This document shows, in pieces, positions 1-64,000 of a stretch of DNA of 64,000 nt. The DNA lies in NCBI RefSeq assembly GCF_015351235.1, contig NZ_JADKSJ010000002.1:434001-498000 (forward strand), read 5' to 3'. Source of the DNA: Plantibacter sp. VKM Ac-2880. GTDB lineage: Bacteria; Actinomycetota; Actinomycetes; Actinomycetales; Microbacteriaceae. The notes beneath the pieces are model-generated. The model worked only from the letters and a program-made list of their open reading frames with translations, was not told where the DNA came from and ran no database searches. The position numbers and the translations under genes are program-made. Position 1 is the stretch's first letter, and every line of letters starts with the position of its first letter.

Positions 1-290
1 CGACACAGCTCCAGGTGCGCGAGATGCCGCTGCCCGGGAGGCAGGTCAGCGCCCCTGCGTGGTGCAGCGAAGCTCCTAACCCCCGGGAATGGTGCTGGAA
101 CACGCGTCGTGCGGAGGCGCTCCGGCGAGACGCCATGCTTCAGCGCCGAGCGGACGGAGAACGCGTCGTGATCGGGCAGATCGGTTGGCGTCATGCTTCG
201 ATCGTCGCGCGATCCAGCGGCGGGCCGAGCAGCGCGGCCACCTCACGACGACCTCGGCCCTCGTTCGCGAGCTGTGGAGCACCCTCGTAG
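1..290. other. No recognisable gene
   Basis: I see no convincing protein or structured RNA here. Short reading frames exist on both strands but are Arg/Ser/Ala-rich without any family motif, as expected by chance at this base composition. It may hold the end of a gene whose body lies left of the window. Confidence 0.4.
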
Positions 291-293
291 CCC

Positions 294-353
294 GTTCGTT
301 CGCCCATCTTTGGGCGAACGAACCTGCATTCGCCCAAAGATGGGCGAATGCAG
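294..353 (-). terminator. Two tandem perfect hairpins after pckG
   Basis: Two adjacent hairpins, each with a perfect 13-bp stem and a 4-nt loop: 294-306 pairs with 311-323 and 324-336 pairs with 341-353. The inner 20 bp of one (TTCGCCCATCTTTGGGCGAA) is the exact reverse complement of the inner 20 bp of the other, so the two can also pair with each other as a longer arm. They begin 8 bp past the pckG stop, which fits a transcription terminator. There is no U-tract, as is common in actinobacteria. Confidence 0.75.
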
Positions 354-361
354 GACGAGCG

Positions 362-2227
362 TCAGGCGCGGAGGCGGTAACGGAGCGCGGCGAGTTCTGC
401 CCGAAGGGCGGCCGGGACGCGGCTTCCGAAGGTGTCGAAGAAGGCCTCGGTGAGGTCGCATTCGGCGAGCCAGGAGTCGCGATCCACGGCGAACAGCGCG
501 TCGAGGGCGTCCCCCGGCAGGTCGACGCCGTCGAGGTTCAGCTCGTCGACGAGCGGCAGCCCACCGATGGCCGACACCCGTGACCCGGCCTCGTGCTCCA
601 GCCGCCGGACGATCCACTCGATGACCCGGGCGTTCTCGCCGAAGCCCGGCCAGAGGAACGAACCGTCGGCGTCCTTGCGGAACCAGTTGACCTGGAAGAT
701 CCTCGGCGCCTTCCCGTGGTCGAGCGCACCGCCGACGCGCAGCCAGTGGCCCCAGTAGTCGGCCATGTTGTACCCGCAGAAGGGCAGCATCGCGAAGGGG
801 TCGCGGCGGAGTTCGCCGACCGTGCCCTCGGCAGCCGCGGTCTGCTCAGAGGAGATCGTGGCGCCCATGAACACGCCGTGCTCCCAGCTGCTCGCCTCCA
901 CCACGAGCGGCACGTTCGTGGCCCGGCGTCCGCCGAAGAGGATCGCGTCGAGCGGCACGCCGTCGGCCGCGTCCCAGTCCGGGGCGATCGACGGGCACTG
1001 CGCCGCCGCGACGGTGAACCGTGAGTTCGGGTGCGCCGCCGGGCGACCGGAGTCCGGCGTCCAGTCCTGACCCTGCCAGTCGATGAGGTGCGCCGGCGGC
1101 TCGGGGGTGAGCCCCTCCCACCACACGTCGCCGTCGTCGCGGAGGGCCACGTTCGTGAAGATCGTGTTGCCCCACAGGGTGTCGACGGCCGTCGCGTTCG
1201 TCGTCGCCCCCGTGCCGGGCGCCACGCCGAAGAAGCCGGCCTCCGGGTTGATCGCGTACAGGCGGCCGTCGTCGCCGGGACGGATCCAGGCGATGTCGTC
1301 GCCCAGCGTCTCGACCCGCCACCCGGGGATCGTGGGCCGCAGCATCGCGAGATTGGTCTTGCCGCAGGCCGAGGGGAAGGCCGCAGCGAGATGGAAGGCA
1401 CGCCCTTCCGGCGAGGTCACCCGCACGAGGAGCATGTGTTCGGCCAACCAGCCCTCGTCCCGCCCGATCACCGAGGCGATCCGCAGGGCGAAGCACTTCT
1501 TCGCGAGGAGGGCGTTACCGCCGTACCCTGAGCCGAAGGACCACACCTCGCGGGTCTCGGGGAACTGCACGATGTACTTCGTGTCGTTGCACGGCCAGAC
1601 GACGTCGGCCTGCCCGGACTCGAGCGGGGCACCGACCGAATGGACGGTGCGCACCCAGGGCGCACCGTCGGCGATGAGCTCGAGGACGCGGTCGCCCATC
1701 CGGGTCATGATCCCCATGCTGAGCACGGCGTAGGCGGAGTCGGTGATCTGCACCCCGAGCTGCGACAGCGGCCCGCCGACGGCACCCATCGAGAACGGGA
1801 CGACGTACATCGTCCGGCCGCGCATGCTGCCGGCGAAGACCGCGCGCAGTTCGGCTCGCATGGCGACCGGGTCGCGCCAGTTGTTCGTCGGACCGGCATC
1901 CTCCTCCGTCTCGGAGCAGATGAAGGTGCGGTCCTCCACCCGCGCGACGTCGCTCGGGTCGCTGCGGGCGAGGAAGCTGTTCGGCCGCCATTCGGGGTTG
2001 AGCTTGATGAGCTTCCCCTCCGCGACGAGCTGGTGGGTGAGCCGGTGCGATTCACTCGCCGAGCCGTCGACCCAGTGGATGGCGGACGGTTCGAGGAGGG
2101 TCGCGAGTTCGTCCACCCAGGCGTGCAGCTCGGCGAGCCCTGAGGAGGTCGGCGACTGCACCGCTCGGAGCAGCCGCCGCGTCGCGGGGGCGGGGGTCGG
2201 ATCGGAGAGCAGCTCGGCGATGGACAT
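362..2227 (-). CDS. pckG: Phosphoenolpyruvate carboxykinase (GTP)
   Basis: GTP-dependent PEP carboxykinase (oxaloacetate + GTP to PEP + GDP + CO2), the first committed gluconeogenic step, cytosolic. It is 621 aa, the usual length for the GTP class. Visible motifs are the active-site stretch [13 protein letters not shown] near 136-148, metal-binding lysines in [11 protein letters not shown] near 240-250, the P-loop FPSACGKT at 284-291, and the C-terminal [14 protein letters not shown] guanine-site region. The start MSIAELL is chosen because the frame upstream of it has no family similarity and runs across the divergent promoter. It is divergent from a ScfR/RamB-like regulator, a family known to control carbon metabolism in related bacteria. 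Control of pckG by it is inference. Confidence 0.97.
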
Positions 2228-2285
2228 GTGTTCCTCCGGCGTTGGTGGGACAGTCAAGAAGTGGGCGTGAACCCACTCTGCGCCC

Positions 2286-2344
2286 GAATCGGGGATTCTT
2301 CTCGTGGTATCTATCGTGAAGAATCGCCGATCTTTCGATATGGT
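2286..2344. promoter_or_regulatory. pckG/scfR divergent control region
   Basis: The 123-bp gap between divergent starts holds GAATC-GGG-GATTC (2286-2297... arms 5 bp) and an inverted repeat GATTCTTC (2294-2301) / GAAGAATC (2318-2325). A -10-like TATGGT (2339-2344) lies 6 nt before the regulator ATG, so that mRNA is probably leaderless. The inverted repeat would cover its -35 zone, which fits autoregulation. No match to a known RamB box is claimed. Confidence 0.45.
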
Positions 2345-2350
2345 GAAGGA

Positions 2351-3808
2351 ATGTCTCCGAACCCCTCCGGCAACGCCGCCGCAGACCTGCTCACCCTCGG
2401 GCGCCGGATCCGTCACTTCCGGACGCGTCGTGGACTCACCCTCGACGATCTCGGCGAGCGGGTCGGTCTGGCCGCGAGCCAGCTCTCCCTCATCGAGAAC
2501 GGCAAGCGTGAGCCGAAACTGTCGGTCCTGCAGGAACTCACCGCCGCCCTCGGTGTCGAGCTGAACGACCTGCTCTCGACCGAGGCACCGAATCCCCGTG
2601 CTGCGCTGGAGATCGAACTGGACCGGCTGCAACGGAGCGCCCTCTACAGCGAGCTGACCCTCCCCCAGGTGAAGCCGTCGAAGGGCATCCCGGACGACGC
2701 CCTCCGCGCGCTCGTCGGACTGCACCGCGAACTGCAACGGCATGCGAACGAGGCGATCGCGACACCCGAGGAGGCCCGACGCGCCAACACCGAACTGCGG
2801 GAGTGGATGCGCGAGCGCGACAACCACCTCCCGGAGATCGAGGAACTCGCCGAATCCCGTGTTCTGCGGGCGGGGCACAGCACCGGCGCGCTCACGCACC
2901 GCACGGTGAGCGTCATGGCGGAGCAACTCGGCTTCGACCTCATCTACGTCAACGACCTCCCGCACTCGGCTCGGAGCGTCACCGACCTCGAGAACGGTCG
3001 GATCTACCTGCCGCCGGCATCGATCCCTGGCGGGCACGGGCTGCGGTCCATGGCCCTGCAGGCGATGGCCCACCGACTGCTCGGACACCAACGACCGACG
3101 AGTTACGCGGAGTTCCTCCGGCAGCGGCTCGAGATCAACTACTTCGCGGCGGCGGCGCTCATGCCGCAGACGGCCGCAGTGTCCTTCCTGCAGCAGGCCA
3201 AGCGCGACCGCAACCTGGCCGTGGAGGACTTCCGCGACGCGTTCGGGGTCACCCACGAGGCGGCGGCTCTCCGACTGACGAACCTCGCGACCGCGCGACT
3301 CGACATGCGTCTGCACTTCCTGCGGGTCTCGGAGGACGGCGCGATCTCGAAGGCCTACGAGAACGACGCGCTCCCGCTCCCGGTCGACGTGACGGGCGCC
3401 GTGGAGGGCCAGATCGTGTGTCGGAAGTGGAGCGCACGCAACGCCTTCGCCCGGACGAACCGCACCACCGAGCTCTACCAGTACACCGACACCCCGGCCG
3501 GCACCTTCTGGTGCGCGACGCAGACCGGCACCACCGAGGCGGGCGAGTTCTCGATCTCGGTCGGCGTGCCCTGGGGGGAGGCGAAGTGGTTCCGCGGGCG
3601 GGAGACGACGACCCGTGCGGTGTCGACGTGCCCCGACCCGACCTGCTGCCGACGGCCTCCGTCCGTGCTCGCCGACAAGTGGCGCGAGCAGGCCTGGCCC
3701 AGTGCCCGCTTGCACACGCACATCCTCTCGCCGCTGCCGAGCGGTACGTTCCCGGGCGTCGACGACTCCGAGGTCTACGACTTCCTCGAGCGTCACGCGG
3801 CGGGCTGA
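2351..3808 (+). CDS. ScfR/RamB-type XRE transcriptional regulator
   Basis: DNA-binding regulator of 485 aa. The N-terminal XRE helix-turn-helix spans about residues 15-75 ([20 protein letters not shown], then [14 protein letters not shown]). The middle is IrrE-like, but the usual HExxH zinc motif is degraded to HRLLGH, so peptidase activity is unlikely. The C-terminal half is the cysteine-containing ScfR/DUF2083 region ([24 protein letters not shown]). Family members such as RamB and PrpR sense acyl-CoA or acetate status and control acetate, propionate and glyoxylate genes. Divergence from pckG suggests a role in the switch to gluconeogenesis. GAAGGA abuts the ATG directly, too close to be a ribosome site, so a leaderless start is preferred. 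It converges with, and overlaps by 16 bp, the next gene. Confidence 0.9.
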
Positions 3809-4980
3809 CCGTTCCCTGCGACAGCGCCGTCGAGGGTTCCGGGGGCCCTACAGAACGCCCAGGCCGGCAGGTGCCCCTGGCGGATCAGCGACGCGACGGT
3901 CGACGCCAGCGGATGGTCCAGTTCGGCGACGTCGAGCTCGTCGAGGAAGGCGGCCGCACGGCTGCTCTGACCGAGCGCCCAGGACAGCCAGGCGAGCATG
4001 GCGAGCGGCGCGACGCGCGCGGACTCGGATGCGCGCGCCGCGATGTCGAGGAGCAGGCTGCTCGCCGCCCGGATGCGCTGGACGTCGGGATGTGGGCCAT
4101 CGCCGACCAGCAGGTGGGCGACCCGGTGGAACACCTCCGGGTCGTCCATCCCGACCGGGAGATGCCCGTACGCGCGTTCGGCGTCATCGAGTTCGTCGCC
4201 CAGGTCACGCCCGAACGCCCACTGCATGAGCGCGAGATCACTCGCCCATGGGCGCTTCAGGCTGAGCAACAGGAAGGCCACCTCCCGCGGGGTCATCGTT
4301 TCGACGCCGCGGAGGAGGGCATCCTCGAAGACCTCGGGAAGGCCGTCGAGTCGTTCCACGGTGTCGCCGACATCGATCCGCCAGCCCGTGCGGGTGCGAT
4401 CGGTGGCCGCATCGAGCATGGCGTCCAGCCGAGCGCTGAGCACCCGGTACTCGAGGTCGACGGCCGCGAACGTCGCCGCATCCACTGACGGCACCTCGGT
4501 GGTGACGAGCTCCGCCGGGAGCGGTGGGACCTGCGGCACCGCAGCCGAGGTCACGATCGCCGGCGACCTCCCTCCGGAGGGAAGTCCGGGATCGAGGTAC
4601 GAGCCCCAGCCGTCGGTGGCCGAGCACAGCGCATCCTTGACCGTGAACCCGTGCGCGTTCGCCAACTCGAGGACCGCGTCCGCGATGATCCGGCCCGGCG
4701 GTTCCGAACCCGCCCCGAAGGCGTCGTCCGAGTAGAGCACCGGCACGATGGCGTCGACGCCCGGGGCCCGGCAGGCGAATCCGAGGGCGCGCTCTGCGGC
4801 GGCCTCGGCCACCCGCCGGTCGACGTCCGTCCCGGCCGGGAGATGCACCTGGAGGGCGCCGCGACTGCGGGAACCCTCGAAGAGGACGACGACGAGACTC
4901 GATCTCGGGGTGGTTCCGACGAGTCCGGGGACGAGGGCGAGGAGGTCTTCGGCCGTAGTGGCCTGCACGATGTGGGTCAT
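3793..4980 (-). CDS. DUF4192 family protein
   Basis: Actinobacterial DUF4192 protein of 395 aa, function unknown. The N-terminus shows the family pattern [25 protein letters not shown] followed by a predicted alpha/beta core with [14 protein letters not shown]. The C-terminal third is an alanine-rich helical region that in this family looks TPR-like ([22 protein letters not shown]). No signal peptide or membrane segment, so cytosolic. The ATG at 4980 is chosen because the family similarity begins there. The frame extends 17 codons further without similarity. Its 3' end overlaps the 3' end of the convergent regulator by 16 bp. Confidence 0.88.
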
Positions 4981-5081
4981 GAGGACAGCCTCCAGCGGAC
5001 GTCGGCGGCCTGTCCGGCAGGTGTTGCTCATGTTGAGCGACTGACGCGACGGCCGCTCTGTGCAGCGCGGTCCCCGCGGAG

Positions 5082-5117
5082 TAGAGTGTGCTCGTCAGAC
5101 TCCGCGACACCGGAGTC
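5082..5117 (+). promoter_or_regulatory. Candidate promoter and leader hairpin
   Basis: A -10-like TAGAGT (5082-5087) is followed by a perfect 7-bp stem GACTCCG (5098-5104) / CGGAGTC (5111-5117) with a 6-nt loop, near the predicted 5' end of the thiamine-enzyme mRNA, 86 nt before its start. It could be an operator or a 5'-end stabiliser. No -35 is evident. Confidence 0.35.
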
Positions 5118-5203
5118 GTTGCTCGAAAAAAGGGCGATAGCGCGGTCAGCACCGGCGAGACACACACGGAATCCCATCCGTCCACGTCCTCGAAGGTCAC
5201 TCG

Positions 5204-6910
5204 ATGTCCGAATACGCTCCGTCGACCGTTCCCGCGGTGCACCCGTCCACCGTCTCCGCCCGCGTGGCCCAGGCCCTCAGCCACCACGTCTCCGACGTGT
5301 TCGGGGTCATGGGGAACGGCAACGCCCACTTCCTCGACGCCCTCGCCGCCACCGGCACGCGCATCACGGCGATGCGGCATGAAGCCGGAGGGGTCGCCGC
5401 GGCCGACGCCTACGTCCGCGCCAGTGGTGCCCTGGCCGCCGCCACGGCGACCTACGGGGCCGGATTCACCAACACCCTGACCCCGCTCGCCGAAGCGGTC
5501 ATGGCGCGGATCCCCCTCGTCCTCGTCGTCGGGGACGCGCCAACGACCGGCACGAGGCCCTGGGACGTCGACCAGTTCCAGATCGCCGCCGGGCTCGGAG
5601 CGCCCACCTTCACCGTGGGCCGTGACGACGCCACCGCGACCACCCTGCGGGCCATCGAACACGCCGTCCACCGTCGGACGGCCGTCGTGCTCGCGATCCC
5701 GTACGACCTCGCCGCCGTGGCGTCCGACGAACCGCTGCGGGCGGACGGCACGCCGCATCACCCCGCCCTCGTCCGGCCGTCGCGCGTGGAACCGGTCGCC
5801 AGGCGTCTGGACACCGCAGCAGCCGCCCTGCGCTCCGCGCGTCGACCGCTCATCCTCGCCGGCCGTGGCGCCTGGCTGGCCGACGCCGGCCCCGTCCTCG
5901 GGGAGCTCGCGGAACGTCTGGACGCCTACACCGCGACCACGGCGCTCGGGCTCGGACTGTTCGGGGCGAGCGACCGCGACCTCGGAGTCGCCGGAGGCTT
6001 CGCGACGGAACGCGCGGCACGGACCATCGCCGATGCGGACGTCGTCCTCGTCGTGGGCGCCGGCCTCAACCAGTTCACGATGCGGTTCGGCGAGGCGTTC
6101 TCGCCCGAGGCGCACGTGATCCAGGTGGACCTCGCCGACGCCCCGACGAACGCCCGGGTGGACGAACTCGTCCGCGGCGACGCAGCGCTCGCCGCCGCCG
6201 GTCTGCTCGATCGCCTGGACGGCGCGCCGGGCTCCGGTTGGTTCACCGCCGGAGGTGCCGTCCGGCCGGCGCCCCACCTCGACCGCGATCCCGGTGTCGG
6301 CGTGTGCGCCGACGGCCGACTCGACCCCCGCAGCCTCGCGCACCGACTGAACGAACTGCTGCCGCAAGACCGCACGGTCGTCCAGGACGGTGGCCACTTC
6401 ATCGGTTGGGCACCCAGCTACCTCGACATCCCCTCCCCCGACCGCCTCGTCATGGTCGGCACCGCCTATCAGACCATCGGACTCGGCTTCCCGAGCGCCG
6501 TCGGAGCGGCCGCGGTCGGACATCCCGGCACGACCGTCCTCTGCACGGGCGACGGGGGCGGCCTCATGGCGCTCCCCGACCTCGACACCGTCATCCGCAC
6601 AGTCCGGAGCGGGGTGGTCGTGGTCTTCAACGACGCCGCGTACGGCGCCGAGGTCCACCAGTACGGCTCACGCGGACTCGACCAGGCCCCCATGCTCATC
6701 GACGAGGTGGACTTCGCCGCGCTCGCCCGTGCGCTCGGCGGCCAAGGCCTCACGATCGACACGCTCGCCGACCTCGACGGCCTCACCGACTGGGTCCACG
6801 CCGGGGCGGACGGCGTCCTCCTGCTCGACTGCCGCATCTCCACGAGCGTCGTCGCACCGTACCTGTCGGAGATGATGCACCAGGGGCCCCGCCCGATCGC
6901 GGTCGACTGA
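5204..6910 (+). CDS. Thiamine diphosphate-dependent enzyme (acetolactate synthase-like)
   Basis: ThDP enzyme of the acetolactate synthase/benzoylformate decarboxylase superfamily, 568 aa. Domain order is PYR (N-terminal, catalytic Glu60 in MRHEAGG), a central nucleotide-binding-like domain, then the PP domain with GDGGG at 449-453 and the distal FNDAAYGAE that completes the metal/ThDP motif. Similar proteins decarboxylate or ligate 2-oxo acids. The substrate cannot be told from sequence, and the gene stands alone without an ilvN-type regulatory subunit or ilvC, so a biosynthetic AHAS role is unlikely. The ATG has GAAGG 7 nt upstream. Confidence 0.88.
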   Translation: MSEYAPSTVPAVHPSTVSARVAQALSHHVSDVFGVMGNGNAHFLDALAATGTRITAMRHEAGGVAAADAYVRASGALAAATATYGAGFTNTLTPLAEAVMARIPLVLVVGDAPTTGTRPWDVDQFQIAAGLGAPTFTVGRDDATATTLRAIEHAVHRRTAVVLAIPYDLAAVASDEPLRADGTPHHPALVRPSRVEPVARRLDTAAAALRSARRPLILAGRGAWLADAGPVLGELAERLDAYTATTALGLGLFGASDRDLGVAGGFATERAARTIADADVVLVVGAGLNQFTMRFGEAFSPEAHVIQVDLADAPTNARVDELVRGDAALAAAGLLDRLDGAPGSGWFTAGGAVRPAPHLDRDPGVGVCADGRLDPRSLAHRLNELLPQDRTVVQDGGHFIGWAPSYLDIPSPDRLVMVGTAYQTIGLGFPSAVGAAAVGHPGTTVLCTGDGGGLMALPDLDTVIRTVRSGVVVVFNDAAYGAEVHQYGSRGLDQAPMLIDEVDFAALARALGGQGLTIDTLADLDGLTDWVHAGADGVLLLDCRISTSVVAPYLSEMMHQGPRPIAVD

Positions 6911-6962
6911 GCCACGTCGCGACGACGACACCGACGCGTGCCGAACCGCTCCCTGCGGCGAG

Positions 6963-6968
6963 TATCGT
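6963..6968 (+). promoter_or_regulatory. Leaderless-type -10 box (TATCGT)
   Basis: TATCGT ends 6 nt before the GTG of the hydrolase gene. This is the spacing of actinobacterial leaderless promoters, and no ribosome-binding site lies between. Confidence 0.5.
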
Positions 6969-6974
6969 GGTCGG

Positions 6975-7769
6975 GTGCTTCCCCAGCCTGAGCCGATCGC
7001 GCCCACCTACGTCATGTCGTCGGACGGGTTCCGGATCGCCACCTACGTGCACGAGCCGGCGGCCGACGCGGACCGCGCGGAGACGGTCGTCGCCGTCCAC
7101 GGGTTCGCCTCGAGCGCCCGACTCAACTGGGACCTCGCAGGGTGGACGAGGACCCTCACCCGAGCCGGATACCGGCTGGTGACGATCGACCAGCGCGGAC
7201 ACGGGGCCTCGGACAAGCCGACGGATCCGAGCGCCTACCGACTCGACGGCCTCGTCGACGACGTCCTCACCGTGCTCGACGGCTACAGCGTCGACGAGCC
7301 GCACTACCTCGGCTACTCGCTCGGCTCACGGGTGGGCTGGCGGTTGGGTGTCCGGCATCCCGACCGTGTCCGCTCGCTCAGCCTCGGCGGGCTCCCGGAG
7401 GGCGACTCGCTCCGCGGCTTCGACCTCGACGAGGCCCGGCTCCGGGTCAGGACCGGCGCGACGATCACGCACCGGCTCACCGAGACGTACGTGTCGATGG
7501 CGGAGGGGGTCCCCGGCAACGACGTCGAGGCCCTGATCGCCCTGGTGGAGGGCCTCCGCGGCGGTCCGCAGCCGACCACGGCCGAGGTGCCTCCCCTCCC
7601 GATGCTCCTCGTGACCGGGGACGACGACGCGGTCGCGGACGGCAGTCGGCGCCTGGCCGAGGCGGCCGGAGCGCGGTACGTGGGCCTGGCCGGCCGCGAG
7701 CACTTCAACGCCGTGTCCTCCCGGGTGTTCAAGGACGCGGTCCTGGCGTTCCTCGCCGAGCAGGGGTAG
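6975..7769 (+). CDS. Alpha/beta hydrolase
   Basis: Alpha/beta-hydrolase-fold enzyme, 264 aa, cytosolic. Visible features are the oxyanion-hole segment VHGFASS near 41-47, the RGHGASDKP loop, the nucleophile elbow GYSLGS with Ser115, an acidic candidate in TGDDDAVAD and the catalytic His in REHFNA. The closest general class is the lactonase/esterase/haloperoxidase-like group, and the substrate is unknown. The GTG at 6975 fits the leaderless -10 just upstream. The alternative ATG at 7014 would cut the N-terminal strand. It converges with the MMPL gene across a short gap carrying one repeat copy. Confidence 0.85.
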   Translation: MLPQPEPIAPTYVMSSDGFRIATYVHEPAADADRAETVVAVHGFASSARLNWDLAGWTRTLTRAGYRLVTIDQRGHGASDKPTDPSAYRLDGLVDDVLTVLDGYSVDEPHYLGYSLGSRVGWRLGVRHPDRVRSLSLGGLPEGDSLRGFDLDEARLRVRTGATITHRLTETYVSMAEGVPGNDVEALIALVEGLRGGPQPTTAEVPPLPMLLVTGDDDAVADGSRRLAEAAGARYVGLAGREHFNAVSSRVFKDAVLAFLAEQG

Positions 7770-7813
7770 GACCTCCGGGGCCGAGACCCTCGCGGGGAGG
7801 ATCTCGTCCGGGG

Positions 7814-7836
7814 CACTTCGACAAGCTCAGTGACCG
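7814..7836. repeat. Single degenerate copy of the extragenic repeat
   Basis: CTTCGACAAGCTCAGTGACC lies between two convergent genes. It differs at one base from the unit found in arrays elsewhere in the window (TTCGACAAGCTCAGGGACC). Confidence 0.8.
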
Positions 7837-7854
7837 GAGACGGCGACCCCGCGC

Positions 7855-10116
7855 TCAGGCGGCGTGTCGGTGCTCGACCCGTCCCTTCGCGAGCTTCGAC
7901 GGCCACCAGATGGCGCTCCCGATGTCATGGCTGAGGGCCGGGACGAGCAGGGTCCGCACGATGATCGTGTCGAGGAGGACGCCGAACGCGACGATGAACG
8001 CGATCTGCGCGAGGAACAGGATCGGGATCACGCCGAGCGCCGCGAAGGTGGCCGCGAGGACGAGGCCGGCCGAGGTGATCACCCCACCCGTGATCGCGAG
8101 ACCGCGCAACACCCCGGCTCTCGTGCCGACCCGGAGCGACTCCTCGCGCACCCGCGTCATGAGGAAGATGTTGTAGTCGATCCCGAGCGCGACGAGGAAG
8201 ACGAAGCCGTAGAGCGGGACGCTCGGATCCGCGCCGGGGAACCCGAGGACGTGGTTGAACACGAGGGCGGAGACCCCGAGCGCCGCCCCGAAGGACACGA
8301 CCACGCTGAGGATGAGCAGGACCGGCGCGAGGACCGACCGCAGGAGCAGCATGAGGATGAGGAGGATGACGACGAGCACCACGGGGATGATGAGGTTCCG
8401 GTCGTGGATGGCGGCATCGTTCGAGTCGATCGCGGTCGCGGTGACCCCGCCGACCGGCGTGTGGGTGCCGACGCCGGTGTCGAGGTCGGCGCGCAGCTGT
8501 CGCACGGTCTCTTCAGCGGCTGCGGAGTCGGGTGCCGTGTCGAGGGTCGCCTGGAGCACGATCCGGCCGTCGTCGACGGTGGGATCGGCCGGGCTCGAAG
8601 GAGTCCCGGGAGGACCGGTCGGCGGCGCGGTGAACACCGCCTCCCCGTCGCGCACGGTCGCGTCCGCGGTGCCGGTCGGCGTACCGCTCGCCAGCACCTG
8701 GACGTCATCGAGCCCGTCGGCGCCTTCCAAGATGGCGATGACCTCGGCGGCGTCGCCCTCCCTGGTGAGGACGGAGACCGGGCTCGCCGACCCGGCCGGG
8801 AAGTGCTCGCCGAGCGCGAACTGTCCGTCGCGCGCCTCGGACTTCCCGAGGATGAGGTCGCTCTGCGCGACGCCGTCGGCCTGCAGCTGGACGACGCCGA
8901 GACTCGCGACCAGGAGGAGGAGGGTGCTCCCGATCCAGACGATGCGCGCGCGGCGCGAGATGAGGCGGGCGATCCCACCCCACAGCCCGGTGGTGGGCAC
9001 CGCGTCGTCGTCGTCCGTCGCGGACTGCACCCGGTGCTCGCTGCCGACCTTCGGGCGCAGGGGCCAGAAGGAGCTCCGGCCGCAGGCGAGGAGGAGCGCG
9101 GGCAGGAAGGTGAGCGCGGCGAGCACGGAGAAGACGATGCCGATCGCGGCCACCGGCCCGAGTGCCTTGTTCGAGTTCAGGTCGCTGAGCAGCAGGCAGA
9201 GCAGTCCGGCGATCACGGTGCCTCCGGAGGCGACGATCGGCTCGAGGGAACCGCGGAGCGCCGCCCACGTGGCATCCCATCGCCGCTCGTGGTCGCGGAG
9301 CGCCTCCCGGTAGCGCGAGACGTAGAGCAGCGAGTAGTCCGTCGCCGCGCCGATCACGAGGATGAACAGGATGCCCTGCACCTGACCGTTCAGGAGCACG
9401 ATGCCGGCCTTGGCGAGCCACCACACGGTGAGCAGCGCCGTGCAGAGTGCGAAGAGCGAGGTGCCGAGCACGAGGAACGGCAACACGGGCGACCGGTAGA
9501 CGACGATGAGGATGAGGAAGACGGCGCCGAGGGCGGTCAGGAGCAGGATGCCGTCGATGCCGGCGAAGGCGGCGGTCAGGTCCGCGGTGAAGCCGGCGGG
9601 ACCCGTGACGAAGACCTCGACCCCCGACGGCATCGCGTCCGCGAGCTGTGCGCGCAGGGCCTCGACGACGTCACCGACCTCCGCGTCGCCGCTGATCGGC
9701 ACGAAGGCCTCGAGGGCCTCGCCGTCCTCCGAGGGGATGGCCGGTGAGACGCCGTCGGCGACGCCTTCGGTCGAAGCGATCGTCGTGAGCTCGTCGTCGA
9801 TGGCGGAGCGGTCGTCGTCGGTGATCCCGCCCTCCCGCACGAACAGGACGAGGGCCGGGATGTCGTCGCCGTCACGGAACCCGTCGAGCGCGGCCTGCAC
9901 CTCGGTGGCGTCGGCGCTCGCGGGGAGGAAGCTCGTCTGGTCGTTGGTCGCGACTTCGCTGACTTTGCCGAAGTACGGCCCGCCGACGCCGGCCGCGGTG
10001 AGCCACAGGAGGATGAGGACCGCGGGCAGCAGGATGCGCAGCCAGCGCGGCGCCCCGTTCCGATCCCGCCGCGGCGCCGTGGTCGTCGATGCCTCACCGT
10101 GTCGCCCGTGCGTCAT
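7855..10116 (-). CDS. MMPL family RND-type transporter
   Basis: Inner-membrane exporter of the MMPL/hydrophobe-amphiphile branch of RND transporters, 753 aa, typical length. It has the two-fold arrangement: TM1, a periplasmic-side loop, TM2-6 (with SLLYVSRYREALRDH), then TM7, a second extracytoplasmic domain, and TM8-12 (with GIDYNIFLMTRVREES). These two segments contain the family's paired intramembrane motifs. Members export lipids or drugs using proton motive force. No regulator gene lies beside it, although the promoter carries a palindrome. Confidence 0.93.
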   Translation of the reverse strand: MTHGRHGEASTTTAPRRDRNGAPRWLRILLPAVLILLWLTAAGVGGPYFGKVSEVATNDQTSFLPASADATEVQAALDGFRDGDDIPALVLFVREGGITDDDRSAIDDELTTIASTEGVADGVSPAIPSEDGEALEAFVPISGDAEVGDVVEALRAQLADAMPSGVEVFVTGPAGFTADLTAAFAGIDGILLLTALGAVFLILIVVYRSPVLPFLVLGTSLFALCTALLTVWWLAKAGIVLLNGQVQGILFILVIGAATDYSLLYVSRYREALRDHERRWDATWAALRGSLEPIVASGGTVIAGLLCLLLSDLNSNKALGPVAAIGIVFSVLAALTFLPALLLACGRSSFWPLRPKVGSEHRVQSATDDDDAVPTTGLWGGIARLISRRARIVWIGSTLLLLVASLGVVQLQADGVAQSDLILGKSEARDGQFALGEHFPAGSASPVSVLTREGDAAEVIAILEGADGLDDVQVLASGTPTGTADATVRDGEAVFTAPPTGPPGTPSSPADPTVDDGRIVLQATLDTAPDSAAAEETVRQLRADLDTGVGTHTPVGGVTATAIDSNDAAIHDRNLIIPVVLVVILLILMLLLRSVLAPVLLILSVVVSFGAALGVSALVFNHVLGFPGADPSVPLYGFVFLVALGIDYNIFLMTRVREESLRVGTRAGVLRGLAITGGVITSAGLVLAATFAALGVIPILFLAQIAFIVAFGVLLDTIIVRTLLVPALSHDIGSAIWWPSKLAKGRVEHRHAA

Positions 10117-10145
10117 GCGCGTGCCCCGTCCTCGCCTTGTCCCGA

Positions 10146-10162
10146 ATATTATGCAGCTAGCT
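10146..10162 (-). promoter_or_regulatory. MMPL promoter with AGCTAGCT palindrome
   Basis: Reading the minus strand, TAATAT (10151-10146) is an A/T-rich -10 candidate. Immediately upstream is the 8-bp palindrome AGCTAGCT (10155-10162), placed where a repressor would block polymerase. This is the most A+T-rich stretch nearby. No -35 is convincing. Confidence 0.4.
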
Positions 10163-10208
10163 TACTATCCGCGGCGGGTGGCGTGTGCGAGTCCGGTCCG
10201 GCGGGGTC

Positions 10209-10784
10209 TCAGCGCGTGACGAGCACTCCCCCGGCTGCAGCGATCTCGGCGAGCGCCGCCGCTCCGGCGGCCTCGTCGACCGGCGCCACCAGGTCGGTGA
10301 GCACCCGGACCTGCAGGGCGTGCCCGATGGCGTCGAGGGCACTGCGGCGGACGCAGTAGTCGGTCGCCAGGCCCACGACGTCGACCTCCGTGACCTGGGC
10401 GTCCGCGAGGACCTCCTCCAGGCGTCGGCCCTCCGGGGTGACGCCCTCGAAGATCGAATACCCGTGGGCTCCCTGCCCCTTCCGGATGTGGGTGTCGACG
10501 CGCTTGGTGTCGAGCGCGTGGTGGTACTCGGCACCCTCGCTGCCCGCGACGCAGTGCACGGGCCAGGTGGTCACGTAGTCGGGCTCGCCCGCGGCGAAGT
10601 GGCCGCCGTTGTCGCCCTCGGCGTCGTGCCAGTCGCGGGAGGCGAACACGTGCGCGTAGTCGTCGCCGTGCTCAGCGAGGAGCTGCGTGATCCCTCCGGC
10701 GACGTTCTCGCCACCGGTCACCCCGAGCGCACCGCCTTCGGTGAAGTCGTTCTGTACGTCGATGATGAAGAGCGCGCGCGCCAC
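10209..10784 (-). CDS. pncA: Nicotinamidase
   Basis: Isochorismatase-fold nicotinamidase (nicotinamide + water to nicotinate + ammonia), part of NAD+ salvage, cytosolic, 191 aa. The catalytic triad is visible as Asp9 (FIIDVQNDF), Lys102 (IRKGQ) and Cys144 (TDYCV). Metal-site residues occur in SRDWHD (Asp51, His53), and the cis-peptide region WPVHC is present. The GTG start at 10784 has GGGAGG 4 nt upstream. It appears monocistronic. Confidence 0.95.
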   Translation of the reverse strand: MARALFIIDVQNDFTEGGALGVTGGENVAGGITQLLAEHGDDYAHVFASRDWHDAEGDNGGHFAAGEPDYVTTWPVHCVAGSEGAEYHHALDTKRVDTHIRKGQGAHGYSIFEGVTPEGRRLEEVLADAQVTEVDVVGLATDYCVRRSALDAIGHALQVRVLTDLVAPVDEAAGAAALAEIAAAGGVLVTR

Positions 10785-10880
10785 GAAGCCTCCCGGTTGT
10801 CGTCCCGCCTCGGCCGAAGCGGGTGGCTTCGAGGGTAACGCGCAGGATCGGGCGGCGTCAGGTGCTTGCGCCGGCGGGGG

Positions 10881-11075
10881 TCAGAGGCGGCGGGCCCGTT
10901 CGCGGCGGCGGTCGAAGAACTGCAGGCCGACGTTCACGCCCATGACCACGGTGCCGAGCAGCATGGCGACGAGCCCGGCGATCCGGAACCCGACGGGCAG
11001 CTCCAGGAGCAGCGCGAAGACGATCCCGAGGAGGATGAGCGCGGCACCCGCGGCGAACAGCACCAGATACTTCAT
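10881..11075 (-). CDS. Small two-helix membrane protein
   Basis: Hypothetical protein of 64 aa with two predicted transmembrane helices (about residues 4-24 and 31-52) and a basic C-terminal tail (FFDRRRERARRL). Its ATG overlaps the stop codon of the upstream ABC ATPase gene in an ATGA junction (11072-11075). It is therefore probably co-translated and is the last gene of the RpiR-phosphatase-ABC operon. I do not recognise the family. It could be an accessory subunit or an unrelated membrane protein that profits from coupling. Confidence 0.7.
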   Translation of the reverse strand: MKYLVLFAAGAALILLGIVFALLLELPVGFRIAGLVAMLLGTVVMGVNVGLQFFDRRRERARRL

Positions 11076-12193
11076 GCTCCCAACGGTACCCGCTCCGCGG
11101 CCGGGTGGTCGGCGCCCGTCGGCGCCCCTGCTGCCGGATAGACGATGGCCCGCTCGATGCGGACCCGCATCCGCTCGCCGACGACGGGTCGGACCCCGGA
11201 ACCCCGGCTCCGCAGCGAGCGTCCGTTCCAGTCCAGGACGACGTCGTTGCCCTCGCGGCCGAAGAGCGACGAGACGACGACCGCGTCACCCGGTGAACCC
11301 GGTTCGACGGGCGCGAGGCGGACGTCCCCGGGCAGGATCGCCAGGTCCGCGGCTCTACCGACGGCCGCCGCGGGATCCGCCGTCGACTCGATCACGGCCG
11401 TGTCGAGATGCAGGCTGTCGTCAGGGGCGGTGAACCCCGATGCGTCGAGCCGGCCGGTGATGACGGTCGCATCCGACACGAACCGCGCGACGAACGCCGA
11501 CGCCGGTCGGGAGACGAGTTCCGGCGGGGTGCCGATCTGCTGGATGCGGCCGCCGTCGAGCACCACGACGCGGTCGGCAAGGGCGAGGGCCTCGTCGCGG
11601 TCGTGGGTGACGTGCAGGACGGTCAGTCCGAACCGCCTGGTGAGCGACTGGAGTTCGAGGCGCAACCGATCGCGCAACGGTTCGTCGAGTGCTGAGAGCG
11701 CCTCGTCGAGGAGCAGCACCTCGGGCTCCGCGACGATCGCCCGGGCGAGGGCGACCCGCTGGCGCTGACCGCCGGACAGGGTCGCCGGGTCGCGCGAGGA
11801 CGCACCGGCCAGGCCGACCAGCTCGAGCACCGCCGCGACCCGTGCGGCGCGCTCCCGACGCGGCACCTTCGCGAGCCGCAACGGGTATTCGACGTTCCGC
11901 CCGACGTTCCAATGCGGCCAGACCGCGTGCTGCTGGAAGACCATGCCGAGGGCGCGATGCTCCGGTGCCACGAACGCACCCCCACCCGCGACGAGCCGGT
12001 CGCCGAGCAGGACGCGGCCACCGGTCGGTGCCAGGAACCCGGCCACCGTCCGGAGCAGGGTCGTCTTGCCCGATCCGGACGGGCCGAGCAGCGCGACGAA
12101 CTCACCGTCCGCGACGTGGAGGTCGATGCCGGCGAGCCCCTGGGCGCCGGACGGGTACCGGAGGTCGACGGCTGCGAGGGTGACGGAGGCCAT
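11072..12193 (-). CDS. ABC importer ATPase (FbpC/PotA class)
   Basis: ATP-binding subunit of an importer, 373 aa. Walker A GPSGSGKTT is at 37-45, the signature LSGGQRQRVALARAI and Walker B LLLDEALSALD follow, and the C-terminal third is TOBE-like, as in ferric-iron, thiamine, spermidine and 2-aminoethylphosphonate systems. It works with the fused permease and lipoprotein encoded just upstream. The start MASVTL is preferred because the reading frame before it is low-complexity and without similarity. It ends in an ATGA overlap with the small membrane gene. Confidence 0.92.
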   Translation of the reverse strand: MASVTLAAVDLRYPSGAQGLAGIDLHVADGEFVALLGPSGSGKTTLLRTVAGFLAPTGGRVLLGDRLVAGGGAFVAPEHRALGMVFQQHAVWPHWNVGRNVEYPLRLAKVPRRERAARVAAVLELVGLAGASSRDPATLSGGQRQRVALARAIVAEPEVLLLDEALSALDEPLRDRLRLELQSLTRRFGLTVLHVTHDRDEALALADRVVVLDGGRIQQIGTPPELVSRPASAFVARFVSDATVITGRLDASGFTAPDDSLHLDTAVIESTADPAAAVGRAADLAILPGDVRLAPVEPGSPGDAVVVSSLFGREGNDVVLDWNGRSLRSRGSGVRPVVGERMRVRIERAIVYPAAGAPTGADHPAAERVPLGA

Positions 12194-12263
12194 GGTGTGC
12201 TCCTGGATCGAGGGATGGTGGACGGCGGACTGGTGGAGGGTCGGAGGTGTCGCCCGGCATCGG

Positions 12264-13907
12264 TCAGCGCGATCGGGCGGCGAGGCCGAGACCCGCAAGA
12301 CCGGCGACGGTGACGAGGAGGGCGAGGGCCGATGCGGCGTTGTACGCACCCGCCTGCTGCAGGTTGAAGATCGCGACCCCGAGCGTCTGCGAGCCGGGCG
12401 ACAGGAGGAGGACGGAGAGGGTGAGTTCGCGGACCGCCGTCAGCACGACCAGCACCCCACCGGCCAGGGCCGCCGGGATCGCCATCCGGCACGAGATGTC
12501 GACCAGGGCCCGCAGGCGACCGGCGCCCGCGATCCGTGCCGCCTCCTCGGCCGAGAGCGGCGTGGCCCTGAGCGGTGCGCCGACGGACTGCACGACGAGC
12601 GCGACGAAGGACGTCACGTACGCGGCGAGGATGAGCCACGGGGTGTTGAACAGGCCGACGCGCGGCGCGATGACGAGCCAGGCGACCGCGATGACGAGGC
12701 CGGGGACGGCCTGCGGCAACAGGGCGCCCGCGGACAGCACCCCGTTGTCCCTGGCCCGGGTGCGCGTGGTGAGCGCTCCGATCGCGAGCCCCAGGACGAC
12801 GCAGACACCACCGGCGAGCCCGGCGAGCATCGCCGAGTTGCCGACGGCTGCGAGCGTGCCTGACGCCGTGACGGCTCGGACGAGGTTGTCGAGGGTCAGG
12901 TTCTCCAGGGTGAGCGGCACGCCGGGGGCCGGGAGGAGTGACTGGGTGAGCAACGCCAGCAACGGCAGGAGCGTGAGGGCGAGGACGACGCCCCAGGTCA
13001 CGATCCCGACGGCGGGCCGTGCGACACCGAGCGGGAGACGCTGCGGTGGTGACGAGGAGGCGTCGAGCTCGACCCGACGCCGCGAGATGAGCACGTCGGC
13101 CACCAGCGCCAGCAGCGCGATCGCGAGCAGCACCACGCCGATCGTCGCGACCACCTCGAGCGGCGACTCGACCGTCCCGGACTGGAGGTACCGGTACACG
13201 AGGGTCGAGAGGGTGACGAACCGCTCCGGCGTACCGATGATGGAGGGGATCCCGAAGTCGGCGAGGTTCGAGACGGCGATGAGCGTGAAGGCGGACAGCA
13301 GCGCAGGCCGGACGAGCGGCACCGTCACCGTGAGCAGGGCGCGCACCGCGGACGCACCGGCGATCCTGGCGGCCTGCTCGAGGTCGGCGGGGATCCGCCG
13401 GATGGCCGCGGTGACGATGAGCAGGGCGATCGGATAGCTGTGGACGATGAGCAGGAACACCACCCCGTCGCCGCCGTAGATGGACCACAGCGGTCCGCCG
13501 GTGAGGCCGCGCCACCAGACGTTGAGAGCACTCGTCGGACCGGCGACCCCGATCCAGGCGATCGCGCCGACGAACGGGGGCACGAGGAGCGGGCTGAGCG
13601 CGGCCAGTCGGAGCACCCGGCGCCCGGGGAGGTCCGTCCGCTCGAACAACAGCGCGAGGGCGGTACCGATGACGATCGCACCGAGCGCCGACAGTGTGGC
13701 CGAGACGAAGCTGTTGAGCCCGGCTTCGACGACGTCACCTTGCAGGAGCAACGGCAGGTGCCGTCCACCTGCCGCGAGGACGACGACGCTCGCGAGCGGC
13801 ACGAGGACGACGGCCGCGCACGCGAGCCACACGAGGACACGGACCGCGGTGAGCCCGTCGAACCGCGACCCGGTGGTGCTCGCCGCGCGAGCCGTCGTCG
13901 TCGTCAT
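12264..13907 (-). CDS. Fused two-domain ABC importer permease (FbpB class)
   Basis: Inner-membrane permease of 547 aa made of two tandem binding-protein-dependent permease domains of about six helices each. Each half carries an EAA loop that docks the ATPase: EQAARIAGAS in the N-terminal half and EEAARIAGAG in the C-terminal half. This fused form is typical of FbpB/AfuB-like iron and organophosphate importers. Only 2 bp separate it from the upstream binding-protein gene, so it is certainly in the same transcript. The 70-bp gap before the ATPase gene holds nothing notable. Confidence 0.92.
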   Translation of the reverse strand: MTTTTARAASTTGSRFDGLTAVRVLVWLACAAVVLVPLASVVVLAAGGRHLPLLLQGDVVEAGLNSFVSATLSALGAIVIGTALALLFERTDLPGRRVLRLAALSPLLVPPFVGAIAWIGVAGPTSALNVWWRGLTGGPLWSIYGGDGVVFLLIVHSYPIALLIVTAAIRRIPADLEQAARIAGASAVRALLTVTVPLVRPALLSAFTLIAVSNLADFGIPSIIGTPERFVTLSTLVYRYLQSGTVESPLEVVATIGVVLLAIALLALVADVLISRRRVELDASSSPPQRLPLGVARPAVGIVTWGVVLALTLLPLLALLTQSLLPAPGVPLTLENLTLDNLVRAVTASGTLAAVGNSAMLAGLAGGVCVVLGLAIGALTTRTRARDNGVLSAGALLPQAVPGLVIAVAWLVIAPRVGLFNTPWLILAAYVTSFVALVVQSVGAPLRATPLSAEEAARIAGAGRLRALVDISCRMAIPAALAGGVLVVLTAVRELTLSVLLLSPGSQTLGVAIFNLQQAGAYNAASALALLVTVAGLAGLGLAARSR

Positions 13908-13909
13908 CG

Positions 13910-14947
13910 TTACTGGAAGAGGCGGTTGAAGGTGGCGACCGCGTCGTCCTGCGTGGCGCGGATCGTCTCGAGGTCGGGCGACAGGATCGTGAGCTCGTCC
14001 ATCGATGGAGCACCCTTCGGGGTACCCACGTCGGAGCGGACCGGGAGGTAGGACTGCTCGACAGCGAGGGTCTGGCCCGCCTCGCTCACGAGGAAGTCGA
14101 CGAAGGCCTCCGACGCCGCCTGCTCGTCGGTGGCGGCGAAGATCCCGACCGGCTGCGAGACGTACGGCACACCCTCCTCCGGGTAGGCGACGGCGATCGG
14201 CGAACCGGCGGCCGCGAGCTCGCGGACGAGGTAGTCGACGACGATGCCGACGGGCTGGGTACCGGCGGCGACGGCCTGTGAGACCGGCCCGTTGCTGTCG
14301 GCGATCACGGGCGAGTTCGCCGCGAGCGCCGCCAGCCAGTCCTCACCCAGCTGGTCGTCGTCGAGCCAGACGGCGGCGTTGTAGGCCGCGGCTCCGGACA
14401 CGTCGGGGTTCGGCATGACGATCTTGTCCGCGTACTCGGCGTCGGTCAGGTCCTTCCACGAGGTCGGCGGGGTGTCGATGGCCGTGGTGTTGTAGGCGAT
14501 GACCGTCGGGATGATGCGCGTGCCGGTGTAGAAGCCCTCCGGGTCGACGACGTCGGGGTTGACGGCTTCGATGTCGGCGGGCGTGTAGGCGAGGAGCAGA
14601 TCGTCGGCGGCGTAGCCCTCGAAGGTCCCCGCGTCAGCGGCGAGCAGGACGTCGGCCTGGACGTCGCCCGCGGTCCGCTCGGCCTCGATACGGGCGGTGA
14701 GGTCTCCGGTTCCGGCGCGGAACACCTCGACGGTCACGTTCGGCTGGACCTCGTTGAAGGCGGCCACGAGGGCGTCGGCCTTCTCCTGGGGCTCCGAGGT
14801 GTACAGGGTGATGGTCGCCGCGTCGAGGACGTCGGCCGCGTCCCCCGTGGGGTCGGCGGAGGAGGCTGCGGTGGCGCTGCAGCCGGCGAGCATGACGGTG
14901 GAGAGCGCGAGAGCGGTGACGGCGCTGGTCCGGGTGAGACGGGACAT
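13910..14947 (-). CDS. ABC importer substrate-binding lipoprotein
   Basis: Extracytoplasmic binding protein, 345 aa, with a lipoprotein signal (helical segment then LAGC, Cys23). The fold is the class of ferric-iron/2-aminoethylphosphonate receptors: TLYTSEPQEKADALVAAFN at the start of the mature domain and PTVIAYNT, SWKDLTDAEY in the first lobe. The iron-ligating double tyrosine of true FbpA proteins is not evident. Together with the phosphatase and phosphodiesterase genes immediately upstream, this argues for an organophosphate ligand rather than iron. That ligand assignment is inference. Confidence 0.9.
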   Translation of the reverse strand: MSRLTRTSAVTALALSTVMLAGCSATAASSADPTGDAADVLDAATITLYTSEPQEKADALVAAFNEVQPNVTVEVFRAGTGDLTARIEAERTAGDVQADVLLAADAGTFEGYAADDLLLAYTPADIEAVNPDVVDPEGFYTGTRIIPTVIAYNTTAIDTPPTSWKDLTDAEYADKIVMPNPDVSGAAAYNAAVWLDDDQLGEDWLAALAANSPVIADSNGPVSQAVAAGTQPVGIVVDYLVRELAAAGSPIAVAYPEEGVPYVSQPVGIFAATDEQAASEAFVDFLVSEAGQTLAVEQSYLPVRSDVGTPKGAPSMDELTILSPDLETIRATQDDAVATFNRLFQ

Positions 14948-14999
14948 GACTTCCTCTGGTTGTGTGGTGCGGCGGGCGGAACGGAACGGAAGGTGCGGG

Positions 15000-15806
15000 T
15001 CAGGAGGCGAGCGACGCGGGCCGACGGGCCGGGGCGGTGAACAACGGGACGGCGTCGCCGAGGCTGAACGCGGCGGTGCTGACGGACTCGGCGCTCAGGT
15101 GCACGAGCGAGAACAGCGACGCGTCGTGGCCGCTCACGAGGTCGGGGCCGGCGTTCATCACCTGGTGGTAGGCGAGCGACGGCCCGACCGAGATCGGGAC
15201 GCCCCTGACGGTCGCGGAGAGCGCGTGATGGAAGTGACCGGCCAACACGATGCGGACGTCCCCGCCGGCGAGCGCGTCGAGCAGGGTGTCGGCGTGGGCG
15301 AGCCCGGCCTGCGCCAGGGTGGGTACGGGCGAGCCGAGCGGCGGGTGGTGCAGTGCGACGACCGTGCCGATGCCGAACGGGCTGCTGAGGGTGGCGCGCA
15401 CGAGGGCGAGCTGCTCGTCGTCGAGCGCTCCGCTCGAGGAGTCCAGGAGGACGACCCGGAGCTCCCCGACGTGGACGACCCTGGCGTGACCGGCCTCGTG
15501 CCCGGTGAGGACCCGTGCGGCGACCGGGTCGTCGTGGTTGCCGAGCACGGAGAGCACCGGGGCACCGACGGCGTCCTCGAGGCGCCGGAGACCGCGGTCG
15601 ATCGCCGGGTAGACGCCGGGGTGGCCGCGCTGGGCGAGATCACCGGTCACGACGACGAGTTCGGGGGTGATCCCCGTCTCCGCGACGTAGGCGGCGACGC
15701 GCTCCAGCCGCTCGAGGCCGTCGACGGACCCGTAGAGGAGCTCCCCCTCGGTCGCATGGACGTCGCTGAGGTGCAGGATCGTGAGGCGTCCCGATTCGAC
15801 GCTCAT
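15000..15806 (-). CDS. Calcineurin-like phosphodiesterase
   Basis: Binuclear metallophosphoesterase of the CpdA/GpdQ group, 268 aa, no signal peptide, so cytosolic. The metal-ligand blocks are all present: DxH (Asp15, His17 in LSDVHA), GDLAQ (Asp56), GNHDD (about 89-93), the ALHHPPLG block and AGHFHHA. Such enzymes hydrolyse phosphodiesters, from cyclic nucleotides to glycerophosphodiesters. It shares an ATGA overlap with the phosphatase gene and lies in one operon with an ABC importer, so it probably opens an imported diester inside the cell. Confidence 0.9.
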   Translation of the reverse strand: MSVESGRLTILHLSDVHATEGELLYGSVDGLERLERVAAYVAETGITPELVVVTGDLAQRGHPGVYPAIDRGLRRLEDAVGAPVLSVLGNHDDPVAARVLTGHEAGHARVVHVGELRVVLLDSSSGALDDEQLALVRATLSSPFGIGTVVALHHPPLGSPVPTLAQAGLAHADTLLDALAGGDVRIVLAGHFHHALSATVRGVPISVGPSLAYHQVMNAGPDLVSGHDASLFSLVHLSAESVSTAAFSLGDAVPLFTAPARRPASLAS

Positions 15807-16531
15807 GCGTCGGCCCCGCGCTCGGCGAGTGCGGCAGTGGTGACCCGGCGGTCCAACCGGCCGAGCCGGTCGGTGCTGAGGCCGTGGTCGAGGAGGTACC
15901 GGCGCGCCCCGCCGAGGGCGTCGATGGTCGCGACGGCTCCGCGCATGACCTCGGCGGGACTGTCGAGGTGCAGGCGTCGCGCCTCGATGAGGGCGGTGTC
16001 GTCCAGACCGAGCTCGGCGAGGGTCGCCACGACGAGCCGCTCGCGGTGCCGGGCGACCGATTCGCCGGACGTCGCGTAGTCGGCCACGACGGCCTCGGCC
16101 GGGGTGCCGGTCGCGAGCAGCGCGAGCGCGACGACCAGGCCCGTGCGGTCCTTGCCGGCCGTGCAGTGCACCAGCACGGCTCCTCGGTCGTCGTCGAGCG
16201 CATCGGCGATCGCCCCGACCGCGGCGGCGAGCGCCGTGCCGCGGGTCGTGAGCAGCGTCTCGTAGACGGCTTCGAGTGAACCGGTGGACGGCGGACCGTC
16301 CGGGGTGCCGTAGACCGGGACGCTGGTGACGGGGATGCCGGCGTCGCGGGCGTCCTCGGCGCGCTCGATCGTCTCGCGGAGGTCGACGACGAGTCGTACG
16401 CCGAGCTCCGCGAGCGTCGCTCGACCGGCATCGGTGAGGGTGTCGGGTGCCGCGGAACGGATGAGCCACGGAGCGGTCGGGGAGCCGGCGACTCGCGCGT
16501 TGTACACACCGTCCAGGTCGATCGTCTGCAT
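15803..16531 (-). CDS. IphP-type tyrosine/phosphoester phosphatase
   Basis: Cysteine-based phosphatase, 242 aa, of the IphP/atypical tyrosine phosphatase family. The P-loop is VHCTAGKDRTG with nucleophile Cys123, and the upstream VVDLRETIERAEDARDAGI is the family's conserved N-terminal region. Family members dephosphorylate proteins, inositol phosphates or small phosphomonoesters. Its place in an uptake operon beside a phosphodiesterase favours a metabolic substrate. The start at 16531 (MQTIDLDGVYNAR) is where family similarity begins. A frame extension to 16564 is possible. First gene after the RpiR operator. Confidence 0.9.
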   Translation of the reverse strand: MQTIDLDGVYNARVAGSPTAPWLIRSAAPDTLTDAGRATLAELGVRLVVDLRETIERAEDARDAGIPVTSVPVYGTPDGPPSTGSLEAVYETLLTTRGTALAAAVGAIADALDDDRGAVLVHCTAGKDRTGLVVALALLATGTPAEAVVADYATSGESVARHRERLVVATLAELGLDDTALIEARRLHLDSPAEVMRGAVATIDALGGARRYLLDHGLSTDRLGRLDRRVTTAALAERGADA

Positions 16532-16598
16532 GCCCGTGCTCCTCGGTTCGGCACCGGGAGCCACTGTCGTCAGCCGGTCCCCGGTGGTCGTTCCGCGC

Positions 16599-16617
16599 GT
16601 TTCACCGGACGTGAAAC
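16599..16617. promoter_or_regulatory. Candidate RpiR operator (GTTTCAC-N5-GTGAAAC)
   Basis: A perfect inverted repeat with 7-bp arms, GTTTCAC (16599-16605) and GTGAAAC (16611-16617), lies in the 182-bp gap between the RpiR regulator gene and the phosphatase gene. RpiR/MurR proteins typically bind such TTTCA/TGAAA palindromes. The site fits control of the six downstream genes, phosphatase to small membrane protein. Confidence 0.6.
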
Positions 16618-16713
16618 CGCGTTACACCGACAGCGTGCGCGCGTTCCGTGAACGTCCGGTGACGCGACCGCGACGGCCCGGTGAACGCTCGGCCACGCTT
16701 GTCGGGCGGAGGA

Positions 16714-17553
16714 TCAGACCTCGTCGGCCAGCGCGTCCGCGACGACGTGCCGCATGTCCGCCACGTCTCCGGCACCACTCCGCACCGACAGCGCGGTGTG
16801 CAGGGCGTGCAGGACGACGAGGTGTCCGAGTCGAGACAGGAACGGGTCGACGTCGTGCGCGCGACCGGCGGGCCCGGTGACGAGCGCGATGGTGGCGAGA
16901 CGAGCCAGCGGCGATCGCGCGTAGCTCGTCACGACGACGACCCGCGCGCCCGCGGCGGCGGCGGCTCGGCAGGCGGTCAAGGTGTGCGCGTTCGCACCGG
17001 AGTAGCTCACCGCCAGGCACACGTCATCGGCGGTGAGGGAATGCACGGCGAACTGCTGGGCCAGGATGTCGACCGGTGCCTCCACGGACCGGCCCAGGGT
17101 GCTGAGGCGCAACGCGGTGTCCTGGACAGGCGGTCCGGAGAACCCGTTGCCGAGGAGCACGATCCGCCGCGCAGCGGCCAGCGCGGCGGCGGCCTCCTCG
17201 ATGCGTGCAGCATCGACGCTCTCCTGACTGAGCCGGAGGGCGTCCACGGCCTCGGCGAAGACGGTCGCGACGACACCGTCCGGCGCGTCGTGTCCGAGTT
17301 CGCCCGCTGCGCGCGCCACCTCGAGCCGGAGATGCTGGAAACCGCGGAACCCGAGACTCTGGCAGGCGCGGATCACCGTGGCCGGCGACGTCCCTGCCGC
17401 GACCGCGAGCTCCGTGGTCGACCATTCCACCACCTCGGCCGGCCGGGCGAGCACCACCTGCGCGACCCGTCGCTCGCTCGGTCCGAGCAGCGAGGACGCC
17501 GCACGCAACCGCGCCATGACGCCGCTGTCGGCACCGCCGGGCATGAGGACCAT
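16714..17553 (-). CDS. MurR/RpiR family regulator
   Basis: Transcription factor of 279 aa. The N-terminal helix-turn-helix is of the RpiR type (SERRVAQVVLARPAEVVEWS, then TSPATVIRACQSLGFRGFQ). The C-terminal sugar-phosphate-binding SIS domain shows IVLLGNGFSGPPVQ and VSYSGANAHTL. Regulators of this family sense phosphorylated sugars or related phosphoesters. It is the first gene of the minus-strand cluster and sits just upstream of a matching palindrome. AAGGAG precedes the ATG at 17553. Downstream methionines at 17544 and further in are alternatives. Confidence 0.93.
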   Translation of the reverse strand: MVLMPGGADSGVMARLRAASSLLGPSERRVAQVVLARPAEVVEWSTTELAVAAGTSPATVIRACQSLGFRGFQHLRLEVARAAGELGHDAPDGVVATVFAEAVDALRLSQESVDAARIEEAAAALAAARRIVLLGNGFSGPPVQDTALRLSTLGRSVEAPVDILAQQFAVHSLTADDVCLAVSYSGANAHTLTACRAAAAAGARVVVVTSYARSPLARLATIALVTGPAGRAHDVDPFLSRLGHLVVLHALHTALSVRSGAGDVADMRHVVADALADEV

Positions 17554-17661
17554 CCCGCTCCTTCGCTCAGTCGGCGGGACAGCACGGGGCTCGGCGCCGA
17601 AGTGGTGGCAGCCTAGCCCATCGGGAAACCCGGCCGGTGAACGCGGCGCGCGGTCCCGACC

Positions 17662-17667
17662 TAGGCT
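17662..17667 (+). promoter_or_regulatory. Leaderless-type -10 box (TAGGCT)
   Basis: TAGGCT ends 6 nt before the ATG of the GH114-like gene, with no ribosome-binding site between, as in leaderless actinobacterial genes. Confidence 0.5.
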
Positions 17668-17673
17668 GGTCGC

Positions 17674-18534
17674 ATGCCGTTCCCCCACCTCCGTGCCCGG
17701 AAGGCCCTCGCGGCCGCCGGCGTCCTCGCCGTCGCGCTCGTCGCCGCCGGCTGCTCCTCCTCCCAGAGCGAGGCCGCCTCCAGCACCGGATCGGCCACCG
17801 CGGCCAGTGGGTTCCCGACCGACATCGTGTTCGACTACCAACTCGGCGGCGGATACGAACCGGCCGCCGGCGTGGGTGGCGTCGTCCGCGACAGCACGGA
17901 CACCCCGGCCCCGGACCGGTACTCGATCTGCTACGTGAACGGCTTCCAGAGCCAGCCGGCCGATCGCGACGCGTGGCTCGCCGAGCCGGACCTCGTGCTC
18001 ACCGACGAGGCGGGCGAACCGATCATCGACGAGAACTGGCCCGACGAGCTGATCTTCGACCTCTCCACCGACGACCGACGAGCCCGCATCGCCGAGCGGG
18101 TCGGCACGAGCATCACCCGCTGCGCCGACGCCGGCTTCGACGCCGTCGAGATCGACAACCTCGATTCGTACACGCGGTCCGACGGCCGCCTCACCGTGGA
18201 CGATGCGATGGCCCTCGCCACCCGCTACGCCGACCTCGCCCACGACGCCGGACTCCTCATCGGGCAGAAGAACGCCGGCGACCTCGGCACGCGGGGACGG
18301 GACGACGTCGGCTTCGACTTCGCCGTGGCCGAGGAGTGCCACCGCTTCGACGAGTGCGGCACCTACACCGAGGTGTACGGCGGGGCCGTGCTCGACATCG
18401 AGTACACCGACGATCTGCGCGGCACCTTCGACGAGGTGTGCGCCGACCCGCAGGTCCCGTTCTCGACGATCCTGCGCGACCGCGACCTCGCCCCGGCCGA
18501 CGCCGCCGACCACGTGTACGAAGCCTGCCGGTGA
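17674..18534 (+). CDS. GH114-like secreted lipoprotein (endo-alpha-1,4-polygalactosaminidase family)
   Basis: Exported lipoprotein of 286 aa: basic N-terminus, hydrophobic helix and lipobox LVAAGCSS, then a Ser/Ala/Thr linker. The mature part has the GH114/TM1410 barrel pattern: VFDYQLGGGY, ICYVNGFQS, a central CADAGFDAVEIDNLDSY with the conserved acidic residues, and LLIGQKNAGD. Members cleave or are predicted to cleave galactosaminoglycan-type polysaccharides at the cell surface. The stop overlaps the GTG of the LysR gene (GTGA), so the two are co-translated. Substrate unproven. Confidence 0.85.
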   Translation: MPFPHLRARKALAAAGVLAVALVAAGCSSSQSEAASSTGSATAASGFPTDIVFDYQLGGGYEPAAGVGGVVRDSTDTPAPDRYSICYVNGFQSQPADRDAWLAEPDLVLTDEAGEPIIDENWPDELIFDLSTDDRRARIAERVGTSITRCADAGFDAVEIDNLDSYTRSDGRLTVDDAMALATRYADLAHDAGLLIGQKNAGDLGTRGRDDVGFDFAVAEECHRFDECGTYTEVYGGAVLDIEYTDDLRGTFDEVCADPQVPFSTILRDRDLAPADAADHVYEACR

Positions 18535-19436
18535 ACCTCGAACAGCTCGAAGCCGTCGTCGCCGTGGTGGACTACGGCTCGTACGCGGCCGCCGCCGACG
18601 TCCTCCGGATCTCGCAGCCCTCGCTCACGAGACGCATCCAACGCTGCGAGGCCGAGCTCGGGCTCGCGCTGTTCACCCGGGTCGGTCGGCGCATGCAGGT
18701 CACCGATGCCGGACGGTCGGTGCTCGGCCCGGCGAGGCGGATGCTCCAGGAGGCGAACGGGCTCCGCGCACTCGCCGACGCCCAACACGCGCTCACCGCC
18801 GGCACGCTCCGGATCGGCGCGCTCCCCTCGCTCGTCGCGACCCACGTCCCGGAGCTCGTCGCCCGGTTCCACGCCGCGCACCCCGACGTCCGCATCGAGG
18901 TCATTGGCGCCGTCGACTCGGCCGAGCTGCTCGAGGCCATCGACCTCGGGCGCATCGACCTCGGCGTGGCCGATGTGGCCACCGTCGGTCCCGGCGTCGA
19001 GGTGCGGCTCCTGGAGGAACAGCGGTTCGCGATCGTCCTCCCCGGCCTCAGGACTGACGCCGAGCGCGAGGCCGACCACGCCCCGCCGACCATCACCGGC
19101 GAGGAGCTGGCTGCGCACACCCTCGTGACCCTCCCGCGCGGGACGTCGATGCGGGCCGTGACCGACGAGGCCTACGCCCGCTTCGGCGCGCAGCCGCCGC
19201 GGGTCATCGTGACCACCCAACGCGATGCGCTCACCCGCTTCGCGACCGCAGGCGTCGGACTGACCGTGGTCCCCGAGCGGCTCGCGGACTGGGCTGCGGC
19301 GAACGGCGCGCGGGTCCGGCGGTTCCCGACTCCGGTCACGCGGAGCATCGGGCTGCTGGTCCGCCACGACACCGTCGGGACGCCCGCCGTGAGCGCCTTC
19401 CTCCGGCTGACGGATCAGGCCTCGCCCGGGCGGTGA
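18531..19436 (+). CDS. LysR family transcriptional regulator
   Basis: LysR-type regulator, 301 aa. The N-terminal winged helix (LEQLEAVVAVVDYGSYAAAA, SQPSLTRRIQRCEAELGLAL) is followed by a periplasmic-binding-like effector domain (LRIGALPSL, then ALTRFATAGVGLTVVPERLA). The start is the GTG of the GTGA overlap with the lipoprotein gene, giving the normal LysR N-terminus VNLEQLEAV. The translational coupling is unusual because LysR genes are usually divergent from their targets. Target and inducer are unknown. Confidence 0.92.
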   Translation: MNLEQLEAVVAVVDYGSYAAAADVLRISQPSLTRRIQRCEAELGLALFTRVGRRMQVTDAGRSVLGPARRMLQEANGLRALADAQHALTAGTLRIGALPSLVATHVPELVARFHAAHPDVRIEVIGAVDSAELLEAIDLGRIDLGVADVATVGPGVEVRLLEEQRFAIVLPGLRTDAEREADHAPPTITGEELAAHTLVTLPRGTSMRAVTDEAYARFGAQPPRVIVTTQRDALTRFATAGVGLTVVPERLADWAAANGARVRRFPTPVTRSIGLLVRHDTVGTPAVSAFLRLTDQASPGR

Positions 19437-19447
19437 TGCGCCCCGCG

Positions 19448-20917
19448 TCAGCCGCAGAGGTCCGCGGCGGCGTTGCGGGACTCGACCTCGACCGGCGCCG
19501 GCGCTTGCGCTTGCCCGGCGGCCTCGGTCAGTGCGGAGAAGTCGTCACCGATGACGAGCACGACGTCCTCCTCGTCCGGCCCGGGTTCTCGGCTCACGAC
19601 GACCGTGATCCCCAACTCCTGCGCGAGGGAGGCGGCCGTCGCCCGTGCTGCGTCCGAATCGCGCGCGAGGAGGATGGTGACCGGGGAGTCCGTCTCCGCA
19701 TCGCCGATCGACGCGACGGCGTATCCGAGAGCGGTCAGTCGGTCGGCCGTCGCCGTCGCGACACCGTTCGTCTGCGAGCCGTTGAGGACGCTGACCGCCT
19801 CGACCCGCACCGGTTCGACCGGAGTGACCGGCTCGGCCGGGGGCGCGTCGGCGGCTCCCGCGATCGGCACCGGGACATCCGTGGCGAGGCTCGAGAAGAC
19901 GACCGTCGCATCCTCGCTCGGAACGACCCGGTTGGCGTCCGACGGCGCCTCGGTCCACGGCATCGTCAGGAAGGTGATGGCCGTGGCGGGCACCTGTGAG
20001 ACCCGGTGCGCGAGGGAGGTGAGGCTCGCGAGGTCGCCGAGTGCCGTGTCGACGGTGAGCGAGGACGTGACCGCGTCGAGGAAGCGGATGAGCCGGTCCG
20101 GCCGGGTGAGCACCTCGGCGCTCAGCGCGCGCTGCACGATCGCGGACATCACCATCTGCTGGTTGCCCAGGCGCGAGATGTCGCTGCCGTCACCCACCGC
20201 GTGCCGGGTGCGGGCGAGTGCGAGCGCCTGCGTCCCGTCGATGACCTGCGCTCCGGCGGGCAGTGCCAGGTTCGAATAGGGGTCCTCCATGTCCTCCGGC
20301 AGGCACACCGCCAGGCCGTCCATGCCGTTGACGATCGCTTGGAAACCACTGAAGTCGAGCTCGACGAAGTGGTCGATCGGCACACCGGTCATCGCCTGCA
20401 CGGCGGCGACCGAGCAGGCGGCCCCCGAGTTGAGTGCCGCGTTCACCATGCCGTAGTCGTCGGGCGTCCCCCGCCCGGTGTCCGTGCACATCGACAGGTC
20501 GGTCAGCGTGTCCCGGGGGATCTGCATCGCGTCGATCCGGGTGTTGCCGGCGGACACGTGCACGAGCACCATCGCGTCGCTGCGCTTGGTGCCGGTGTCC
20601 TCGCCGTAGTCACCGAGCGCGAGGTCACGACTGTCGGAGCCGAGGAGCAGGACGTTGATCGCCGGGTCCGGTGCGCCAGGCTCCGCCGGCTCGGTCGCAC
20701 GGCCGGTCGGAGCGGCGATCGTCTCGGAGCTGAGGTTGCCCTGCAGCCGGAGCGCGAGGGCCCCGATGCCTCCGAGGAGCGCGAGCACCAGACCGCCGGC
20801 GATGCCGACGATGAGGCGTCGTCGGCGGACCCGGGGGCTCGCAGCACGACCGTGACGGGGGGTGCGGGCGGTGTGTGGGCGAGTGGGCGCCTCGGGGAGC
20901 TCGGGTCTGCGCATCAT
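19448..20917 (-). CDS. LytR-CpsA-Psr (LCP) family protein with LytR_C domain
   Basis: Cell-envelope glycopolymer ligase, 489 aa, type II membrane protein: cytoplasmic Arg-rich tail, one transmembrane helix near 35-57, extracellular LCP domain. Catalytic-core motifs are LLLGSDSRD, the KRSDAMVLVHV and MQIPRDT pair, and ARTRHAVGDGSDISRLGNQQ. A C-terminal LytR_C domain follows (SVLNGSQTNGVATATADRL). LCP enzymes attach teichoic acid-like or capsular polymers to peptidoglycan. Start 20917 or 20914 (two adjacent ATG codons). It converges with the LysR gene, 11 bp apart. Confidence 0.93.
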   Translation of the reverse strand: MMRRPELPEAPTRPHTARTPRHGRAASPRVRRRRLIVGIAGGLVLALLGGIGALALRLQGNLSSETIAAPTGRATEPAEPGAPDPAINVLLLGSDSRDLALGDYGEDTGTKRSDAMVLVHVSAGNTRIDAMQIPRDTLTDLSMCTDTGRGTPDDYGMVNAALNSGAACSVAAVQAMTGVPIDHFVELDFSGFQAIVNGMDGLAVCLPEDMEDPYSNLALPAGAQVIDGTQALALARTRHAVGDGSDISRLGNQQMVMSAIVQRALSAEVLTRPDRLIRFLDAVTSSLTVDTALGDLASLTSLAHRVSQVPATAITFLTMPWTEAPSDANRVVPSEDATVVFSSLATDVPVPIAGAADAPPAEPVTPVEPVRVEAVSVLNGSQTNGVATATADRLTALGYAVASIGDAETDSPVTILLARDSDAARATAASLAQELGITVVVSREPGPDEEDVVLVIGDDFSALTEAAGQAQAPAPVEVESRNAAADLCG

Positions 20918-20996
20918 CCCAGTGCACCAAGTGTCGAAGAGCCGGACAAGCAGCCTGCCCGGCGCGACACATACGCCGTGCGCATGCGTCGGCGGG

Positions 20997-22148
20997 TCAG
21001 CTCACGGGCGCGGAGACCTCGGAGGCACACAGCCCGGGCACCGCACGCTTGCCGAACTGGCCGGTGACGACGAGGGCGAGCGTCACCACGGCGAGCAGGA
21101 TCCAGCCCGGCCAGCCGAGCAGGGTGCCGAACACACTCCCGGTGTCCTGCATGGAGGTGGGACTGGCGAACAAGAGGAGCGCCCCGACGGCGGCGTTCAC
21201 GGCGCCGTGCGCGATCACGGCCGGCCAGACCGAGGCGGAGCGCAGTCGCAACCACCCGATGACGACGCCGAGGAGCATGCACCAGCCCACCATGAGGAGC
21301 ACACCGACGACGTCCGTCCGCTGGTAGTTGTAGCCGAGGAGGATGAGTGGCGCGTGCCACACGCCCCAGATCGCGCCGGAGACGAGGAGAGCCGGCCAGG
21401 TACCGAGCGGCAGGAGGTTCGGCAGCAACCAGCCGCGCCAGCCGAGCTCCTCACCGAATGCGGACAACGAGGCCACGAGCACGCTGATCGGCAGGGTGAG
21501 GAGCTGGACGAGCGCGATCGTCGTGAGCTGGTCCCGCGTGGGCTCGCCGGCGCCGGACGCGGTCATGATGGCGGCGAGGCCGGAGAGGTCGACGAGGTCG
21601 AGGGTGATGAGGCCCATGGCCTGCCCGAGCAGCATGGCGCAGAACGCGAGCACCGGGAAGCCGACGAGGGCGGCTGCACACAGCCCGAGGGTGCGGGCGA
21701 GCGGACGCAGGGGCGCGAGGCCGAGCAACCGCGGGATGCTCCGCGGTCGGGCGACGAAGCAGACCACGACGACCGCCGCGATCGTCGGCGTGTACATCAT
21801 GCCGAGCGCGATGAGCTGGAACCAGGGGTTCGCGAGCCCCTCACCGGACAACCACAGCGGGGACGCGACGAGCCAGGCGAGTCCGATCGCCAGGACCGTG
21901 AAGACGATCACCGCGACCCACGGGACCCGCGACGGCAGGACCGGGGCCGCCTCCCGGTTCCGGCGTCGCTGGCGGTCTGCGGCCGACTCGGGTCGTTGGG
22001 CGAGCACCGCCCGTGCGGCGGCCCCGAGCACCGGCGCTCCGGCGGGTTCTGCCGCGCCCACTCCGCTCAAGGGCGCCCCAGGCCGAGCGACGGGTGGCCC
22101 CACCGGCGCCCAGCCTCCCCCGTTCGCCGTTCCGTCCGAATCCTGCAT
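20997..22148 (-). CDS. CPBP family intramembrane metalloprotease
   Basis: Integral membrane protein of 383 aa with about eight predicted helices and a Pro/Ala-rich N-terminal extension of about 80 residues. The CPBP/Rce1 signature is present: FGEELGWRGWLLPNL (the EExxR-type glutamates and arginine) and the second motif GVWHAPLI with the catalytic His. Bacterial members are linked to peptide processing, bacteriocin immunity and protein maturation. Neighbours give no hint of the substrate. The GGGGGAG ribosome site lies 6 nt before the ATG. Confidence 0.88.
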   Translation of the reverse strand: MQDSDGTANGGGWAPVGPPVARPGAPLSGVGAAEPAGAPVLGAAARAVLAQRPESAADRQRRRNREAAPVLPSRVPWVAVIVFTVLAIGLAWLVASPLWLSGEGLANPWFQLIALGMMYTPTIAAVVVVCFVARPRSIPRLLGLAPLRPLARTLGLCAAALVGFPVLAFCAMLLGQAMGLITLDLVDLSGLAAIMTASGAGEPTRDQLTTIALVQLLTLPISVLVASLSAFGEELGWRGWLLPNLLPLGTWPALLVSGAIWGVWHAPLILLGYNYQRTDVVGVLLMVGWCMLLGVVIGWLRLRSASVWPAVIAHGAVNAAVGALLLFASPTSMQDTGSVFGTLLGWPGWILLAVVTLALVVTGQFGKRAVPGLCASEVSAPVS

Positions 22149-22191
22149 GATGTCTCCCCCGAGCGTCGCGTGCAGCCTCCAACGCTACGCA

Positions 22192-22217
22192 CCGACGGGC
22201 CGTGCCGCATCCGTCGG
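22192..22217 (-). terminator. Weak hairpin between lacI and the CPBP gene
   Basis: CCGACGG (22192-22198) pairs with CCGTCGG (22211-22217) across a 12-nt loop in the 77-bp gap after the LacI stop. It could end the aldolase-kinase operon, but the loop is long and no U-tract follows. Confidence 0.3.
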
Positions 22218-22225
22218 GCGGGGGA

Positions 22226-23215
22226 TCACCCGTCGAGGTGGCAGCCGCAGGACTCCCGCAGCAGCAGCCCGACGGGCACGACGGTGCTGCGCTCGTGCGA
22301 GGCGTCCGCGTCGCCGAAACGGGCGAGCGCGCGCGTGGCGGCGAGCCGCCCGAGCCGGGCGGGATCCTGCTCGATGACGCTGACGGCCGGGTCGAGCTGG
22401 TCCGCCATCGGGAAGTCGCCGAAGCCGAGCGAGGCGATCCCCCGCGAGCGGAGCGCCGGGACGAGCGCCATCGTCACACGCGCGTTCGCCGAGAACAGGG
22501 CCGTCGGCGGGTCGGCGAGGGCGAGCAGAGCGTCGAGGACGACGGCGGCCGGTGCACGGTCCGTCGCGTCGAGGCTCACGAGGCGGTCATCGAGCGCGAT
22601 GTCGTGCTCGGCGAGCGCGGACCGGTAGCCCTCGAGCCGGCGTCGGGTGCTGGGTGGGTGTGCGGCGTCGGCGACGAAGGCGACCCTGGTGTGACCGTGC
22701 TCGAGGAGATGCTTCGTCGCGAGGTAGGCACCGCGGTGGTCGTCCTCGACGAAACTGTCCGCGTCGAGTCCCCCGGGCGCCCGGTCGACGAACACGATGG
22801 GCGTGTGCTCGGCCCAGGGCGCGAGCCATGACTGGTCCTCGGCGACGGGTGCGAGCACGAGCCCCATGAGCTGCGAGCGCAGTAAGGAGTCGAGCACGGC
22901 GCGCTCACGCGAGGGGTCGTCACCGATGCTCGTGACGAGCGTGGTGATGCCCGACTGGGAGCAGACCTCCTCCACCGCCCGGACGACCGCGGCGAAGAAG
23001 GGGTCGACGACGTCGGGGACGGCGACACCGACCGAGGAGGATCGACCGGCACGGAAGGTGCGCGCCAGCACGTTCGGGACGTAGTTCAACTCCCGCATGG
23101 CCGTCTCGACCCGCGACCGCGTCTCGGGGAGGACGTGCGGGTCGTCGTTGAAGACCCGCGAGACCGTCTTCGAACTCACCCCCGCGAGGGACGCCACGTC
23201 CTGCATCGTGGCCAT
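22226..23215 (-). CDS. LacI family regulator (paralogue of the one at 48.7 kb)
   Basis: LacI-type repressor, 329 aa. The N-terminal HTH reads MQDVASLAGVSSKTVSRVF, with hinge VPNVLARTF and a periplasmic-binding-like sensor domain. It is closely related to the regulator at 48654-49655: both share SKTVSRVF/AKTVSRVF, the block FNDDPHVLPETR, VVDPFFA and FVDRAPGGL. It is the last gene of a three-gene operon (kinase, aldolase, lacI). That operon's promoter carries two palindromes with a central CG, the usual LacI-operator form, so autoregulation is likely. AGGAG lies 5 nt before the ATG. Confidence 0.93.
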   Translation of the reverse strand: MATMQDVASLAGVSSKTVSRVFNDDPHVLPETRSRVETAMRELNYVPNVLARTFRAGRSSSVGVAVPDVVDPFFAAVVRAVEEVCSQSGITTLVTSIGDDPSRERAVLDSLLRSQLMGLVLAPVAEDQSWLAPWAEHTPIVFVDRAPGGLDADSFVEDDHRGAYLATKHLLEHGHTRVAFVADAAHPPSTRRRLEGYRSALAEHDIALDDRLVSLDATDRAPAAVVLDALLALADPPTALFSANARVTMALVPALRSRGIASLGFGDFPMADQLDPAVSVIEQDPARLGRLAATRALARFGDADASHERSTVVPVGLLLRESCGCHLDG

Positions 23216-23292
23216 GGGTGCTCCTCGGGGATGGTGCCGGTTCGACGGGTGGACGTGCGCGGGCGGTGACCTCGGCCACCGCCCGCGAGGCG

Positions 23293-24213
23293 TCAGCGTC
23301 CGGCGAGGGCGGTCTCGATGACCTGCTCGAGCTCGCGGAGGCGGGGCAGCGCACGGTTCGTGAGCAGTTCCTCGCGGGTGGCCGACGAGATCGAAAGGCT
23401 ATCCTTCCACAGCGAGCGGCCGGCCATGGCGCCACCGGCACCGTTCTCGACCGCGGTGCGGACCTGACCGACGAAGGTCTCGTGGTCGACACCGGCCGAG
23501 AGGACCGCCCACGGCACACCGGCGGCGGCCTCGGTCACCGCTGCGGCGGCCTCCGCCGAACCCGGGTACTGGAGCTTCAGGACCTTGGAACCGGCGGCGA
23601 CGGAGATCTCCGCGGCACCGCGGACGAGTTCGGGGAAGATCTCGGCGTAGGCCTCGTCGCTCTCGCCGTCGAGCTGGTAGACGAGGATCTCGACGATGAG
23701 GAGGACGCCCTCGGCCGAGCACTCCGCCACGAGGCGGGCGATCTCGTCGATGACGACCTGCTCCGCCTCGCGCTGGTCGGAGCGCAGGTAGAAGAGCATC
23801 TTCGCGGCGTCGCCACCGAGTTCACGGACCTTGCGGGCGTCCATACCGGGCACGTACTTGGTGCGACGCAGACCGTTCTCGGTGTCGAAGCCGGAGGAGT
23901 CCATGCCGACCACGAGACCCGTGGTGCGGGAGAGGGTGCGCTCGTCGACGACGAGCGGGAGGGCGACCTCGGGGTCGAGGAGGATGGCGGGCGCGTGGTT
24001 GCCGAGGAAGCGCACGAGGTCGCTCTTCGCCTCGGCGAGCTCGTCACGGCTGATGCCGGCTGCACCGTTCGGCGCGTCCTTCATGACGGCCTTCATACCG
24101 TTGCGCTGGTCGCCGGCGACGATGAGCATGCCACCGGCCGGGGTGCTGATCGTGGACATGGCACGGCGTTCGAGCGTCGTGAGCTCGTTGGTGCGGGTGG
24201 CTACTGCGTTCAT
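23293..24213 (-). CDS. Class I tagatose-bisphosphate/sulfofructose-phosphate-type aldolase (LacD/YihT family)
   Basis: Schiff-base aldolase of the LacD/YihT family, 306 aa, cytosolic. Key segments are AGDQRNGMK near 34-41, AAKMLFYLRSD near 136-146 and KVLKLQYPG, whose Lys193 is the expected Schiff-base residue. Family members cleave tagatose 1,6-bisphosphate or 6-deoxy-6-sulfofructose 1-phosphate to a three-carbon product plus DHAP. It lies between an FGGY kinase and a LacI gene in one operon, so it should act on a product of that kinase. No sulfoquinovosidase is in the window, so the sulfosugar option has no added support. GGAG precedes the ATG. Confidence 0.87.
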   Translation of the reverse strand: MNAVATRTNELTTLERRAMSTISTPAGGMLIVAGDQRNGMKAVMKDAPNGAAGISRDELAEAKSDLVRFLGNHAPAILLDPEVALPLVVDERTLSRTTGLVVGMDSSGFDTENGLRRTKYVPGMDARKVRELGGDAAKMLFYLRSDQREAEQVVIDEIARLVAECSAEGVLLIVEILVYQLDGESDEAYAEIFPELVRGAAEISVAAGSKVLKLQYPGSAEAAAAVTEAAAGVPWAVLSAGVDHETFVGQVRTAVENGAGGAMAGRSLWKDSLSISSATREELLTNRALPRLRELEQVIETALAGR

Positions 24214-24330
24214 CAGGTGCTCCTTGTGCTTCGGATGGGGTCGTGTGCCGACGCGGTCGCGTCGGATGCTGCGGGCCGGTCGAGGTCGACCGGTGGGTGG
24301 GTTCGGTGAGTGGCTGGGCGGACGGACGGG

Positions 24331-25743
24331 TCAGGGATGTGCTCGGCCGGCGACGGCCGGCTCGAGGAGGGAACGGGCGAAGACGGTGGCACCGTAGGCG
24401 GTGTCCTGGGATCGGTCGGAGACCTGGATCCCGGGCAGGACGGTAGCTCGCGCGCGTTGGACCGAACGCATGCCGGCCCACCCGCCCGTGAGGAGGGCCG
24501 AGCTCGCCGGCGGGACCTCGCGGTCCATGGCCTCGATGAGCACACGGAGTTCGTCGTTGCCGTGGCGGAGGACCGCTGCGAAGATCTCAGCGGGGTCGGC
24601 GCCGTCCGCCCGGACCGTCAGGTGCAGGACCCCGTCGTCGTTGCGGGCGCCGGAGACGAGGATGTCGCCGTCCGCGAGGCGACCCTCGACGGGCAGCTCC
24701 ATCACCGCGCCGTCGAGGCGGTCGCGGCCGGCCCGCTCGGTCACACCGACGAGCTGCAGGGTGCGGCGCATGAGGAGCCCCGTCTTCACCCCGGCGACGA
24801 GGACCCAGGTCCCGGGGACGACGTGCCGGACGCAGTTGATGAAGACCTCGGCGAGGCGCTCTCGAGCGGCGAAGGGCAGCGGCGCGTCGAGTCGACGCAG
24901 GAGAACCTCGGCGGTGCCCATCGACACGTGGTACCGCTCGGCGGGGAACGAGCCGGTGGACACGGCGGAGACGAGGTGGTCGTGGCCGGCGACGGTCAGT
25001 GCCGCATCGGCGAAGACCTTCGGAACCCAGGGAGCCGAGGCGGAGCCGAGCGGGGTGCCGGCGTCGACGAAGGGCGGCAGGAACGTGGCGTCGACCCCGA
25101 GGTGCTCGAGGAGTTCTGGCCAGGGGGCACCGGTGTCCTGATCGAGCAGACCGGTGCGGGACGAGAGCGAGTACTCTGCGGCCTCCTCGCCACCGAGCGC
25201 CGCGACGAGGAACTCGGGCAGGTTGAGCCAGCGGGTTCCCGTGAGGTCGAGTCCGGCGTCCCGCAGGTGCAGGAGCTTGACGACCGAGACCTGGACGCCG
25301 AGCGGGAGGCCGGTCCGGCCGGCGAACTGCTCCGCGATCGTGGCCGGGAGCGCGGCGAGCTGTTCGGCACCGCGCGGGTCGAACCAGGCGATCGCGGGGG
25401 CGACGGGCCGGCCGACGGTGTCGAGGACGATCCCGGACTCCCCCATGCCCGACACGGCGAGCGCTCGGACGCGCACGGTCGGTCCGAAGCGGTCGGCGAG
25501 TTCGGCGGCGACGTGGTCGAGGAGTTCGCGGACGGTCGCGATGAGGGAGGCGGCCTCCATGACGGTCGTGCCGCCGGCACCGGCGAGCCACGGGGTCGGG
25601 AGCTGGTGGATGAGGACCTCGGCACCGTCGGCGTCGGTGATGAGGATCTTCACACCCGTGCTTCCGAGGTCCAGTCCGGCGACGAGTCCGTCGGGGGCCA
25701 CGGACGCGACGGTGGTCGGGTCGAGGTTCGCAGCAGCGTGCAC
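24331..25743 (-). CDS. FGGY family carbohydrate kinase
   Basis: Sugar kinase of the FGGY family, 470 aa. The phosphate-1 loop LVAGLDLGSTGVKILITDAD is near 20-39. The ATP-binding C-lobe has VSMGTAEVLLR, LTGGWAGMRSVQRAR and a QDTAYGATVFA adenosine loop. Length and pattern fit the xylulokinase/gluconokinase-like branch. The exact sugar is not assignable. It is the first gene of the operon kinase-aldolase-lacI, with a GTG start at 25743 preceded by ACGGA. Two LacI-type operators lie 53-102 bp upstream. Confidence 0.9.
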   Translation of the reverse strand: MHAAANLDPTTVASVAPDGLVAGLDLGSTGVKILITDADGAEVLIHQLPTPWLAGAGGTTVMEAASLIATVRELLDHVAAELADRFGPTVRVRALAVSGMGESGIVLDTVGRPVAPAIAWFDPRGAEQLAALPATIAEQFAGRTGLPLGVQVSVVKLLHLRDAGLDLTGTRWLNLPEFLVAALGGEEAAEYSLSSRTGLLDQDTGAPWPELLEHLGVDATFLPPFVDAGTPLGSASAPWVPKVFADAALTVAGHDHLVSAVSTGSFPAERYHVSMGTAEVLLRRLDAPLPFAARERLAEVFINCVRHVVPGTWVLVAGVKTGLLMRRTLQLVGVTERAGRDRLDGAVMELPVEGRLADGDILVSGARNDDGVLHLTVRADGADPAEIFAAVLRHGNDELRVLIEAMDREVPPASSALLTGGWAGMRSVQRARATVLPGIQVSDRSQDTAYGATVFARSLLEPAVAGRAHP

Positions 25744-25795
25744 GGCGGTGTCCGTTCAGGGTCCGACGTCCGTGTCGGCTTCCGACGATGACTCC

Positions 25796-25845
25796 ATGTC
25801 ATCGATGTCATGGCGAGCATACCCCGTTCATGTCATCGATGACAT
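25796..25845 (-). promoter_or_regulatory. Paired LacI-type operators and promoter
   Basis: Two related palindromes with a central CG: site 1 ATGTCATCGATGTCAT (25796-25811, one mismatch) and site 2 ATGTCATCGATGACAT (25830-25845, perfect), with centres 34 bp apart. On the minus strand a -10-like TATGCT lies between them (plus-strand positions 25817-25822), so site 2 covers the -35 region and site 1 the transcription start. The same arrangement recurs at 47742-47792 beside a paralogous LacI gene. Confidence 0.75.
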
Positions 25846-25902
25846 ACCCCAGCGTGAATTCTTCGGAAACGGTGCGCCCGAGGGCGGCCGAGGCTGCTGG
25901 GC

Positions 25903-26958
25903 TCAGTCGCCGAAGTCGTCCGTCGCCGACTCGAACACGATCTCGAGGTCGACCTCGAAGGACTCCCCCGGTTCGAGCACTCGTCCGACCTTCCCGCGGT
26001 CCGGACCGACGGCGTGACTCGGCCAGCAGGTGCCCGGTTCGATGCCGAGGGCGTACGAGCCTGCCGCCGTGCTGCGCCACACGGTGAGGAACGGCAGCTG
26101 GTCAGGGCGGAAGCGGATCGAGACCGTCCCCACCTCGCCGGCCAGCGTCGCGGTGGACCAGCCGTCGGCACCGGCCACGGCGTCCAGGGCGTCCACCTGC
26201 TCATCGGCCGCGGGCTCCGGCTCCTCGATCACCCGTCGCCACGGACCGTCACCCGACGGTCCGGACACGGGGTCAGCGGACGGCTCGGCCTCGGCCGCCA
26301 CGACCGCACCGCCGTGCAGCAGTGGCCACCCGAGGTTCACGTGGTAGAGCAGCCGCACCGGCTCGGCGACGAATCCCTCGTTGCGGACCACGTCATGCAG
26401 GCGGACCCGCGCGACACCGACCTCGGCACGGATGCTACGGGTCACCGTGAGGTTCTGCTGGAAGACGGCGCCCTCGCGCAGGAATCCGTCGACGAGGAGC
26501 TCGTACCGCCCCTCCTCGGTCCAGCGGCCCTCGCTCCGCGTGAGCGTCGCCGGGATCCTGGACGCCCGTCCGTGCATCCCGCCCTCGGCCTCCGACGCCA
26601 CCCCGACCGCCGTGAGCCCGCAGGTCGTCAGCAGACCACCCTGCCAGCGCCTGGCCCAGCTCTCCGCGTGCGGCGCGGTCGTCGGCGCGACGAAGGACAC
26701 GACGTCCCCGTTCCAGGACGCCTCGCCGAGGTCGAGGAACTGGTCGACCTCGACGGTCGCCTCCAGCCCGCCGAGGTGACGGAGTTCGATCTGCCGCCGC
26801 CCGACCGACGGACCGTCGTCGACCCGCACGGGACGCGGCGCCCACGCCCGTTCGACCGCGCCGGAGCGCGCCTCGACGAACCGTCGCCGCCGTGTCCCCC
26901 AGGCGGCGTCGCCGGCGAGGTCGGGGGCTGGGTCACCGTGCAGGTCGGAGTCGGTCAT
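25903..26958 (-). CDS. DUF4432 family (aldose 1-epimerase-like) protein
   Basis: Mutarotase-like protein of the DUF4432 family, 351 aa. It has the galactose-mutarotase-fold pattern, with WQGGLLTTCGL, a central His-containing MHGRASRIP, the VRLLYHVNLGWPLL strand region and the YALGIEPGTCWPS block near the C-terminus. DUF4432 proteins occur in sugar and sugar-acid catabolic operons and probably interconvert anomers. It is the last gene of the long minus-strand operon that starts at 34253. GAGGA precedes the ATG. The next 50-odd bases downstream already belong to the promoter of the following operon. Confidence 0.87.
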   Translation of the reverse strand: MTDSDLHGDPAPDLAGDAAWGTRRRRFVEARSGAVERAWAPRPVRVDDGPSVGRRQIELRHLGGLEATVEVDQFLDLGEASWNGDVVSFVAPTTAPHAESWARRWQGGLLTTCGLTAVGVASEAEGGMHGRASRIPATLTRSEGRWTEEGRYELLVDGFLREGAVFQQNLTVTRSIRAEVGVARVRLHDVVRNEGFVAEPVRLLYHVNLGWPLLHGGAVVAAEAEPSADPVSGPSGDGPWRRVIEEPEPAADEQVDALDAVAGADGWSTATLAGEVGTVSIRFRPDQLPFLTVWRSTAAGSYALGIEPGTCWPSHAVGPDRGKVGRVLEPGESFEVDLEIVFESATDDFGD

Positions 26959-27042
26959 GGCTGGTCCTCGGGTCTGGTCGGGGGGCGGTCTGGTGGGCGG
27001 GGGCGGACGGTGTGCGGGATGGTGTTGGGACGAGTCGGGCGC

Positions 27043-27810
27043 TCAGAGCGCCGTGTAGCCGCCGTCGATCACGAGACTCTGGCCCGTGAGGTAGGACGAG
27101 GCGTCCGAGGCGAGCAGCAGGACGAGCCCGTGCAGATCCTCCGGCTGTCCCATCCGTCCGGCGGGGATGGCGGACGTCCACGCCGCGGCGAGGTCCGGGT
27201 TCGCCTCGGTGAACTCGCGGGTCATGTCGGAGAGGAAGTACCCGGGGGCGATCGCGTTCACCCGGACGCCCGCCGGCGCCCACTCCACGGCCAGGGAGGA
27301 GGCGAGGTGACTGACGGCCGCCTTCGACGTGTTGTAGGAGGCCTGGAACTGCGGCTGGTTCACGATGAACGCCGACATCGAGGAGATGAAGACGGCCGAC
27401 GCCGGACGGCCGGCGGCGATCGCGCGGCGGGCGAAGGACTGCGCGGCGAAGAAGGTGCCGTCCAGGTTCACGGCGAGCACCTTGCGCCAGGTGTCCGGCG
27501 CGACGTCGACACTGTCGCCCCAGATCGTGATACCCGCCGCAGTCACGAGCAGTGACGGCGCGCCGAGCTCGGCCTCGGCGGTCGAGAAGGCCGCCTCGAC
27601 GGCCTCGGCGTCGGTCACGTCGACCGTGATCCCGACACTGCGGACCCCGTGTTCGGCGGCGAGCTGCTCGGCCGACGCCTGCACGGCGGGCAGCAGGTCG
27701 AGCAGGGCGACGTGGACACCCTGGGCGGCGAGCGCTGTCGCGATCGAGAAGCCGAGCCCGCGGGCCCCGCCGGTGATGACCGCGGTGCGGCCGTTGAGGT
27801 CGGAGAACAT
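27043..27810 (-). CDS. SDR family oxidoreductase
   Basis: Classical short-chain dehydrogenase, 255 aa: NAD(P)-binding TGGARGLG near 14-21, active-site Ser in FISSMSAF and YNTSK (Tyr and Lys), and the usual end VIDGGYTAL. The acidic residue after beta-2 (LLDLLP) suggests NAD+. In sugar operons such proteins oxidise polyols to ketoses or sugar acids to keto acids. It is the second of two successive SDR genes. GGGAG is 5 nt before the ATG. It converts a substrate that cannot be named from sequence. Confidence 0.9.
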   Translation of the reverse strand: MFSDLNGRTAVITGGARGLGFSIATALAAQGVHVALLDLLPAVQASAEQLAAEHGVRSVGITVDVTDAEAVEAAFSTAEAELGAPSLLVTAAGITIWGDSVDVAPDTWRKVLAVNLDGTFFAAQSFARRAIAAGRPASAVFISSMSAFIVNQPQFQASYNTSKAAVSHLASSLAVEWAPAGVRVNAIAPGYFLSDMTREFTEANPDLAAAWTSAIPAGRMGQPEDLHGLVLLLASDASSYLTGQSLVIDGGYTAL

Positions 27811-27877
27811 CAGGACTCCCTGCTGGTGGGTGGACGGTGGATGGAAGTGTGGCTGGAGGTGGGGCTCGGCACGGCGG

Positions 27878-28624
27878 TCAGATCTCCTGGTCCGTCGGCA
27901 GGATCACGAGGTCGCGGATGGTGACGTGGCGGGGGCGGGTGAGCATGAAGAGCACCGCGTCCGCGACGTCCTCCGAGCGGATGCCGGTGCGTGCCGCGAC
28001 CTGGTCGTCGACCCCGTCGGCGCCCTCCGCGATCCCCCACAGCTCGTTCAGCACCACGCCGGGAGCGACGGCGCCCATCCGCACCCCCGAACCGACGAGG
28101 TTGCGCCGGGTGGTGTGGACGAACGACTGCATGGCGTGTTTCGTGGCCGAGTACACCGGTTCCCAGTGGATGTCCTGGTGGCCGGATACCGAACTCGTCA
28201 CGAGGACGTCGCCGGAGCCCTGAGCGATGAGGTGCGGCAGCGCGGCCCGCACGGTCGCCATCGCGCCCAGGACGTTGACGCCGACGAGCTCCTGGATCGC
28301 CGTCATCGGGGTGTCGGCGAAATCGCCTCCGACGTAGAGCCCGGCGTTCGCGAGGACGACGTCGAGGCGACCGAAGGCGGCGAGGGCGAGCGCGACGGCC
28401 TGTTCCGAGACGGCAGGATCGGCGAGGTCGCCGGCGAGGAACACGCTCTCGACCGGGAGGGCGTCGGCGAGGGCCGCGAGCCGCTCGGTGGATCGGCCGA
28501 CGAGGACCGTGCGCACGCCCACCGTGGCGAGCGCCTGCGCGTACGACCGGCCGATGCCCGAGGATGCACCGGTGATGATGGCGACCTGCCCGCCGAGGTC
28601 GATGGTGCCGTCCGGTCCGGTCAT
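27878..28624 (-). CDS. SDR family oxidoreductase
   Basis: Short-chain dehydrogenase, 248 aa, with TGASSGIG near 17-24, NAG motif VVLANAGLYVGG and active-site SSVSG...YSATK. Arg-containing VGRSTER after beta-2 suggests NADP(H), unlike the neighbouring SDR. It could therefore act as a ketose/aldose reductase, with the pair shuttling a polyol between redox forms. It overlaps the aldolase gene upstream by ATGA (28621-28624) and is part of the six-gene overlapping chain. Confidence 0.9.
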   Translation of the reverse strand: MTGPDGTIDLGGQVAIITGASSGIGRSYAQALATVGVRTVLVGRSTERLAALADALPVESVFLAGDLADPAVSEQAVALALAAFGRLDVVLANAGLYVGGDFADTPMTAIQELVGVNVLGAMATVRAALPHLIAQGSGDVLVTSSVSGHQDIHWEPVYSATKHAMQSFVHTTRRNLVGSGVRMGAVAPGVVLNELWGIAEGADGVDDQVAARTGIRSEDVADAVLFMLTRPRHVTIRDLVILPTDQEI

Positions 28625-29463
28625 GCGTCTGCCCCGTCCTGTGCCGTCGTGGCACGGTTCGTCGTCGGTTCCGGCGACGCCAGGGCGGCGCGCCGGAGGA
28701 GTTCGTCGGGTCTCGTGTCGATCCGCGCGACGGCTGCGTCGTCGAGGTACACGGGGCCGCCCGCCGCCAGCGCGCCGAGGAGCACCTGGGCGACCTTGAC
28801 GGCCATCTCGGTGATCCGCAGGACCTCCGCGCTGTCGGAACCGAGCGCGAACATGCCGTGGTTCCGGAGGTAGACGACCTTGGGCACCCGGCCGGTCGCC
28901 TCGATCCTGTTCCGCAGGAGGCGTCGAACCACCCGGGCGAGCCCCAGCCCCGGGTCGACGTAGGGCACGAGCAGCGGGTCGGGGCCGAGCACGACGATCT
29001 GGTCGGGAAACAGCGAGCCGCGGGTCAACGCCTCCGCGGACACCGAGCAGAGCAGGGCGTTGACGGGGACGGGATGGGTGTGGCCGACCGCGGCGACGCC
29101 GGGCAGGTCGAGACAGACGGCGTGGAGGATCGCCTCGACAGAGGGCCGCCTGCCGTTCCCGGCGAGTGACGCCGCGTCGAAGAGCGCGTCGACCTCGGCG
29201 TCGCCTCCCCTGTCGGCGTCGACGAGCTCGAGGACGGACGGGAGCTCCAGTCGGACGGCGTCGTCGGCGGTCGCCGTGGCCATCGACGTGCCACTCGCCT
29301 TCACGAGCATGGTCGGGGTTTCGGTGCCAGGGAGCAGGAGGGAGGTGTTGCCCTCGGCGAGCAGCGCCCAGGCACGATCCGGGCGGCCGAGTTCCCGGGA
29401 GAAGGTCGCGAGCCGTCCTCGCGTCTCCGCCTCGGTCTCCGGTCGGTCGGTCGGGTGCGTCAT
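28621..29463 (-). CDS. Class II aldolase/adducin family aldolase
   Basis: Zn-dependent aldolase of the fuculose-1-phosphate/rhamnulose-1-phosphate superfamily, 280 aa. Visible motifs are AEGNTSLLL near 36-44, VKASGTSMATATADD, the zinc histidines in GHTHPVPVNALL and the distal third ligand in LRNHGMFALG. Members cleave ketose 1-phosphates to DHAP plus an aldehyde. It is flanked by a rhamnulokinase-like gene (ATGA overlap 29460-29463) and an SDR (ATGA overlap), so a kinase-aldolase pair acting on a ketose is likely. No isomerase is present in the window. Confidence 0.88.
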   Translation of the reverse strand: MTHPTDRPETEAETRGRLATFSRELGRPDRAWALLAEGNTSLLLPGTETPTMLVKASGTSMATATADDAVRLELPSVLELVDADRGGDAEVDALFDAASLAGNGRRPSVEAILHAVCLDLPGVAAVGHTHPVPVNALLCSVSAEALTRGSLFPDQIVVLGPDPLLVPYVDPGLGLARVVRRLLRNRIEATGRVPKVVYLRNHGMFALGSDSAEVLRITEMAVKVAQVLLGALAAGGPVYLDDAAVARIDTRPDELLRRAALASPEPTTNRATTAQDGADA

Positions 29464-30941
29464 GTCTGTCCCTGTTCCTGATCGTCGGCGGGGTCGTCGC
29501 GGTGACCCCGGTACACGGCCTCGAGCGACGGAGCGCGGCCGGCGGCCACGAGTTGGACGGCGAGGTTGCCGAGCGCCGAGGCTTCGGCCGGGCCGGCGGT
29601 GACGGGCAGGCCGGTCAGCTCCGCTGTGCGTGCGCAGAGCAGCCGGTTGCGGGATCCGCCGCCGACGATGCGGACCGAACGGATCGGGACGCCGGTCAGT
29701 GCCGCAGCGGCCCGACCGCTCGCGGCGTACGCTGCGGCGAGGCTCTCGATCACACTGCGGACGAGGTCCACGCGACCGCTCGGCGCGGTGCCTCCGGCCG
29801 CTCGGCACAGCGCCGTGATGCGGGCCGGCATGTCGCCCGGGACGAGGAGTCGGGGGTCGGCGACGTCGAACACCGTGGGCGGCACGGCCTCGGCCGATTC
29901 GGCGGCCACGGTCGCGGCGTCGACGAGCTCCACCGGGTCGACGGCGTGTCCGTCCTCCTCCGACCAGGCCCGCGCGCACTCGGTGAGCAACCACATGCCG
30001 GTGAGGTTGCGGAGGAGGAGCGACGATCCCGCGGCGCCGGCCTCGTTGGTGAACCCGGCGAGCCGCGCGGGCTCATTGAGGATCGGCTCGGCGAGACACA
30101 CGCCGGCGAGCGACCAGCTGCCACTCGAGACGAGCAGCTCGGCGCCGTCCGGGCGGGCGAACGCGAGCGCCGACGCCGTGTCGTGCTCAGCGACCCGGTG
30201 GACGGGGATCGCGGAGCGCGCCCCCAGACGGGCGGTGACCTCCGGCGTCGTCGACCCGGCGAGGGTGCCCGGTGCGACCACCGGTGGGAAGCGGAACCCG
30301 CCGAGCCCCCACCGCTCGATGAGTGCCCCAGCCCAGTCGCCGGAGCGCTGATCGAGGAGCTGGGTCGTGGAGGCGATCGTCCGCTCGGCACCGACGACGC
30401 CGGTGAGCAACCACACCCAGAGGTCGGGGACCAACAGGACGGTCGGTGCCTCGGTCGGCGGCGGTCCGGCCTCCGAGCCCGCAGCGAGCGACCGCAGCTG
30501 GAAGGCGGTGTTGATCGGGTGTTCGATCACGCCCGTGACCGCGTACGCCGCGGCGGGGTCGACGAGGGCGGCGGCGCGCTCCGGCTCGTGCTCGTCCGCA
30601 CCGCGGTGGTGCCGGACCTCGGGGACGGACGAGGCGAGACGCGAGGCGCCGAGAACGGGCAGGCCGACGTCGACGCCCCAACTGTCGATCCCGATGCCGT
30701 CGAGTGCGCCGCCCGCCGCCTCAGCGTGGCGGACCGCCGCTGCGAGCCCCGTCAGCGTCTCCTCGAACAACCGCTCGGCGTCCCACACGAGCCGGCCGTC
30801 GCGCACGACCGGGCCGTTCGGGAACCGGTGCACCTCGACGAGCCGGAGCTGCTCGCCGTCCCACCGCCCCACGATGACGCGACCGCTCGACGCGCCGAGG
30901 TCGACGGCGGCGTGGAAGCTCGGGACGGCGGAGGCGGTCAT
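29460..30941 (-). CDS. Rhamnulokinase-like FGGY kinase
   Basis: FGGY kinase of the RhaB subgroup, 493 aa. The N-terminus AAVDLGASSGRVIVGRWDG and VEVHRFPNGPV, then DSWGVDVGLP, and the C-lobe SSGSWSLAGV and VGGGSRNRLLCARTAE are typical of rhamnulokinases, which phosphorylate L-rhamnulose or similar ketoses at O1. The adjacent class II aldolase would then split the 1-phosphate. The full L-rhamnose pathway is not shown because no L-rhamnose isomerase or mutarotase RhaM was recognised. Another 6-deoxy or pentulose substrate is possible. ATGA overlaps on both sides. Confidence 0.88.
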   Translation of the reverse strand: MTASAVPSFHAAVDLGASSGRVIVGRWDGEQLRLVEVHRFPNGPVVRDGRLVWDAERLFEETLTGLAAAVRHAEAAGGALDGIGIDSWGVDVGLPVLGASRLASSVPEVRHHRGADEHEPERAAALVDPAAAYAVTGVIEHPINTAFQLRSLAAGSEAGPPPTEAPTVLLVPDLWVWLLTGVVGAERTIASTTQLLDQRSGDWAGALIERWGLGGFRFPPVVAPGTLAGSTTPEVTARLGARSAIPVHRVAEHDTASALAFARPDGAELLVSSGSWSLAGVCLAEPILNEPARLAGFTNEAGAAGSSLLLRNLTGMWLLTECARAWSEEDGHAVDPVELVDAATVAAESAEAVPPTVFDVADPRLLVPGDMPARITALCRAAGGTAPSGRVDLVRSVIESLAAAYAASGRAAAALTGVPIRSVRIVGGGSRNRLLCARTAELTGLPVTAGPAEASALGNLAVQLVAAGRAPSLEAVYRGHRDDPADDQEQGQT

Positions 30942-31942
30942 CGCGGCTCGACCTCCGACCGGGGTGGTGTCGCCGGTTCGCGCAGAGGCGTCCCCGGGTC
31001 GGGGTCGCGGACGGCGATCGGCAGCGGTGCACCGTCGAGCGAGGTGAGGACCGTCGTCGCGCTCGACACCGCGAGCGCACCCCAGGCGGCGGCCGTCGCG
31101 ACGGCGGCCGCCGGATCGTCCTGGCCGTCCGGCCCGCGGAGGCCGACGAGGAAGCCGGCGAGCGAGGCGTCTCCGGCACCGGCGGTGTTGACCACGGTCG
31201 CCGCGGTGTGGGCGTGCCACAGGCCGGCGGACGAGCGCACGAGCGCACCGTCGGCACCCATGCTCACGTAGACGAGGTCGCAGCCGGCCCGGTGCAACTC
31301 GTCAGCCGCGGCGGCGACGTCACCGATCGTCAACAACTCCCGGCCGGTGAGTTCGGCGAGTTCGTGGGCGTTCGGTTTGAGCAGGTGCACGAGGTCGAGG
31401 TTCGCGACGGCGGTCTCGAGGGCCACACCGGCGGTGTCGACGGCGACGCGCGCTCCGCGACCCCCGGCCTCCCGCAGCAGCTCGAGGATGTCGACGAGCC
31501 CGCCACCCTCCGTGACCGTGGGGATCGTCCCGGAGAGGACCAACCAGTCCGCACCGATCCGGTCGATCTCGCGCGCCGACGCCGCGACGACCGCGGCCCA
31601 GTCGGCGGCCCGCAACGGGATCGCGGGCTCGTTCACCTTGGTCGTCCCGGTCGCGTCGTCGAGGATCGTCGTGTTCACCCGGGTCCGTCCATCGGTCGGG
31701 ACCACGGCGAGCAGGGGCTGCAGGGCGGGGTCGCCCGCGAGGATCCGCCCGTCCTCCCCCATCGGGACGACGGCTCGGACGGGCAGCCGGGAGAGGGTCA
31801 CGGCCCTGGCGACGTTGACGCCCTTCCCGCTCAGCTCGGTCGAGACGCCGACCGCCCGGTTGACGTCACCCAGCCGCAGCCCGTCGACGCGGTAGGTCTG
31901 GTCGATCGCGGCGGCCGGCGTGACCGTGACGATGCCGCTCAT
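30938..31942 (-). CDS. PfkB family 1-phosphofructokinase/tagatose-6-phosphate kinase-like
   Basis: Ribokinase-fold kinase of the FruK/LacC subgroup, 334 aa. The N-terminal sugar-site pattern VTVTPAAAIDQTYRV and SGKGVNVARAV is diagnostic for hexose-phosphate kinases that make bisphosphates. KPNAHELAELTGREL and the C-terminal anion-hole NTAGAGDASLAGFL follow, with the catalytic Asp in GAGD. It would make a ketose 1,6-bisphosphate, a substrate for the class II aldolase encoded at 35.2 kb or the LacD-type aldolase at 23.3 kb. ATGA overlaps on both sides. Confidence 0.88.
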   Translation of the reverse strand: MSGIVTVTPAAAIDQTYRVDGLRLGDVNRAVGVSTELSGKGVNVARAVTLSRLPVRAVVPMGEDGRILAGDPALQPLLAVVPTDGRTRVNTTILDDATGTTKVNEPAIPLRAADWAAVVAASAREIDRIGADWLVLSGTIPTVTEGGGLVDILELLREAGGRGARVAVDTAGVALETAVANLDLVHLLKPNAHELAELTGRELLTIGDVAAAADELHRAGCDLVYVSMGADGALVRSSAGLWHAHTAATVVNTAGAGDASLAGFLVGLRGPDGQDDPAAAVATAAAWGALAVSSATTVLTSLDGAPLPIAVRDPDPGTPLREPATPPRSEVEPR

Positions 31943-32697
31943 GCGCCGACCCCGATCGTCTCGACGCGGACGCCGGTCGCAAGCAGTACCTCGAGCCCGC
32001 CCGGATCGGCATCGCCCGCGAGGAGCACGGTGGCGAGGCTCCCGGCCGGTACCGAGGCGGCCAGCCCACCCGCGCCGAACGTCTCCGGATCGACCAGGAG
32101 GATCGCCGACCCGGCCAGATCCACCGCCGTGGCGACCACGGCGGCCTCCTCCGGCGACGCGTGGAGCAGCCGGCCGTCGGCGGTGACACCGAGCGCTTCG
32201 ACGACGGCGACGTCCAGACGGAGACCGCTCAGCTGCTCACGCGCCCAGGCACCCGTGAGGAGTCCGTGGTCGTCCGCGGTGCCACCGATGAGGTGGACGA
32301 CGGCCCGTTCGTCTGCGAGCGCGGCCGCGAGCGCCACCGGCACGGAGCCCGTGACCAGGACGGTGCCCGGGGTGGGCGCGAGTCGCGCCGCGAGCGCCTC
32401 GCAGGCCGAGCCGCCACCGAGGAAGACGGCGGAACCGGCGTCGATGAGCGTCAGGGCGCGGTCGGCGAGGGCGGCGGCCGCGCGGAGGTCGGGGTGCCGG
32501 TCGGTGTCGAGGTCCGATCGGACCGCACCGCCGTGCGCGCGCCGGAGCAGCCCGTCGAGTTCGAGCGCGCGCAGGTCGCGCCGGATCGTCTCCTCGGTCA
32601 CGCCGAGCACGGCCGACAGCGCACCGACCTCCACACGACCGTGTGCCTCGAGCCGGTCGAGGATCGCCCGACGCCGGACGTCGACGCTGCCGCTCAT
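31939..32697 (-). CDS. DeoR/GlpR family regulator
   Basis: DeoR-type regulator, 252 aa: N-terminal winged helix with RRRAILDRLEAHGRVEVGAL and TEETIRRDLRALE, then the HGGAV hinge and a C-terminal sugar-phosphate sensor (DeoRC). It is embedded in the middle of the operon between the L-xylulokinase-like and PfkB genes, with ATGA overlaps on both sides (31939-31942 and 32694-32697). It is probably an autoregulator of this operon responding to a phosphorylated intermediate. Confidence 0.92.
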   Translation of the reverse strand: MSGSVDVRRRAILDRLEAHGRVEVGALSAVLGVTEETIRRDLRALELDGLLRRAHGGAVRSDLDTDRHPDLRAAAALADRALTLIDAGSAVFLGGGSACEALAARLAPTPGTVLVTGSVPVALAAALADERAVVHLIGGTADDHGLLTGAWAREQLSGLRLDVAVVEALGVTADGRLLHASPEEAAVVATAVDLAGSAILLVDPETFGAGGLAASVPAGSLATVLLAGDADPGGLEVLLATGVRVETIGVGA

Positions 32698-34253
32698 CGG
32701 GTCTCCGCCTCGTCGATGGGCGACGCGGCCCGGCGTGCCCACCAGGGGTCGAGGGCGATCACGAGTTCGTCGAACGCGCGGCCCACCTCCGCCCAGTACC
32801 CGGCGGAGGCGGCGGTCGGCAAGACGGCCGGCGCGTGACGGACGACGTCGTGCTGCGCCTGCTCCACCGACGCGAGAAGCCCGGTGGCTACCCCGGCGAC
32901 GATCGCAGCACCGAGGGCACCGGCCTCCTCGGAGTCGACGACCGCGACGGGTGCCCGCAGCGCGTTCGCGACGAGCTGCACGTAGAGGGGCGAGCGGGCG
33001 AGCCCGCCACCGAGGACGACGGGTTCGTCCCAGTCGAACCGTTCGGCGAGGGCTCGCGTGTGCCAGCGATGCATGAGCACGATCCCCTCCATGGCGCCCC
33101 GCAGCACGTGCGCGCGGGTGTGTCCGTCGCGGACGCCCGCGATGGTGGCCGTGGCGTCGGAGCCGAGGGGGGAATCCGACTGGAAGGGTAGGACGAGCGG
33201 CACCGGTTCCTCGGGTGGCAGGGCTGCGGCCTCGGCGATCAGCGCATCGCGGTCCACCGGGTCTGACGCGCCGAGCAGGCGCAGCGTCCAGTCGAAGGAG
33301 GGCGAGGCGGTCGCCGAGGTGGACATCGCGATGCGGAGGTCCGGGGTGATCGAGAGTCGCGACTGCCACCGCGGGTCGACGTCGGGCCGGGTGGTGGTGA
33401 CCCCGTTGGTGCTGAACGAGCCCGCGACGAGCGCGAGGCGTCCGGGGGCGAGCGCCCCCATCCCGATCGAGGACGCCTGGACATCGTGAAGGCCGCTGAT
33501 CACCGGGGTGCCGACGGCGAGGCCCGTGATCGCGGCGGCCTCGGGGAGCACCTGCCCGACGACCATGCCGCTCGGACTGATCGGTGGCAGCAGGCGGAGG
33601 AGGTCCGCCGGGAGGCCGTAGGCGTCGAGCACCTCGGCACTCCAGCTCGCGGTGCCGACGTCGAGGAAGGACGCGCAGGCGTCGGAGTAGTCGGTGGAGA
33701 GCTCACCGGTCAGCCGGTGACGGATGACGTCCTTGCAGAAGAGCATGGTGTCGGCTCGCGCGACCCGCTCGGGATCGTGGCGGAGCAGCCAGCGGAGCAG
33801 GTTGCCGGCGGCTCCGGGCGTCGGCAGCTGACCGGAGCGCTCGAGCACCACCCGCAGTCGGTCCGGATCGGCGGCGAGTTCGGCGGCCTCGAGATGGGCA
33901 CGGGAGTCCATCGCGGTGATGGCCGGGCCGACGGGCTCGCCCGATGCGGTCACGAGGTGGAGTCCGTCGCCGTGGCCGGTGATCCCGACGGCGGCCACGA
34001 GGGACGCGTCGACGCCTGGCGTCGCCACAACCTCCGCGACGGCGTCGGCGACCGCGGCCCAGAGGGCGTCCTGCGACCGCTCCGCGTGTCGGGCCACTGG
34101 CCGGTCGACGGGGCTCGCGCGACGGGCGACGGCGATGGGGCGGAGTCGCTCGTCGTGCAGTACGGCCTTCACGGCGGTCTGTCCGACGTCGATCCCGAGC
34201 AGCAGGCCCGTCAGAGCTCCCCGCGGGTCGCCCTGGGATCCGTGCTCAGCCAT
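32694..34253 (-). CDS. FGGY kinase, L-xylulokinase/erythritol kinase-like
   Basis: FGGY kinase, 519 aa, first gene of the long minus-strand operon. LLGIDVGQTAVKAVLHDE is the phosphate loop. VGITGHGDGLHLV matches the GHGDGL pattern of LyxK/EryA-type kinases. The catalytic Asp region is SGLHDVQASSIG, and VVLGGGLARSPLYVQLVANA completes the ATP lobe. I therefore favour L-xylulose, another pentulose or a tetritol as substrate. The ATG at 34253 is chosen over the one at 34277 because GGAAGG lies 6 nt before it, while the upstream ATG has no ribosome site. Confidence 0.87.
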   Translation of the reverse strand: MAEHGSQGDPRGALTGLLLGIDVGQTAVKAVLHDERLRPIAVARRASPVDRPVARHAERSQDALWAAVADAVAEVVATPGVDASLVAAVGITGHGDGLHLVTASGEPVGPAITAMDSRAHLEAAELAADPDRLRVVLERSGQLPTPGAAGNLLRWLLRHDPERVARADTMLFCKDVIRHRLTGELSTDYSDACASFLDVGTASWSAEVLDAYGLPADLLRLLPPISPSGMVVGQVLPEAAAITGLAVGTPVISGLHDVQASSIGMGALAPGRLALVAGSFSTNGVTTTRPDVDPRWQSRLSITPDLRIAMSTSATASPSFDWTLRLLGASDPVDRDALIAEAAALPPEEPVPLVLPFQSDSPLGSDATATIAGVRDGHTRAHVLRGAMEGIVLMHRWHTRALAERFDWDEPVVLGGGLARSPLYVQLVANALRAPVAVVDSEEAGALGAAIVAGVATGLLASVEQAQHDVVRHAPAVLPTAASAGYWAEVGRAFDELVIALDPWWARRAASPIDEAETR

Positions 34254-34317
34254 CGGCGGCCTTCCGTTCGTCGTCATCGTCGTCGCGACCGGAGCACGCG
34301 CGGTTTGCGTGGCGCCC

Positions 34318-34376
34318 GATCATGTTGATCTTTGCACCGATCCCACCGAATCGGAAGGGATATCGGGCGGATTCGG
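34318..34376. promoter_or_regulatory. Divergent operon control region with two inverted repeats
   Basis: Between the kinase operon (minus) and the second DeoR gene (plus) are GATCA-TGT-TGATC (34318-34330, 5-bp arms) and CCGAATC (34346-34352) / GATTCGG (34370-34376) with a 17-bp spacer. Both are plausible operators for one or both DeoR proteins encoded on either side. Confidence 0.45.
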
Positions 34377-34405
34377 ATACGATGACCTGACCGGACGGAG
34401 CAGTC

Positions 34406-35176
34406 ATGTACCCAGCAGAGCGCCACGCCGCGATCCTCGCCGGCGCCCGCAACGGTGACGGCGCCCTCTCGGTCGCCGAACTCAGCGACCGCCTCGCCGT
34501 CACCCCCGAGACCATCCGCCGCGACCTCGTCGTCCTCGAGCGTCAAGGACTCGTCCGTCGGCACCACGGGGGCGCTGTCCTCGCGCAGCGGACCCCGTTC
34601 GAGCCCAGCCTGCAGCACCGCCGCGAGGGCGAGCGTGCCGAACGTGCCGCTGTCGCCGCCCTCGTCGTCGAACGCCTCCCCGAGGAAGGCGTGATCGTCC
34701 TCGACTCCGGGGCGATGACCCTCGAGATCGCCGCCCTCCTCCCGGACGACCGCCGCCTGCTCGTCGTGACGAACAGCCTGCCGATCGTCGCCCTCCTGGG
34801 CGGACGGCCACGCCTCACCGTGCTCGCCCTCCCCGGCCGGGTGCGGGCGGTCACCCAGGCGACCGTCGGCGCGTGGACCGTCGCCCGGCTGGCCGGCCTC
34901 CACGCGGACGTCGCCGTCATCGGGGCGAACGGAGTCGGCGTCACGGCCGGGGCGACGACGACGCTGCCGGAGGAGGCCGAGGTGAAGCAAGCCATGCTCC
35001 GGATCGCCAAGCGCCGCATCCTGGCCGTCACCTCGGCGAAGTTCGCCACGACGTCGTTCCACCGGGCGGCCGGACTCGAGGAGTTCGACCAGCTCGTGAC
35101 CGACGACGGACTCGACCCCGACACCGTCGCCGCCCTCGCCGACAGCGGTCCGGAACTGCTGCTGGCCACCACCTGA
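34406..35176 (+). CDS. DeoR/GlpR family regulator
   Basis: DeoR-type regulator, 256 aa. It begins with the family pattern YPAERHAAILAGAR, helix-turn-helix LAVTPETIRRDLVVLE and HHGGAV, followed by the DeoRC sensor (IVLDSGAMTLEIAALL, VTNSLPIVALL, GANGVGV). It is the first gene of a two-gene plus-strand unit with a class II aldolase and divergent from the big kinase operon, so it may control both. GGAG lies 5 nt before the ATG. Confidence 0.93.
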   Translation: MYPAERHAAILAGARNGDGALSVAELSDRLAVTPETIRRDLVVLERQGLVRRHHGGAVLAQRTPFEPSLQHRREGERAERAAVAALVVERLPEEGVIVLDSGAMTLEIAALLPDDRRLLVVTNSLPIVALLGGRPRLTVLALPGRVRAVTQATVGAWTVARLAGLHADVAVIGANGVGVTAGATTTLPEEAEVKQAMLRIAKRRILAVTSAKFATTSFHRAAGLEEFDQLVTDDGLDPDTVAALADSGPELLLATT

Positions 35177-35225
35177 CCATCCACGCGCCGGCCGGCCCGG
35201 CCGTGTGCACCCCGAGAGGAACCCC

Positions 35226-36044
35226 ATGTCGCTCGTCTCCACGGCAACGCTCCTCGGCGCACAACGCGCCGTCCTCGCGTTCAACGTCATCCAGCTCGAA
35301 CACGGCGAGGCGATCCTGCGGGGTGCCGCATCCGCCGGTCGCGGCGTGATCCTGCAGATCTCCGAGAACGCCGCGTCGTACCACGGCGGGCTCGCTCCGG
35401 TCGGGCTCGCCAGTCTGGAACTCGCGCGGGCCGCGCAGACCGACACCGCCGTCCACCTCGACCACGCCGAGGACGAGGCGCTCGTGGAGGAGGCCGTCCG
35501 CCTCGGGTTCACCTCCGTCATGTTCGACGCCGCGACCCTGCCCGACGCCGAGAACCGCGAGCGCACCGCCGCGGTCGCCCAGGCGGCTCAGGCGCAGGGG
35601 GTGTGGGTCGAGGCCGAACTCGGTGCGATCGGCGGCAAGGGCGGAGCGCACACACCCGGCGTCCGCACGGACGTGGACGACGCGGTCGCGTTCGTCGAGG
35701 CCACGAAGGTCGACGGGCTCGCGGTCGCGGTCGGCAGCTCGCACGCCATGACCTCACGAAGCGCCTCGCTCGACTTCGGACTCATCGCCGAGCTGGCGTC
35801 GGCGGTCCCCGTCCCGCTCGTACTGCACGGCTCGAGCGGCGTGAGCGACGCCGACCTCGTCCGCGCCGTCGAGGCGGGCATGCGGAAGATCAACATCTCG
35901 ACGCACATCAACGGGATCTTCACCCGTGCCGTGCGCGAGCGGTTGGACGCCGACCCCTCGCTCGTCGACCCGCGGAAGTACCTCGGTCCCGCCCGGGAGG
36001 CCGTCGCCGCCGAGGTCGCGCGCCTCCTCACCCTCGTCGCCTAG
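35226..36044 (+). CDS. Class II fructose/tagatose-bisphosphate aldolase family protein
   Basis: Zn-dependent FBA/GatY/KbaY-family aldolase, 272 aa. Present are AFNVIQLEHGEAIL near 17-30, the zinc/catalytic block HLDHAEDE, EAELGAIGGKGG, HGSSGVSDADL and KINISTHIN. The usual GTAHG zinc-ligand loop reads GSSHAMT, keeping the His but not the Gly. Expected reaction: ketose 1,6-bisphosphate to DHAP plus glyceraldehyde 3-phosphate. It lies 49 bp after the DeoR gene. GAGAGGA precedes the ATG. Confidence 0.88.
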   Translation: MSLVSTATLLGAQRAVLAFNVIQLEHGEAILRGAASAGRGVILQISENAASYHGGLAPVGLASLELARAAQTDTAVHLDHAEDEALVEEAVRLGFTSVMFDAATLPDAENRERTAAVAQAAQAQGVWVEAELGAIGGKGGAHTPGVRTDVDDAVAFVEATKVDGLAVAVGSSHAMTSRSASLDFGLIAELASAVPVPLVLHGSSGVSDADLVRAVEAGMRKINISTHINGIFTRAVRERLDADPSLVDPRKYLGPAREAVAAEVARLLTLVA

Positions 36045-36082
36045 GACTCGTCGCCGACCCGACCGTCAGTCGATCGAGTCGT

Positions 36083-36382
36083 TCACAACCAGTGGACGAT
36101 GTCCGGGTCCAGGCAGACCCCGCCGAGACCCTCGGTGGTGGTGACGCCGTCCGCGAATCGGACCTCCACGGCCCGTCCCTCCATCCGCACGTACTCGGCG
36201 CGGAGCCCGAGTCGGAACGGGACGTCGGTTGTAGCGGTGATCGCGCGGCTCCTGCGTTCGGGGACCGTGATGACCACGCGGTGGACTCGCCCCGCTGCAT
36301 CCACGATCTCGACCTCGATCCGTCCCGGAGGTTCGTCAGACAGCCGCTGCACCGCGGTCGCCGCGACGATCACCTGGGTCAT
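36083..36382 (-). CDS. Small hypothetical protein
   Basis: Unrecognised 99-aa protein, predicted soluble and beta-rich, without signal peptide or membrane segment (EVEIVDAAGRVHRVVITVPE, then EVRFADGVTTTEG). Composition and third-position GC look like coding sequence rather than a shadow. It lies alone between a convergent aldolase gene and a repeat stretch. No function can be proposed. Confidence 0.5.
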   Translation of the reverse strand: MTQVIVAATAVQRLSDEPPGRIEVEIVDAAGRVHRVVITVPERRSRAITATTDVPFRLGLRAEYVRMEGRAVEVRFADGVTTTEGLGGVCLDPDIVHWL

Positions 36383-36417
36383 GTCGTGATTCTCGCATCC
36401 GGTGGAGTGCGGCGTCG

Positions 36418-36483
36418 CCCTTCGACAGGCTCAGGGACCGGGGTCGCACTCAGGGACCGGTCGGGCGCGCTCAGGGACCGGTT
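36418..36483. repeat. Extragenic repeat cluster (one full, two partial units)
   Basis: One full unit of the CTTCGACAGGCTCAGGGACC variety at 36418-36441 is followed by two truncated CTCAGGGACCGG units at about 36450 and 36470. It lies between the small protein gene and the terminator of the sugar ABC operon. Confidence 0.8.
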
Positions 36484-36537
36484 GGGCGCCTGCAGGGTCC
36501 GGCTGCGCCCGGGCAGCGGTTCTCCCGGACGCAGCGC

Positions 36538-36570
36538 GACGGCGCCGGAGCTCGAAGCTCCGACGCCGTC
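36538..36570 (-). terminator. Terminator of the sugar ABC operon
   Basis: GACGGCG (36538-36544) and CGGAGCT (36546-36552) pair with AGCTCCG (36556-36562) and CGCCGTC (36564-36570). This gives a 14-bp stem with one C/A mismatch and a 3-nt loop. It starts 34 bp past the stop of the binding-protein gene. Confidence 0.75.
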
Positions 36571-36603
36571 ACGGTCTGTGGTGCGGGGTGATGGCCTACG
36601 GGC

Positions 36604-37599
36604 CTAGCCGCACTTGGACTGGTAGACGGCATCCTTCGCGTCGCCGTCGACGTTGTCCTTGGTGATGATGGTGAAGCCGGTCTCGATCTTGGCCTCGACC
36701 TTGTCACCGTTGAGGGCGGCGATCGCCTGGGCGACGCCGTCCTTGCCGATGGTGGCCGGCTCCTGAGCGACGAGCGCCTGGACGGTGCCCTCCTTCAGCT
36801 GCTTGACCTGGGCGGGACCCGCGTCGAACCCGACGATGGTGACCGAGTCCTCCTTGCCGGCCTGCTTGACACCGGTCGCGGAGCCTTCAGCCGCGAACAG
36901 GTTCGCTGCGAAGATGCCCACGATGTCGGGGTCCTTCTGGAGCGCCGCGGTCACGATCTCGGCGGCCGTGGACGGCTCGTTGTGGCTGTACTGCACACCG
37001 AGGTCGGTGAACTTGTCATCGCCCTTGACCGCTTCCTGGAAGCCCTCGGCACGGGCGTCCGTGGTCGAGATGCCGGGGTCGACCGAGACCACGAGGACCT
37101 TGCCGCCCTCGGGGTGCGCTTCCTTGATCGCGTCGAACGCCGCAGCGCCGCCGCCCTTGTTGTCGCTCGAGATCTGCGAGACCGCGAACGACGGGTCGTC
37201 GACCGTGGTGTCGACGAGGACGACCTTGATGCCCGCGTCGGCCGCAGCCTTCAGCGGAGCCTCCATGGCCTTCACATCGGTCGGGGCGACGAGGATCGCG
37301 TCCGGCTTCGACGCGACGACCGAGTCGACGAGCGGCTTCTGCAGCGTCGGGTCGAACTTTTCCGGGCCCTGGGTGGTGACCGTGGCACCGGCGTCCTTCG
37401 CCGCCGATTCGATACCGCACTGCATCGAGATGTAGAACTCGTCACCCGCGACACCCTGGATGAACGCAATCTTGTAGCCGTCGGAACCTGCGCCTGCGCT
37501 GCTGCCGCCCGAGCTCGCGCCACCGGAACACCCGGTGAGCATGAGGCCTGCCGACGCGCCGAGCGCGAGGACTCCGAGAACTGATTTCTTCCACTTCAT
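36604..37599 (-). CDS. Sugar ABC transporter substrate-binding lipoprotein
   Basis: Periplasmic-binding-protein type 1 lipoprotein, 331 aa: signal helix with lipobox MLTGC, a Gly/Ser-rich linker, then YKIAFIQGVAGDEFYISM, the PDAILVAPTD and IKVVLVDTTVDD segments and VTIVGFDAGPAQVKQL. This is the ribose/fructose/xylose receptor class. It is the last gene of the operon lacI-manA-ATPase-permease-receptor and is followed by a strong hairpin. The ligand is unproven. The operon context suggests a hexose or hexitol-derived sugar. Confidence 0.93.
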   Translation of the reverse strand: MKWKKSVLGVLALGASAGLMLTGCSGGASSGGSSAGAGSDGYKIAFIQGVAGDEFYISMQCGIESAAKDAGATVTTQGPEKFDPTLQKPLVDSVVASKPDAILVAPTDVKAMEAPLKAAADAGIKVVLVDTTVDDPSFAVSQISSDNKGGGAAAFDAIKEAHPEGGKVLVVSVDPGISTTDARAEGFQEAVKGDDKFTDLGVQYSHNEPSTAAEIVTAALQKDPDIVGIFAANLFAAEGSATGVKQAGKEDSVTIVGFDAGPAQVKQLKEGTVQALVAQEPATIGKDGVAQAIAALNGDKVEAKIETGFTIITKDNVDGDAKDAVYQSKCG

Positions 37600-37673
37600 T
37601 GTGATTACCCGTTTCTCTTGAACTGCTGGACTACTAGGGATGGTGCGGGGGGTGTGTGTATCTGTGTAAGGGG

Positions 37674-38759
37674 CTATTTCTTCTTCCTGCTGACGAGGGC
37701 TCGCCAGAAGCTGGTGGATCCGCCGCGGGCTGCGGAGGAACGACGGACCTGGTCGACGTAGACGGCCAGGATGAGGACGGCGCCGACCGCGACCTGCTGC
37801 CAGAAGGGCTGCACGCCGGTGATGACGAAGCCGTTCTGGAGGACGGCGGGAATGAACAGACCGACGACGGTGCCGAAGATCGTGCCGTAGCCACCGAAGA
37901 GCGAGGTGCCACCGATGACGACCGCGGCGATGACGTTCAGGTTCGTCTGCGACTGGCCGGCGATCGCGGTCGTGCCGAACTGCGACAGCGACAGGATGCC
38001 GGCGAGACCCGCGAGTCCACCCGAGATGGCGTAGATGCGGATGAGGTGACGGTCGACCTTCACGCCGACGCGTCGCGCCGCCTCTTCGCTCGAGCCCACC
38101 GCGTAGGTGTAGAGGCCGAACTTCGTCTTGTGGAGCACGAGGGCGCCGATGATGACGACGACGAGGGCGATGATCGAGATGATCGGGACGGCGCCGAAGA
38201 TGTTGCCGTAACCGATCGAGTCGGTGAGTACGGACGGCACCTCGCGGATGTCGACTCCGCCGGTGAGGATCTGGGCGAGGCCGAGCGCCATGCCGAGGCT
38301 ACCGAGGGTGACGATCAGCGGCGGGACCTTGGCCTTGGAGATGAGGAGGCCGTTGAACGTGCCCCAGACGATGCCGACACCGATCGACACGAGGATGCCG
38401 ACGATGGCGGTGCCCCAGTCGTCGCCGCCCATGGCCCGCATCGTCGTCGCGGACACGACGCCCGAGAAGACGAGGACGGAGCCGATGGAGAGGTCGATGC
38501 CCGAGGTGATGATGACGTACGTCATGCCGACGCCGAGCACCGCGAGGATCGACGCGTTCTGCACGACGAGCCGCAGGTTCGACAGTTGCGCGAAGGTGTC
38601 GGGGGCGATCGCGGAGAAGATCGCGATGACGACGAGGAGGACGATGAAGATCTGGAAGGCCTGGGCCTTGAAGAGCTTCCTGATCGGGGTCTCCCGATCC
38701 TTGGCCGTCTCGATGGCGGTCGTCTCCGGCCCCATCTCGGCCTGCTTCACCGCGCTCAT
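37674..38759 (-). CDS. Sugar ABC transporter permease (RbsC/FrcC class)
   Basis: Inner-membrane permease of the branched RbsC class, 361 aa, about ten helices after a charged cytoplasmic N-terminus of roughly 40 residues. Family marks include YVIITSGIDLSIGSVLVFSG, the conserved TLGSLGMALG and the VGSSEEAARRVGVKVDRHLI cytoplasmic loop. It forms the channel with the single-domain ATPase whose gene overlaps it by ATGA (38756-38759). The 74 bp to the next gene hold only its ribosome-site region. Confidence 0.94.
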   Translation of the reverse strand: MSAVKQAEMGPETTAIETAKDRETPIRKLFKAQAFQIFIVLLVVIAIFSAIAPDTFAQLSNLRLVVQNASILAVLGVGMTYVIITSGIDLSIGSVLVFSGVVSATTMRAMGGDDWGTAIVGILVSIGVGIVWGTFNGLLISKAKVPPLIVTLGSLGMALGLAQILTGGVDIREVPSVLTDSIGYGNIFGAVPIISIIALVVVIIGALVLHKTKFGLYTYAVGSSEEAARRVGVKVDRHLIRIYAISGGLAGLAGILSLSQFGTTAIAGQSQTNLNVIAAVVIGGTSLFGGYGTIFGTVVGLFIPAVLQNGFVITGVQPFWQQVAVGAVLILAVYVDQVRRSSAARGGSTSFWRALVSRKKK

Positions 38760-39517
38760 GCGACGTTCCTCGTGCTGGCACCGGTCATCAGACCGACGAG
38801 TTCTTCCATGTTCGTGTCCTTCGTGTCGACCGTCGCCGCGCGGTGGCCGAGTCGGAGCACCTGCACCCGGTCGGACACCTCCATGACGTGCGGCATCGAG
38901 TGGCTGATGAAGACGACCGCGATGCCCTTGTCGCGGACGCGGCGGATCGTCTCGAGGACGTTCTTCGTCTGGCGGACGCCGAGGGCAGCCGTCGGCTCGT
39001 CGAGGAAGACGACCTTGTTGGCCCAGTGCACGGCGCGGGCGATGGCGATCGCCTGGCGCTGACCACCGGACATGGCACCGACCGGGTCGGTGAGCGAGCG
39101 GACCGTCGCGCCGAGTTCGTCGAAGGCGTGACGCGACTGCTTGCTCATCTCCTTCACATTCATGAGGCCGAGCAGCCCGCCGAGGCCCGGGCGCATGATC
39201 TCACGGCCGAGGTAGACGTTCTGCACGGGGTCGAGGTGCGGGGCGAGGGCGAGGTCCTGGTAGACCGTCTCGATGCCGAGCGAGCTCGACTGCATGGGCG
39301 AGGACAGCGTGATCGGTTCACCTTCGAACTTGATCACGCCGCTGTCGACGGCGAGGTTGCCGGAGAGGGCTTTGACGAGCGTGGACTTGCCGGCGCCGTT
39401 GTCGCCGATGAGGGCGGTGACCTCGCCGGGGTAGACCTCGAAGTCCGCTTCGTCGAGGGCACGGACGTGCCCGAACTGCCGGGTGAGGCCTCTGGCCTCC
39501 AAGACGGGAGTCGTCAT
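38756..39517 (-). CDS. Sugar ABC transporter ATPase, single-domain (FrcA type)
   Basis: ATP-binding subunit, 253 aa. Walker A GDNGAGKST is at 38-46, then Q-loop VYQDLALAPHL, signature MSGGQRQAIAIARAV and Walker B VVFLDEPTAALG. Unlike RbsA or XylG, which carry two nucleotide-binding domains, this is a single domain as in the fructose importer FrcBCA. A kinase resembling FrcK is encoded at 46956-47648. GGAAAGG lies about 13 nt before the ATG. Confidence 0.93.
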   Translation of the reverse strand: MTTPVLEARGLTRQFGHVRALDEADFEVYPGEVTALIGDNGAGKSTLVKALSGNLAVDSGVIKFEGEPITLSSPMQSSSLGIETVYQDLALAPHLDPVQNVYLGREIMRPGLGGLLGLMNVKEMSKQSRHAFDELGATVRSLTDPVGAMSGGQRQAIAIARAVHWANKVVFLDEPTAALGVRQTKNVLETIRRVRDKGIAVVFISHSMPHVMEVSDRVQVLRLGHRAATVDTKDTNMEELVGLMTGASTRNVA

Positions 39518-39650
39518 GTCGTTCTCGTTCCTTTCCAGCCGGTCCCGGTGGACGGGTCCGGCGTGTGGTGGCTGTCGTACCGCCGATCGGGGCGGTGGTG
39601 TGGGGTGTTCGGGTGTCTGGTGGTCCTGGGTCCTGCGCTCGGCGGGGGCG

Positions 39651-40745
39651 TCATCGGATGCCTCCCGCGCTGAGGCTCGCCGGCCAACCGGCTCCGGGTC
39701 CTGCGACGAGCACGGTGGCCTCGCCGGTGACGGTCCACGGACCGAACCCGGCGGGGACCGCGAGGACCTCGCCGGCGGACACCGCGACCGGTTCAGCACC
39801 GTCCTCGGGTACCAGGGACCCTGCGCCGGTGAGGGCGAGGGCGACCGAGAAGCCGGCGTCGACGGGGTCGCTGCCGTCCGCGCCGGGCGCTATGGCGAAG
39901 AGCTGGAAGTAAGGGTCCGCGGCAGCGGGGAGCAGGCTGACGGGCGTGTCCGTCCGGGCGTCGAGGTCGTGCTGGACGACGAGCCTGGCGATCTCCGACT
40001 CGGGCAGGGCGGTGGTCGAGACCGCGCCCATCACCGTGTCGAAGCCGAGCCCGAGGTGGGACTCCTCGCGCGTCGAGGTCGTGACCGACCACTCGAGCAG
40101 GATGGAGAGGTCGGTGGGCTCCTGGACCTCGGTGAGGAAGATCCCGCCGTCGATCGCGTGTGCGGTGCCGGCCGGGACGAGGATGCCCATGCCGCGTTCG
40201 ACGACGATGCGGTTCATGTGGGCGAGCATCCACTCGCTGTCCTGGGCGTCCCGGCGGCGGTCGAGTTCCTCGGGGTCGACGTCCTCGCTCCATCCGAGGT
40301 GCACGGCGGAGCCCGGCTCGGCGTCGAGGATGAACCAGGCCTCCGTCTTGCCGTAGGCGCAGTCGAGGTGCGAGGCAGCGAAGGCGCGGTCGGGGTGCAC
40401 GTGGACGGGCAGGCGCTGCCGGGCATCGAGCAGCTTCACGAGGATGCCGGTGTCGGCGGCGTCGGTGCCGGAGTCGCGGCCTGCGCCGGTCCACTGCTGA
40501 GGGTCGGCGGCGACGAGGTCGCGGAGGAGGACGCCGTCGACGGTCCTGGCGAGGCCGATCGCACCGCCGGGCTCCTGGTCGGCGCGGCTCACCGTGGCAC
40601 CGAGCCACTCCTCGGGCTGGAACTCGCTCTGCTGCTCGATCCCCCGCAGGGCGGCGATCCGGTCGCCGCCACGGTAGAAGTGCTCGATGAGGTTCGGCGC
40701 GAGTCGCGTCGGCTGGGCGAGCCTCGTGGGCTGGGTCGTGCTCAT
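39651..40745 (-). CDS. manA: Mannose-6-phosphate isomerase, class I
   Basis: Type I phosphomannose isomerase (mannose 6-phosphate to fructose 6-phosphate), cupin fold, 364 aa, cytosolic. Zinc-site motifs are LPVHVHPDRAFA, GKTEAWFILDAEPG and PAGTAHAIDGG. It lies between the LacI gene (ATGA overlap 40742-40745) and the ABC genes, so the imported sugar or a product is expected to become a mannose-type phosphate. It could be a dedicated catabolic copy rather than the housekeeping enzyme. The 133-bp gap after it carries the ribosome site of the ATPase gene and nothing else recognisable. Confidence 0.9.
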   Translation of the reverse strand: MSTTQPTRLAQPTRLAPNLIEHFYRGGDRIAALRGIEQQSEFQPEEWLGATVSRADQEPGGAIGLARTVDGVLLRDLVAADPQQWTGAGRDSGTDAADTGILVKLLDARQRLPVHVHPDRAFAASHLDCAYGKTEAWFILDAEPGSAVHLGWSEDVDPEELDRRRDAQDSEWMLAHMNRIVVERGMGILVPAGTAHAIDGGIFLTEVQEPTDLSILLEWSVTTSTREESHLGLGFDTVMGAVSTTALPESEIARLVVQHDLDARTDTPVSLLPAAADPYFQLFAIAPGADGSDPVDAGFSVALALTGAGSLVPEDGAEPVAVSAGEVLAVPAGFGPWTVTGEATVLVAGPGAGWPASLSAGGIR

Positions 40746-41803
40746 GCTGCTGGTCCTCCGACCATGGTCGTGGTGGATGCGGTGTCCGCATCGACGGTGT
40801 GCTGCCGGGCCGGCCCGGCGATCTCGCCGGAACCGCGGGGAACGAGCGAGGTCGGGACGATCCACTCGCGGGGCTCGTCCGTCGGCGACTCGCGCAGTTC
40901 CAGCAGCCGCTCGATCGCGGCGGTGCCGATGACGAACGGGTCCTGGTTGATGCAGCTGACGGCCGGTCGCAGCACGTCGGCGAGGATGAAGTCACCGAAC
41001 GCGATGTGCGCCGTCCCTTCGCGCCCGATGCGGTGCAGCGACGTCGTCAGGCCGATCGCGGCTTTCGCGTTGGAGGCGAAGAACGCGGTGGGCGGGTTGT
41101 CGAGGCCGAGCAGTCGCTCCGTCTCGGCGGCGTAGTCGAGGGTGCCGTCGATGGTCCAGGAGACGAGGGACGGGTCGAGCTCGATGCCGGCCTCCGCCAG
41201 CACGTCGGTGTACCCCTGGTACCGGCGGCGGATGGTGAGGAAGCGCTCGTCGCGGTCGTAGAAGGCGATGCGGGTGTGGCCGAGCTCCACGAACTGGCGG
41301 ATGGCGAGCTGCGTGGCGCCGTAGTCGTCGACCACGACGCTGTCGAACGCAGCCAGTGGGCGGTCCACGGCGACGACGGGGGTCACGTTCCGGAAGGCCT
41401 CCAGGTAGGGCAGCTCCGCTGCGACCGGGGCGATGATGACGCCGGCGACCTGGTGCCCGGCGATGAAGCCGGTGAGCTGGTCGCGTTCACGACGCTCGTC
41501 GAGCCCGGTGCTCGCCACGAGGACGCTGAGGCCCTCCTTGAGCGCTCGGGCTTCGATGGCGCTCACGAGCGAGGCGAAGAACGGGTCGGCGAGCGAGTCG
41601 ATGAGCACGCCGATCGCGCCACCGGTGCCGGACTTCAACGAACGGGCGGCTGTGTTGGGCACGTACCCGAGGCGATCGATCGCCTCGAGCACGCGGCTTC
41701 TGGTCTCGGGGTGGACGGACGCTTCGCCGTTCACCACTCGCGAGACGGTCTTGATGCTGACGCCGGACTGCGCAGCGACATCCTTGATCCCGGGCGGCCG
41801 CAT
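40742..41803 (-). CDS. LacI family regulator of the manA-ABC operon
   Basis: LacI-type repressor, 353 aa: HTH IKDVAAQSGVSIKTVSRVV, hinge YVPNTAARSLKSG and a sugar-binding sensor domain (GVLIDSLADPFFASLV, VVAVDRPLAAFDSVVVDD). It is the first gene of its own operon and follows a promoter with GACAACGTTGTC operators, which argues for autoregulation. The same operator recurs at 53630-53643. The start at 41803 is the methionine just before the HTH. The C-terminal 30 residues are a Thr/Ala-rich tail beyond the family's usual end. Confidence 0.93.
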   Translation of the reverse strand: MRPPGIKDVAAQSGVSIKTVSRVVNGEASVHPETRSRVLEAIDRLGYVPNTAARSLKSGTGGAIGVLIDSLADPFFASLVSAIEARALKEGLSVLVASTGLDERRERDQLTGFIAGHQVAGVIIAPVAAELPYLEAFRNVTPVVAVDRPLAAFDSVVVDDYGATQLAIRQFVELGHTRIAFYDRDERFLTIRRRYQGYTDVLAEAGIELDPSLVSWTIDGTLDYAAETERLLGLDNPPTAFFASNAKAAIGLTTSLHRIGREGTAHIAFGDFILADVLRPAVSCINQDPFVIGTAAIERLLELRESPTDEPREWIVPTSLVPRGSGEIAGPARQHTVDADTASTTTMVGGPAA

Positions 41804-41938
41804 CAGCGGGTCCCCCGGTCGTGCGAGAGAGCGGTTCCGAGGGGGCCGTCGGTGTGGAGCGGCAGCGCGTGCGCACTCGTCCGGATCGGACTGGTCGCGG
41901 GGTTCGCGGGGTTGCAGGTGCCCATGGGCTCCACCTCC

Positions 41939-42042
41939 TGACAGCGTTGTCATCGTTCGGGGTGGTGCAGCTGCAGAACCCCGTCGTTCCTTGGTGCGCC
42001 TATACTGACCGCAGACCGACAACGTTGTCAAGCAACGTTGTC
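41939..42042 (-). promoter_or_regulatory. lacI-manA promoter with three AACGTT operators
   Basis: On the minus strand a -35 TTGACA (42031-42026) and a -10 CAGTAT (42007-42002) are 18 bp apart. The perfect palindrome GACAACGTTGTC (42018-42029) covers the -35. A partial copy CAACGTTG (42033-42040) lies just upstream, and TGACAGCGTTGTCA (41939-41952, one mismatch) lies about 50 bp downstream of the start. This layout allows looping or roadblock repression. Confidence 0.75.
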
Positions 42043-42135
42043 CGAAAGAGATCAAATTCATTTGGAACTCGCATCGATGAGGCGTTCTGACCCCTCGGAT
42101 GCGGGTCGCCACCCCGGAATCATCGAGGAGTCAGC

Positions 42136-43344
42136 GTGATCGTCGTCGTCGCAGGAGCAGCCGGAAGCGGTAAGACCACCCTCGGGCGCGAGCTCGCACG
42201 AGCCCTGCGGCTGCCGCTCCTCGACCTCGACACGATCACCAACCCCCTGCTCGACGGACTCGGCCCGGTCGCCGACCCCGAGGGCGCCGAGCCACGGCAC
42301 TGGAACGACCCCGCGCTCCGCTCGACCATGCGACCGGCACGGTACGCGGCGCTCCGCGCGGTCCTCGCCGACCAGCGCGACAACGGGGTCGGCGCAGTGC
42401 TCGTCGCGCCGTTCACCGCGGAGCTGCGCGGCGGAGCCGAATGGGACGCACTCGTCGAGGCGGCCGGGGTTGTCCCGAAGGTCGTCTGGCTGCGTGCCGA
42501 CGCCGCCACGCTCGCCGCCCGCCGGGCCCAGCGCGGAGCCGAGCGGGACTCGCACATCGTCGACCCGGCGACCGACACGCCGCCGGCGATCGAGCACCTG
42601 TCGGTCGAGGCGGCCCTCTCCACGCCGCAGCAGCTCGCCGCCGTCCAGCGTGCGCTCGGCCTCGGCCGGACCATCGAGGCGACCGCGCCGATCTTCGATC
42701 AGGTCTTCGCCGCCGGACTCTTCGACCTCGACGGGACCCTCATCGACTCGACGCCCGCCGTGAACCGGTCGTGGGCGCAGCTGGCCCGCGAGTACGGCTT
42801 GGAGGTCGACCTGCTCGCCGAAGGGCACGGCCAGCCCGCAGCCCAGGTGCTCGCCGCGAGCTTCCCGCCGGACGAGGTCGCCGGAGCGCTCGCACGGATC
42901 ATCGAGATCGAGTCCGAGGAGGTCGCGGACGTCATCGCGCTCCCCGGGGCTGCGGAGGCGCTTGCGGCGCTCGGCGACGACGCGAAGGCGATCGTCACGA
43001 GCGGCACCCGGCTCATCGCTGGGAACCGGATCGCGGCCGCCGGGCTCGTGCGGCCGGAGGTCGTGGTGACCTTCGACGACGTGACGAAGGGCAAGCCCGA
43101 CCCGGAGCCCTTCCTCCTCGGCCGGTCGCGGCTCGGCATGGAGGCACAGCTGTGCGTCGTATTCGAGGATGCACCGGCGGGGCTCGCCGCCGCACGTGCC
43201 GCGGGGTGCTGGACGGTCGGGATCGCGGGGACGCACGAGGCGCATGAGCTCGACGCCGACCTCGTGATCGACGGCTTGTTCCAGCTGCGGCTCGAGCCCG
43301 TCGCCGAGGGCGGCTTCCGGCTCGTCCCGGCGTCGCTCGGCTGA
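42136..43344 (+). CDS. Fused P-loop kinase and HAD phosphatase
   Basis: Bifunctional-looking protein, 402 aa. The N-terminal half (about 1-190) is an AAA/adenylate-kinase-like P-loop kinase domain with VVAGAAGSGKTTLG, resembling gluconokinase or zeta/chloramphenicol-kinase-type folds. The C-terminal half (about 193-395) is a HAD sugar-phosphatase domain with motif I FDLDGTLIDS (196-205), motif II VTSGT, motif III KGKPDPEPF and motif IV VFEDAPAG. Both active sites look intact. It is divergent from the LacI-ManA-ABC operon and shares its operator-bearing control region. GTG start with GAGGAG 5 nt upstream. Which sugar is phosphorylated and which dephosphorylated is unknown. Confidence 0.85.
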   Translation: MIVVVAGAAGSGKTTLGRELARALRLPLLDLDTITNPLLDGLGPVADPEGAEPRHWNDPALRSTMRPARYAALRAVLADQRDNGVGAVLVAPFTAELRGGAEWDALVEAAGVVPKVVWLRADAATLAARRAQRGAERDSHIVDPATDTPPAIEHLSVEAALSTPQQLAAVQRALGLGRTIEATAPIFDQVFAAGLFDLDGTLIDSTPAVNRSWAQLAREYGLEVDLLAEGHGQPAAQVLAASFPPDEVAGALARIIEIESEEVADVIALPGAAEALAALGDDAKAIVTSGTRLIAGNRIAAAGLVRPEVVVTFDDVTKGKPDPEPFLLGRSRLGMEAQLCVVFEDAPAGLAAARAAGCWTVGIAGTHEAHELDADLVIDGLFQLRLEPVAEGGFRLVPASLG

Positions 43345-43348
43345 GCCG

Positions 43349-43729
43349 GTCCCGGTCCCTGAGCCTGTCGAATGGCGGTCCCTGAGCCTGTCGAAGGGCG
43401 GCACCGCTGGCCCTGTCGAAGGAGCGCCCCTGCCCCTGCCGAGGGACCCTTTCCGAATCCGTCGAGGAGTGCTCGGTCCCTGAGCTTGTCGAAGGGCACT
43501 CCCGGACGCCGAACCCGCCGCGGGACTTCGGTCCCTGAGCTTGTCGAAGGGCGCTCCGGCCGCCGAGCCCACACCACGGCCCCCCGGTCCCTGAGCTTGT
43601 CGAAGGGCACACGGACGACTCCCCTCGTGCTCGAAACCCGGCCCCTCGGTCCCGGAGCTTGTCGAAGAGCGTTCCGGTCGCCGAATCCGTAACGTCGCAT
43701 CCTCGTTCCCTGAGCTTGTCGAAGGGCAC
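43349..43729. repeat. Extragenic repeat array, about eight copies, one orientation
   Basis: Units of the form GGTCCCTGAGCTTGTCGAAG recur at about 43353, 43378, 43474, 43530, 43586, 43647 and 43705, with a truncated copy near 43410. Spacers are about 25-60 bp and unrelated in sequence, unlike the exact tandem arrays further right. All copies face the same way. The array fills the gap between the fusion gene and the HNH gene. Confidence 0.85.
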
Positions 43730-43753
43730 ACGAACAGACCTCATCTGTTGCTT

Positions 43754-43777
43754 AAAAAGCCAGATCAGCAGGTTTTT
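43754..43777. terminator. A/T-tracted hairpin before the HNH gene
   Basis: AAAAA-G-CC (43754-43761) can pair with GGTTTTT (43771-43777) around a 9-nt loop, with one bulged G. It is conspicuously A+T-rich for this genome and looks like a two-way terminator insulating the HNH gene from the repeat array. Confidence 0.4.
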
Positions 43778-43820
43778 CCATCCACGTTCCAGTGTCGGGG
43801 GTCCGTGTTTGGATGGACTC

Positions 43821-45308
43821 ATGACCAGCACCGCACCGAACCCCCTCGCCGCCGCCGCGGCCGGGTTCGATGCCGTGTGGCACGGCGCGCTCGACGCGAT
43901 CCGTGCCGGGTCGAATGTCGCGGAGCAGCTCGAGAACATGAACGGTGAGGCCCTGTTCCGGGTCCTCGATGAACTCGGGGCCGTGCAGCACGCGGTCGAG
44001 GTCCTCGCGGCGCGGGTGACCGGGGCGATCGCGCTCCGGCCGTCGCCGACGGGCCGCGACGGATCACTCGTTCGCGCAGCCGGCTATGCCAACCCTGGTG
44101 TGATGGTGTCCGAGCGGTGGCGGGTGACGCGCGCCCACGGTTCAGCCATCGCGGAGGTCGGCGCCGCGATCACCCAGCCGCGCGTGCTCCTCGGTGAGCT
44201 GGAGGAGTGCCCGTTCCCCGCGATCGCCGCCGCCCTTGAGGCGACACCAGGTACCGACGATCCCTGCGCTCCCGCCGAAACGGATGGTGACGGGCCCATT
44301 GCAGGCAGCACGGCGCCCGCCCCGCTCAGCGTCGACGGTGCAGCCGTCATCGTCCGCGAACTCCGGAACACTGGCCGTATCTGCGCCACGGCCGAGCTGC
44401 AGGCCGCGTCGGCGATCGCGGTCGAGCACGCCGCCCACGCACCCCTGCAGGACGTCGTCCGCATCGCGAAACTCGTCCGCACCCGCCTCGACCAGGACGG
44501 CCGAGAACCCCGCGACGAACTCCTCCGCCGAGCCGAACGCGCCACCCTCACGGAACTCCCCTCCGGCATGACCCTCCTCCGCGCCGAACTCGCCCCAGAA
44601 AGCGCCGCCTTCGTCCGCGCCGGCCTCGACGCGCTCATCAACGCCGGACTGCGCCGACCGTCCTTCGTGGACGCCGACACCGACACCGACACCGATCAGC
44701 CCGAGGGGTCCGGGGCCGTCATGCCGGACGGCCTGTCGGTGATCCCCACCGACCGGCGCCGCGCCATCGCCCTCACCGAGATCTTCCGCCACACCGCCGG
44801 CTGCAGTGGCGCCGCGACCGAGCTCGCACCCGTTTCCGTCGTCATCCGCGTCGACCACGACACCCTCGAAACCGGTGCCGGCACAGCCACCATCGACGGC
44901 ATCGAAGAACCCATCGGCGCAGGCGCCCTCCGCCGACTTGCCGCGGACGCGAGAATCATCCCCATGGTCCTCGACGGACCCTCACACGTCCTCGACCTCG
45001 GCACCGGCACCCGCCTGTTCTCCCGCGCCCAGAAACTCGCCCTCGCCGAACGCGACGGCGGCTGCGCCTGGACCGGCTGCACCCACCCACCCTCCTTCAC
45101 CGAAGCCCACCACCTCACCTGGTGGTCAGCAGGCGGACCCACCGACCTCGACAACGGCATCCTCCTCTGCCCCTTCCACCACCACCGCATCCACGACGAC
45201 CACTGGACCATCGACGTCCGCGACGGCATCCCCTGGTTCATCCCACCAGGCACCATCGACCGACACCGAACCCCCATCCGCGGCGGACGCATCCGCCTCG
45301 CCGCCTGA
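43821..45308 (+). CDS. DUF222 and HNH endonuclease domain protein (13E12 repeat family)
   Basis: 495-aa protein with an N-terminal DUF222 region (about residues 20-370) and a C-terminal HNH nuclease motif: CAWTGCTHPPSFTEAHHLTW near 415-434 with zinc-type cysteines and histidines, then NGILLCPFHHHRIHDD. The family is multi-copy and dispersed in actinobacterial genomes and resembles intron- or element-linked homing nucleases. The ATG at 43821 is chosen from the family N-terminus and a weak leaderless-type box (TTGGAT) 6 nt upstream. The 3' third is strongly C-rich on this strand compared with neighbours. It is flanked by copies of the extragenic repeat on both sides. Confidence 0.9.
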   Translation: MTSTAPNPLAAAAAGFDAVWHGALDAIRAGSNVAEQLENMNGEALFRVLDELGAVQHAVEVLAARVTGAIALRPSPTGRDGSLVRAAGYANPGVMVSERWRVTRAHGSAIAEVGAAITQPRVLLGELEECPFPAIAAALEATPGTDDPCAPAETDGDGPIAGSTAPAPLSVDGAAVIVRELRNTGRICATAELQAASAIAVEHAAHAPLQDVVRIAKLVRTRLDQDGREPRDELLRRAERATLTELPSGMTLLRAELAPESAAFVRAGLDALINAGLRRPSFVDADTDTDTDQPEGSGAVMPDGLSVIPTDRRRAIALTEIFRHTAGCSGAATELAPVSVVIRVDHDTLETGAGTATIDGIEEPIGAGALRRLAADARIIPMVLDGPSHVLDLGTGTRLFSRAQKLALAERDGGCAWTGCTHPPSFTEAHHLTWWSAGGPTDLDNGILLCPFHHHRIHDDHWTIDVRDGIPWFIPPGTIDRHRTPIRGGRIRLAA

Positions 45309-45346
45309 CACACGATGCGTGGCACCCGCCTGCCCGCGCACCCCTG

Positions 45347-45366
45347 CCCTTCGACAAGCTCAGGGA
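45347..45366. repeat. Single extragenic repeat copy
   Basis: One unit CCCTTCGACAAGCTCAGGGA lies between the convergent HNH and mannitol-type dehydrogenase genes, in the opposite orientation to the array upstream of the HNH gene. Confidence 0.85.
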
Positions 45367-45413
45367 GCGCACCCCGACAAACTCGGCGACAGGTGCCGCG
45401 CTCGCTCCACGGG

Positions 45414-46907
45414 TCAGCCCGCGGCGACGACCTCCTCGACGGCCGCCCGCGCACCGACGGCCGCAAGGCGCGCCCGGGCCTCGACGAACGCCTCACGGAG
45501 CCGCACATCCTGGCCGAGGTCTCCGAAGACGACCTCCAGATCGAGGAACGCCCCGGGGTTCTCGACCTCCTGGGCGACGGCCGCCTGGAGTTCGGCAAGC
45601 CTCCGATCCACCGGCTGCAGCTCCCGACCGTCGTCACCGACACCCTCGATGAACCGGCTCCACGCCGCCAGCACGAGCGCTGAGCGTGCAACCCCTCCGC
45701 CGGCTCGCAGCTGCTCCCGCACCACGGGGAGCAGGAACTTGGGGATCCGTTCCGACCCGTCGACGATCTGCCGGGCCAACGTGTCCTTGATCGCTTCACT
45801 GCCGAACCGACGCATCAGCTCAGCACTGTAGGCGTCGAGGTCGATCCCCGGCACCGGCGCGAGCGTCGGCCTCGCCTCCTCGTGCATGTAGCCGAGGAGG
45901 AAGCGGGCGAAGAGGTCGTCACGGCAGACGTCGTGGACGTACGTCTCCCCCGCCAGCAACCCCAGGTAGCTCATCGCCTGATGCGAGGCGTTCAGCAGCC
46001 TGAGCTTCATCAGCTCGTACGGTTCCACGTCCTCGACCAGCTGCACCCCCACCTGCTCGTACGGCGGACGGCCGTCACTGAAGTCGTCCTCCAGCACCCA
46101 CTGCTCGAACGACTCCGACAGCACCGGCCACCGGTCCTCGATCCCGAACCGCTCCGCGACCATCTCCCGCTGCTCATCCGTCGTCGCCGGGGTGATTCGG
46201 TCCACCATCGAGTTCGGGAAGCGCACCTCGGCGGCGATCCAAGCCGCCAACGACGGGTCGATCCGTTCGGCGAACGCGAGGATCGCCGTGCGGGCGACGT
46301 GACCGTTGCCCTGGATGTTGTCGCAGGACATGACGGTGAACGGCACCGCACCCGCGTCCCGTCGAGCACGCAGGCCGGCGGCGATGAACCCGAGCGGGCT
46401 CTGCGGCAGCGCACCCGCGGGCAGGCCGTCGAGCTCCGCGAGGGTCGCTCCGTCGCTCGGTTCGAACGCGCCTGTCGCGTCGTTGACGCCGTAGCCGCCC
46501 TCGGTGATCGTGAGGGACACGATGCGGGTCGAGGGGTCACTCACCCGGGCCAGGACGACGGCCGGGTCGTCGGGCGCGAAGAGGTACTCGACGATCGAAC
46601 CGACCACGCGCGCCTCGGCCTGGCCGTCGGGACTCGTCGTCACGAGCGTGTACAGCCGGTCCTGGGCACCGAGTGCGTCCCGCATCGCCGCATCGCCTGG
46701 CAGGGTGCCGACGCCGACGAGCCCCCAGGACGCATGCTCCCCACCGGGCAGGGCGAGCACGCGGTCGACGAACATCGCCCCGTGGGCACGGTGGAAGGCA
46801 CCCACACCGAAGTGGACGATGCCGGGACGGACCGCGGAACGGTCGTAGGACGGCACAGCCACCTGCGGGTCGAGGGCGGTGAGAGTGGCGTCGGAGAGCT
46901 GGGTCAT
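45414..46907 (-). CDS. Mannitol dehydrogenase family (long-chain polyol) oxidoreductase
   Basis: Polyol 2-dehydrogenase of the long-chain PSLDR family, 497 aa, which oxidises mannitol, arabinitol or similar polyols to ketoses (or reduces uronates) with NAD+. Visible: nucleotide-binding VHFGVGAFHRAHGAMF near 31-46, TITEGGYGVND, SCDNIQGNGHVARTAI, FPNSMVDRITPAT, and the catalytic Lys/Asn/His segment MKLRLLNASHQAMSYLG. It lies upstream of no other gene on this strand except the FrcK-like kinase gene 48 bp before it, so the pair probably turns a polyol into a phosphorylated ketose. Confidence 0.92.
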   Translation of the reverse strand: MTQLSDATLTALDPQVAVPSYDRSAVRPGIVHFGVGAFHRAHGAMFVDRVLALPGGEHASWGLVGVGTLPGDAAMRDALGAQDRLYTLVTTSPDGQAEARVVGSIVEYLFAPDDPAVVLARVSDPSTRIVSLTITEGGYGVNDATGAFEPSDGATLAELDGLPAGALPQSPLGFIAAGLRARRDAGAVPFTVMSCDNIQGNGHVARTAILAFAERIDPSLAAWIAAEVRFPNSMVDRITPATTDEQREMVAERFGIEDRWPVLSESFEQWVLEDDFSDGRPPYEQVGVQLVEDVEPYELMKLRLLNASHQAMSYLGLLAGETYVHDVCRDDLFARFLLGYMHEEARPTLAPVPGIDLDAYSAELMRRFGSEAIKDTLARQIVDGSERIPKFLLPVVREQLRAGGGVARSALVLAAWSRFIEGVGDDGRELQPVDRRLAELQAAVAQEVENPGAFLDLEVVFGDLGQDVRLREAFVEARARLAAVGARAAVEEVVAAG

Positions 46908-46955
46908 GGGTGGTGCCTTCTCGTCGGTGAGGGGTTCCGGATGGTGCGGTGGTCG

Positions 46956-47648
46956 TCAGACGCCGTGGCTGGACTCGGTGGCCAACGGCGTGGTGGCGTC
47001 GAGGGTCACGACGCGGGTGGCGCGATGCTTCGTGGCGTCGACCAGGCGGGCGTTCGGCTCGTCGACCCCGAGCACCCAGGCTTCGGCCTCGTCCCGCGGG
47101 TGGCCGTGACCGAGCCGTCTGGCGATGAGGCGTTCGCGGCGGAGCTCGTCGTCAACGTCGACGTACCAGGACTCGTCGAGGTGCCGGGCGATGCCATCCC
47201 AACCGTGATCGTCGAACAGCAGGTAGTTGCCCTCCGTGATGACGAGCGGCACCTCGGGACGCACGAGGACCGCGCTGCCGATGGAGACCTCGAGGGAGCG
47301 GTCGAACCGGGGCGCGTAGACCGCGGCGCCGGGCAAATCCTCCGTGCGACCGCTCGTGGCGAGCCGCGCCAGCAGGGCGACATAGCCGTCGACGTCGAAG
47401 GTGTCCGGGGCGCCCTTGCGATCGCGTCGCCCGAGGCGGACGAGTTCGGGGTTGTCGAGGTGGAAGCCGTCCATGCCGACGATGACCGCCTGGTCGCCGA
47501 GGGCCGCGGCGAGCGTGTCGCTGACGGTCGACTTCCCCGCCCCGGGTGCGCCGACGATCCCGAGGATGCGTCGCGAGCCGGCGGCGGCGAGGGTCCGCGC
47601 GCGGTCGACGAGCTCGTCGAGGCTGGTCCCGGTCGTGCTGCCGCCCAT
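46956..47648 (-). CDS. Nucleoside/fructose kinase-like P-loop protein (FrcK-like)
   Basis: Uridine-kinase/pantothenate-kinase-like P-loop kinase, 230 aa, with Walker A GAPGAGKST at 33-41, GMDGFHLDNPEL, the KGAPDTFDVDGYV block and TEGNYLLFDD. Proteins of this type sit in sugar operons. FrcK of the rhizobial fructose locus is the named example, so a ketose kinase role is more likely than nucleoside salvage. The start at 47648 is chosen because the frame upstream is Arg-rich without similarity. A well-formed promoter (TTGACA, 17 bp, TACCGT) lies 59 bp upstream. Confidence 0.82.
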   Translation of the reverse strand: MGGSTTGTSLDELVDRARTLAAAGSRRILGIVGAPGAGKSTVSDTLAAALGDQAVIVGMDGFHLDNPELVRLGRRDRKGAPDTFDVDGYVALLARLATSGRTEDLPGAAVYAPRFDRSLEVSIGSAVLVRPEVPLVITEGNYLLFDDHGWDGIARHLDESWYVDVDDELRRERLIARRLGHGHPRDEAEAWVLGVDEPNARLVDATKHRATRVVTLDATTPLATESSHGV

Positions 47649-47706
47649 CGTGATGCCCCACCTCTCGTCGGGTCGGCGTCGTCGCGGTCGCGCCGTCGCC
47701 CGACTC

Positions 47707-47815
47707 ACGGTAGGTCCACGGGATGTCCGTGTCAACCGCGTATGTCACCGGTGTCACGGCTTTCGTGTGCATTTCCATGTCACGGGTGACATGACCGTGA
47801 TTCCGTGGATATGAT
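47707..47815. promoter_or_regulatory. Divergent promoters with paired LacI-type operators
   Basis: Minus-strand promoter: -35 TTGACA (47735-47730), 17 bp, -10 TACCGT (47712-47707). Plus-strand promoter: -35 TGACAT (47787-47792), 17 bp, -10 TATGAT (47810-47815). Operators are ATGTCACCGGTGTCAC (47742-47757), abutting the minus-strand -35, and ATGTCACGGGTGACAT (47777-47792), covering the plus-strand -35. Centres are 35 bp apart. The sites closely resemble those at 25796-25845. Confidence 0.78.
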
Positions 47816-47869
47816 GCTCGCGACCCGGTGCACCGACGCACGGGCCCCTCACGTCGATCGGAAGAACCC

Positions 47870-48598
47870 ATGACTGACTTCAACGGCCGCACAATCCTCG
47901 TCACCGGAGCGAGCGGCGGCATCGGCGGCGCGACCGTCCGCCACCTCGTCGCAGCGGGCGCACAGGTCATCGCCTCCGGCCGCAATCTGGAGCACCTCGA
48001 GGCCATCGCCGCCGAGACGGGCGCCGAACCGCTGCCCTTCGACCTCACCTCCGAGGACAGCATCCGCGACGCCATCGAGGGTCGCGACATTTGGGGCGTC
48101 GTCAACTCCGGCGGCTGGGGCGGCGAGATCGCCACGCCCCAGGAGACCGACATCGAGGTCTTCGACAAGGTCATCAGCATCAACGCCCGCGGATCCCTGC
48201 TTGTCACGAAGTACGCGTCGCGCGAGATGATCCGCCAGGAACGCGGCGGTGCGATCGTCAACGTCTCCAGCCAGGCGTCCCTCGTCGCCCTGTCCGGTCA
48301 CATCTCGTACGGTTCGTCGAAGGCCGCCCTCGACAACATCACCCGCGTCTCCGCCCTCGAACTCGGGAAGTACGGCATCCGTGTCAACGCCGTCAACCCG
48401 ACGGTCGTCATGACGCCGATGTCCGCCTGGTACTGGGGCCGCCCCGACATCGAAGGCCCGTTCCTCGAGGCCATGCCGCTCGGCAAGTGGGCGACGGAGG
48501 ACGACATCGCCGGCCCCATCACCTTCCTCCTCAGCGACGCCGCCGGCATGATCTCGGGCGTCTCGCTGCCGATCGACGGCGGCTACACCGCACGCTGA
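47870..48598 (+). CDS. SDR family oxidoreductase (L-xylulose reductase/carbonyl reductase-like)
   Basis: Short-chain dehydrogenase, 242 aa: TGASGGIG near 13-20, SGRN after beta-2 (NADP preference), a short DIWGVVNSGG in place of the NNAG motif, VSSQAS and YGSSK active site, and the end VNPTVVMTPMSAWYW then PIDGGYTAR. The compact length and NPTVVMTPM segment match the L-xylulose reductase/tetrameric carbonyl reductase group. First gene of the plus-strand SDR-lacI operon. It could reduce a ketose made by the divergent polyol dehydrogenase or act on a pentulose. No strong ribosome site is evident besides GGAAGAA. Confidence 0.88.
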   Translation: MTDFNGRTILVTGASGGIGGATVRHLVAAGAQVIASGRNLEHLEAIAAETGAEPLPFDLTSEDSIRDAIEGRDIWGVVNSGGWGGEIATPQETDIEVFDKVISINARGSLLVTKYASREMIRQERGGAIVNVSSQASLVALSGHISYGSSKAALDNITRVSALELGKYGIRVNAVNPTVVMTPMSAWYWGRPDIEGPFLEAMPLGKWATEDDIAGPITFLLSDAAGMISGVSLPIDGGYTAR

Positions 48599-48653
48599 CC
48601 CGGCCGGCACGGACTGCACGACCGGCACGAGCGAGCGGGAGGGAGCACCACGC

Positions 48654-49655
48654 ATGGCGACGATGCGACAGATCGCGGCAGCCGCCGGCGTGAGCGCGAA
48701 GACCGTCTCGCGGGTCTTCAACGACGACCCGCACGTGCTCCCGGAGACGCGCGAACGGGTCGAAGCGATCATGCGCGAGCTCGACTACGTGCCGAACACG
48801 CTCGCGACATCGTTCCGGTCCGGCCGCCCCTCGGTCATCGGGGTCGCCGTGCCCGACATCGTCGACCCGTTCTTCGCCGAGATCGCCCGCGCGGTGGAGC
48901 GGACGGCGCGCGACCACGACATGTCGACGCTCGTGACGAGTCTCGGCGACGACCCGGAACGCGAGCGCGAGGTGCTGGAACCGATGCTGCGGCGACAGCT
49001 CAGCGGCCTCGTCCTCGCGCCGGTCGGCGAGGACCAGGGGCCGCTCGCCGCATGGGCGTCACGGACGCCGTTCGTCTTCGTCGACCGCGCACCCGGCGGA
49101 CTGACGGCCGACGCGTTCACCCAGGACGACTTCCGCGGCGCGTTCGAGGCGACGAAGCACCTCGTCGGGCACGGCCATCGACGGATCGCGTTCATCGGCG
49201 ACCACCTGCGGCTCCCCACCACGGCGGAGCGATTGCGGGGCTACCGCGCGGCCCTCGCCGAGAGTGAGATCGCGGAGGGCGCGGAACTCGTCGCCCTCGG
49301 CGCCGACTCCCCGTCACGAGCCGCCGCCGCCTTGGCCGAGGTGCTGTCGATCCACGACGGCATGGGAGCGCCGGCACCCGCCACGGCATTGTTCTCCTCG
49401 AACGCGGTCTGCACGATGGCGATCCTGCCGGCCCTCGCCGAGCGACCACTCCCACTCGTGGCGTTCGGCGACTTCCCGCTGGCAGACCTCCTGCGGCCGT
49501 CGGTCACGGTGGTCGTGCAGGACCCGGAGTCCCTCGGTCGTCTCGCCGCCGAGCGCATCATCGAGCGCATCCAGCACCCGGACCGACGGTTTTCGAGGCG
49601 GACCGTCCTCCCGGTGCGGCTGCTCGAGCGGGACTCGTGCCGAGGATCGGTCTGA
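48654..49655 (+). CDS. LacI family regulator (paralogue of the one at 22.2 kb)
   Basis: LacI-type repressor, 333 aa, HTH MRQIAAAAGVSAKTVSRVF, hinge YVPNTLATSFRSG, sensor domain with GVAVPDIVDPFFAE and PFVFVDRAPGGL. By eye about half the residues are identical to the regulator at 22226-23215, and the recognition helices differ only at SK versus AK. It follows the SDR gene by 55 bp and probably represses both divergent promoters at 47707-47815. GGGAGG lies about 12 nt before the ATG. Confidence 0.93.
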   Translation: MATMRQIAAAAGVSAKTVSRVFNDDPHVLPETRERVEAIMRELDYVPNTLATSFRSGRPSVIGVAVPDIVDPFFAEIARAVERTARDHDMSTLVTSLGDDPEREREVLEPMLRRQLSGLVLAPVGEDQGPLAAWASRTPFVFVDRAPGGLTADAFTQDDFRGAFEATKHLVGHGHRRIAFIGDHLRLPTTAERLRGYRAALAESEIAEGAELVALGADSPSRAAAALAEVLSIHDGMGAPAPATALFSSNAVCTMAILPALAERPLPLVAFGDFPLADLLRPSVTVVVQDPESLGRLAAERIIERIQHPDRRFSRRTVLPVRLLERDSCRGSV

Positions 49656-49664
49656 GCCCGGCGG

Positions 49665-50216
49665 TCACCGTCCGCGAAGCGCTGCCGCTTCGCTCAGCCA
49701 GCGGGCATAGCCGTCCCAGGGGTCGACCGCTCGGGCGATGGCGGCGATGTGGGCGAGGAGTCTCGGCGAGGACCGGAACCACTCGGAGCGTTCGAGTCGT
49801 TCCTGCGCGAACTGCTCGTGGCGGGCCCGCTCCACGTGTCGGTCGCCGCGTTCGAGCGCGAGCAGTTCGTCGTGCCAGATCGCGGCGAAGCGTTGGCGCG
49901 GGTTGGTCGTCGTGCCGATCTTCACGCGGTCGCCGTGACGGAGGTAGTAGACGACGTCGATCCGTGGTCGGGCGAGGTCGTCGTCGGGTACCTCTCCCTG
50001 TTGCCACTCGCACGTCGCGCACAACCAGCCGGACGGGTAGTCGCGACCGAGCCGTGAGCCGCACATGATGCACGGCGAGGGCAGGGTGTCGAGGACGCCC
50101 CATCGGCGTCCGGCCCATTCGGCGGCGAGGGCGAGGTGCTGTTCGCACAGCGCGACCGGCGCGTCCCCAGGGGCGGTGTCGTCGCACCCGGGTTGCACGC
50201 ATCGTCTGTCGGACAT
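49665..50216 (-). CDS. T5orf172/GIY-YIG-like domain protein with Cys clusters
   Basis: 183-aa protein. The N-terminal half carries paired cysteines likely to bind zinc (CVQPGC near 6-11, CIMCGS and CATC near 49-70). The C-terminal half has the T5orf172/Mug113 version of the GIY-YIG fold: VVYYLRHGDRVKIGTTTNPRQR, then ERGDRHVERARHEQFAQERL and EWFRSS. Such proteins are common on phages and actinobacterial chromosomes, with suspected nuclease activity. The start at 50216 gives the natural N-terminus MSDRRCVQPGC. It ends 9 bp from the convergent LacI gene and begins next to a 118-bp tandem repeat array. Confidence 0.8.
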   Translation of the reverse strand: MSDRRCVQPGCDDTAPGDAPVALCEQHLALAAEWAGRRWGVLDTLPSPCIMCGSRLGRDYPSGWLCATCEWQQGEVPDDDLARPRIDVVYYLRHGDRVKIGTTTNPRQRFAAIWHDELLALERGDRHVERARHEQFAQERLERSEWFRSSPRLLAHIAAIARAVDPWDGYARWLSEAAALRGR

Positions 50217-50269
50217 GTGGAGAGTCTCCCCCACCCCGCCGACACCCGTCGGTCCCAGAACCCGCGCCC

Positions 50270-50765
50270 GGTCCATGAGCCTGTCGAAGGGCACCCGAGC
50301 AGACGCCACCCTTCGACAAGCTCAGGGACCAGACGGGGTACGCGAGCAAAGTCAGAGCGACCGCCGATCTCGAGGCCGAGCCACCCCGGTCCCTGAGCCT
50401 GTCGAAGGGCACCCGAGCAGACGCCACCGTTCGACAAGCTCAGGGACCAGACGGGGTACGCGAGCAGAGACCGAACGACCGCCGATCCCGAGGCCGAGCC
50501 ACGCCGGTCCCCGAGCCTGTCGAAGGGCACCCGAGCAGACCCCGCCCTTCGACAAGCTCAGGGACCAGACGGGGTACGCGAGCAGAAACGGAACGACCGC
50601 CGACCTCGAAGCCGAGCCACCCCGGTCCATGAGCCTGTCGAAGGGCACCCGAGCAGACGCCACCCTTCGACAAGCTCAGGGACCAGACGGGGGTACGCGA
50701 GCAGAGTCCGAGCGACCGCCGATCCCGAGGCCGAGCCACGCCGGTTCCTGAGCCTGTCGAAGGGC
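50270..50765. repeat. 118-bp tandem array built from inverted pairs of the extragenic repeat
   Basis: Four full units begin at 50270, 50388, 50506 and 50624 and a fifth, partial, at 50743 (period 118-119 bp). Each unit holds two copies of the short repeat facing each other (GAGCCTGTCGAAGGG then CCCTTCGACAAGCTC) around a 17-bp centre, so each unit can form a hairpin with about 22-bp arms. A conserved 60-bp spacer follows. Units differ by scattered substitutions. Confidence 0.9.
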
Positions 50766-50858
50766 GAGCGTCCTCCACAATGCGCACCACAGCGAGCAGC
50801 GTCCACCGTGGGGTGTCGGCGGAGACCCACAGGGTCGCGGCCCTGCGAGGCTGGCCCG

Positions 50859-51185
50859 ATGCCCCACGTCTACATCCTCAAATGCGCCGACGGATCCTTC
50901 TACACCGGCAGCACCATCGACCTCGCTCGACGACTCGCCGAGCACATGGACGGCCTCGGAGCGAACTACACCCGCGAGCGACTACCCGTCTCACTCGTCT
51001 GGTCAGCGGAGTACGACCGCGTGGACGACGCGTTCTTCATCGAGAAGCGCCTCCAGGGCTGGAGCCGGGCGAAGAAGCAGGCCGTGATCGACGGACGGTT
51101 CGACGATCTCCCGCGCCTCAGCTGCTCACGGATCACAACGTGGCGCGATCCAGAACCCGGAATGGACCCCATGCCCGGCCCCTGA
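50859..51185 (+). CDS. GIY-YIG nuclease family protein (UPF0213/YhbQ-like)
   Basis: Small GIY-YIG protein, 108 aa. The domain covers most of the chain: HVYILKCADGSFYTGSTIDL near 3-22 with the GIY/YIG tyrosines, conserved Arg in ARRLAEHM, and FFIEKRLQGWSRAKKQAVI with the catalytic-type Glu. UPF0213 members are single-domain and of unclear role, with structure-specific DNA cleavage suspected. The ATG at 50859 is the natural family start. A GAGGCT box 6 nt upstream resembles the leaderless boxes elsewhere. It sits between two repeat arrays. Confidence 0.88.
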   Translation: MPHVYILKCADGSFYTGSTIDLARRLAEHMDGLGANYTRERLPVSLVWSAEYDRVDDAFFIEKRLQGWSRAKKQAVIDGRFDDLPRLSCSRITTWRDPEPGMDPMPGP

Positions 51186-51230
51186 GGAGCCAGGCGCTCA
51201 GCGTGTCGGAGGACTCCCGGCCGGAGACCG

Positions 51231-51475
51231 CCCTTCGACAAGCTCAGGGACCGATCGGTTGCGCTGGCAGCGACCGACCGGTTGGGCTGGCCAGGACCGC
51301 CCTTCGACAAGCTCAGGGACCGATCGGTTGCGCTGGCAGCGACCGACCGGTTGGGCTGGCCGGAGCCCGCCCTTCGACAAGCTCAGGGACCGATCGGTTG
51401 CGCTGGCAGGGACCGACCGGGTTGGGCTGGCCGGGACCACCCTTCGACAAGCTCAGGGACCGATCGGGTGGGCCG
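51231..51475. repeat. 69-70-bp tandem array of the extragenic repeat, direct
   Basis: Units of CCCTTCGACAAGCTCAGGGA begin at 51231, 51300, 51370 and 51440 (periods 69, 70 and 70 bp), each followed by a near-identical spacer (CCGATCGGTTGCGCTGGCAG and on). All copies face the same way, unlike the inverted pairs 500 bp to the left. The array lies between the UPF0213 gene and the 3' end of the oxidoreductase gene. Confidence 0.9.
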
Positions 51476-51542
51476 GCGCAGGGCCCCGGCGGCACGCTCC
51501 CGGCTGGGAGGCGGTCGGGTGGCCTCCCAGCCGGCGCGCAGG

Positions 51543-52721
51543 TCACATCGCGATCGCTCGCCCCTCCTCGTGGGAGCGGATCGCCGCGCGGTAGATGTCG
51601 TGGGTCAGCGCCGCCTCCTCAGGGCGAGCGGCCCCGAAGCGGTCACCGAGGGAACCGTGACGCTCGGCCAGGAACACCGCCCACATCTGCAGGATCGTGT
51701 CGGAGAACCCCGACTCGAAGTTCGGCCCGGTGACCGTCGGCCACACCGACTGACTCCCCGCATCAAGCTGCTGCCACACCTGCTCACGCCCGCCACCCGG
51801 GATGGCGCGGATCGCGAACACCTCCACGAGCTTCGGGTTCTTCGTACTGAAGCGCACGCCGCCGTCGAGCCCGATCGCCTCGAACTCCCAGGTGTTCTTC
51901 TGCCCGGGATCGATGCGCTTCGTCTCCGTCGTGAGCGGGAAGCGGACGCCGTCGTGGCTCGCCCAACTGTGCAGCACAGCGTTGTCCCAGGTGTCGCACG
52001 GCACGAGCGAACCGTCAGGACCCGGCCGTTCGGTCACGATGTTCTGCAGCACACCGTAGACGCTCTCGGGCGCCCAGCCGAGCCGCAACGGCACATGCCA
52101 GGTGTGCATCCCGAGGTCGTTCATCACGCCGGCCTCACCACAGAACTGCGTCTGGCGCTTCCAGTTGATCTGCTTGCCGCGATCGATGTCGCTCGAGTGC
52201 AGGAAGCTGTTGCGGGCCTCGACGATCGTGCCGAGCGCGCCGGACCGGACGTAGTCGATCGCGAGCTGCGCGCCAGGGAAGAACGGCATCTCACTCGAAC
52301 ACCGGACGAAGCTCTCCGGGTGTTCGGTCATGGCCGTGAGGACGGACTGCGCCGCCGCCGCGTCGATCCCGAACGGCTTCTCCGCCAGCAGCGACTTCCC
52401 GGCGCGGATTACGTCGGTGTAGATCTGCTCGTGGAGGTCGTGACGCACGGCCACGTAGACGACGTCGACCGAGGGGTCGGCGAGGAGCTCGTGGTAGTCG
52501 GTGGTCTTCGTCACGACGGTGTCGATCTCGTCGAACCAGTCGAGGGCGGCCGGGTTGATGTCGCAGACGGCCGTCAGCCGGGGTCGCACCGGGTGGTCGA
52601 TGAGCGCGGGCCAGCGCTGGATGGCCGCGGCGATCTCGCGCCCCATGAGGCCGCCTCCGATGATCGCGACGTTGACGCGTTCCGCCGTCACCCGGTCGGT
52701 CGTCACCTGCTCGGCACTCAT
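51543..52721 (-). CDS. Gfo/Idh/MocA family oxidoreductase
   Basis: NAD(P)-dependent sugar or inositol oxidoreductase, 392 aa. The Rossmann domain is N-terminal (VAIIGGGLMGREIAAAIQ near 18-35) with the family Lys in LLAEKPFGID. The C-terminal alpha/beta domain has DLGMHTWHVPLRLG with the conserved Asp and His. Members oxidise inositols, sugars or glycosides, including 3-keto-glucoside chemistry. Its ATG overlaps the stop of the upstream aldolase gene (ATGA, 52718-52721). The pair is transcribed from the operator-bearing promoter at 53.6 kb. Confidence 0.92.
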   Translation of the reverse strand: MSAEQVTTDRVTAERVNVAIIGGGLMGREIAAAIQRWPALIDHPVRPRLTAVCDINPAALDWFDEIDTVVTKTTDYHELLADPSVDVVYVAVRHDLHEQIYTDVIRAGKSLLAEKPFGIDAAAAQSVLTAMTEHPESFVRCSSEMPFFPGAQLAIDYVRSGALGTIVEARNSFLHSSDIDRGKQINWKRQTQFCGEAGVMNDLGMHTWHVPLRLGWAPESVYGVLQNIVTERPGPDGSLVPCDTWDNAVLHSWASHDGVRFPLTTETKRIDPGQKNTWEFEAIGLDGGVRFSTKNPKLVEVFAIRAIPGGGREQVWQQLDAGSQSVWPTVTGPNFESGFSDTILQMWAVFLAERHGSLGDRFGAARPEEAALTHDIYRAAIRSHEEGRAIAM

Positions 52722-53560
52722 GCGCGTGCCGCCTCGAGGATCGCGAGGCCGGCCTCGGCGTCGGCGCCGTCGTGCAGCACCGCCATGAGGGCCGCCGTGA
52801 TGGCCGCCGGATCCTCGTGCTGGATGATGTTGCGACCGTAGACGATGCCGGCCACCCCGGCGTCCAGGACGGCGACCGTGCGTTCCAGCAGCGTCCGGTC
52901 GTCGACGCGCCCACCCCCACGGACGAGGACGGGGACGTCACCCGCGACCTCGACGACACGTCCGTACTCGGTGATGTCGCTGCTCGGATCGGCCTTGACG
53001 AGGTCGGCGCCCAGTTCGACCGCCTGACGCACGAGCGTGACGATCTTCTCGATGTCACCGTCGACCTGGTAGCCGCCGCCCTCGCTGTTGTCGCGCATGA
53101 CGAGGGGTTCGATCATGAGTGGCATCCCGTACCGGGTGGCCTCGCGGCGCAGCGCCATGATGGAGCGGATGTTCGCCTCCCGCACCTCGGGGTGCTCGGG
53201 GATCTGCATGAGGTTGACGCACACGGCGACGGCGTCCAGCCGGACGGCCTCCTCGATCGCGTGCGGCACGTGGTGGCTGTACAGGATCGAGTCGAGCGGG
53301 TTGCCGTAGACGTTGGCGACATCGGTCCGCAGGACGAGTGCCGGCTTGTCCTTGCCGGGGATCTGCTGCAGGAGTCGGGCCTGGCCGAGCGTCAGCTGGA
53401 CGGCGTCGGGACCGGCGGCGACGAGGGTGCGGACGACGCTGCCCATGTCCTCGATGCCGGTGATGAAGGAACGCTCTCCGAAGAAGCCGTGGTCGACGGC
53501 GACGTCGAGTGCACGACCGGATCGGGCGTTGAAGAGACGATTGAGGCGGTACAGCGACAT
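52718..53560 (-). CDS. DeoC/LacD-FbaB-type class I aldolase
   Basis: Schiff-base aldolase of the DeoC/FbaB/LsrF group, 280 aa. It opens with LFNARSGRALDVAVDHGFFG (active-site Asp). The Lys in GADLVKADPSSDI is the expected Schiff-base residue, and VPVLVRGGGRVDD and AGIVYGRNIIQHEDP form the phosphate site. Relatives cleave fructose 1,6-bisphosphate or act on related keto-phosphates. First gene of a two-gene minus-strand operon with the Gfo/Idh/MocA gene. The start at 53560 begins the family similarity. Confidence 0.88.
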   Translation of the reverse strand: MSLYRLNRLFNARSGRALDVAVDHGFFGERSFITGIEDMGSVVRTLVAAGPDAVQLTLGQARLLQQIPGKDKPALVLRTDVANVYGNPLDSILYSHHVPHAIEEAVRLDAVAVCVNLMQIPEHPEVREANIRSIMALRREATRYGMPLMIEPLVMRDNSEGGGYQVDGDIEKIVTLVRQAVELGADLVKADPSSDITEYGRVVEVAGDVPVLVRGGGRVDDRTLLERTVAVLDAGVAGIVYGRNIIQHEDPAAITAALMAVLHDGADAEAGLAILEAARA

Positions 53561-53615
53561 TGCGGCGGCTCCTGATCGTGACGGGAAGGGTTTCCGGATC
53601 CTCCCTCGGTGTGTC

Positions 53616-53644
53616 ACAGTAGTGGTCTGAGACAACGTTGTCTA
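53616..53644 (-). promoter_or_regulatory. Aldolase promoter with AACGTT operator
   Basis: Minus-strand -35 TAGACA (53644-53639), 17-bp spacer, -10 TACTGT (53621-53616). The perfect palindrome AGACAACGTTGTCT (53630-53643) overlaps the -35, exactly as in the lacI-manA promoter at 42.0 kb. It also lies 42 bp before the divergent PfkB gene and so may control both directions. Confidence 0.75.
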
Positions 53645-53685
53645 GCTTGCGTCGGCTGAGCGCCGACGCGAAGAACGGAGGGTCC

Positions 53686-54762
53686 ATGGGCGAGATCGTC
53701 GTCGCCGGCCACATCTGCGTCGATCTGTCGCCCAGGCTCGGCGCGAGCGCGCGCATCGACCCCGGCGCGCTCTTCGACACCGGCCCGCTCCGCATCTCGC
53801 TCGGTGGATGCGTCGCCAACACCGGCCTCGCGCTCGCGGACCTCGGCAGCGACGTCCGACTGCACGCGACCGTCGGCGACGACGAACTCGGCGCGATCGT
53901 CGCCTCCCGCATCGCCGCGCAACCCCGCCTCCATCCGGCACTCGAGGTGACCGATCGGGCGGCGACCTCGTACAGCGTCGTCGTCGAACCGGAGGGCCTC
54001 GACCGCACCTTCTGGCACCACACGGGCGCGAACGAGGTGTTCACCGGCGAGCACCTCGCCGTCGGTGGCGCGGACCTCGTCCACCTCGGGTATCCCCCGC
54101 TGCTGCCCGGCATCGTCGCCGACGGCGGCGCTCCGCTCACCGCCCTCCTGGAGCGGGTCCGCCGCCACGGGGCGACCACCTCGATGGACCTCGCCGTCGT
54201 CGACCCGAGCAGCTCGGTCGGTGCCCTCGACTGGGAGGCGATCCTCCGGCGCACCCTCCCCCTCACGGACGTCGTGAGCCCGAGCGTCGACGACCTCCGA
54301 TCCGCCCTCGGAACGTCACTGCTCCCGGCCGACACCGCGTCGACGCCTCGGGCGCAGGCCGCCGCGTTCGCCGAGCTCCTCCTCGCCTGGGGTGCCGGCG
54401 TCGTGGCGATCTCGGCCGGAGAGGACGGGCTCGTGGTGCGCGCCGGCGGCGTCGACCGCCTCCGCAGCGCCGGCCGGATGCTCGCCCCACTCGCCGAGGC
54501 CTGGGCCGACGCGACGCTCCTCGCACCGCCGGTCCCCGCTCCGGCGTTCGTGTCCACGAACGGCGCCGGAGACGCCTCGACCGCCGGTCTGCTGTTCGCG
54601 ATGTCGCGCGGCGCAGGACCCGAGGCCGCCGCCGACGTTGCCGGAGCCAGTGCCGCCGCAGTCATCGCCGGACTCCGGCCGACGGCCGAGGACGTCGTCC
54701 GGCTGCGGTCGAGCCTCCGCCCGCTCCTCACGGGCGCGTCACCGGAGCGACCCGTCGCGTGA
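53686..54762 (+). CDS. PfkB family carbohydrate kinase
   Basis: Ribokinase-fold kinase, 358 aa. Visible: the N-terminal VVAGHICVDLSPRLG, the glycine pair ISLGGCVANTGLALADLG of the sugar site, a central DVVSPSVDDLRSALG, and the anion-hole motif STNGAGDASTAGLLF with the catalytic Asp. It matches the ribokinase/2-keto-3-deoxygluconate-kinase breadth of the family rather than FruK, so the substrate is a free sugar or sugar acid not yet phosphorylated. GGAGGG precedes the ATG at 53686. It is followed 16 bp later by a LacI gene. Confidence 0.88.
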   Translation: MGEIVVAGHICVDLSPRLGASARIDPGALFDTGPLRISLGGCVANTGLALADLGSDVRLHATVGDDELGAIVASRIAAQPRLHPALEVTDRAATSYSVVVEPEGLDRTFWHHTGANEVFTGEHLAVGGADLVHLGYPPLLPGIVADGGAPLTALLERVRRHGATTSMDLAVVDPSSSVGALDWEAILRRTLPLTDVVSPSVDDLRSALGTSLLPADTASTPRAQAAAFAELLLAWGAGVVAISAGEDGLVVRAGGVDRLRSAGRMLAPLAEAWADATLLAPPVPAPAFVSTNGAGDASTAGLLFAMSRGAGPEAAADVAGASAAAVIAGLRPTAEDVVRLRSSLRPLLTGASPERPVA

Positions 54763-54778
54763 TCCGGCGTAGGCCAGG

Positions 54779-55810
54779 ATGGTGAGCATGCGCAGCTCCC
54801 GGCCCCCGACCATGAACGACGTCGCCGCAGCGGCCGGCGTCGGTCTCAAGACGGTCTCGCGGTACGTGAACGGCGCGACGAACATCAACACCGAGTTGTC
54901 GGAACGCATCGGCGCGGCCATCGAGTCGCTGGGTTACCGGCACAATCTGGCGGCCGCGAGCATCCGACCCGGGCGCTCGAGCAAGGTCGTCGGACTCATC
55001 ATCGGCGACCTTGCGAACCCGTACTACTCGGTGCTCGCCCGCTCCGTCGAACGGGTCTGCACCGAACACGGCTACCTCCTCATGTCGGCGAGCTCCGAGG
55101 AGGACGCCGGGCGGCACCGACTCCTCGTCGACCGTCTGGTCGCGCAGCGCGTCGACGGGCTCATCGTCGTGCCACCCCGACACGCGACGACGCCGTGGGC
55201 GACGAGCACCGTGGCGCACGCGCCGATGGTGCTCGTGGACCGCCCGACCGGGCCGCTGGAGTCGGTCGAGGTGCACACCGTCCTCGCCGACAACGCGGGC
55301 GGCGCACGGCGGGCGACGGCGGCGATGCTCGACGGCGGAGCCCGACGGATCGCGTTCCTCGGCGACTCGCTCGAGCTGTACACGATGCGGGAACGACTGA
55401 CGGGCTACCGCCGGGCCCTCGCCGAGGCGGACCACGTGAGTGCCACCGGGGCCGCGCCGCCCGAGCCGATCGTGTCCGACGGGGCGCACTCCGTCGAGGA
55501 CGCGGCCGCGGTCGTGGCCGGGTTCCTCCGCGACGGCGTCGTCGACGGCGTGTTCGCGGCCAACAACCGTGCCGCGATCGGGACCATGCAGGCGTTCGCC
55601 GCGGCCGGACGTCGCCTCCCGCTCGTCGGCTTCGACGACTTCGAGGCGGCCCCGCTCGTGACGCCGGCGGTATCGGTGGTCGCGCAGGACGTCGCCCTCA
55701 TGGGACGCGTCGCCGCCGAGACCCTGTTGGCCCTCATAGCCGGTGAGGCCGGCCCGCCGACGACCCACACGCTCGACGTGCACCTGGAGTTGCGCGGCTC
55801 CGAGCGCTGA
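54779..55810 (+). CDS. LacI family regulator
   Basis: LacI-type repressor, 343 aa: HTH MNDVAAAAGVGLKTVSRYV, sensor domain VVGLIIGDLANPYYSVLA, DGLIVVPPRH, VLVDRPTGPLE and LPLVGFDDFEAAPL. It is the second gene of the pfkB-lacI unit. Both it and the LacI at 40742-41803 could recognise the AACGTT operators. ATG 54779 and ATG 54788 are both possible starts. The second has AGGA 8 nt upstream and may be the true one. Confidence 0.92.
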   Translation: MVSMRSSRPPTMNDVAAAAGVGLKTVSRYVNGATNINTELSERIGAAIESLGYRHNLAAASIRPGRSSKVVGLIIGDLANPYYSVLARSVERVCTEHGYLLMSASSEEDAGRHRLLVDRLVAQRVDGLIVVPPRHATTPWATSTVAHAPMVLVDRPTGPLESVEVHTVLADNAGGARRATAAMLDGGARRIAFLGDSLELYTMRERLTGYRRALAEADHVSATGAAPPEPIVSDGAHSVEDAAAVVAGFLRDGVVDGVFAANNRAAIGTMQAFAAAGRRLPLVGFDDFEAAPLVTPAVSVVAQDVALMGRVAAETLLALIAGEAGPPTTHTLDVHLELRGSER

Positions 55811-55818
55811 GCGGGGTG

Positions 55819-56144
55819 CCCTTCGACAAGCTCAGGGACCGGAGAGGGCGCGCTCAGAGACCGGAGCCCTTCGACAAGCTCAGGGACCGGAGAGGGCGCG
55901 CTCAGAGGCGGGCCGCCCTTCGACAAGCTCAGGGACCGGAGAGGGCGCACTCAGAGACCGGAGCCCTTCGACAAGCTCAGGGACCGGAGAGGGCGCGCTC
56001 AGAGGCGGGGTGCCCTTCGACAAGCTCAGGGACCGGAGAGGGCGCACTCAGAGACCGGAGCCCTTCGACAAGCTCAGGGACCGGAGTGGTTGCTCAGGGA
56101 CCGGAGTGGTTGCTCAGGGACCGGAGTGGGCGCTCAGGGACCGG
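55819..56144. repeat. 48/49-bp tandem array of the extragenic repeat, direct
   Basis: Units of CCCTTCGACAAGCTCAGGGA start at 55819, 55867, 55916, 55964, 56013 and 56061, with periods alternating 48 and 49 bp because two spacer versions alternate. Three short CTCAGGGACCGGAG units at 56090-56144 follow. The array exactly fills the gap between the LacI stop and the convergent GH3 stop. Confidence 0.9.
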
Positions 56145-57914
56145 TCAGTGCTCCAGGTAGCGCAGCCCGTGGCCGAAGCGGAACAGCGGGTCCTCGGTGT
56201 CGTAGGGCACGTCGGACCGGCTCGCCTCGACGGCCGCCATGGAGCGCGGGAGGTCGAAGGGCAGCGACCCTTCGGGCAGCGCACGACCGAACACGACGTC
56301 CAGGAACGCGGCGTCGCTGCCCCCGAAGCTCGCGACCAGTGCCGCGACCACGTCGGCGACGCCCGTGAGGATCGCCGGACGGTCGAGGTGCATGTCGAGC
56401 ACCGTCGGCACCGTCGCGGCGAGCTCCCGCAGGCGGGTGACCTCGTCGACCGGGATGTCCAACGATCCGGCGTGGAACATCGCCTCGAACCCGCCCGGCC
56501 GGGGCTCGTAGGGGGTCTGCATGCGGACGAGTGCGAGGTCCGCCGTCGCTGGGTCGGAGACGACCTCGCCGTAGCCGGCGGCCAGGGCCGCGTCCATCCC
56601 CTCGACGTACAGCCGGGGACGCGGCGAGCGCACCGGGAGCGTCCCGTCCACGTTCGTCAACACGGTGAACGCCCGGCGCTGCGCGGCCTCGCCGGCGGCG
56701 ATGAAGTCGGCGCGCCCGACGATCGCACTCGCGGCCGACGCGTCGACGTAGGGCTGCTCGAAGAGCCCGAGCACGAACTTCTCGCGGAGCAGGCGCCGCA
56801 CGGACGCGTCGATGCGGTCCTCGGTGATCCGTCCCTGTTCGACGAGTGCGACGACGAGTTCCGGTCGGGCCTCGCCGCCGAACTGGTCGCAGCCGGCCTG
56901 GAGGATGCGCTCCACACGGGTGAGCTCGTCGAGGTGCTCGAGGCCCCAGGCCCGGGCGGGCATGTCCTGCCCCATGATCGAGGTGTCGGTGATGAGGCCC
57001 CAGTCGGTGCAGACGATGCCGTCGAACCCGAGCTCCTCGCGGAGCAGCCCGGTGATGATGCCGCGGTTGAACGCGAAGGCGACCTCCTCGTGCTCGGTGC
57101 CGACGGGCATCCCGTAGTACGGCATCATCTGGCCGGCACCGGCGGCGATCGCGGCACGGAACGGGATGAGGTGGTAGTCGAAGTTGCCGCCGGGGTAGAC
57201 CTGTTCGCGTCCGTAGGCGAAGTGCGGGTCCTCGCCGTCGAGCTGGGGTCCGCCGCCCGGGAAGTGCTTCGTCATGGTCGACACCGAGTCCGGGCCGAGT
57301 TCTGCTCCCTGGAAGCCGCGGATGTAGCCGGCGACGAGTTCGGCGCTCAGCTCGGCGTCCTCGCCGAAGGTACCGCCGATGCGCGACCAGCGGGGTTCGG
57401 TCGCGAGGTCGACCTGCGGGTGGAGCGCGAGTCGGAGGCCGATCGCCAGATACTCCTGGCGTGCGGTGTCGGCGAAGGCCTCGACGAGCTCGACGGATCC
57501 GATGGCGGCGAGACCGAGCGTCTCCGGCCACTGGGAGAACGCGCCCGCGCGGGCGGCGGTGCCCACGTTGTCGGTGAAGTGGTTGCGCGGGTCGGTGGAG
57601 AGGGTGACCGGGATGCCGAGCCGGGTGCGCGACGCCCGCTCCTGGAGGGCGTTCGTCCACTCGGCGAGCGCCGTGGTGTCGGGTGCCGTACCGAGCACGT
57701 TGAAGTGCGTCATCAGCTGTTCGCCGACCATGTGCTCGCCGCTCGCGAGTCCCATGTGCGGGTTGGCCTCGTCGATCGGGCCGGGGGCGATCATCGTCTG
57801 GAAGAGCATGCCGGCCTTCTCGGCGACGGTCATGCGGCCGAGGAGGTCGTCGACGCGCTCGTCGACCGGGAGGGTGGCGTCGCGGTAGGCCGGCGTGGGT
57901 TCGGGAACGCTCAT
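56145..57914 (-). CDS. Glycoside hydrolase family 3 protein
   Basis: GH3 enzyme, 589 aa, no signal peptide, so cytosolic. The first (barrel) domain has STDPRNHFTD, KHFPGGG at 216-222 and GFDGIVCTDWG, where Asp304 is the expected nucleophile. A shorter C-terminal alpha/beta domain follows. GH3 members of this layout are beta-glucosidases, beta-xylosidases or related enzymes acting on imported oligosaccharides. It is placed next to the sugar region and is probably under its own operator (57991-58008). The product sugar would feed the kinases nearby. Confidence 0.9.
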   Translation of the reverse strand: MSVPEPTPAYRDATLPVDERVDDLLGRMTVAEKAGMLFQTMIAPGPIDEANPHMGLASGEHMVGEQLMTHFNVLGTAPDTTALAEWTNALQERASRTRLGIPVTLSTDPRNHFTDNVGTAARAGAFSQWPETLGLAAIGSVELVEAFADTARQEYLAIGLRLALHPQVDLATEPRWSRIGGTFGEDAELSAELVAGYIRGFQGAELGPDSVSTMTKHFPGGGPQLDGEDPHFAYGREQVYPGGNFDYHLIPFRAAIAAGAGQMMPYYGMPVGTEHEEVAFAFNRGIITGLLREELGFDGIVCTDWGLITDTSIMGQDMPARAWGLEHLDELTRVERILQAGCDQFGGEARPELVVALVEQGRITEDRIDASVRRLLREKFVLGLFEQPYVDASAASAIVGRADFIAAGEAAQRRAFTVLTNVDGTLPVRSPRPRLYVEGMDAALAAGYGEVVSDPATADLALVRMQTPYEPRPGGFEAMFHAGSLDIPVDEVTRLRELAATVPTVLDMHLDRPAILTGVADVVAALVASFGGSDAAFLDVVFGRALPEGSLPFDLPRSMAAVEASRSDVPYDTEDPLFRFGHGLRYLEH

Positions 57915-57990
57915 GGGTGATCCGTTTCTCGTCGATGAGTGGGGGGCGTCGGATCACTCGACCCCAGACGGGCCGAGAACGAAAACCGAA

Positions 57991-58045
57991 CTCCGTTCGG
58001 GAACGGAGGATGTCTCTAGTATGCCCGCTGTCGACGATCACGCAA
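57991..58045 (-). promoter_or_regulatory. GH3 promoter with palindromic operator
   Basis: Minus strand: -35 TTGCGT (58045-58040), 16 bp, -10 CATACT (58023-58018), then the perfect palindrome CTCCGTTC-GG-GAACGGAG (57991-58008) just after the predicted transcription start. The site differs from both LacI operator types seen elsewhere. Confidence 0.55.
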
Positions 58046-58081
58046 CGCGTCCGGAGCTGGCGATTCCAGCTGCGTCCTCAC

Positions 58082-59056
58082 CTACCCGGCGTGCTCCTCC
58101 ATCGCGCGGAGCCCCTCGGCGAGCCAGTCCAGCGACGGCGCCACACCCGGTGCGACGGGATGACGGTTCAGGTGTCCGTGGAGGACCCCCGGTTCGAGTC
58201 GACTGCGGACGGTGGCCCCGGCGGCCTCCGATGCGGCGATGAGCGCTTCGCCGGAGGGACGGAGGTCGTCGAACTCCGACAGCAGGACGGACAGCGGCGG
58301 ACGGTCGGCGGTCACCGGCACTGCCCCGGGCAGGGCGAGTTCGGGCAGATCGACGAGTCGACCGACGTAGTTCTCGACCATCCAGTCGATCGATTCCCGC
58401 GGGAAGCGCATGAAGTCGGGCAGGACGTCCATCTCCGTCAGGACGTCCGGCGGCAGTGGCGGCACGACCGCGTCGAGGAACGGGTAGGCGAGGAGCACGG
58501 CGTCAGCACGGCGGTCGCTGCGGAGCGAGGCGGCGAGCGCGAGGGCGGCTCCGGCACTGGCGCCACCGATCGCCGTCCGGGAGCCGAGGACGCCCGACCG
58601 CGCGTCGACGAGCCATTCCCACACGGCGAGCACGTCGTCGAGCGGCACCGGGAAGCGCGTGACCCCGTCCGCCAGGCGGTAGTCGACGGACACGACCTCG
58701 GCTCCGGCTCGGGCCGCCAGTTCGGCGCTCACGACGTGCGCTTCCGGCCAGTCGAGCGTCCCCGCCGCGAACCCGCCACCGTGTGCCCAGAGGAGGGCGG
58801 GACGGGCGGGATGGGCGGCGGCCCGGCCGGCCCCTCCGGGTAGGTAGCGCCTGATCGGGATGTCGCCGTGGGGGCCGTCGACGACCTCGTCGGTGATGAC
58901 GACGCCAACCGGTGGCTGCCACGGCCCGTCGTCGCCGTAGGCCGCGAGTCGCTCCTGGAACGACTCCTCGAGTGCCCCACCGGCGGCGGCTCGCTGGGCA
59001 TTGGAGCATCCGTCGAAGAGCTGCAGCCGGTCGCGGTAGTAGGGGTCGATCGCCAT
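58082..59056 (-). CDS. Alpha/beta hydrolase, HSL (GDXG) family
   Basis: Hormone-sensitive-lipase-type carboxylesterase, 324 aa, cytosolic. The oxyanion-hole motif LWAHGGGFAAG and the nucleophile elbow GGASAGAALALA (a GDSAG variant with Gly-Gly-Ala at the front) define the family. The acid is in LLSEFDDLRPSG and the His in GVLHGHLNRH. Substrates are typically short acyl esters. It follows the MerR gene on the same strand after 49 bp and could be co-transcribed with it. Confidence 0.88.
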   Translation of the reverse strand: MAIDPYYRDRLQLFDGCSNAQRAAAGGALEESFQERLAAYGDDGPWQPPVGVVITDEVVDGPHGDIPIRRYLPGGAGRAAAHPARPALLWAHGGGFAAGTLDWPEAHVVSAELAARAGAEVVSVDYRLADGVTRFPVPLDDVLAVWEWLVDARSGVLGSRTAIGGASAGAALALAASLRSDRRADAVLLAYPFLDAVVPPLPPDVLTEMDVLPDFMRFPRESIDWMVENYVGRLVDLPELALPGAVPVTADRPPLSVLLSEFDDLRPSGEALIAASEAAGATVRSRLEPGVLHGHLNRHPVAPGVAPSLDWLAEGLRAMEEHAG

Positions 59057-59105
59057 GCGCCGAGCCTACCCAGCCGGCTCCATCGACCCGGCCGACCCGT
59101 CCGCC

Positions 59106-59471
59106 TCAGACCACAATGCTGCCGACGCGGTCGAGGTAGACGTCGATGGCGTCCCGGCTGGCCTGGATGCAGCTGACCTTGGCATCCAACCGCGCCCGGT
59201 GTTCGAGGAGTCGTTCGAGCACCTCGGCCGACGGCGTCACCTGGTAGATCGTGTCGTCGTCCTCGAAGCACGGCAGGATCTCGAGGATGAGCGCGGTCGG
59301 CATGCCGACGGCGATCAGCTCGCGGATGCGCTGCACCTTCGCGACGAGGTGGTCTCCGTACTCGCGGTACCCGTTCGCACAGCGGGTCGGTCTGAGCAGG
59401 CCCTGCTGCTCGTAGTACCGCAGCAACCGCGGGGTGCTCCCGGTGGCCGCCGCCAGTTCGCCGATGCGCAT
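59106..59471 (-). CDS. MerR family regulator
   Basis: MerR-type regulator, 121 aa. It begins MRIGELAAATGSTPRLLRYY with the winged helix and YYEQQGLLRP, then a dimerisation helix with SAEVLERLLEHRARLDAKVS. Two cysteines (in LPCFEDD and KVSCIQ) could sense redox or bind a ligand but are not the metal-binding pattern. It is divergent from an MFS exporter gene, with a MerR-like palindrome between, the common drug-responsive pairing. The start is the family methionine at 59471. Confidence 0.92.
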   Translation of the reverse strand: MRIGELAAATGSTPRLLRYYEQQGLLRPTRCANGYREYGDHLVAKVQRIRELIAVGMPTALILEILPCFEDDDTIYQVTPSAEVLERLLEHRARLDAKVSCIQASRDAIDVYLDRVGSIVV

Positions 59472-59553
59472 GCAAGACCCCTTCGAACGAGATGTGTCCA
59501 TCTGCAGCAGCCGTCCGCGGCGGTCGGATATTCCCGACCCGTCGCGTGCCGGC

Positions 59554-59576
59554 TTGACCCTGACACCAGTGGCAGG
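59554..59576 (+). promoter_or_regulatory. MerR-type promoter of the MFS gene
   Basis: -35 TTGACC (59554-59559) is followed by a near-perfect inverted repeat CCTGACAC-CA-GTGGCAGG (59559-59576, one mismatch pair) filling a long spacer. This is the hallmark of MerR-activated promoters. The -10 is poor (GAGACT near 59581), also typical, and would place the start of transcription at or next to the ATG. Confidence 0.6.
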
Positions 59577-59593
59577 CCGCGAGACTTCCCGGC

Positions 59594-60790
59594 ATGACCA
59601 CCGATGCCGCGCCCACCGCACCACCGACGACCCTGTCCCCGGCCCGAGGCCGCTCGCCCCTCCCGACCGCGCTCCTCCTCGCCGCCGTCGGATTCGTGAC
59701 CCTGCTCACCGAGGTCCTTCCGGCCGGCGTCCTCCCCGCGATGGCCGCCGACCTCGGCACCACGGAGGCGATCGCCGGCCAGAGCGTCGCGGTCTTCGCC
59801 CTCGGGTGCATCGTCGCCGCGATCCCGATCAGCCGCCTCCTCGCACGGCTCGACCGCCGGACCGTCGCGCTGCTCGCCATCGCAGTCTCGGCCCTCGCGA
59901 ACGCCGGCACCGCCGCCGCACCCGACCTCCTCACGCACCTCGCGACGCGCTTCGCCGCGGGTCTCGTGGCCGGCGTCGTCTGGGCGATGCTCCCCGGGTA
60001 CACGCGCGGGTTCACGAGCCCGGAGCGGTTCGGTTCGACCCTCGGGATCGTGCTGTCGGGTGCGACGCTCGGCTTCGCCCTCGGCGTCCCGGCGGGTGCC
60101 GTCCTGAGCGCGGAGCTCGGGTGGCGGGCCGTGTTCGGCATCGTCGCCGCCGCGACCGCGCTCCTCGGCGTCGTCGCCGTCGTCGTCGCACCGCGGGTGG
60201 CCGGAACGGTCTCCGGTCGCTCTGGTCGCATGGGCGCGGCGCTCCGCCTCCCCGCGGTCGTCACGATCCTCGTGGCCCTGGCGGTCTGCATCATCGGTCA
60301 GAACATCGCGTACACCTACCTCGCGCCGGTCCTCGCCGACCGCGGGACGCCCGTGCCGCTCGGCCTGCTGCTCGCGGTGTTCGGAGTGGCGTCCGTCGTC
60401 GGCACCCTCGGGGCCGGACGACTCGCGAACGTGCGACTGGGCGCGACCATCCTCGGGGCTGCCGTCCTCGGCACCGTCGGGCTCAGCGTCGTCGCGGTGG
60501 ATCCGCCGGTCGCGCTCCTCCTCGTCGCGGCCGGGGGCTGGGGGCTCGCCTTCGGCGCGTACTCCGTGCTCTTCCAGGTCGCGATCGCCCGGGTCGCCGG
60601 CGATGCGGCGGACGCGGCCCAGTCGGCGCTCGTCACGATGTGGAACGTCTCGATCGCGGTCGGCGGCGCGGTCGGCGGGATCATCCTCGGCACCTGGGGC
60701 GCCGCGCTCCTCCTCCCGGCCGCCGCGGCACTGACCGTCATCGCCGTCCCGCTGGGCGTCGCGATCGCCCGGTCCGTCCGTCCTCGGTGA
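59594..60790 (+). CDS. MFS transporter (drug/sugar efflux type)
   Basis: Major-facilitator exporter of the DHA1/AraJ-like branch, 398 aa, 12 predicted helices. Visible: LLTEVLPAGVLPAMAADLG in TM1, the loop-2 motif region SRLLARLDRRTVALL, RFAAGLVAGVVWAMLPGYTR and GATLGFALGVPAGAVL in TM5 (motif C-like). Probably expels an amphiphilic compound. Expression is likely set by the divergent MerR regulator. The ATG at 59594 lies so close to the predicted transcription start that the mRNA may be leaderless. Confidence 0.93.
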   Translation: MTTDAAPTAPPTTLSPARGRSPLPTALLLAAVGFVTLLTEVLPAGVLPAMAADLGTTEAIAGQSVAVFALGCIVAAIPISRLLARLDRRTVALLAIAVSALANAGTAAAPDLLTHLATRFAAGLVAGVVWAMLPGYTRGFTSPERFGSTLGIVLSGATLGFALGVPAGAVLSAELGWRAVFGIVAAATALLGVVAVVVAPRVAGTVSGRSGRMGAALRLPAVVTILVALAVCIIGQNIAYTYLAPVLADRGTPVPLGLLLAVFGVASVVGTLGAGRLANVRLGATILGAAVLGTVGLSVVAVDPPVALLLVAAGGWGLAFGAYSVLFQVAIARVAGDAADAAQSALVTMWNVSIAVGGAVGGIILGTWGAALLLPAAAALTVIAVPLGVAIARSVRPR

Positions 60791-60826
60791 GCCGCCGGAC
60801 GCCACGGGACCGGCACCGGCTCCTCC

Positions 60827-60832
60827 TACACT
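60827..60832 (+). promoter_or_regulatory. Leaderless-type -10 box (TACACT)
   Basis: TACACT ends 7 nt before the ATG of the siderophore-interacting protein gene, with no ribosome site between. Confidence 0.5.
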
Positions 60833-60839
60833 CGATGGG

Positions 60840-61688
60840 ATGCCCGTCCCGTTCCTGCAGTCGCCCAACGTCCTGTTCGACACCGTCGTGCAAGGAACCC
60901 GGCGCCTCTCACCCGGCTTCGTGCGGGTGACCCTCGGTGACCCGTCGCTAGCGGATTTCGCGCCGTACGAACAGGATCAGCGCATCAAGATCCTCTTGCC
61001 GGACGGCCTCGGCGGATACCCGGGCGGACTCCGCGGCGGACTGGCCGAGCAAGAGTGGCGGCGAGCCTGGCGCGCCCTGCCGGCGGCGGAACGCCCGGTC
61101 ATGCGCAGTTACACGGCGCACCGGGTCCGGCCCGGACGGCACGAACTCGACCTCGACGTGTTCGTCCACGAGCCTGCGGGCCCGGCCAGCCGCTGGGCGC
61201 TGGAGGCGAGCGCCGGGGACCACCTGCTCGTCTCCGGGCCGGACCTCCGCCGCGGTCACCCGACGCACGGCGTCCAGTGGGCGCCGGAGACCGCGACGAC
61301 CGTCCTCCTCGCCGCGGACGAGACGGCCTTCCCCGCCGTCGACGGCATCCTGCGTTCCCTCGGCGAGGAGGTCCGCGCCCACGTCATCCTCGAAGTCGGA
61401 GACCCGTCCGACGCGGCCCTGCTGCAGCCTCTGGCGGCGCGACACCGGGTCGAGGTCCACGAGCGCGGAGGCCGCTCGGGCGGTGACGCGCTCGTGGACG
61501 CGGTCGAGCGATGGCTCCGCGCGCACGGGTCGTCCGTCGCGACGCTCGGCCTCGGATTCGCCGCCTGGTTGGTGACGGAGAGCACGAGGGTCCCGCTCCT
61601 CCGCGCCGCGACGATCGCCCGCGGCATCGACCCCGCGCGGGTCCACACGCAGGGCTACTGGAGCGCGCGGCCCAGAACCACCGACTAA
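60840..61688 (+). CDS. Siderophore-interacting protein (ferric-siderophore reductase)
   Basis: FAD-dependent ferric-siderophore reductase of the SIP/ViuB family, 282 aa, cytosolic. The N-terminal FAD-binding barrel has FVRVTLGDPSLADF and the flavin motif MRSYTAHRVR near 87-96. The C-terminal domain has VLLAADETAFPAVDGILR and the family ending with ARVHTQGYW. It releases iron from imported siderophores by reduction, using NAD(P)H or ferredoxin. It lies directly upstream of the siderophore ABC genes, though an iron box separates them. Confidence 0.93.
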   Translation: MPVPFLQSPNVLFDTVVQGTRRLSPGFVRVTLGDPSLADFAPYEQDQRIKILLPDGLGGYPGGLRGGLAEQEWRRAWRALPAAERPVMRSYTAHRVRPGRHELDLDVFVHEPAGPASRWALEASAGDHLLVSGPDLRRGHPTHGVQWAPETATTVLLAADETAFPAVDGILRSLGEEVRAHVILEVGDPSDAALLQPLAARHRVEVHERGGRSGGDALVDAVERWLRAHGSSVATLGLGFAAWLVTESTRVPLLRAATIARGIDPARVHTQGYWSARPRTTD

Positions 61689-61689
61689 C

Positions 61690-61708
61690 CAAGGTTATGC
61701 TTGCCTTA
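61690..61708. promoter_or_regulatory. DtxR/IdeR-type iron box
   Basis: CAAGGTTATGCTTGCCTTA on the plus strand. Its reverse complement agrees with the iron-box consensus TWAGGTWAGSCTWACCTWA at 16 of 19 positions by my count. It covers the -10 candidate TATGCT (61696-61701), so iron-loaded repressor would block transcription of the receptor and permease genes. Confidence 0.75.
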
Positions 61709-61747
61709 CCCGGTTGCGTCGGTCGCGACCCGTTCGAAAGGTGACCA

Positions 61748-62683
61748 GTGCCCCTCCCCCTCGTCCGCCGCCGACGCCTCGCAGCCGTCGCCGCCCTCGC
61801 CATCGCCGCCCTGAGTCTGGCCGCCTGCAGCGGTTCGAGCGCCTCCACGCCCTCGGATGCCGCCACGAGCGCCACACACGTGATGAAGCACGCGCACGGT
61901 GAGAGCACCATCCCGGACAGCCCGAAGCGGGTCGTCGTCCTCGAGCCGGTCCAGCTCGACACGACGGTCGCGCTCGGCATCACCCCGGTGGGCGCGGCGG
62001 TCCTGAACGAGACGGCCGGCGTGCCCGCATACCTGGGCAAGCAGGCCGCCGACATCCCGACCGTCGGGACCGTGGCCGAGCCGAACGTGCAGCTGATCGC
62101 CGCGGCGAAACCCGACCTCATCATCGGCACCGAGTCGCGCCACTCGGCCCTGTACGACCAGCTGTCCGAGATCGCCCCGACGGTGTTCATGGCGACGCAG
62201 ACCGACCCGTGGCGGGACAACGTCCGCTTCGTGGCCGAGGCGCTCGGCAAGCCGGACGGTGCAGACGAGCTCCTCGACGCCTACGACGCGCGCTGCGCCG
62301 AGATCGCGACGAAGCACGACACCGCCGGGAAGACCGCGCAGCTCATCCGCCCGCGCGACGGCGTCCTGACGCTCTACGGCCCCACCTCCTTCGCGGGCAG
62401 CACCCTCGAGTGCGCCGGGTTCACCACGCCCGAGCACGCCTGGGAGGACATCTCCCTCGACCTCTCGCCCGAGCGGATCCTCGAAGCGACCGCCGACCAG
62501 GTCTTCGTGACGAGTATCGACCCCGACGACGCCTCGACCATGCCGGCCTCCCTCACCGCGAACACGGACGCGTTCCCGGAGCTGCACCTCGTCGACCAGT
62601 CGTTCTGGATCACCGGTGTCGGTCCCCTCGGCGGCATGGCCGTGCTCGACGACCTCGACCGGCTGCTGTCCGCGGAGTCGTGA
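61748..62683 (+). CDS. Siderophore ABC transporter substrate-binding lipoprotein
   Basis: Iron-siderophore receptor of the FecB/FepB/FhuD class, 311 aa: signal helix with lipobox LAAC, then RVVVLEPVQLDTTVALGI, PTVGTVAEPNVQLIAAAKPD, LIIGTESRHSALYDQL and the C-terminal lobe. It hands ferric siderophore to the FecCD permeases encoded downstream with 4-bp overlaps. The GTG at 61748 is preceded by AAAGGTGA. Which siderophore is bound is unknown. Expression is expected in iron limitation. Confidence 0.93.
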   Translation: MPLPLVRRRRLAAVAALAIAALSLAACSGSSASTPSDAATSATHVMKHAHGESTIPDSPKRVVVLEPVQLDTTVALGITPVGAAVLNETAGVPAYLGKQAADIPTVGTVAEPNVQLIAAAKPDLIIGTESRHSALYDQLSEIAPTVFMATQTDPWRDNVRFVAEALGKPDGADELLDAYDARCAEIATKHDTAGKTAQLIRPRDGVLTLYGPTSFAGSTLECAGFTTPEHAWEDISLDLSPERILEATADQVFVTSIDPDDASTMPASLTANTDAFPELHLVDQSFWITGVGPLGGMAVLDDLDRLLSAES

Positions 62684-63765
62684 CGGACGACGTCGTGGGC
62701 GGCGGCATCGCGACGGCCGAGCCGGCCGGACGGGCCCCGGTCGACGCCCGGGCTGGCGTGCGGCCGACTCACCGACGACATCGGGCCCTCCCGCTGCTCG
62801 CCGGGCTCGGAGCGCTCGCGCTGGCCGTCGTCCTCTCGCTCCTCGTCGGCGCCAACCCGATCAGTCCCGACGCGGTCTGGTCGGCGCTCACCGGCGCCGG
62901 CTCCGGGGAGGCACGGTTCGTCGTCTGGGATCAACGGGTGCCGCGGACCGTCGCTGCGCTCGCCGTCGGCGCCTCCCTGGGTGTCGCCGGAGCACTCATG
63001 CAGGCGTTCACCCGCAACCCCCTTGCCGACCCCGGCATCCTCGGCGTCAACGCCGGGGCCGGGTTGGCCGTGGCGGCCGGCCTGGCGTTCCTCGGTGTCA
63101 CGGCGCCGGGCGAGATCGCCTGGCTCGCCTGCGGTGGCGCGCTCGTGGTCACCCTCGTCGTGTACGCGATCGGCTCGGGTGGGCGCGAGCGGTCGTCCGC
63201 CGCCCGCCTGACCGTGACGGGTGTGGCGTTCGGCGCCGTGCTCGCCGGTCTGACGACGGGGATCGCCATCACCCACCCCGACGCCTTCGACCGCATGCGC
63301 GGCTGGAACGCGGGGAGTCTCCTCGAACGTGACCTCGGCGTCGTCGTGCCCGTGCTCCCGTTCCTCGGGGCGGGGCTCGTCCTCGCAGCGGCCAGCGCCC
63401 GCAGCCTCAACGCGATCGCCCTCGGTCCCGACGTGGCTCGCGCGCAGGGGGTCAGCGTCGGGCGGAGTCGCGTGCTGGTGCTCGCGGCGGTCACCCTCCT
63501 CGCCGGGGGCGCGACCGCGATCGCCGGGCCGATCGCCTTCGTCGGCCTCGTCGTCCCCCACCTCGTCCGGTGGACGGTCGGGAGCGATCAGCGCCGGATC
63601 CTCGCCGGCTCGGTCGTCGTCGGCTGCGTCCTCGTGCTCTGCTCCGACGTGGTCGGGCGGATCGCCGTGCTCCCCGGCGAGATGCCCGTCGGGCTCGTGA
63701 CCGCCTTCGTGGGCGCCCCCGTCCTCATCGCGCTCGCCCGACGCAGGACGGCGTCCGGGCTGTGA
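62680..63765 (+). CDS. FecCD family siderophore permease (first subunit)
   Basis: Inner-membrane iron-siderophore permease, 361 aa, about ten helices. Family blocks: VVWDQRVPRTVAALAVGASLGVAG split as RVPRTVAALAVGA, QAFTRNPLADPGILGVNAGA, and the cytoplasmic loop with GPIAFVGLVVPHLVRW. The GTG start lies in a GTGA overlap with the receptor gene (62680-62683), and its own stop overlaps the next GTG in the same way. The N-terminal 40 residues before TM1 are longer than usual. Confidence 0.93.
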   Translation: MTDDVVGGGIATAEPAGRAPVDARAGVRPTHRRHRALPLLAGLGALALAVVLSLLVGANPISPDAVWSALTGAGSGEARFVVWDQRVPRTVAALAVGASLGVAGALMQAFTRNPLADPGILGVNAGAGLAVAAGLAFLGVTAPGEIAWLACGGALVVTLVVYAIGSGGRERSSAARLTVTGVAFGAVLAGLTTGIAITHPDAFDRMRGWNAGSLLERDLGVVVPVLPFLGAGLVLAAASARSLNAIALGPDVARAQGVSVGRSRVLVLAAVTLLAGGATAIAGPIAFVGLVVPHLVRWTVGSDQRRILAGSVVVGCVLVLCSDVVGRIAVLPGEMPVGLVTAFVGAPVLIALARRRTASGL

Positions 63766-64000
63766 CGGCGACGCGCGAACGGGCGGCGGACGCGCTGCGC
63801 ACCAGGAATCGGCCGGCACCGCGCCTGCTCATCGTCTGCGGCGCGGCCCTGGTGGTGATCGTCGTCGCGGCGATCGCCGGTCTCGCCCTCGGCGACTACC
63901 CACTGAGCGCCGAGGAGGTGCTCGGTGTCCTCTCCGGCCGGGTCGACGGCCTGGCCCGCACCGTGGTGCTCGAGTGGCGACTGCCACGCGTGCTCGCCGC
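63762..64000 (+). CDS. FecCD family siderophore permease (second subunit), truncated by window end
   Basis: The start of a second FecCD permease: GTG in a GTGA overlap (63762-63765), a basic N-terminus, a first helix (LLIVCGAALVVIVVAAIAGL), then LGDYPLSAEEVLGVLSG and VVLEWRLPRVLAA, the conserved family entry. About 79 codons are visible and the rest lies beyond the window. With the first permease it should form the heterodimeric channel. An ATPase gene is expected further downstream. Confidence 0.9.
   Translation, partial: MTATRERAADALRTRNRPAPRLLIVCGAALVVIVVAAIAGLALGDYPLSAEEVLGVLSGRVDGLARTVVLEWRLPRVLA

Follow-up and report, generated by a model that had tools for sequence, protein, structure and literature searches.

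Two pairs of 16-bp sites in the Plantibacter DNA analysed here (the window, 64,000 nucleotides) are probably the operators of LacI_A and LacI_B, two repressors of the LacI type encoded locally in a carbohydrate/polyol catabolic island, whose circuits would have become separate when the operator core switched in the A lineage. The core is TC/GA in pair A and of the CC/GG type in pair B (the stroke marks the centre), and across genera it tracks the repressor type present, not the downstream gene.

Gene Content of the Island

The lacI_A operon lies on the minus strand and begins with an FGGY carbohydrate kinase (fggyA, 24331..25743), assigned from synteny and the N-terminal domain PF00370 only. 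This is followed by a DeoC/LacD-family aldolase (aldA, 23293..24213; PF01791), which adjoins lacI_A in relatives also, and by the repressor gene itself (lacI_A, 22226..23215). Pair B is located between two divergent units, kinB-mdhB and sdrB-lacI_B. On the minus strand, kinB (46956..47648) specifies a PRK09270-type P-loop kinase (NF006743, 271.3 bits against a cut-off of 227) and mdhB (45414..46907) a mannitol-dehydrogenase-family oxidoreductase containing PF01232 and PF08125, for which no NCBIfam model scored above cut-off. On the plus strand, a short-chain dehydrogenase gene (sdrB, 47870..48598; PF13561) is the first of the lacI_B operon and precedes lacI_B (48654..49655). The start of sdrB was chosen from the sequence, as was that of kinB, where ATG at 47648 is preferred over the TTG at 47735 of the ORF list. 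The island also encodes a third LacI (lacI_C, 40742..41803, minus strand; PF00356; hinge A51 R52 S53 L54 K55), taken to start at the Met of MRPPGIKD, a fourth (lacI_E, 54779..55810, plus strand; PF00356) and a DeoR-type protein.

LacI_A and LacI_B are paralogs, as the original prediction held, with 59% identity in the alignment. Both are LacI/GalR proteins by domain content (PF00356 at 71.4 and 66.2 bits and PF13377 at 83 and 80.5 bits, all above cut-off) and by helix and hinge, sharing TVSR, A51 and F54. Residue AA-54 of the LacI/GalR hinge is usually Leu; both proteins here have Phe. None of the NCBIfam equivalog models for RbsR, GalR, PurR, GntR, IdnR or UriR scored above cut-off for either protein, the best match being RbsR (NF047341) with 167.2 bits for A and 160 for B against a cut-off of 382. 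LacI_A possesses Gln at AA-5, SK at AA-15/16 and the hinge A51 R52 T53 F54 R55; the corresponding residues of LacI_B are Arg, AK and A51 T52 S53 F54 R55. The SK versus AK difference in the recognition helix had been stated before and is correct.

Operator Sites

Pair A consists of A1 (ATGTCATCGATGTCAT, 25796..25811) and A2 (ATGTCATCGATGACAT, 25830..25845), both with core TC/GA, and pair B of B1 (ATGTCACCGGTGTCAC, 47742..47757; core CC/GG) and B2 (ATGTCACGGGTGACAT, 47777..47792; core CG/GG). No strand is assigned to these or to the candidate operators described below. All four 16-mers are exactly where they had been predicted, and each occurs once in the window. A2 is a perfect palindrome (0/8 broken pairs), with 1/8 pairs broken in A1 and B2 and 2/8 in B1; the break of B2 is at its centre. 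The original prediction was also right that the first site of each pair is broken in its right half and that the centres are 34 bp (A) and 35 bp (B) apart. Three of the four sites have a central CG, B2 having GG, and we class them as LacI-type even palindromes. Each pair was further said to adjoin its LacI system; pair A does head the lacI_A operon, yet 2.6 kb separate it from the lacI_A start. Promoter scanning revealed one site at the B promoter, running from GTGACA (starting at 47786, and overlapping B2) to TATGAT (ending at 47815), and none at the A promoter. The four sites fit predicted operators of LacI_A (pair A) and LacI_B (pair B).

The genome was searched with the frame ATGTCAYSSRTGWCAY, the reversed pattern serving as control. 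With 0 mismatches, A1, A2, B1 and B2 are the only matches in the 4.03 Mb genome, a rarity that is by itself partly circular, since the frame was derived from these four sites. Allowing 1 mismatch, with both strands searched, adds just two sites, both belonging to LacI_D, a third paralog encoded elsewhere in the genome (a third row is site 25796 on the opposite strand), and the control yields 0. Loose matches are meaningless: with 3 mismatches the forward strand of the genome yields 455 against 57 for the control, and a near-identical pattern is not commoner in the window than in shuffled sequence (32 versus a mean of 29.3). Palindromes per se are not rare either, 69 sixteen-mers with at most 1 broken pair being present in the window.

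Less circular evidence that the sites stand above chance comes from conservation and from a relaxed-pattern scan of 26 genomes chosen for carrying such a LacI. The latter found 2 to 11 sites per genome and, with the reversed control, 0 in 26/26; the six sites of the genome under study were assigned from the frame scans. Among six Plantibacter genomes 63 of the 64 operator columns are invariant (A sites 32/32, B sites 31/32), with 16/18 invariant in the A spacer and 5/19 in the B spacer. The spacing in Plantibacter is 34, with 35 only at the pair B of the window. Across genera, A-clade pairs are spaced by 31 to 35, the B pairs at loci L176, L177 and L179 by 24, and those of the Microbacterium group by 67; the common 34/35-bp layout, once proposed as a shared design, holds in Plantibacter but fails across genera (24 to 67).

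Core and Repressor Clade

Cores were compared for 68 distinct LacI proteins that have Lys16 and F54-R55 and are 250 residues or longer, to which the tree adds 4 LacI_C-type rows; short or identical proteins were excluded, as were LacIs whose hinge or helix is of another type. Sites were collected at distances of up to 7 kb, and by module in nine loci. Only sites with GWCA on each side were kept, which removed, among others, TC/GG-like sites beside the second LacI of genomes G302 and G355; in 16 rows from the Microbacterium group the requirement was loosened at the outer base of one half.

TC/GA accompanies the A-clade LacIs in 14/14 distinct tree rows, and CC/GG or CG/GG the B-clade LacIs in 10/10, one of which (L176) also has a hybrid site. 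The base beside the central step is T in every half-site of the 14 A-clade rows; it is C in the 10 B-clade rows, bar 1/4 half-sites in L176, and in 17/17 Microbacterium-group rows. In Plantibacter, 6/6 A rows have T only and 6/6 B rows are without T. Hybrid TC/GG or CC/GA sites do exist, in L176, L085, L236, L238 to L240, L242 and L243. The predicted divergence of the central steps is borne out by this clade-wise split, and a LacI kept without its palindromes, which was to count against the prediction, was seen in none of the 14 A-clade and 10 B-clade rows. Supported are the paralogy of the LacI proteins, the conserved operator pair that goes with each of them and the divergence of the central steps; the link to SK/AK, a simple sister duplication and a common layout beyond the genus are not supported.

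For explaining the core, AA-5 ranks fourth and AA-52 sixth among 325 alignment columns, and AA-15 ranks 84th. The core is matched better by AA-5 (Gln or Arg) and by AA-52 in the hinge (Arg or Thr) than by residue 15, with exceptions. Arg52 occurs with C in 5/6 half-sites of L238, 5/8 of L239, 6/12 of L240 and 2/2 of L246_7002, which weakens AA-52 alone as determinant; AA-5 alone is weakened by LacI_D (Arg5 with TC/GA) and L085 (Gln5, mixed). Columns 49, 185, 219, 220, 250 and 308 score about as well as these two and, all but 49 being in the sensor domain, give the pattern expected from shared ancestry. Since the tree shows no more than two changes of the core, these residues are candidates for its cause; with 2 independent pairs no sign test is able to reach 0.05.

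Phylogeny and Repressor Number

LacI_A groups with the CC/GG repressors of the Microbacterium group (98/91), and LacI_B joins outside that pair (99/92), contrary to the simple A-B sister duplication first envisaged. The order fggyA-aldA-lacI recurs in 3/3 Microbacterium-group loci among the matches listed, and a CC/GG core precedes both modules in 3/3 genomes of the group read at length (G1041, G1043 and G1045), where one LacI apparently serves both. Genome G004 has a single D-clade LacI, with TC/GA at sdrB/kinB and TC/GG at the aldolase. In genomes where a single LacI apparently covers both modules, the cores are identical or almost identical.

LacI_B is also present in 13/14 genomes with a TC/GA A-type repressor, versus 0/19 with a CC/GG relative from the sister group of A, a contrast that is essentially one evolutionary event. 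These figures count genomes seen twice only once (duplicates by identical coordinates: three records from Plantibacter and one each from Herbiconiux and Mycetocola) and include genomes reached via named loci, their completeness unstated; G541, the source of L236, is left out. G302 and G355 each have two LacIs, yet CC/GG sites stand at both of their modules; two LacIs can therefore coexist without a split core. A phylum-wide search added one new distant relative, G1280 (44%). These comparisons suggest that a circuit able to run on one repressor was divided here between two.

On our preferred reading, LacI_A would repress its own operon, fggyA-aldA-lacI_A, from the TC/GA pair, and LacI_B would act from the CC/GG-type pair on both divergent units, kinB-mdhB and sdrB-lacI_B, each repressor presumably being released by a pathway sugar. 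The A lineage (Plantibacter, Herbiconiux and Mycetocola) probably moved from CC/GG to TC/GA after the A/B duplication. Arg5 to Gln and Thr52 to Arg would have changed in the repressor alongside, and these changes together may have placed the two modules under separate circuits.

Other LacI Proteins

Candidate operators were also seen for the third and fourth LacIs. C1 (CTGACAGCGTTGTCAT, 41938..41953), similar to sites upstream of lacI_C relatives in L176, L177 and L178, is 78 bp from C2 (CCGACAACGTTGTCAA, 42016..42031). Candidate operator E (GAGACAACGTTGTCTA, 53629..53644) is at the head of the deoC/gfo genes, and its sequence recurs unchanged in 5/5 further Plantibacter loci that were read (L171 to L175) as well as in L176, L177, L178 and L179. 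The four LacIs of the island lie within approximately 34 kb, and their predicted operators, those of C and E being candidates, share a frame. The main difference is in the second base from the centre, which is T in the A sites, C in the B sites, A or G in the C sites and A in site E; E also has A instead of T at the outer base. It is possible, and we propose it tentatively, that the island is a natural repressor-insulation series, in which A and B split their core via AA-5 and AA-52, changes outside the recognition helix that were plausibly selected against cross-talk. LacI_D has the TC/GA core of A and the only other near matches in the genome, from which cross-talk between A and D would be likelier than between A and B. 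(Its tree entry, L022, has short flanks showing 1/3 of its sites; L197 shows all three.)

Alternative Explanations

Both repressors might bind both cores, the one-base-pair difference being tolerated drift and the circuits overlapping. Hybrid sites occur naturally, the A and B sets vary elsewhere in the site no more than members of one set do, and recognition of IdnR sites by GntR has been reported for E. coli (Ravcheev et al. 2014, PMC4052901, in the part drawn on here); however, the A and B cores of Plantibacter are unmixed, and we think overlap rather unlikely. That the palindromes belong to another regulator, such as the DeoR-type protein, with the LacI genes as bystanders, gains something from the distance between pair A and lacI_A and from LacI binding being a prediction. 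We judge it improbable, since the sites are even palindromes in a LacI frame, mostly with central CG, the core follows LacI type rather than module across genera, and in the loci read from the Microbacterium group, Herbiconiux and Mycetocola the sites remain close to where the lacI operon begins.

The suggestion that the S15/A15 change in the recognition helix sets the core step is contradicted by the data and very improbable. The two proteins of the window do differ there, and AA-15 is the second NT-2 correlate family-wide in the part of Camas et al. used here (PMC2978694), but the tree has 15 changes of residue 15 and only 2 of the core. In the A clade it is Ser in 6 rows, Ala in 6 and Pro in 2, all with TC/GA, so that AK occurs with TC/GA in 6 rows; B-type L176 has SK, yet 3/4 of its half-sites have C. 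Chance palindromes in GC-rich DNA, which the abundance of near-perfect 16-mers in the window and the comparison of the window with shuffles at 3 mismatches might suggest, are scarcely credible given the six-genome footprint and the empty reversed control. The reading of two local LacI repressors with a core switched in the A lineage is the one we retain.

Comparison with Known Systems

Insulation of duplicated repressors is usually visible only as a finished outcome. Here relatives show one-repressor, two-repressor shared-core and two-repressor split-core states over the same gene modules, and the residues tracking the split, outside the recognition helix, could give LacI specificity engineering a simple position. 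No title on these regulators appeared among the literature matches listed.

Camas et al. (2010; PMC2978694), in the part consulted, link NT-2 to AA-55, AA-15 and AA-5. Their residue numbering fits LacI_A and LacI_B without shift, and AA-5 as correlate of the core base agrees with our analysis. In contrast, AA-15 is uninformative here, and AA-52, which is informative along with AA-5, does not figure as a correlate of NT-2 in that part. LacI_A and LacI_B share Arg55, and AA-55 is fixed by sampling, the 68 rows having been selected for F54-R55.

The closest parallel is with a pair of LacI-family paralogs in E. coli, GntR and IdnR, which repress gluconate and idonate genes (in the part of Ravcheev et al. 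drawn on, PMC4052901). Like LacI_A and LacI_B, these are closest paralogs with related target genes, and their operators are similar enough for cross-recognition; unlike GntR, which reportedly recognises IdnR sites, the Plantibacter repressors have cleanly separate cores, their binding being predicted. The same source gives RbsR/PurR and AglR/ThuR as duplications followed by a motif change in one copy. In those cases a new effector or new genes accompanied the change, whereas in Plantibacter genes that are apparently under one LacI in relatives are divided between two.

Predicted operator sites and gene organization

The four predicted operators lie at exactly the coordinates at which the original prediction had placed them, A1 and A2 at 25796 and 25830 (core TC|GA) and B1 and B2 at 47742 and 47777 (cores CC|GG and CG|GG). 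A1/A2 are found directly upstream of fggyA (FGGY kinase), which is followed on the same strand by aldA (DeoC/LacD aldolase) and lacI_A, an arrangement that makes autorepression of this operon by LacI_A probable. B1/B2 are located between the divergent kinB-mdhB and sdrB-lacI_B, the last encoding the paralogous repressor; the single promoter-like site found in this region (GTGACA-18-TATGAT) has its first hexamer overlapped by B2. When ten proteins were scanned against NCBIfam, kinB alone passed the cut-off, for a general kinase family, and from the enzyme types our guess is a polyol or ketose route. A DUF222/HNH endonuclease-like gene (43659-45308) is present among the catabolic genes. Short motifs (FDKLRDR, LRQAQGP and LSLSKG) recur in translations of 42058-43939 and 49558-51733; around the island genes these look like interspersed DNA repeats.

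The exact frame shared by the sites occurs, with no mismatches, at four places in the whole 4.03 Mb genome. At one mismatch on both strands the sole additional places are two sites of LacI_D, a third paralog encoded elsewhere in the genome, and a reversed-pattern control gave no match in the 4.03 Mb. Because the frame was derived from the sites themselves, conservation is stronger evidence than this rarity. Across six Plantibacter genomes 32/32 A-site columns are invariant, versus 16/18 in the A spacer, and 31/32 B-site columns, versus 5/19 in the B spacer; for all non-site columns the values are 149/183 (A region) and 162/220 (B region). The footprint is thus sharp mainly at B, since the surroundings of the A sites are well conserved too. 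The closest relatives of LacI_A, from three Plantibacter records, are 94 to 95% identical. A relaxed pattern, WGWCAYCGRTGWCW, matched 2 to 11 sites per genome in 26 genomes, picked because each holds such a LacI, and its control matched none in all 26.

The same frame is seen in a candidate operator pair upstream of lacI_C (41938-41953 and 42016-42031, with a separation of 78 bp), and pairs resembling it occur in loci of Mycetocola and Herbiconiux type (L176, L177, L178). A further candidate operator of this frame, GAGACAACGTTGTCTA (53629-53644), heads the deoC/gfo genes close to lacI_E; its sequence is unchanged in five other Plantibacter loci as well as in L176, L177, L178 and L179. The lacI_C and lacI_E sites vary mainly at position 2, the second base from the operator centre, and at the outer base. 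Our reading is that the four island LacIs would have a candidate operator set in one frame, split mainly by these two positions. The genome as a whole has a large set of LacI HTH matches (41).

Core base and repressor type

Selection for Lys16 and F54-R55 yielded 68 distinct proteins of this LacI subfamily with assigned sites; the residue numbering agrees with the GalR numbering used by Camas et al. (PMC2978694). In the A clade every half-site has T as the base adjoining the central step (14/14 rows); this base is C in the Microbacterium group (17/17) and in the B clade (10/10, except for one of four half-sites in L176). The operator core follows the repressor type. The proposal that the core is linked to SK versus AK at residues 15/16 did not hold, residue 15 being S, A or P inside the A clade with the core unaffected; on the tree this residue changes 15 times and the core twice.

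In a scan of all 325 columns for those explaining the core, residue 5 ranked 4, residue 52 ranked 6 and residue 15 ranked 84. Rows with Gln5/Arg52 (20 rows) have a weighted T fraction of 0.90 and those with Arg5/Thr52 (35 rows) one of 0.09; other combinations gave 0.40 (Arg5/Arg52, 5 rows), 0.25 (Gln5/Thr52, 1 row), 0.12 (Arg5/Val52, 3 rows), 0.33 (Arg5/Ser52, 3 rows) and 0 (Tyr5/Gln52, 1 row). Residue 5 of LacI-family proteins is near the central base pairs, and major-groove contacts frequently pair Arg with G and Gln with A. Sensor-domain columns score as high as residues 5 and 52, which makes shared ancestry a genuine confounder.

History of the split and possible cross-talk

In the midpoint-rooted LacI tree the Microbacterium group plus L083, L084 and L236 forms the sister lineage of the A clade (support 98/91), the B clade joins this assemblage next (99/92), and LacI_D and its relatives lie further out (100/97). 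The Microbacterium-group repressors share the fggyA-aldA-lacI order with LacI_A but have CC|GG sites, so that the TC|GA core of the A clade is most simply the derived state. In the three Microbacterium-group genomes read at length, CC|GG is also found between kinB-transporter-mdhB and sdrB (3/3), and no second LacI belonging to this group was detected at E 1e-70 in any of them. Given the gene tree, this one-repressor state may reflect loss of B instead of being ancestral. Among genomes whose A-type repressor has TC|GA, 13/14 also have LacI_B (exception, G284), versus 0/19 of those with a CC|GG relative from the sister group of A. This contrast is essentially one event, so its Fisher value cannot be read as a fair probability.

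Microbacteriaceae FW021 (L254) also has one LacI, and its CC|GG sites lie upstream of fggyA, in the interval from sdrB to the transporter, and upstream of deoC/gfo. In G004 a single D-clade LacI is accompanied by TC|GA at sdrB/kinB and, at the aldolase, by a TC|GG hybrid. In G302 and G355 two LacIs are present and both modules have CC|GG sites, which counts against an insulation rule. G176 carries TC|GA at an aldolase module and CC|GG beside sdrB; its two repressors are L190, of the D clade, and L181 (Gln52). This genome is 86% complete with 7% contamination, and sites and repressors, on separate contigs, are paired by core only.

In Plantibacter there is no mixing of the A and B cores. Hybrid cores are found in other genera and show tolerance of a change in one half-site. 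For LacI_D (G000:C1:602610-603578) there are three sites, with the TC|GA core as for A; the LacI_D locus (L264/L197) spans about 590000-609900 of the same contig. When 7 candidates were scored in each of the five other Plantibacter genomes, none was a counterpart of LacI_D at E 1e-60, and LacI_D was possibly acquired. If two repressors of this genome interfere, A and D would, judging from their cores, be the likelier pair.

Comparison with known systems

Among the matches listed in a literature search with most subscription papers outside its scope, we saw none on this LacI subfamily, on a role of residue 52 inside the F54-R55 hinge, or on one gene set under a single shared versus two split repressors. 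Operator position 2 (NT-2) has been linked to residue 5 by Camas et al. (PMC2978694). Pairs of paralogous LacI repressors whose operators diverge are already known, with GntR/IdnR, RbsR/PurR and AglR/ThuR as examples (PMC4052901).
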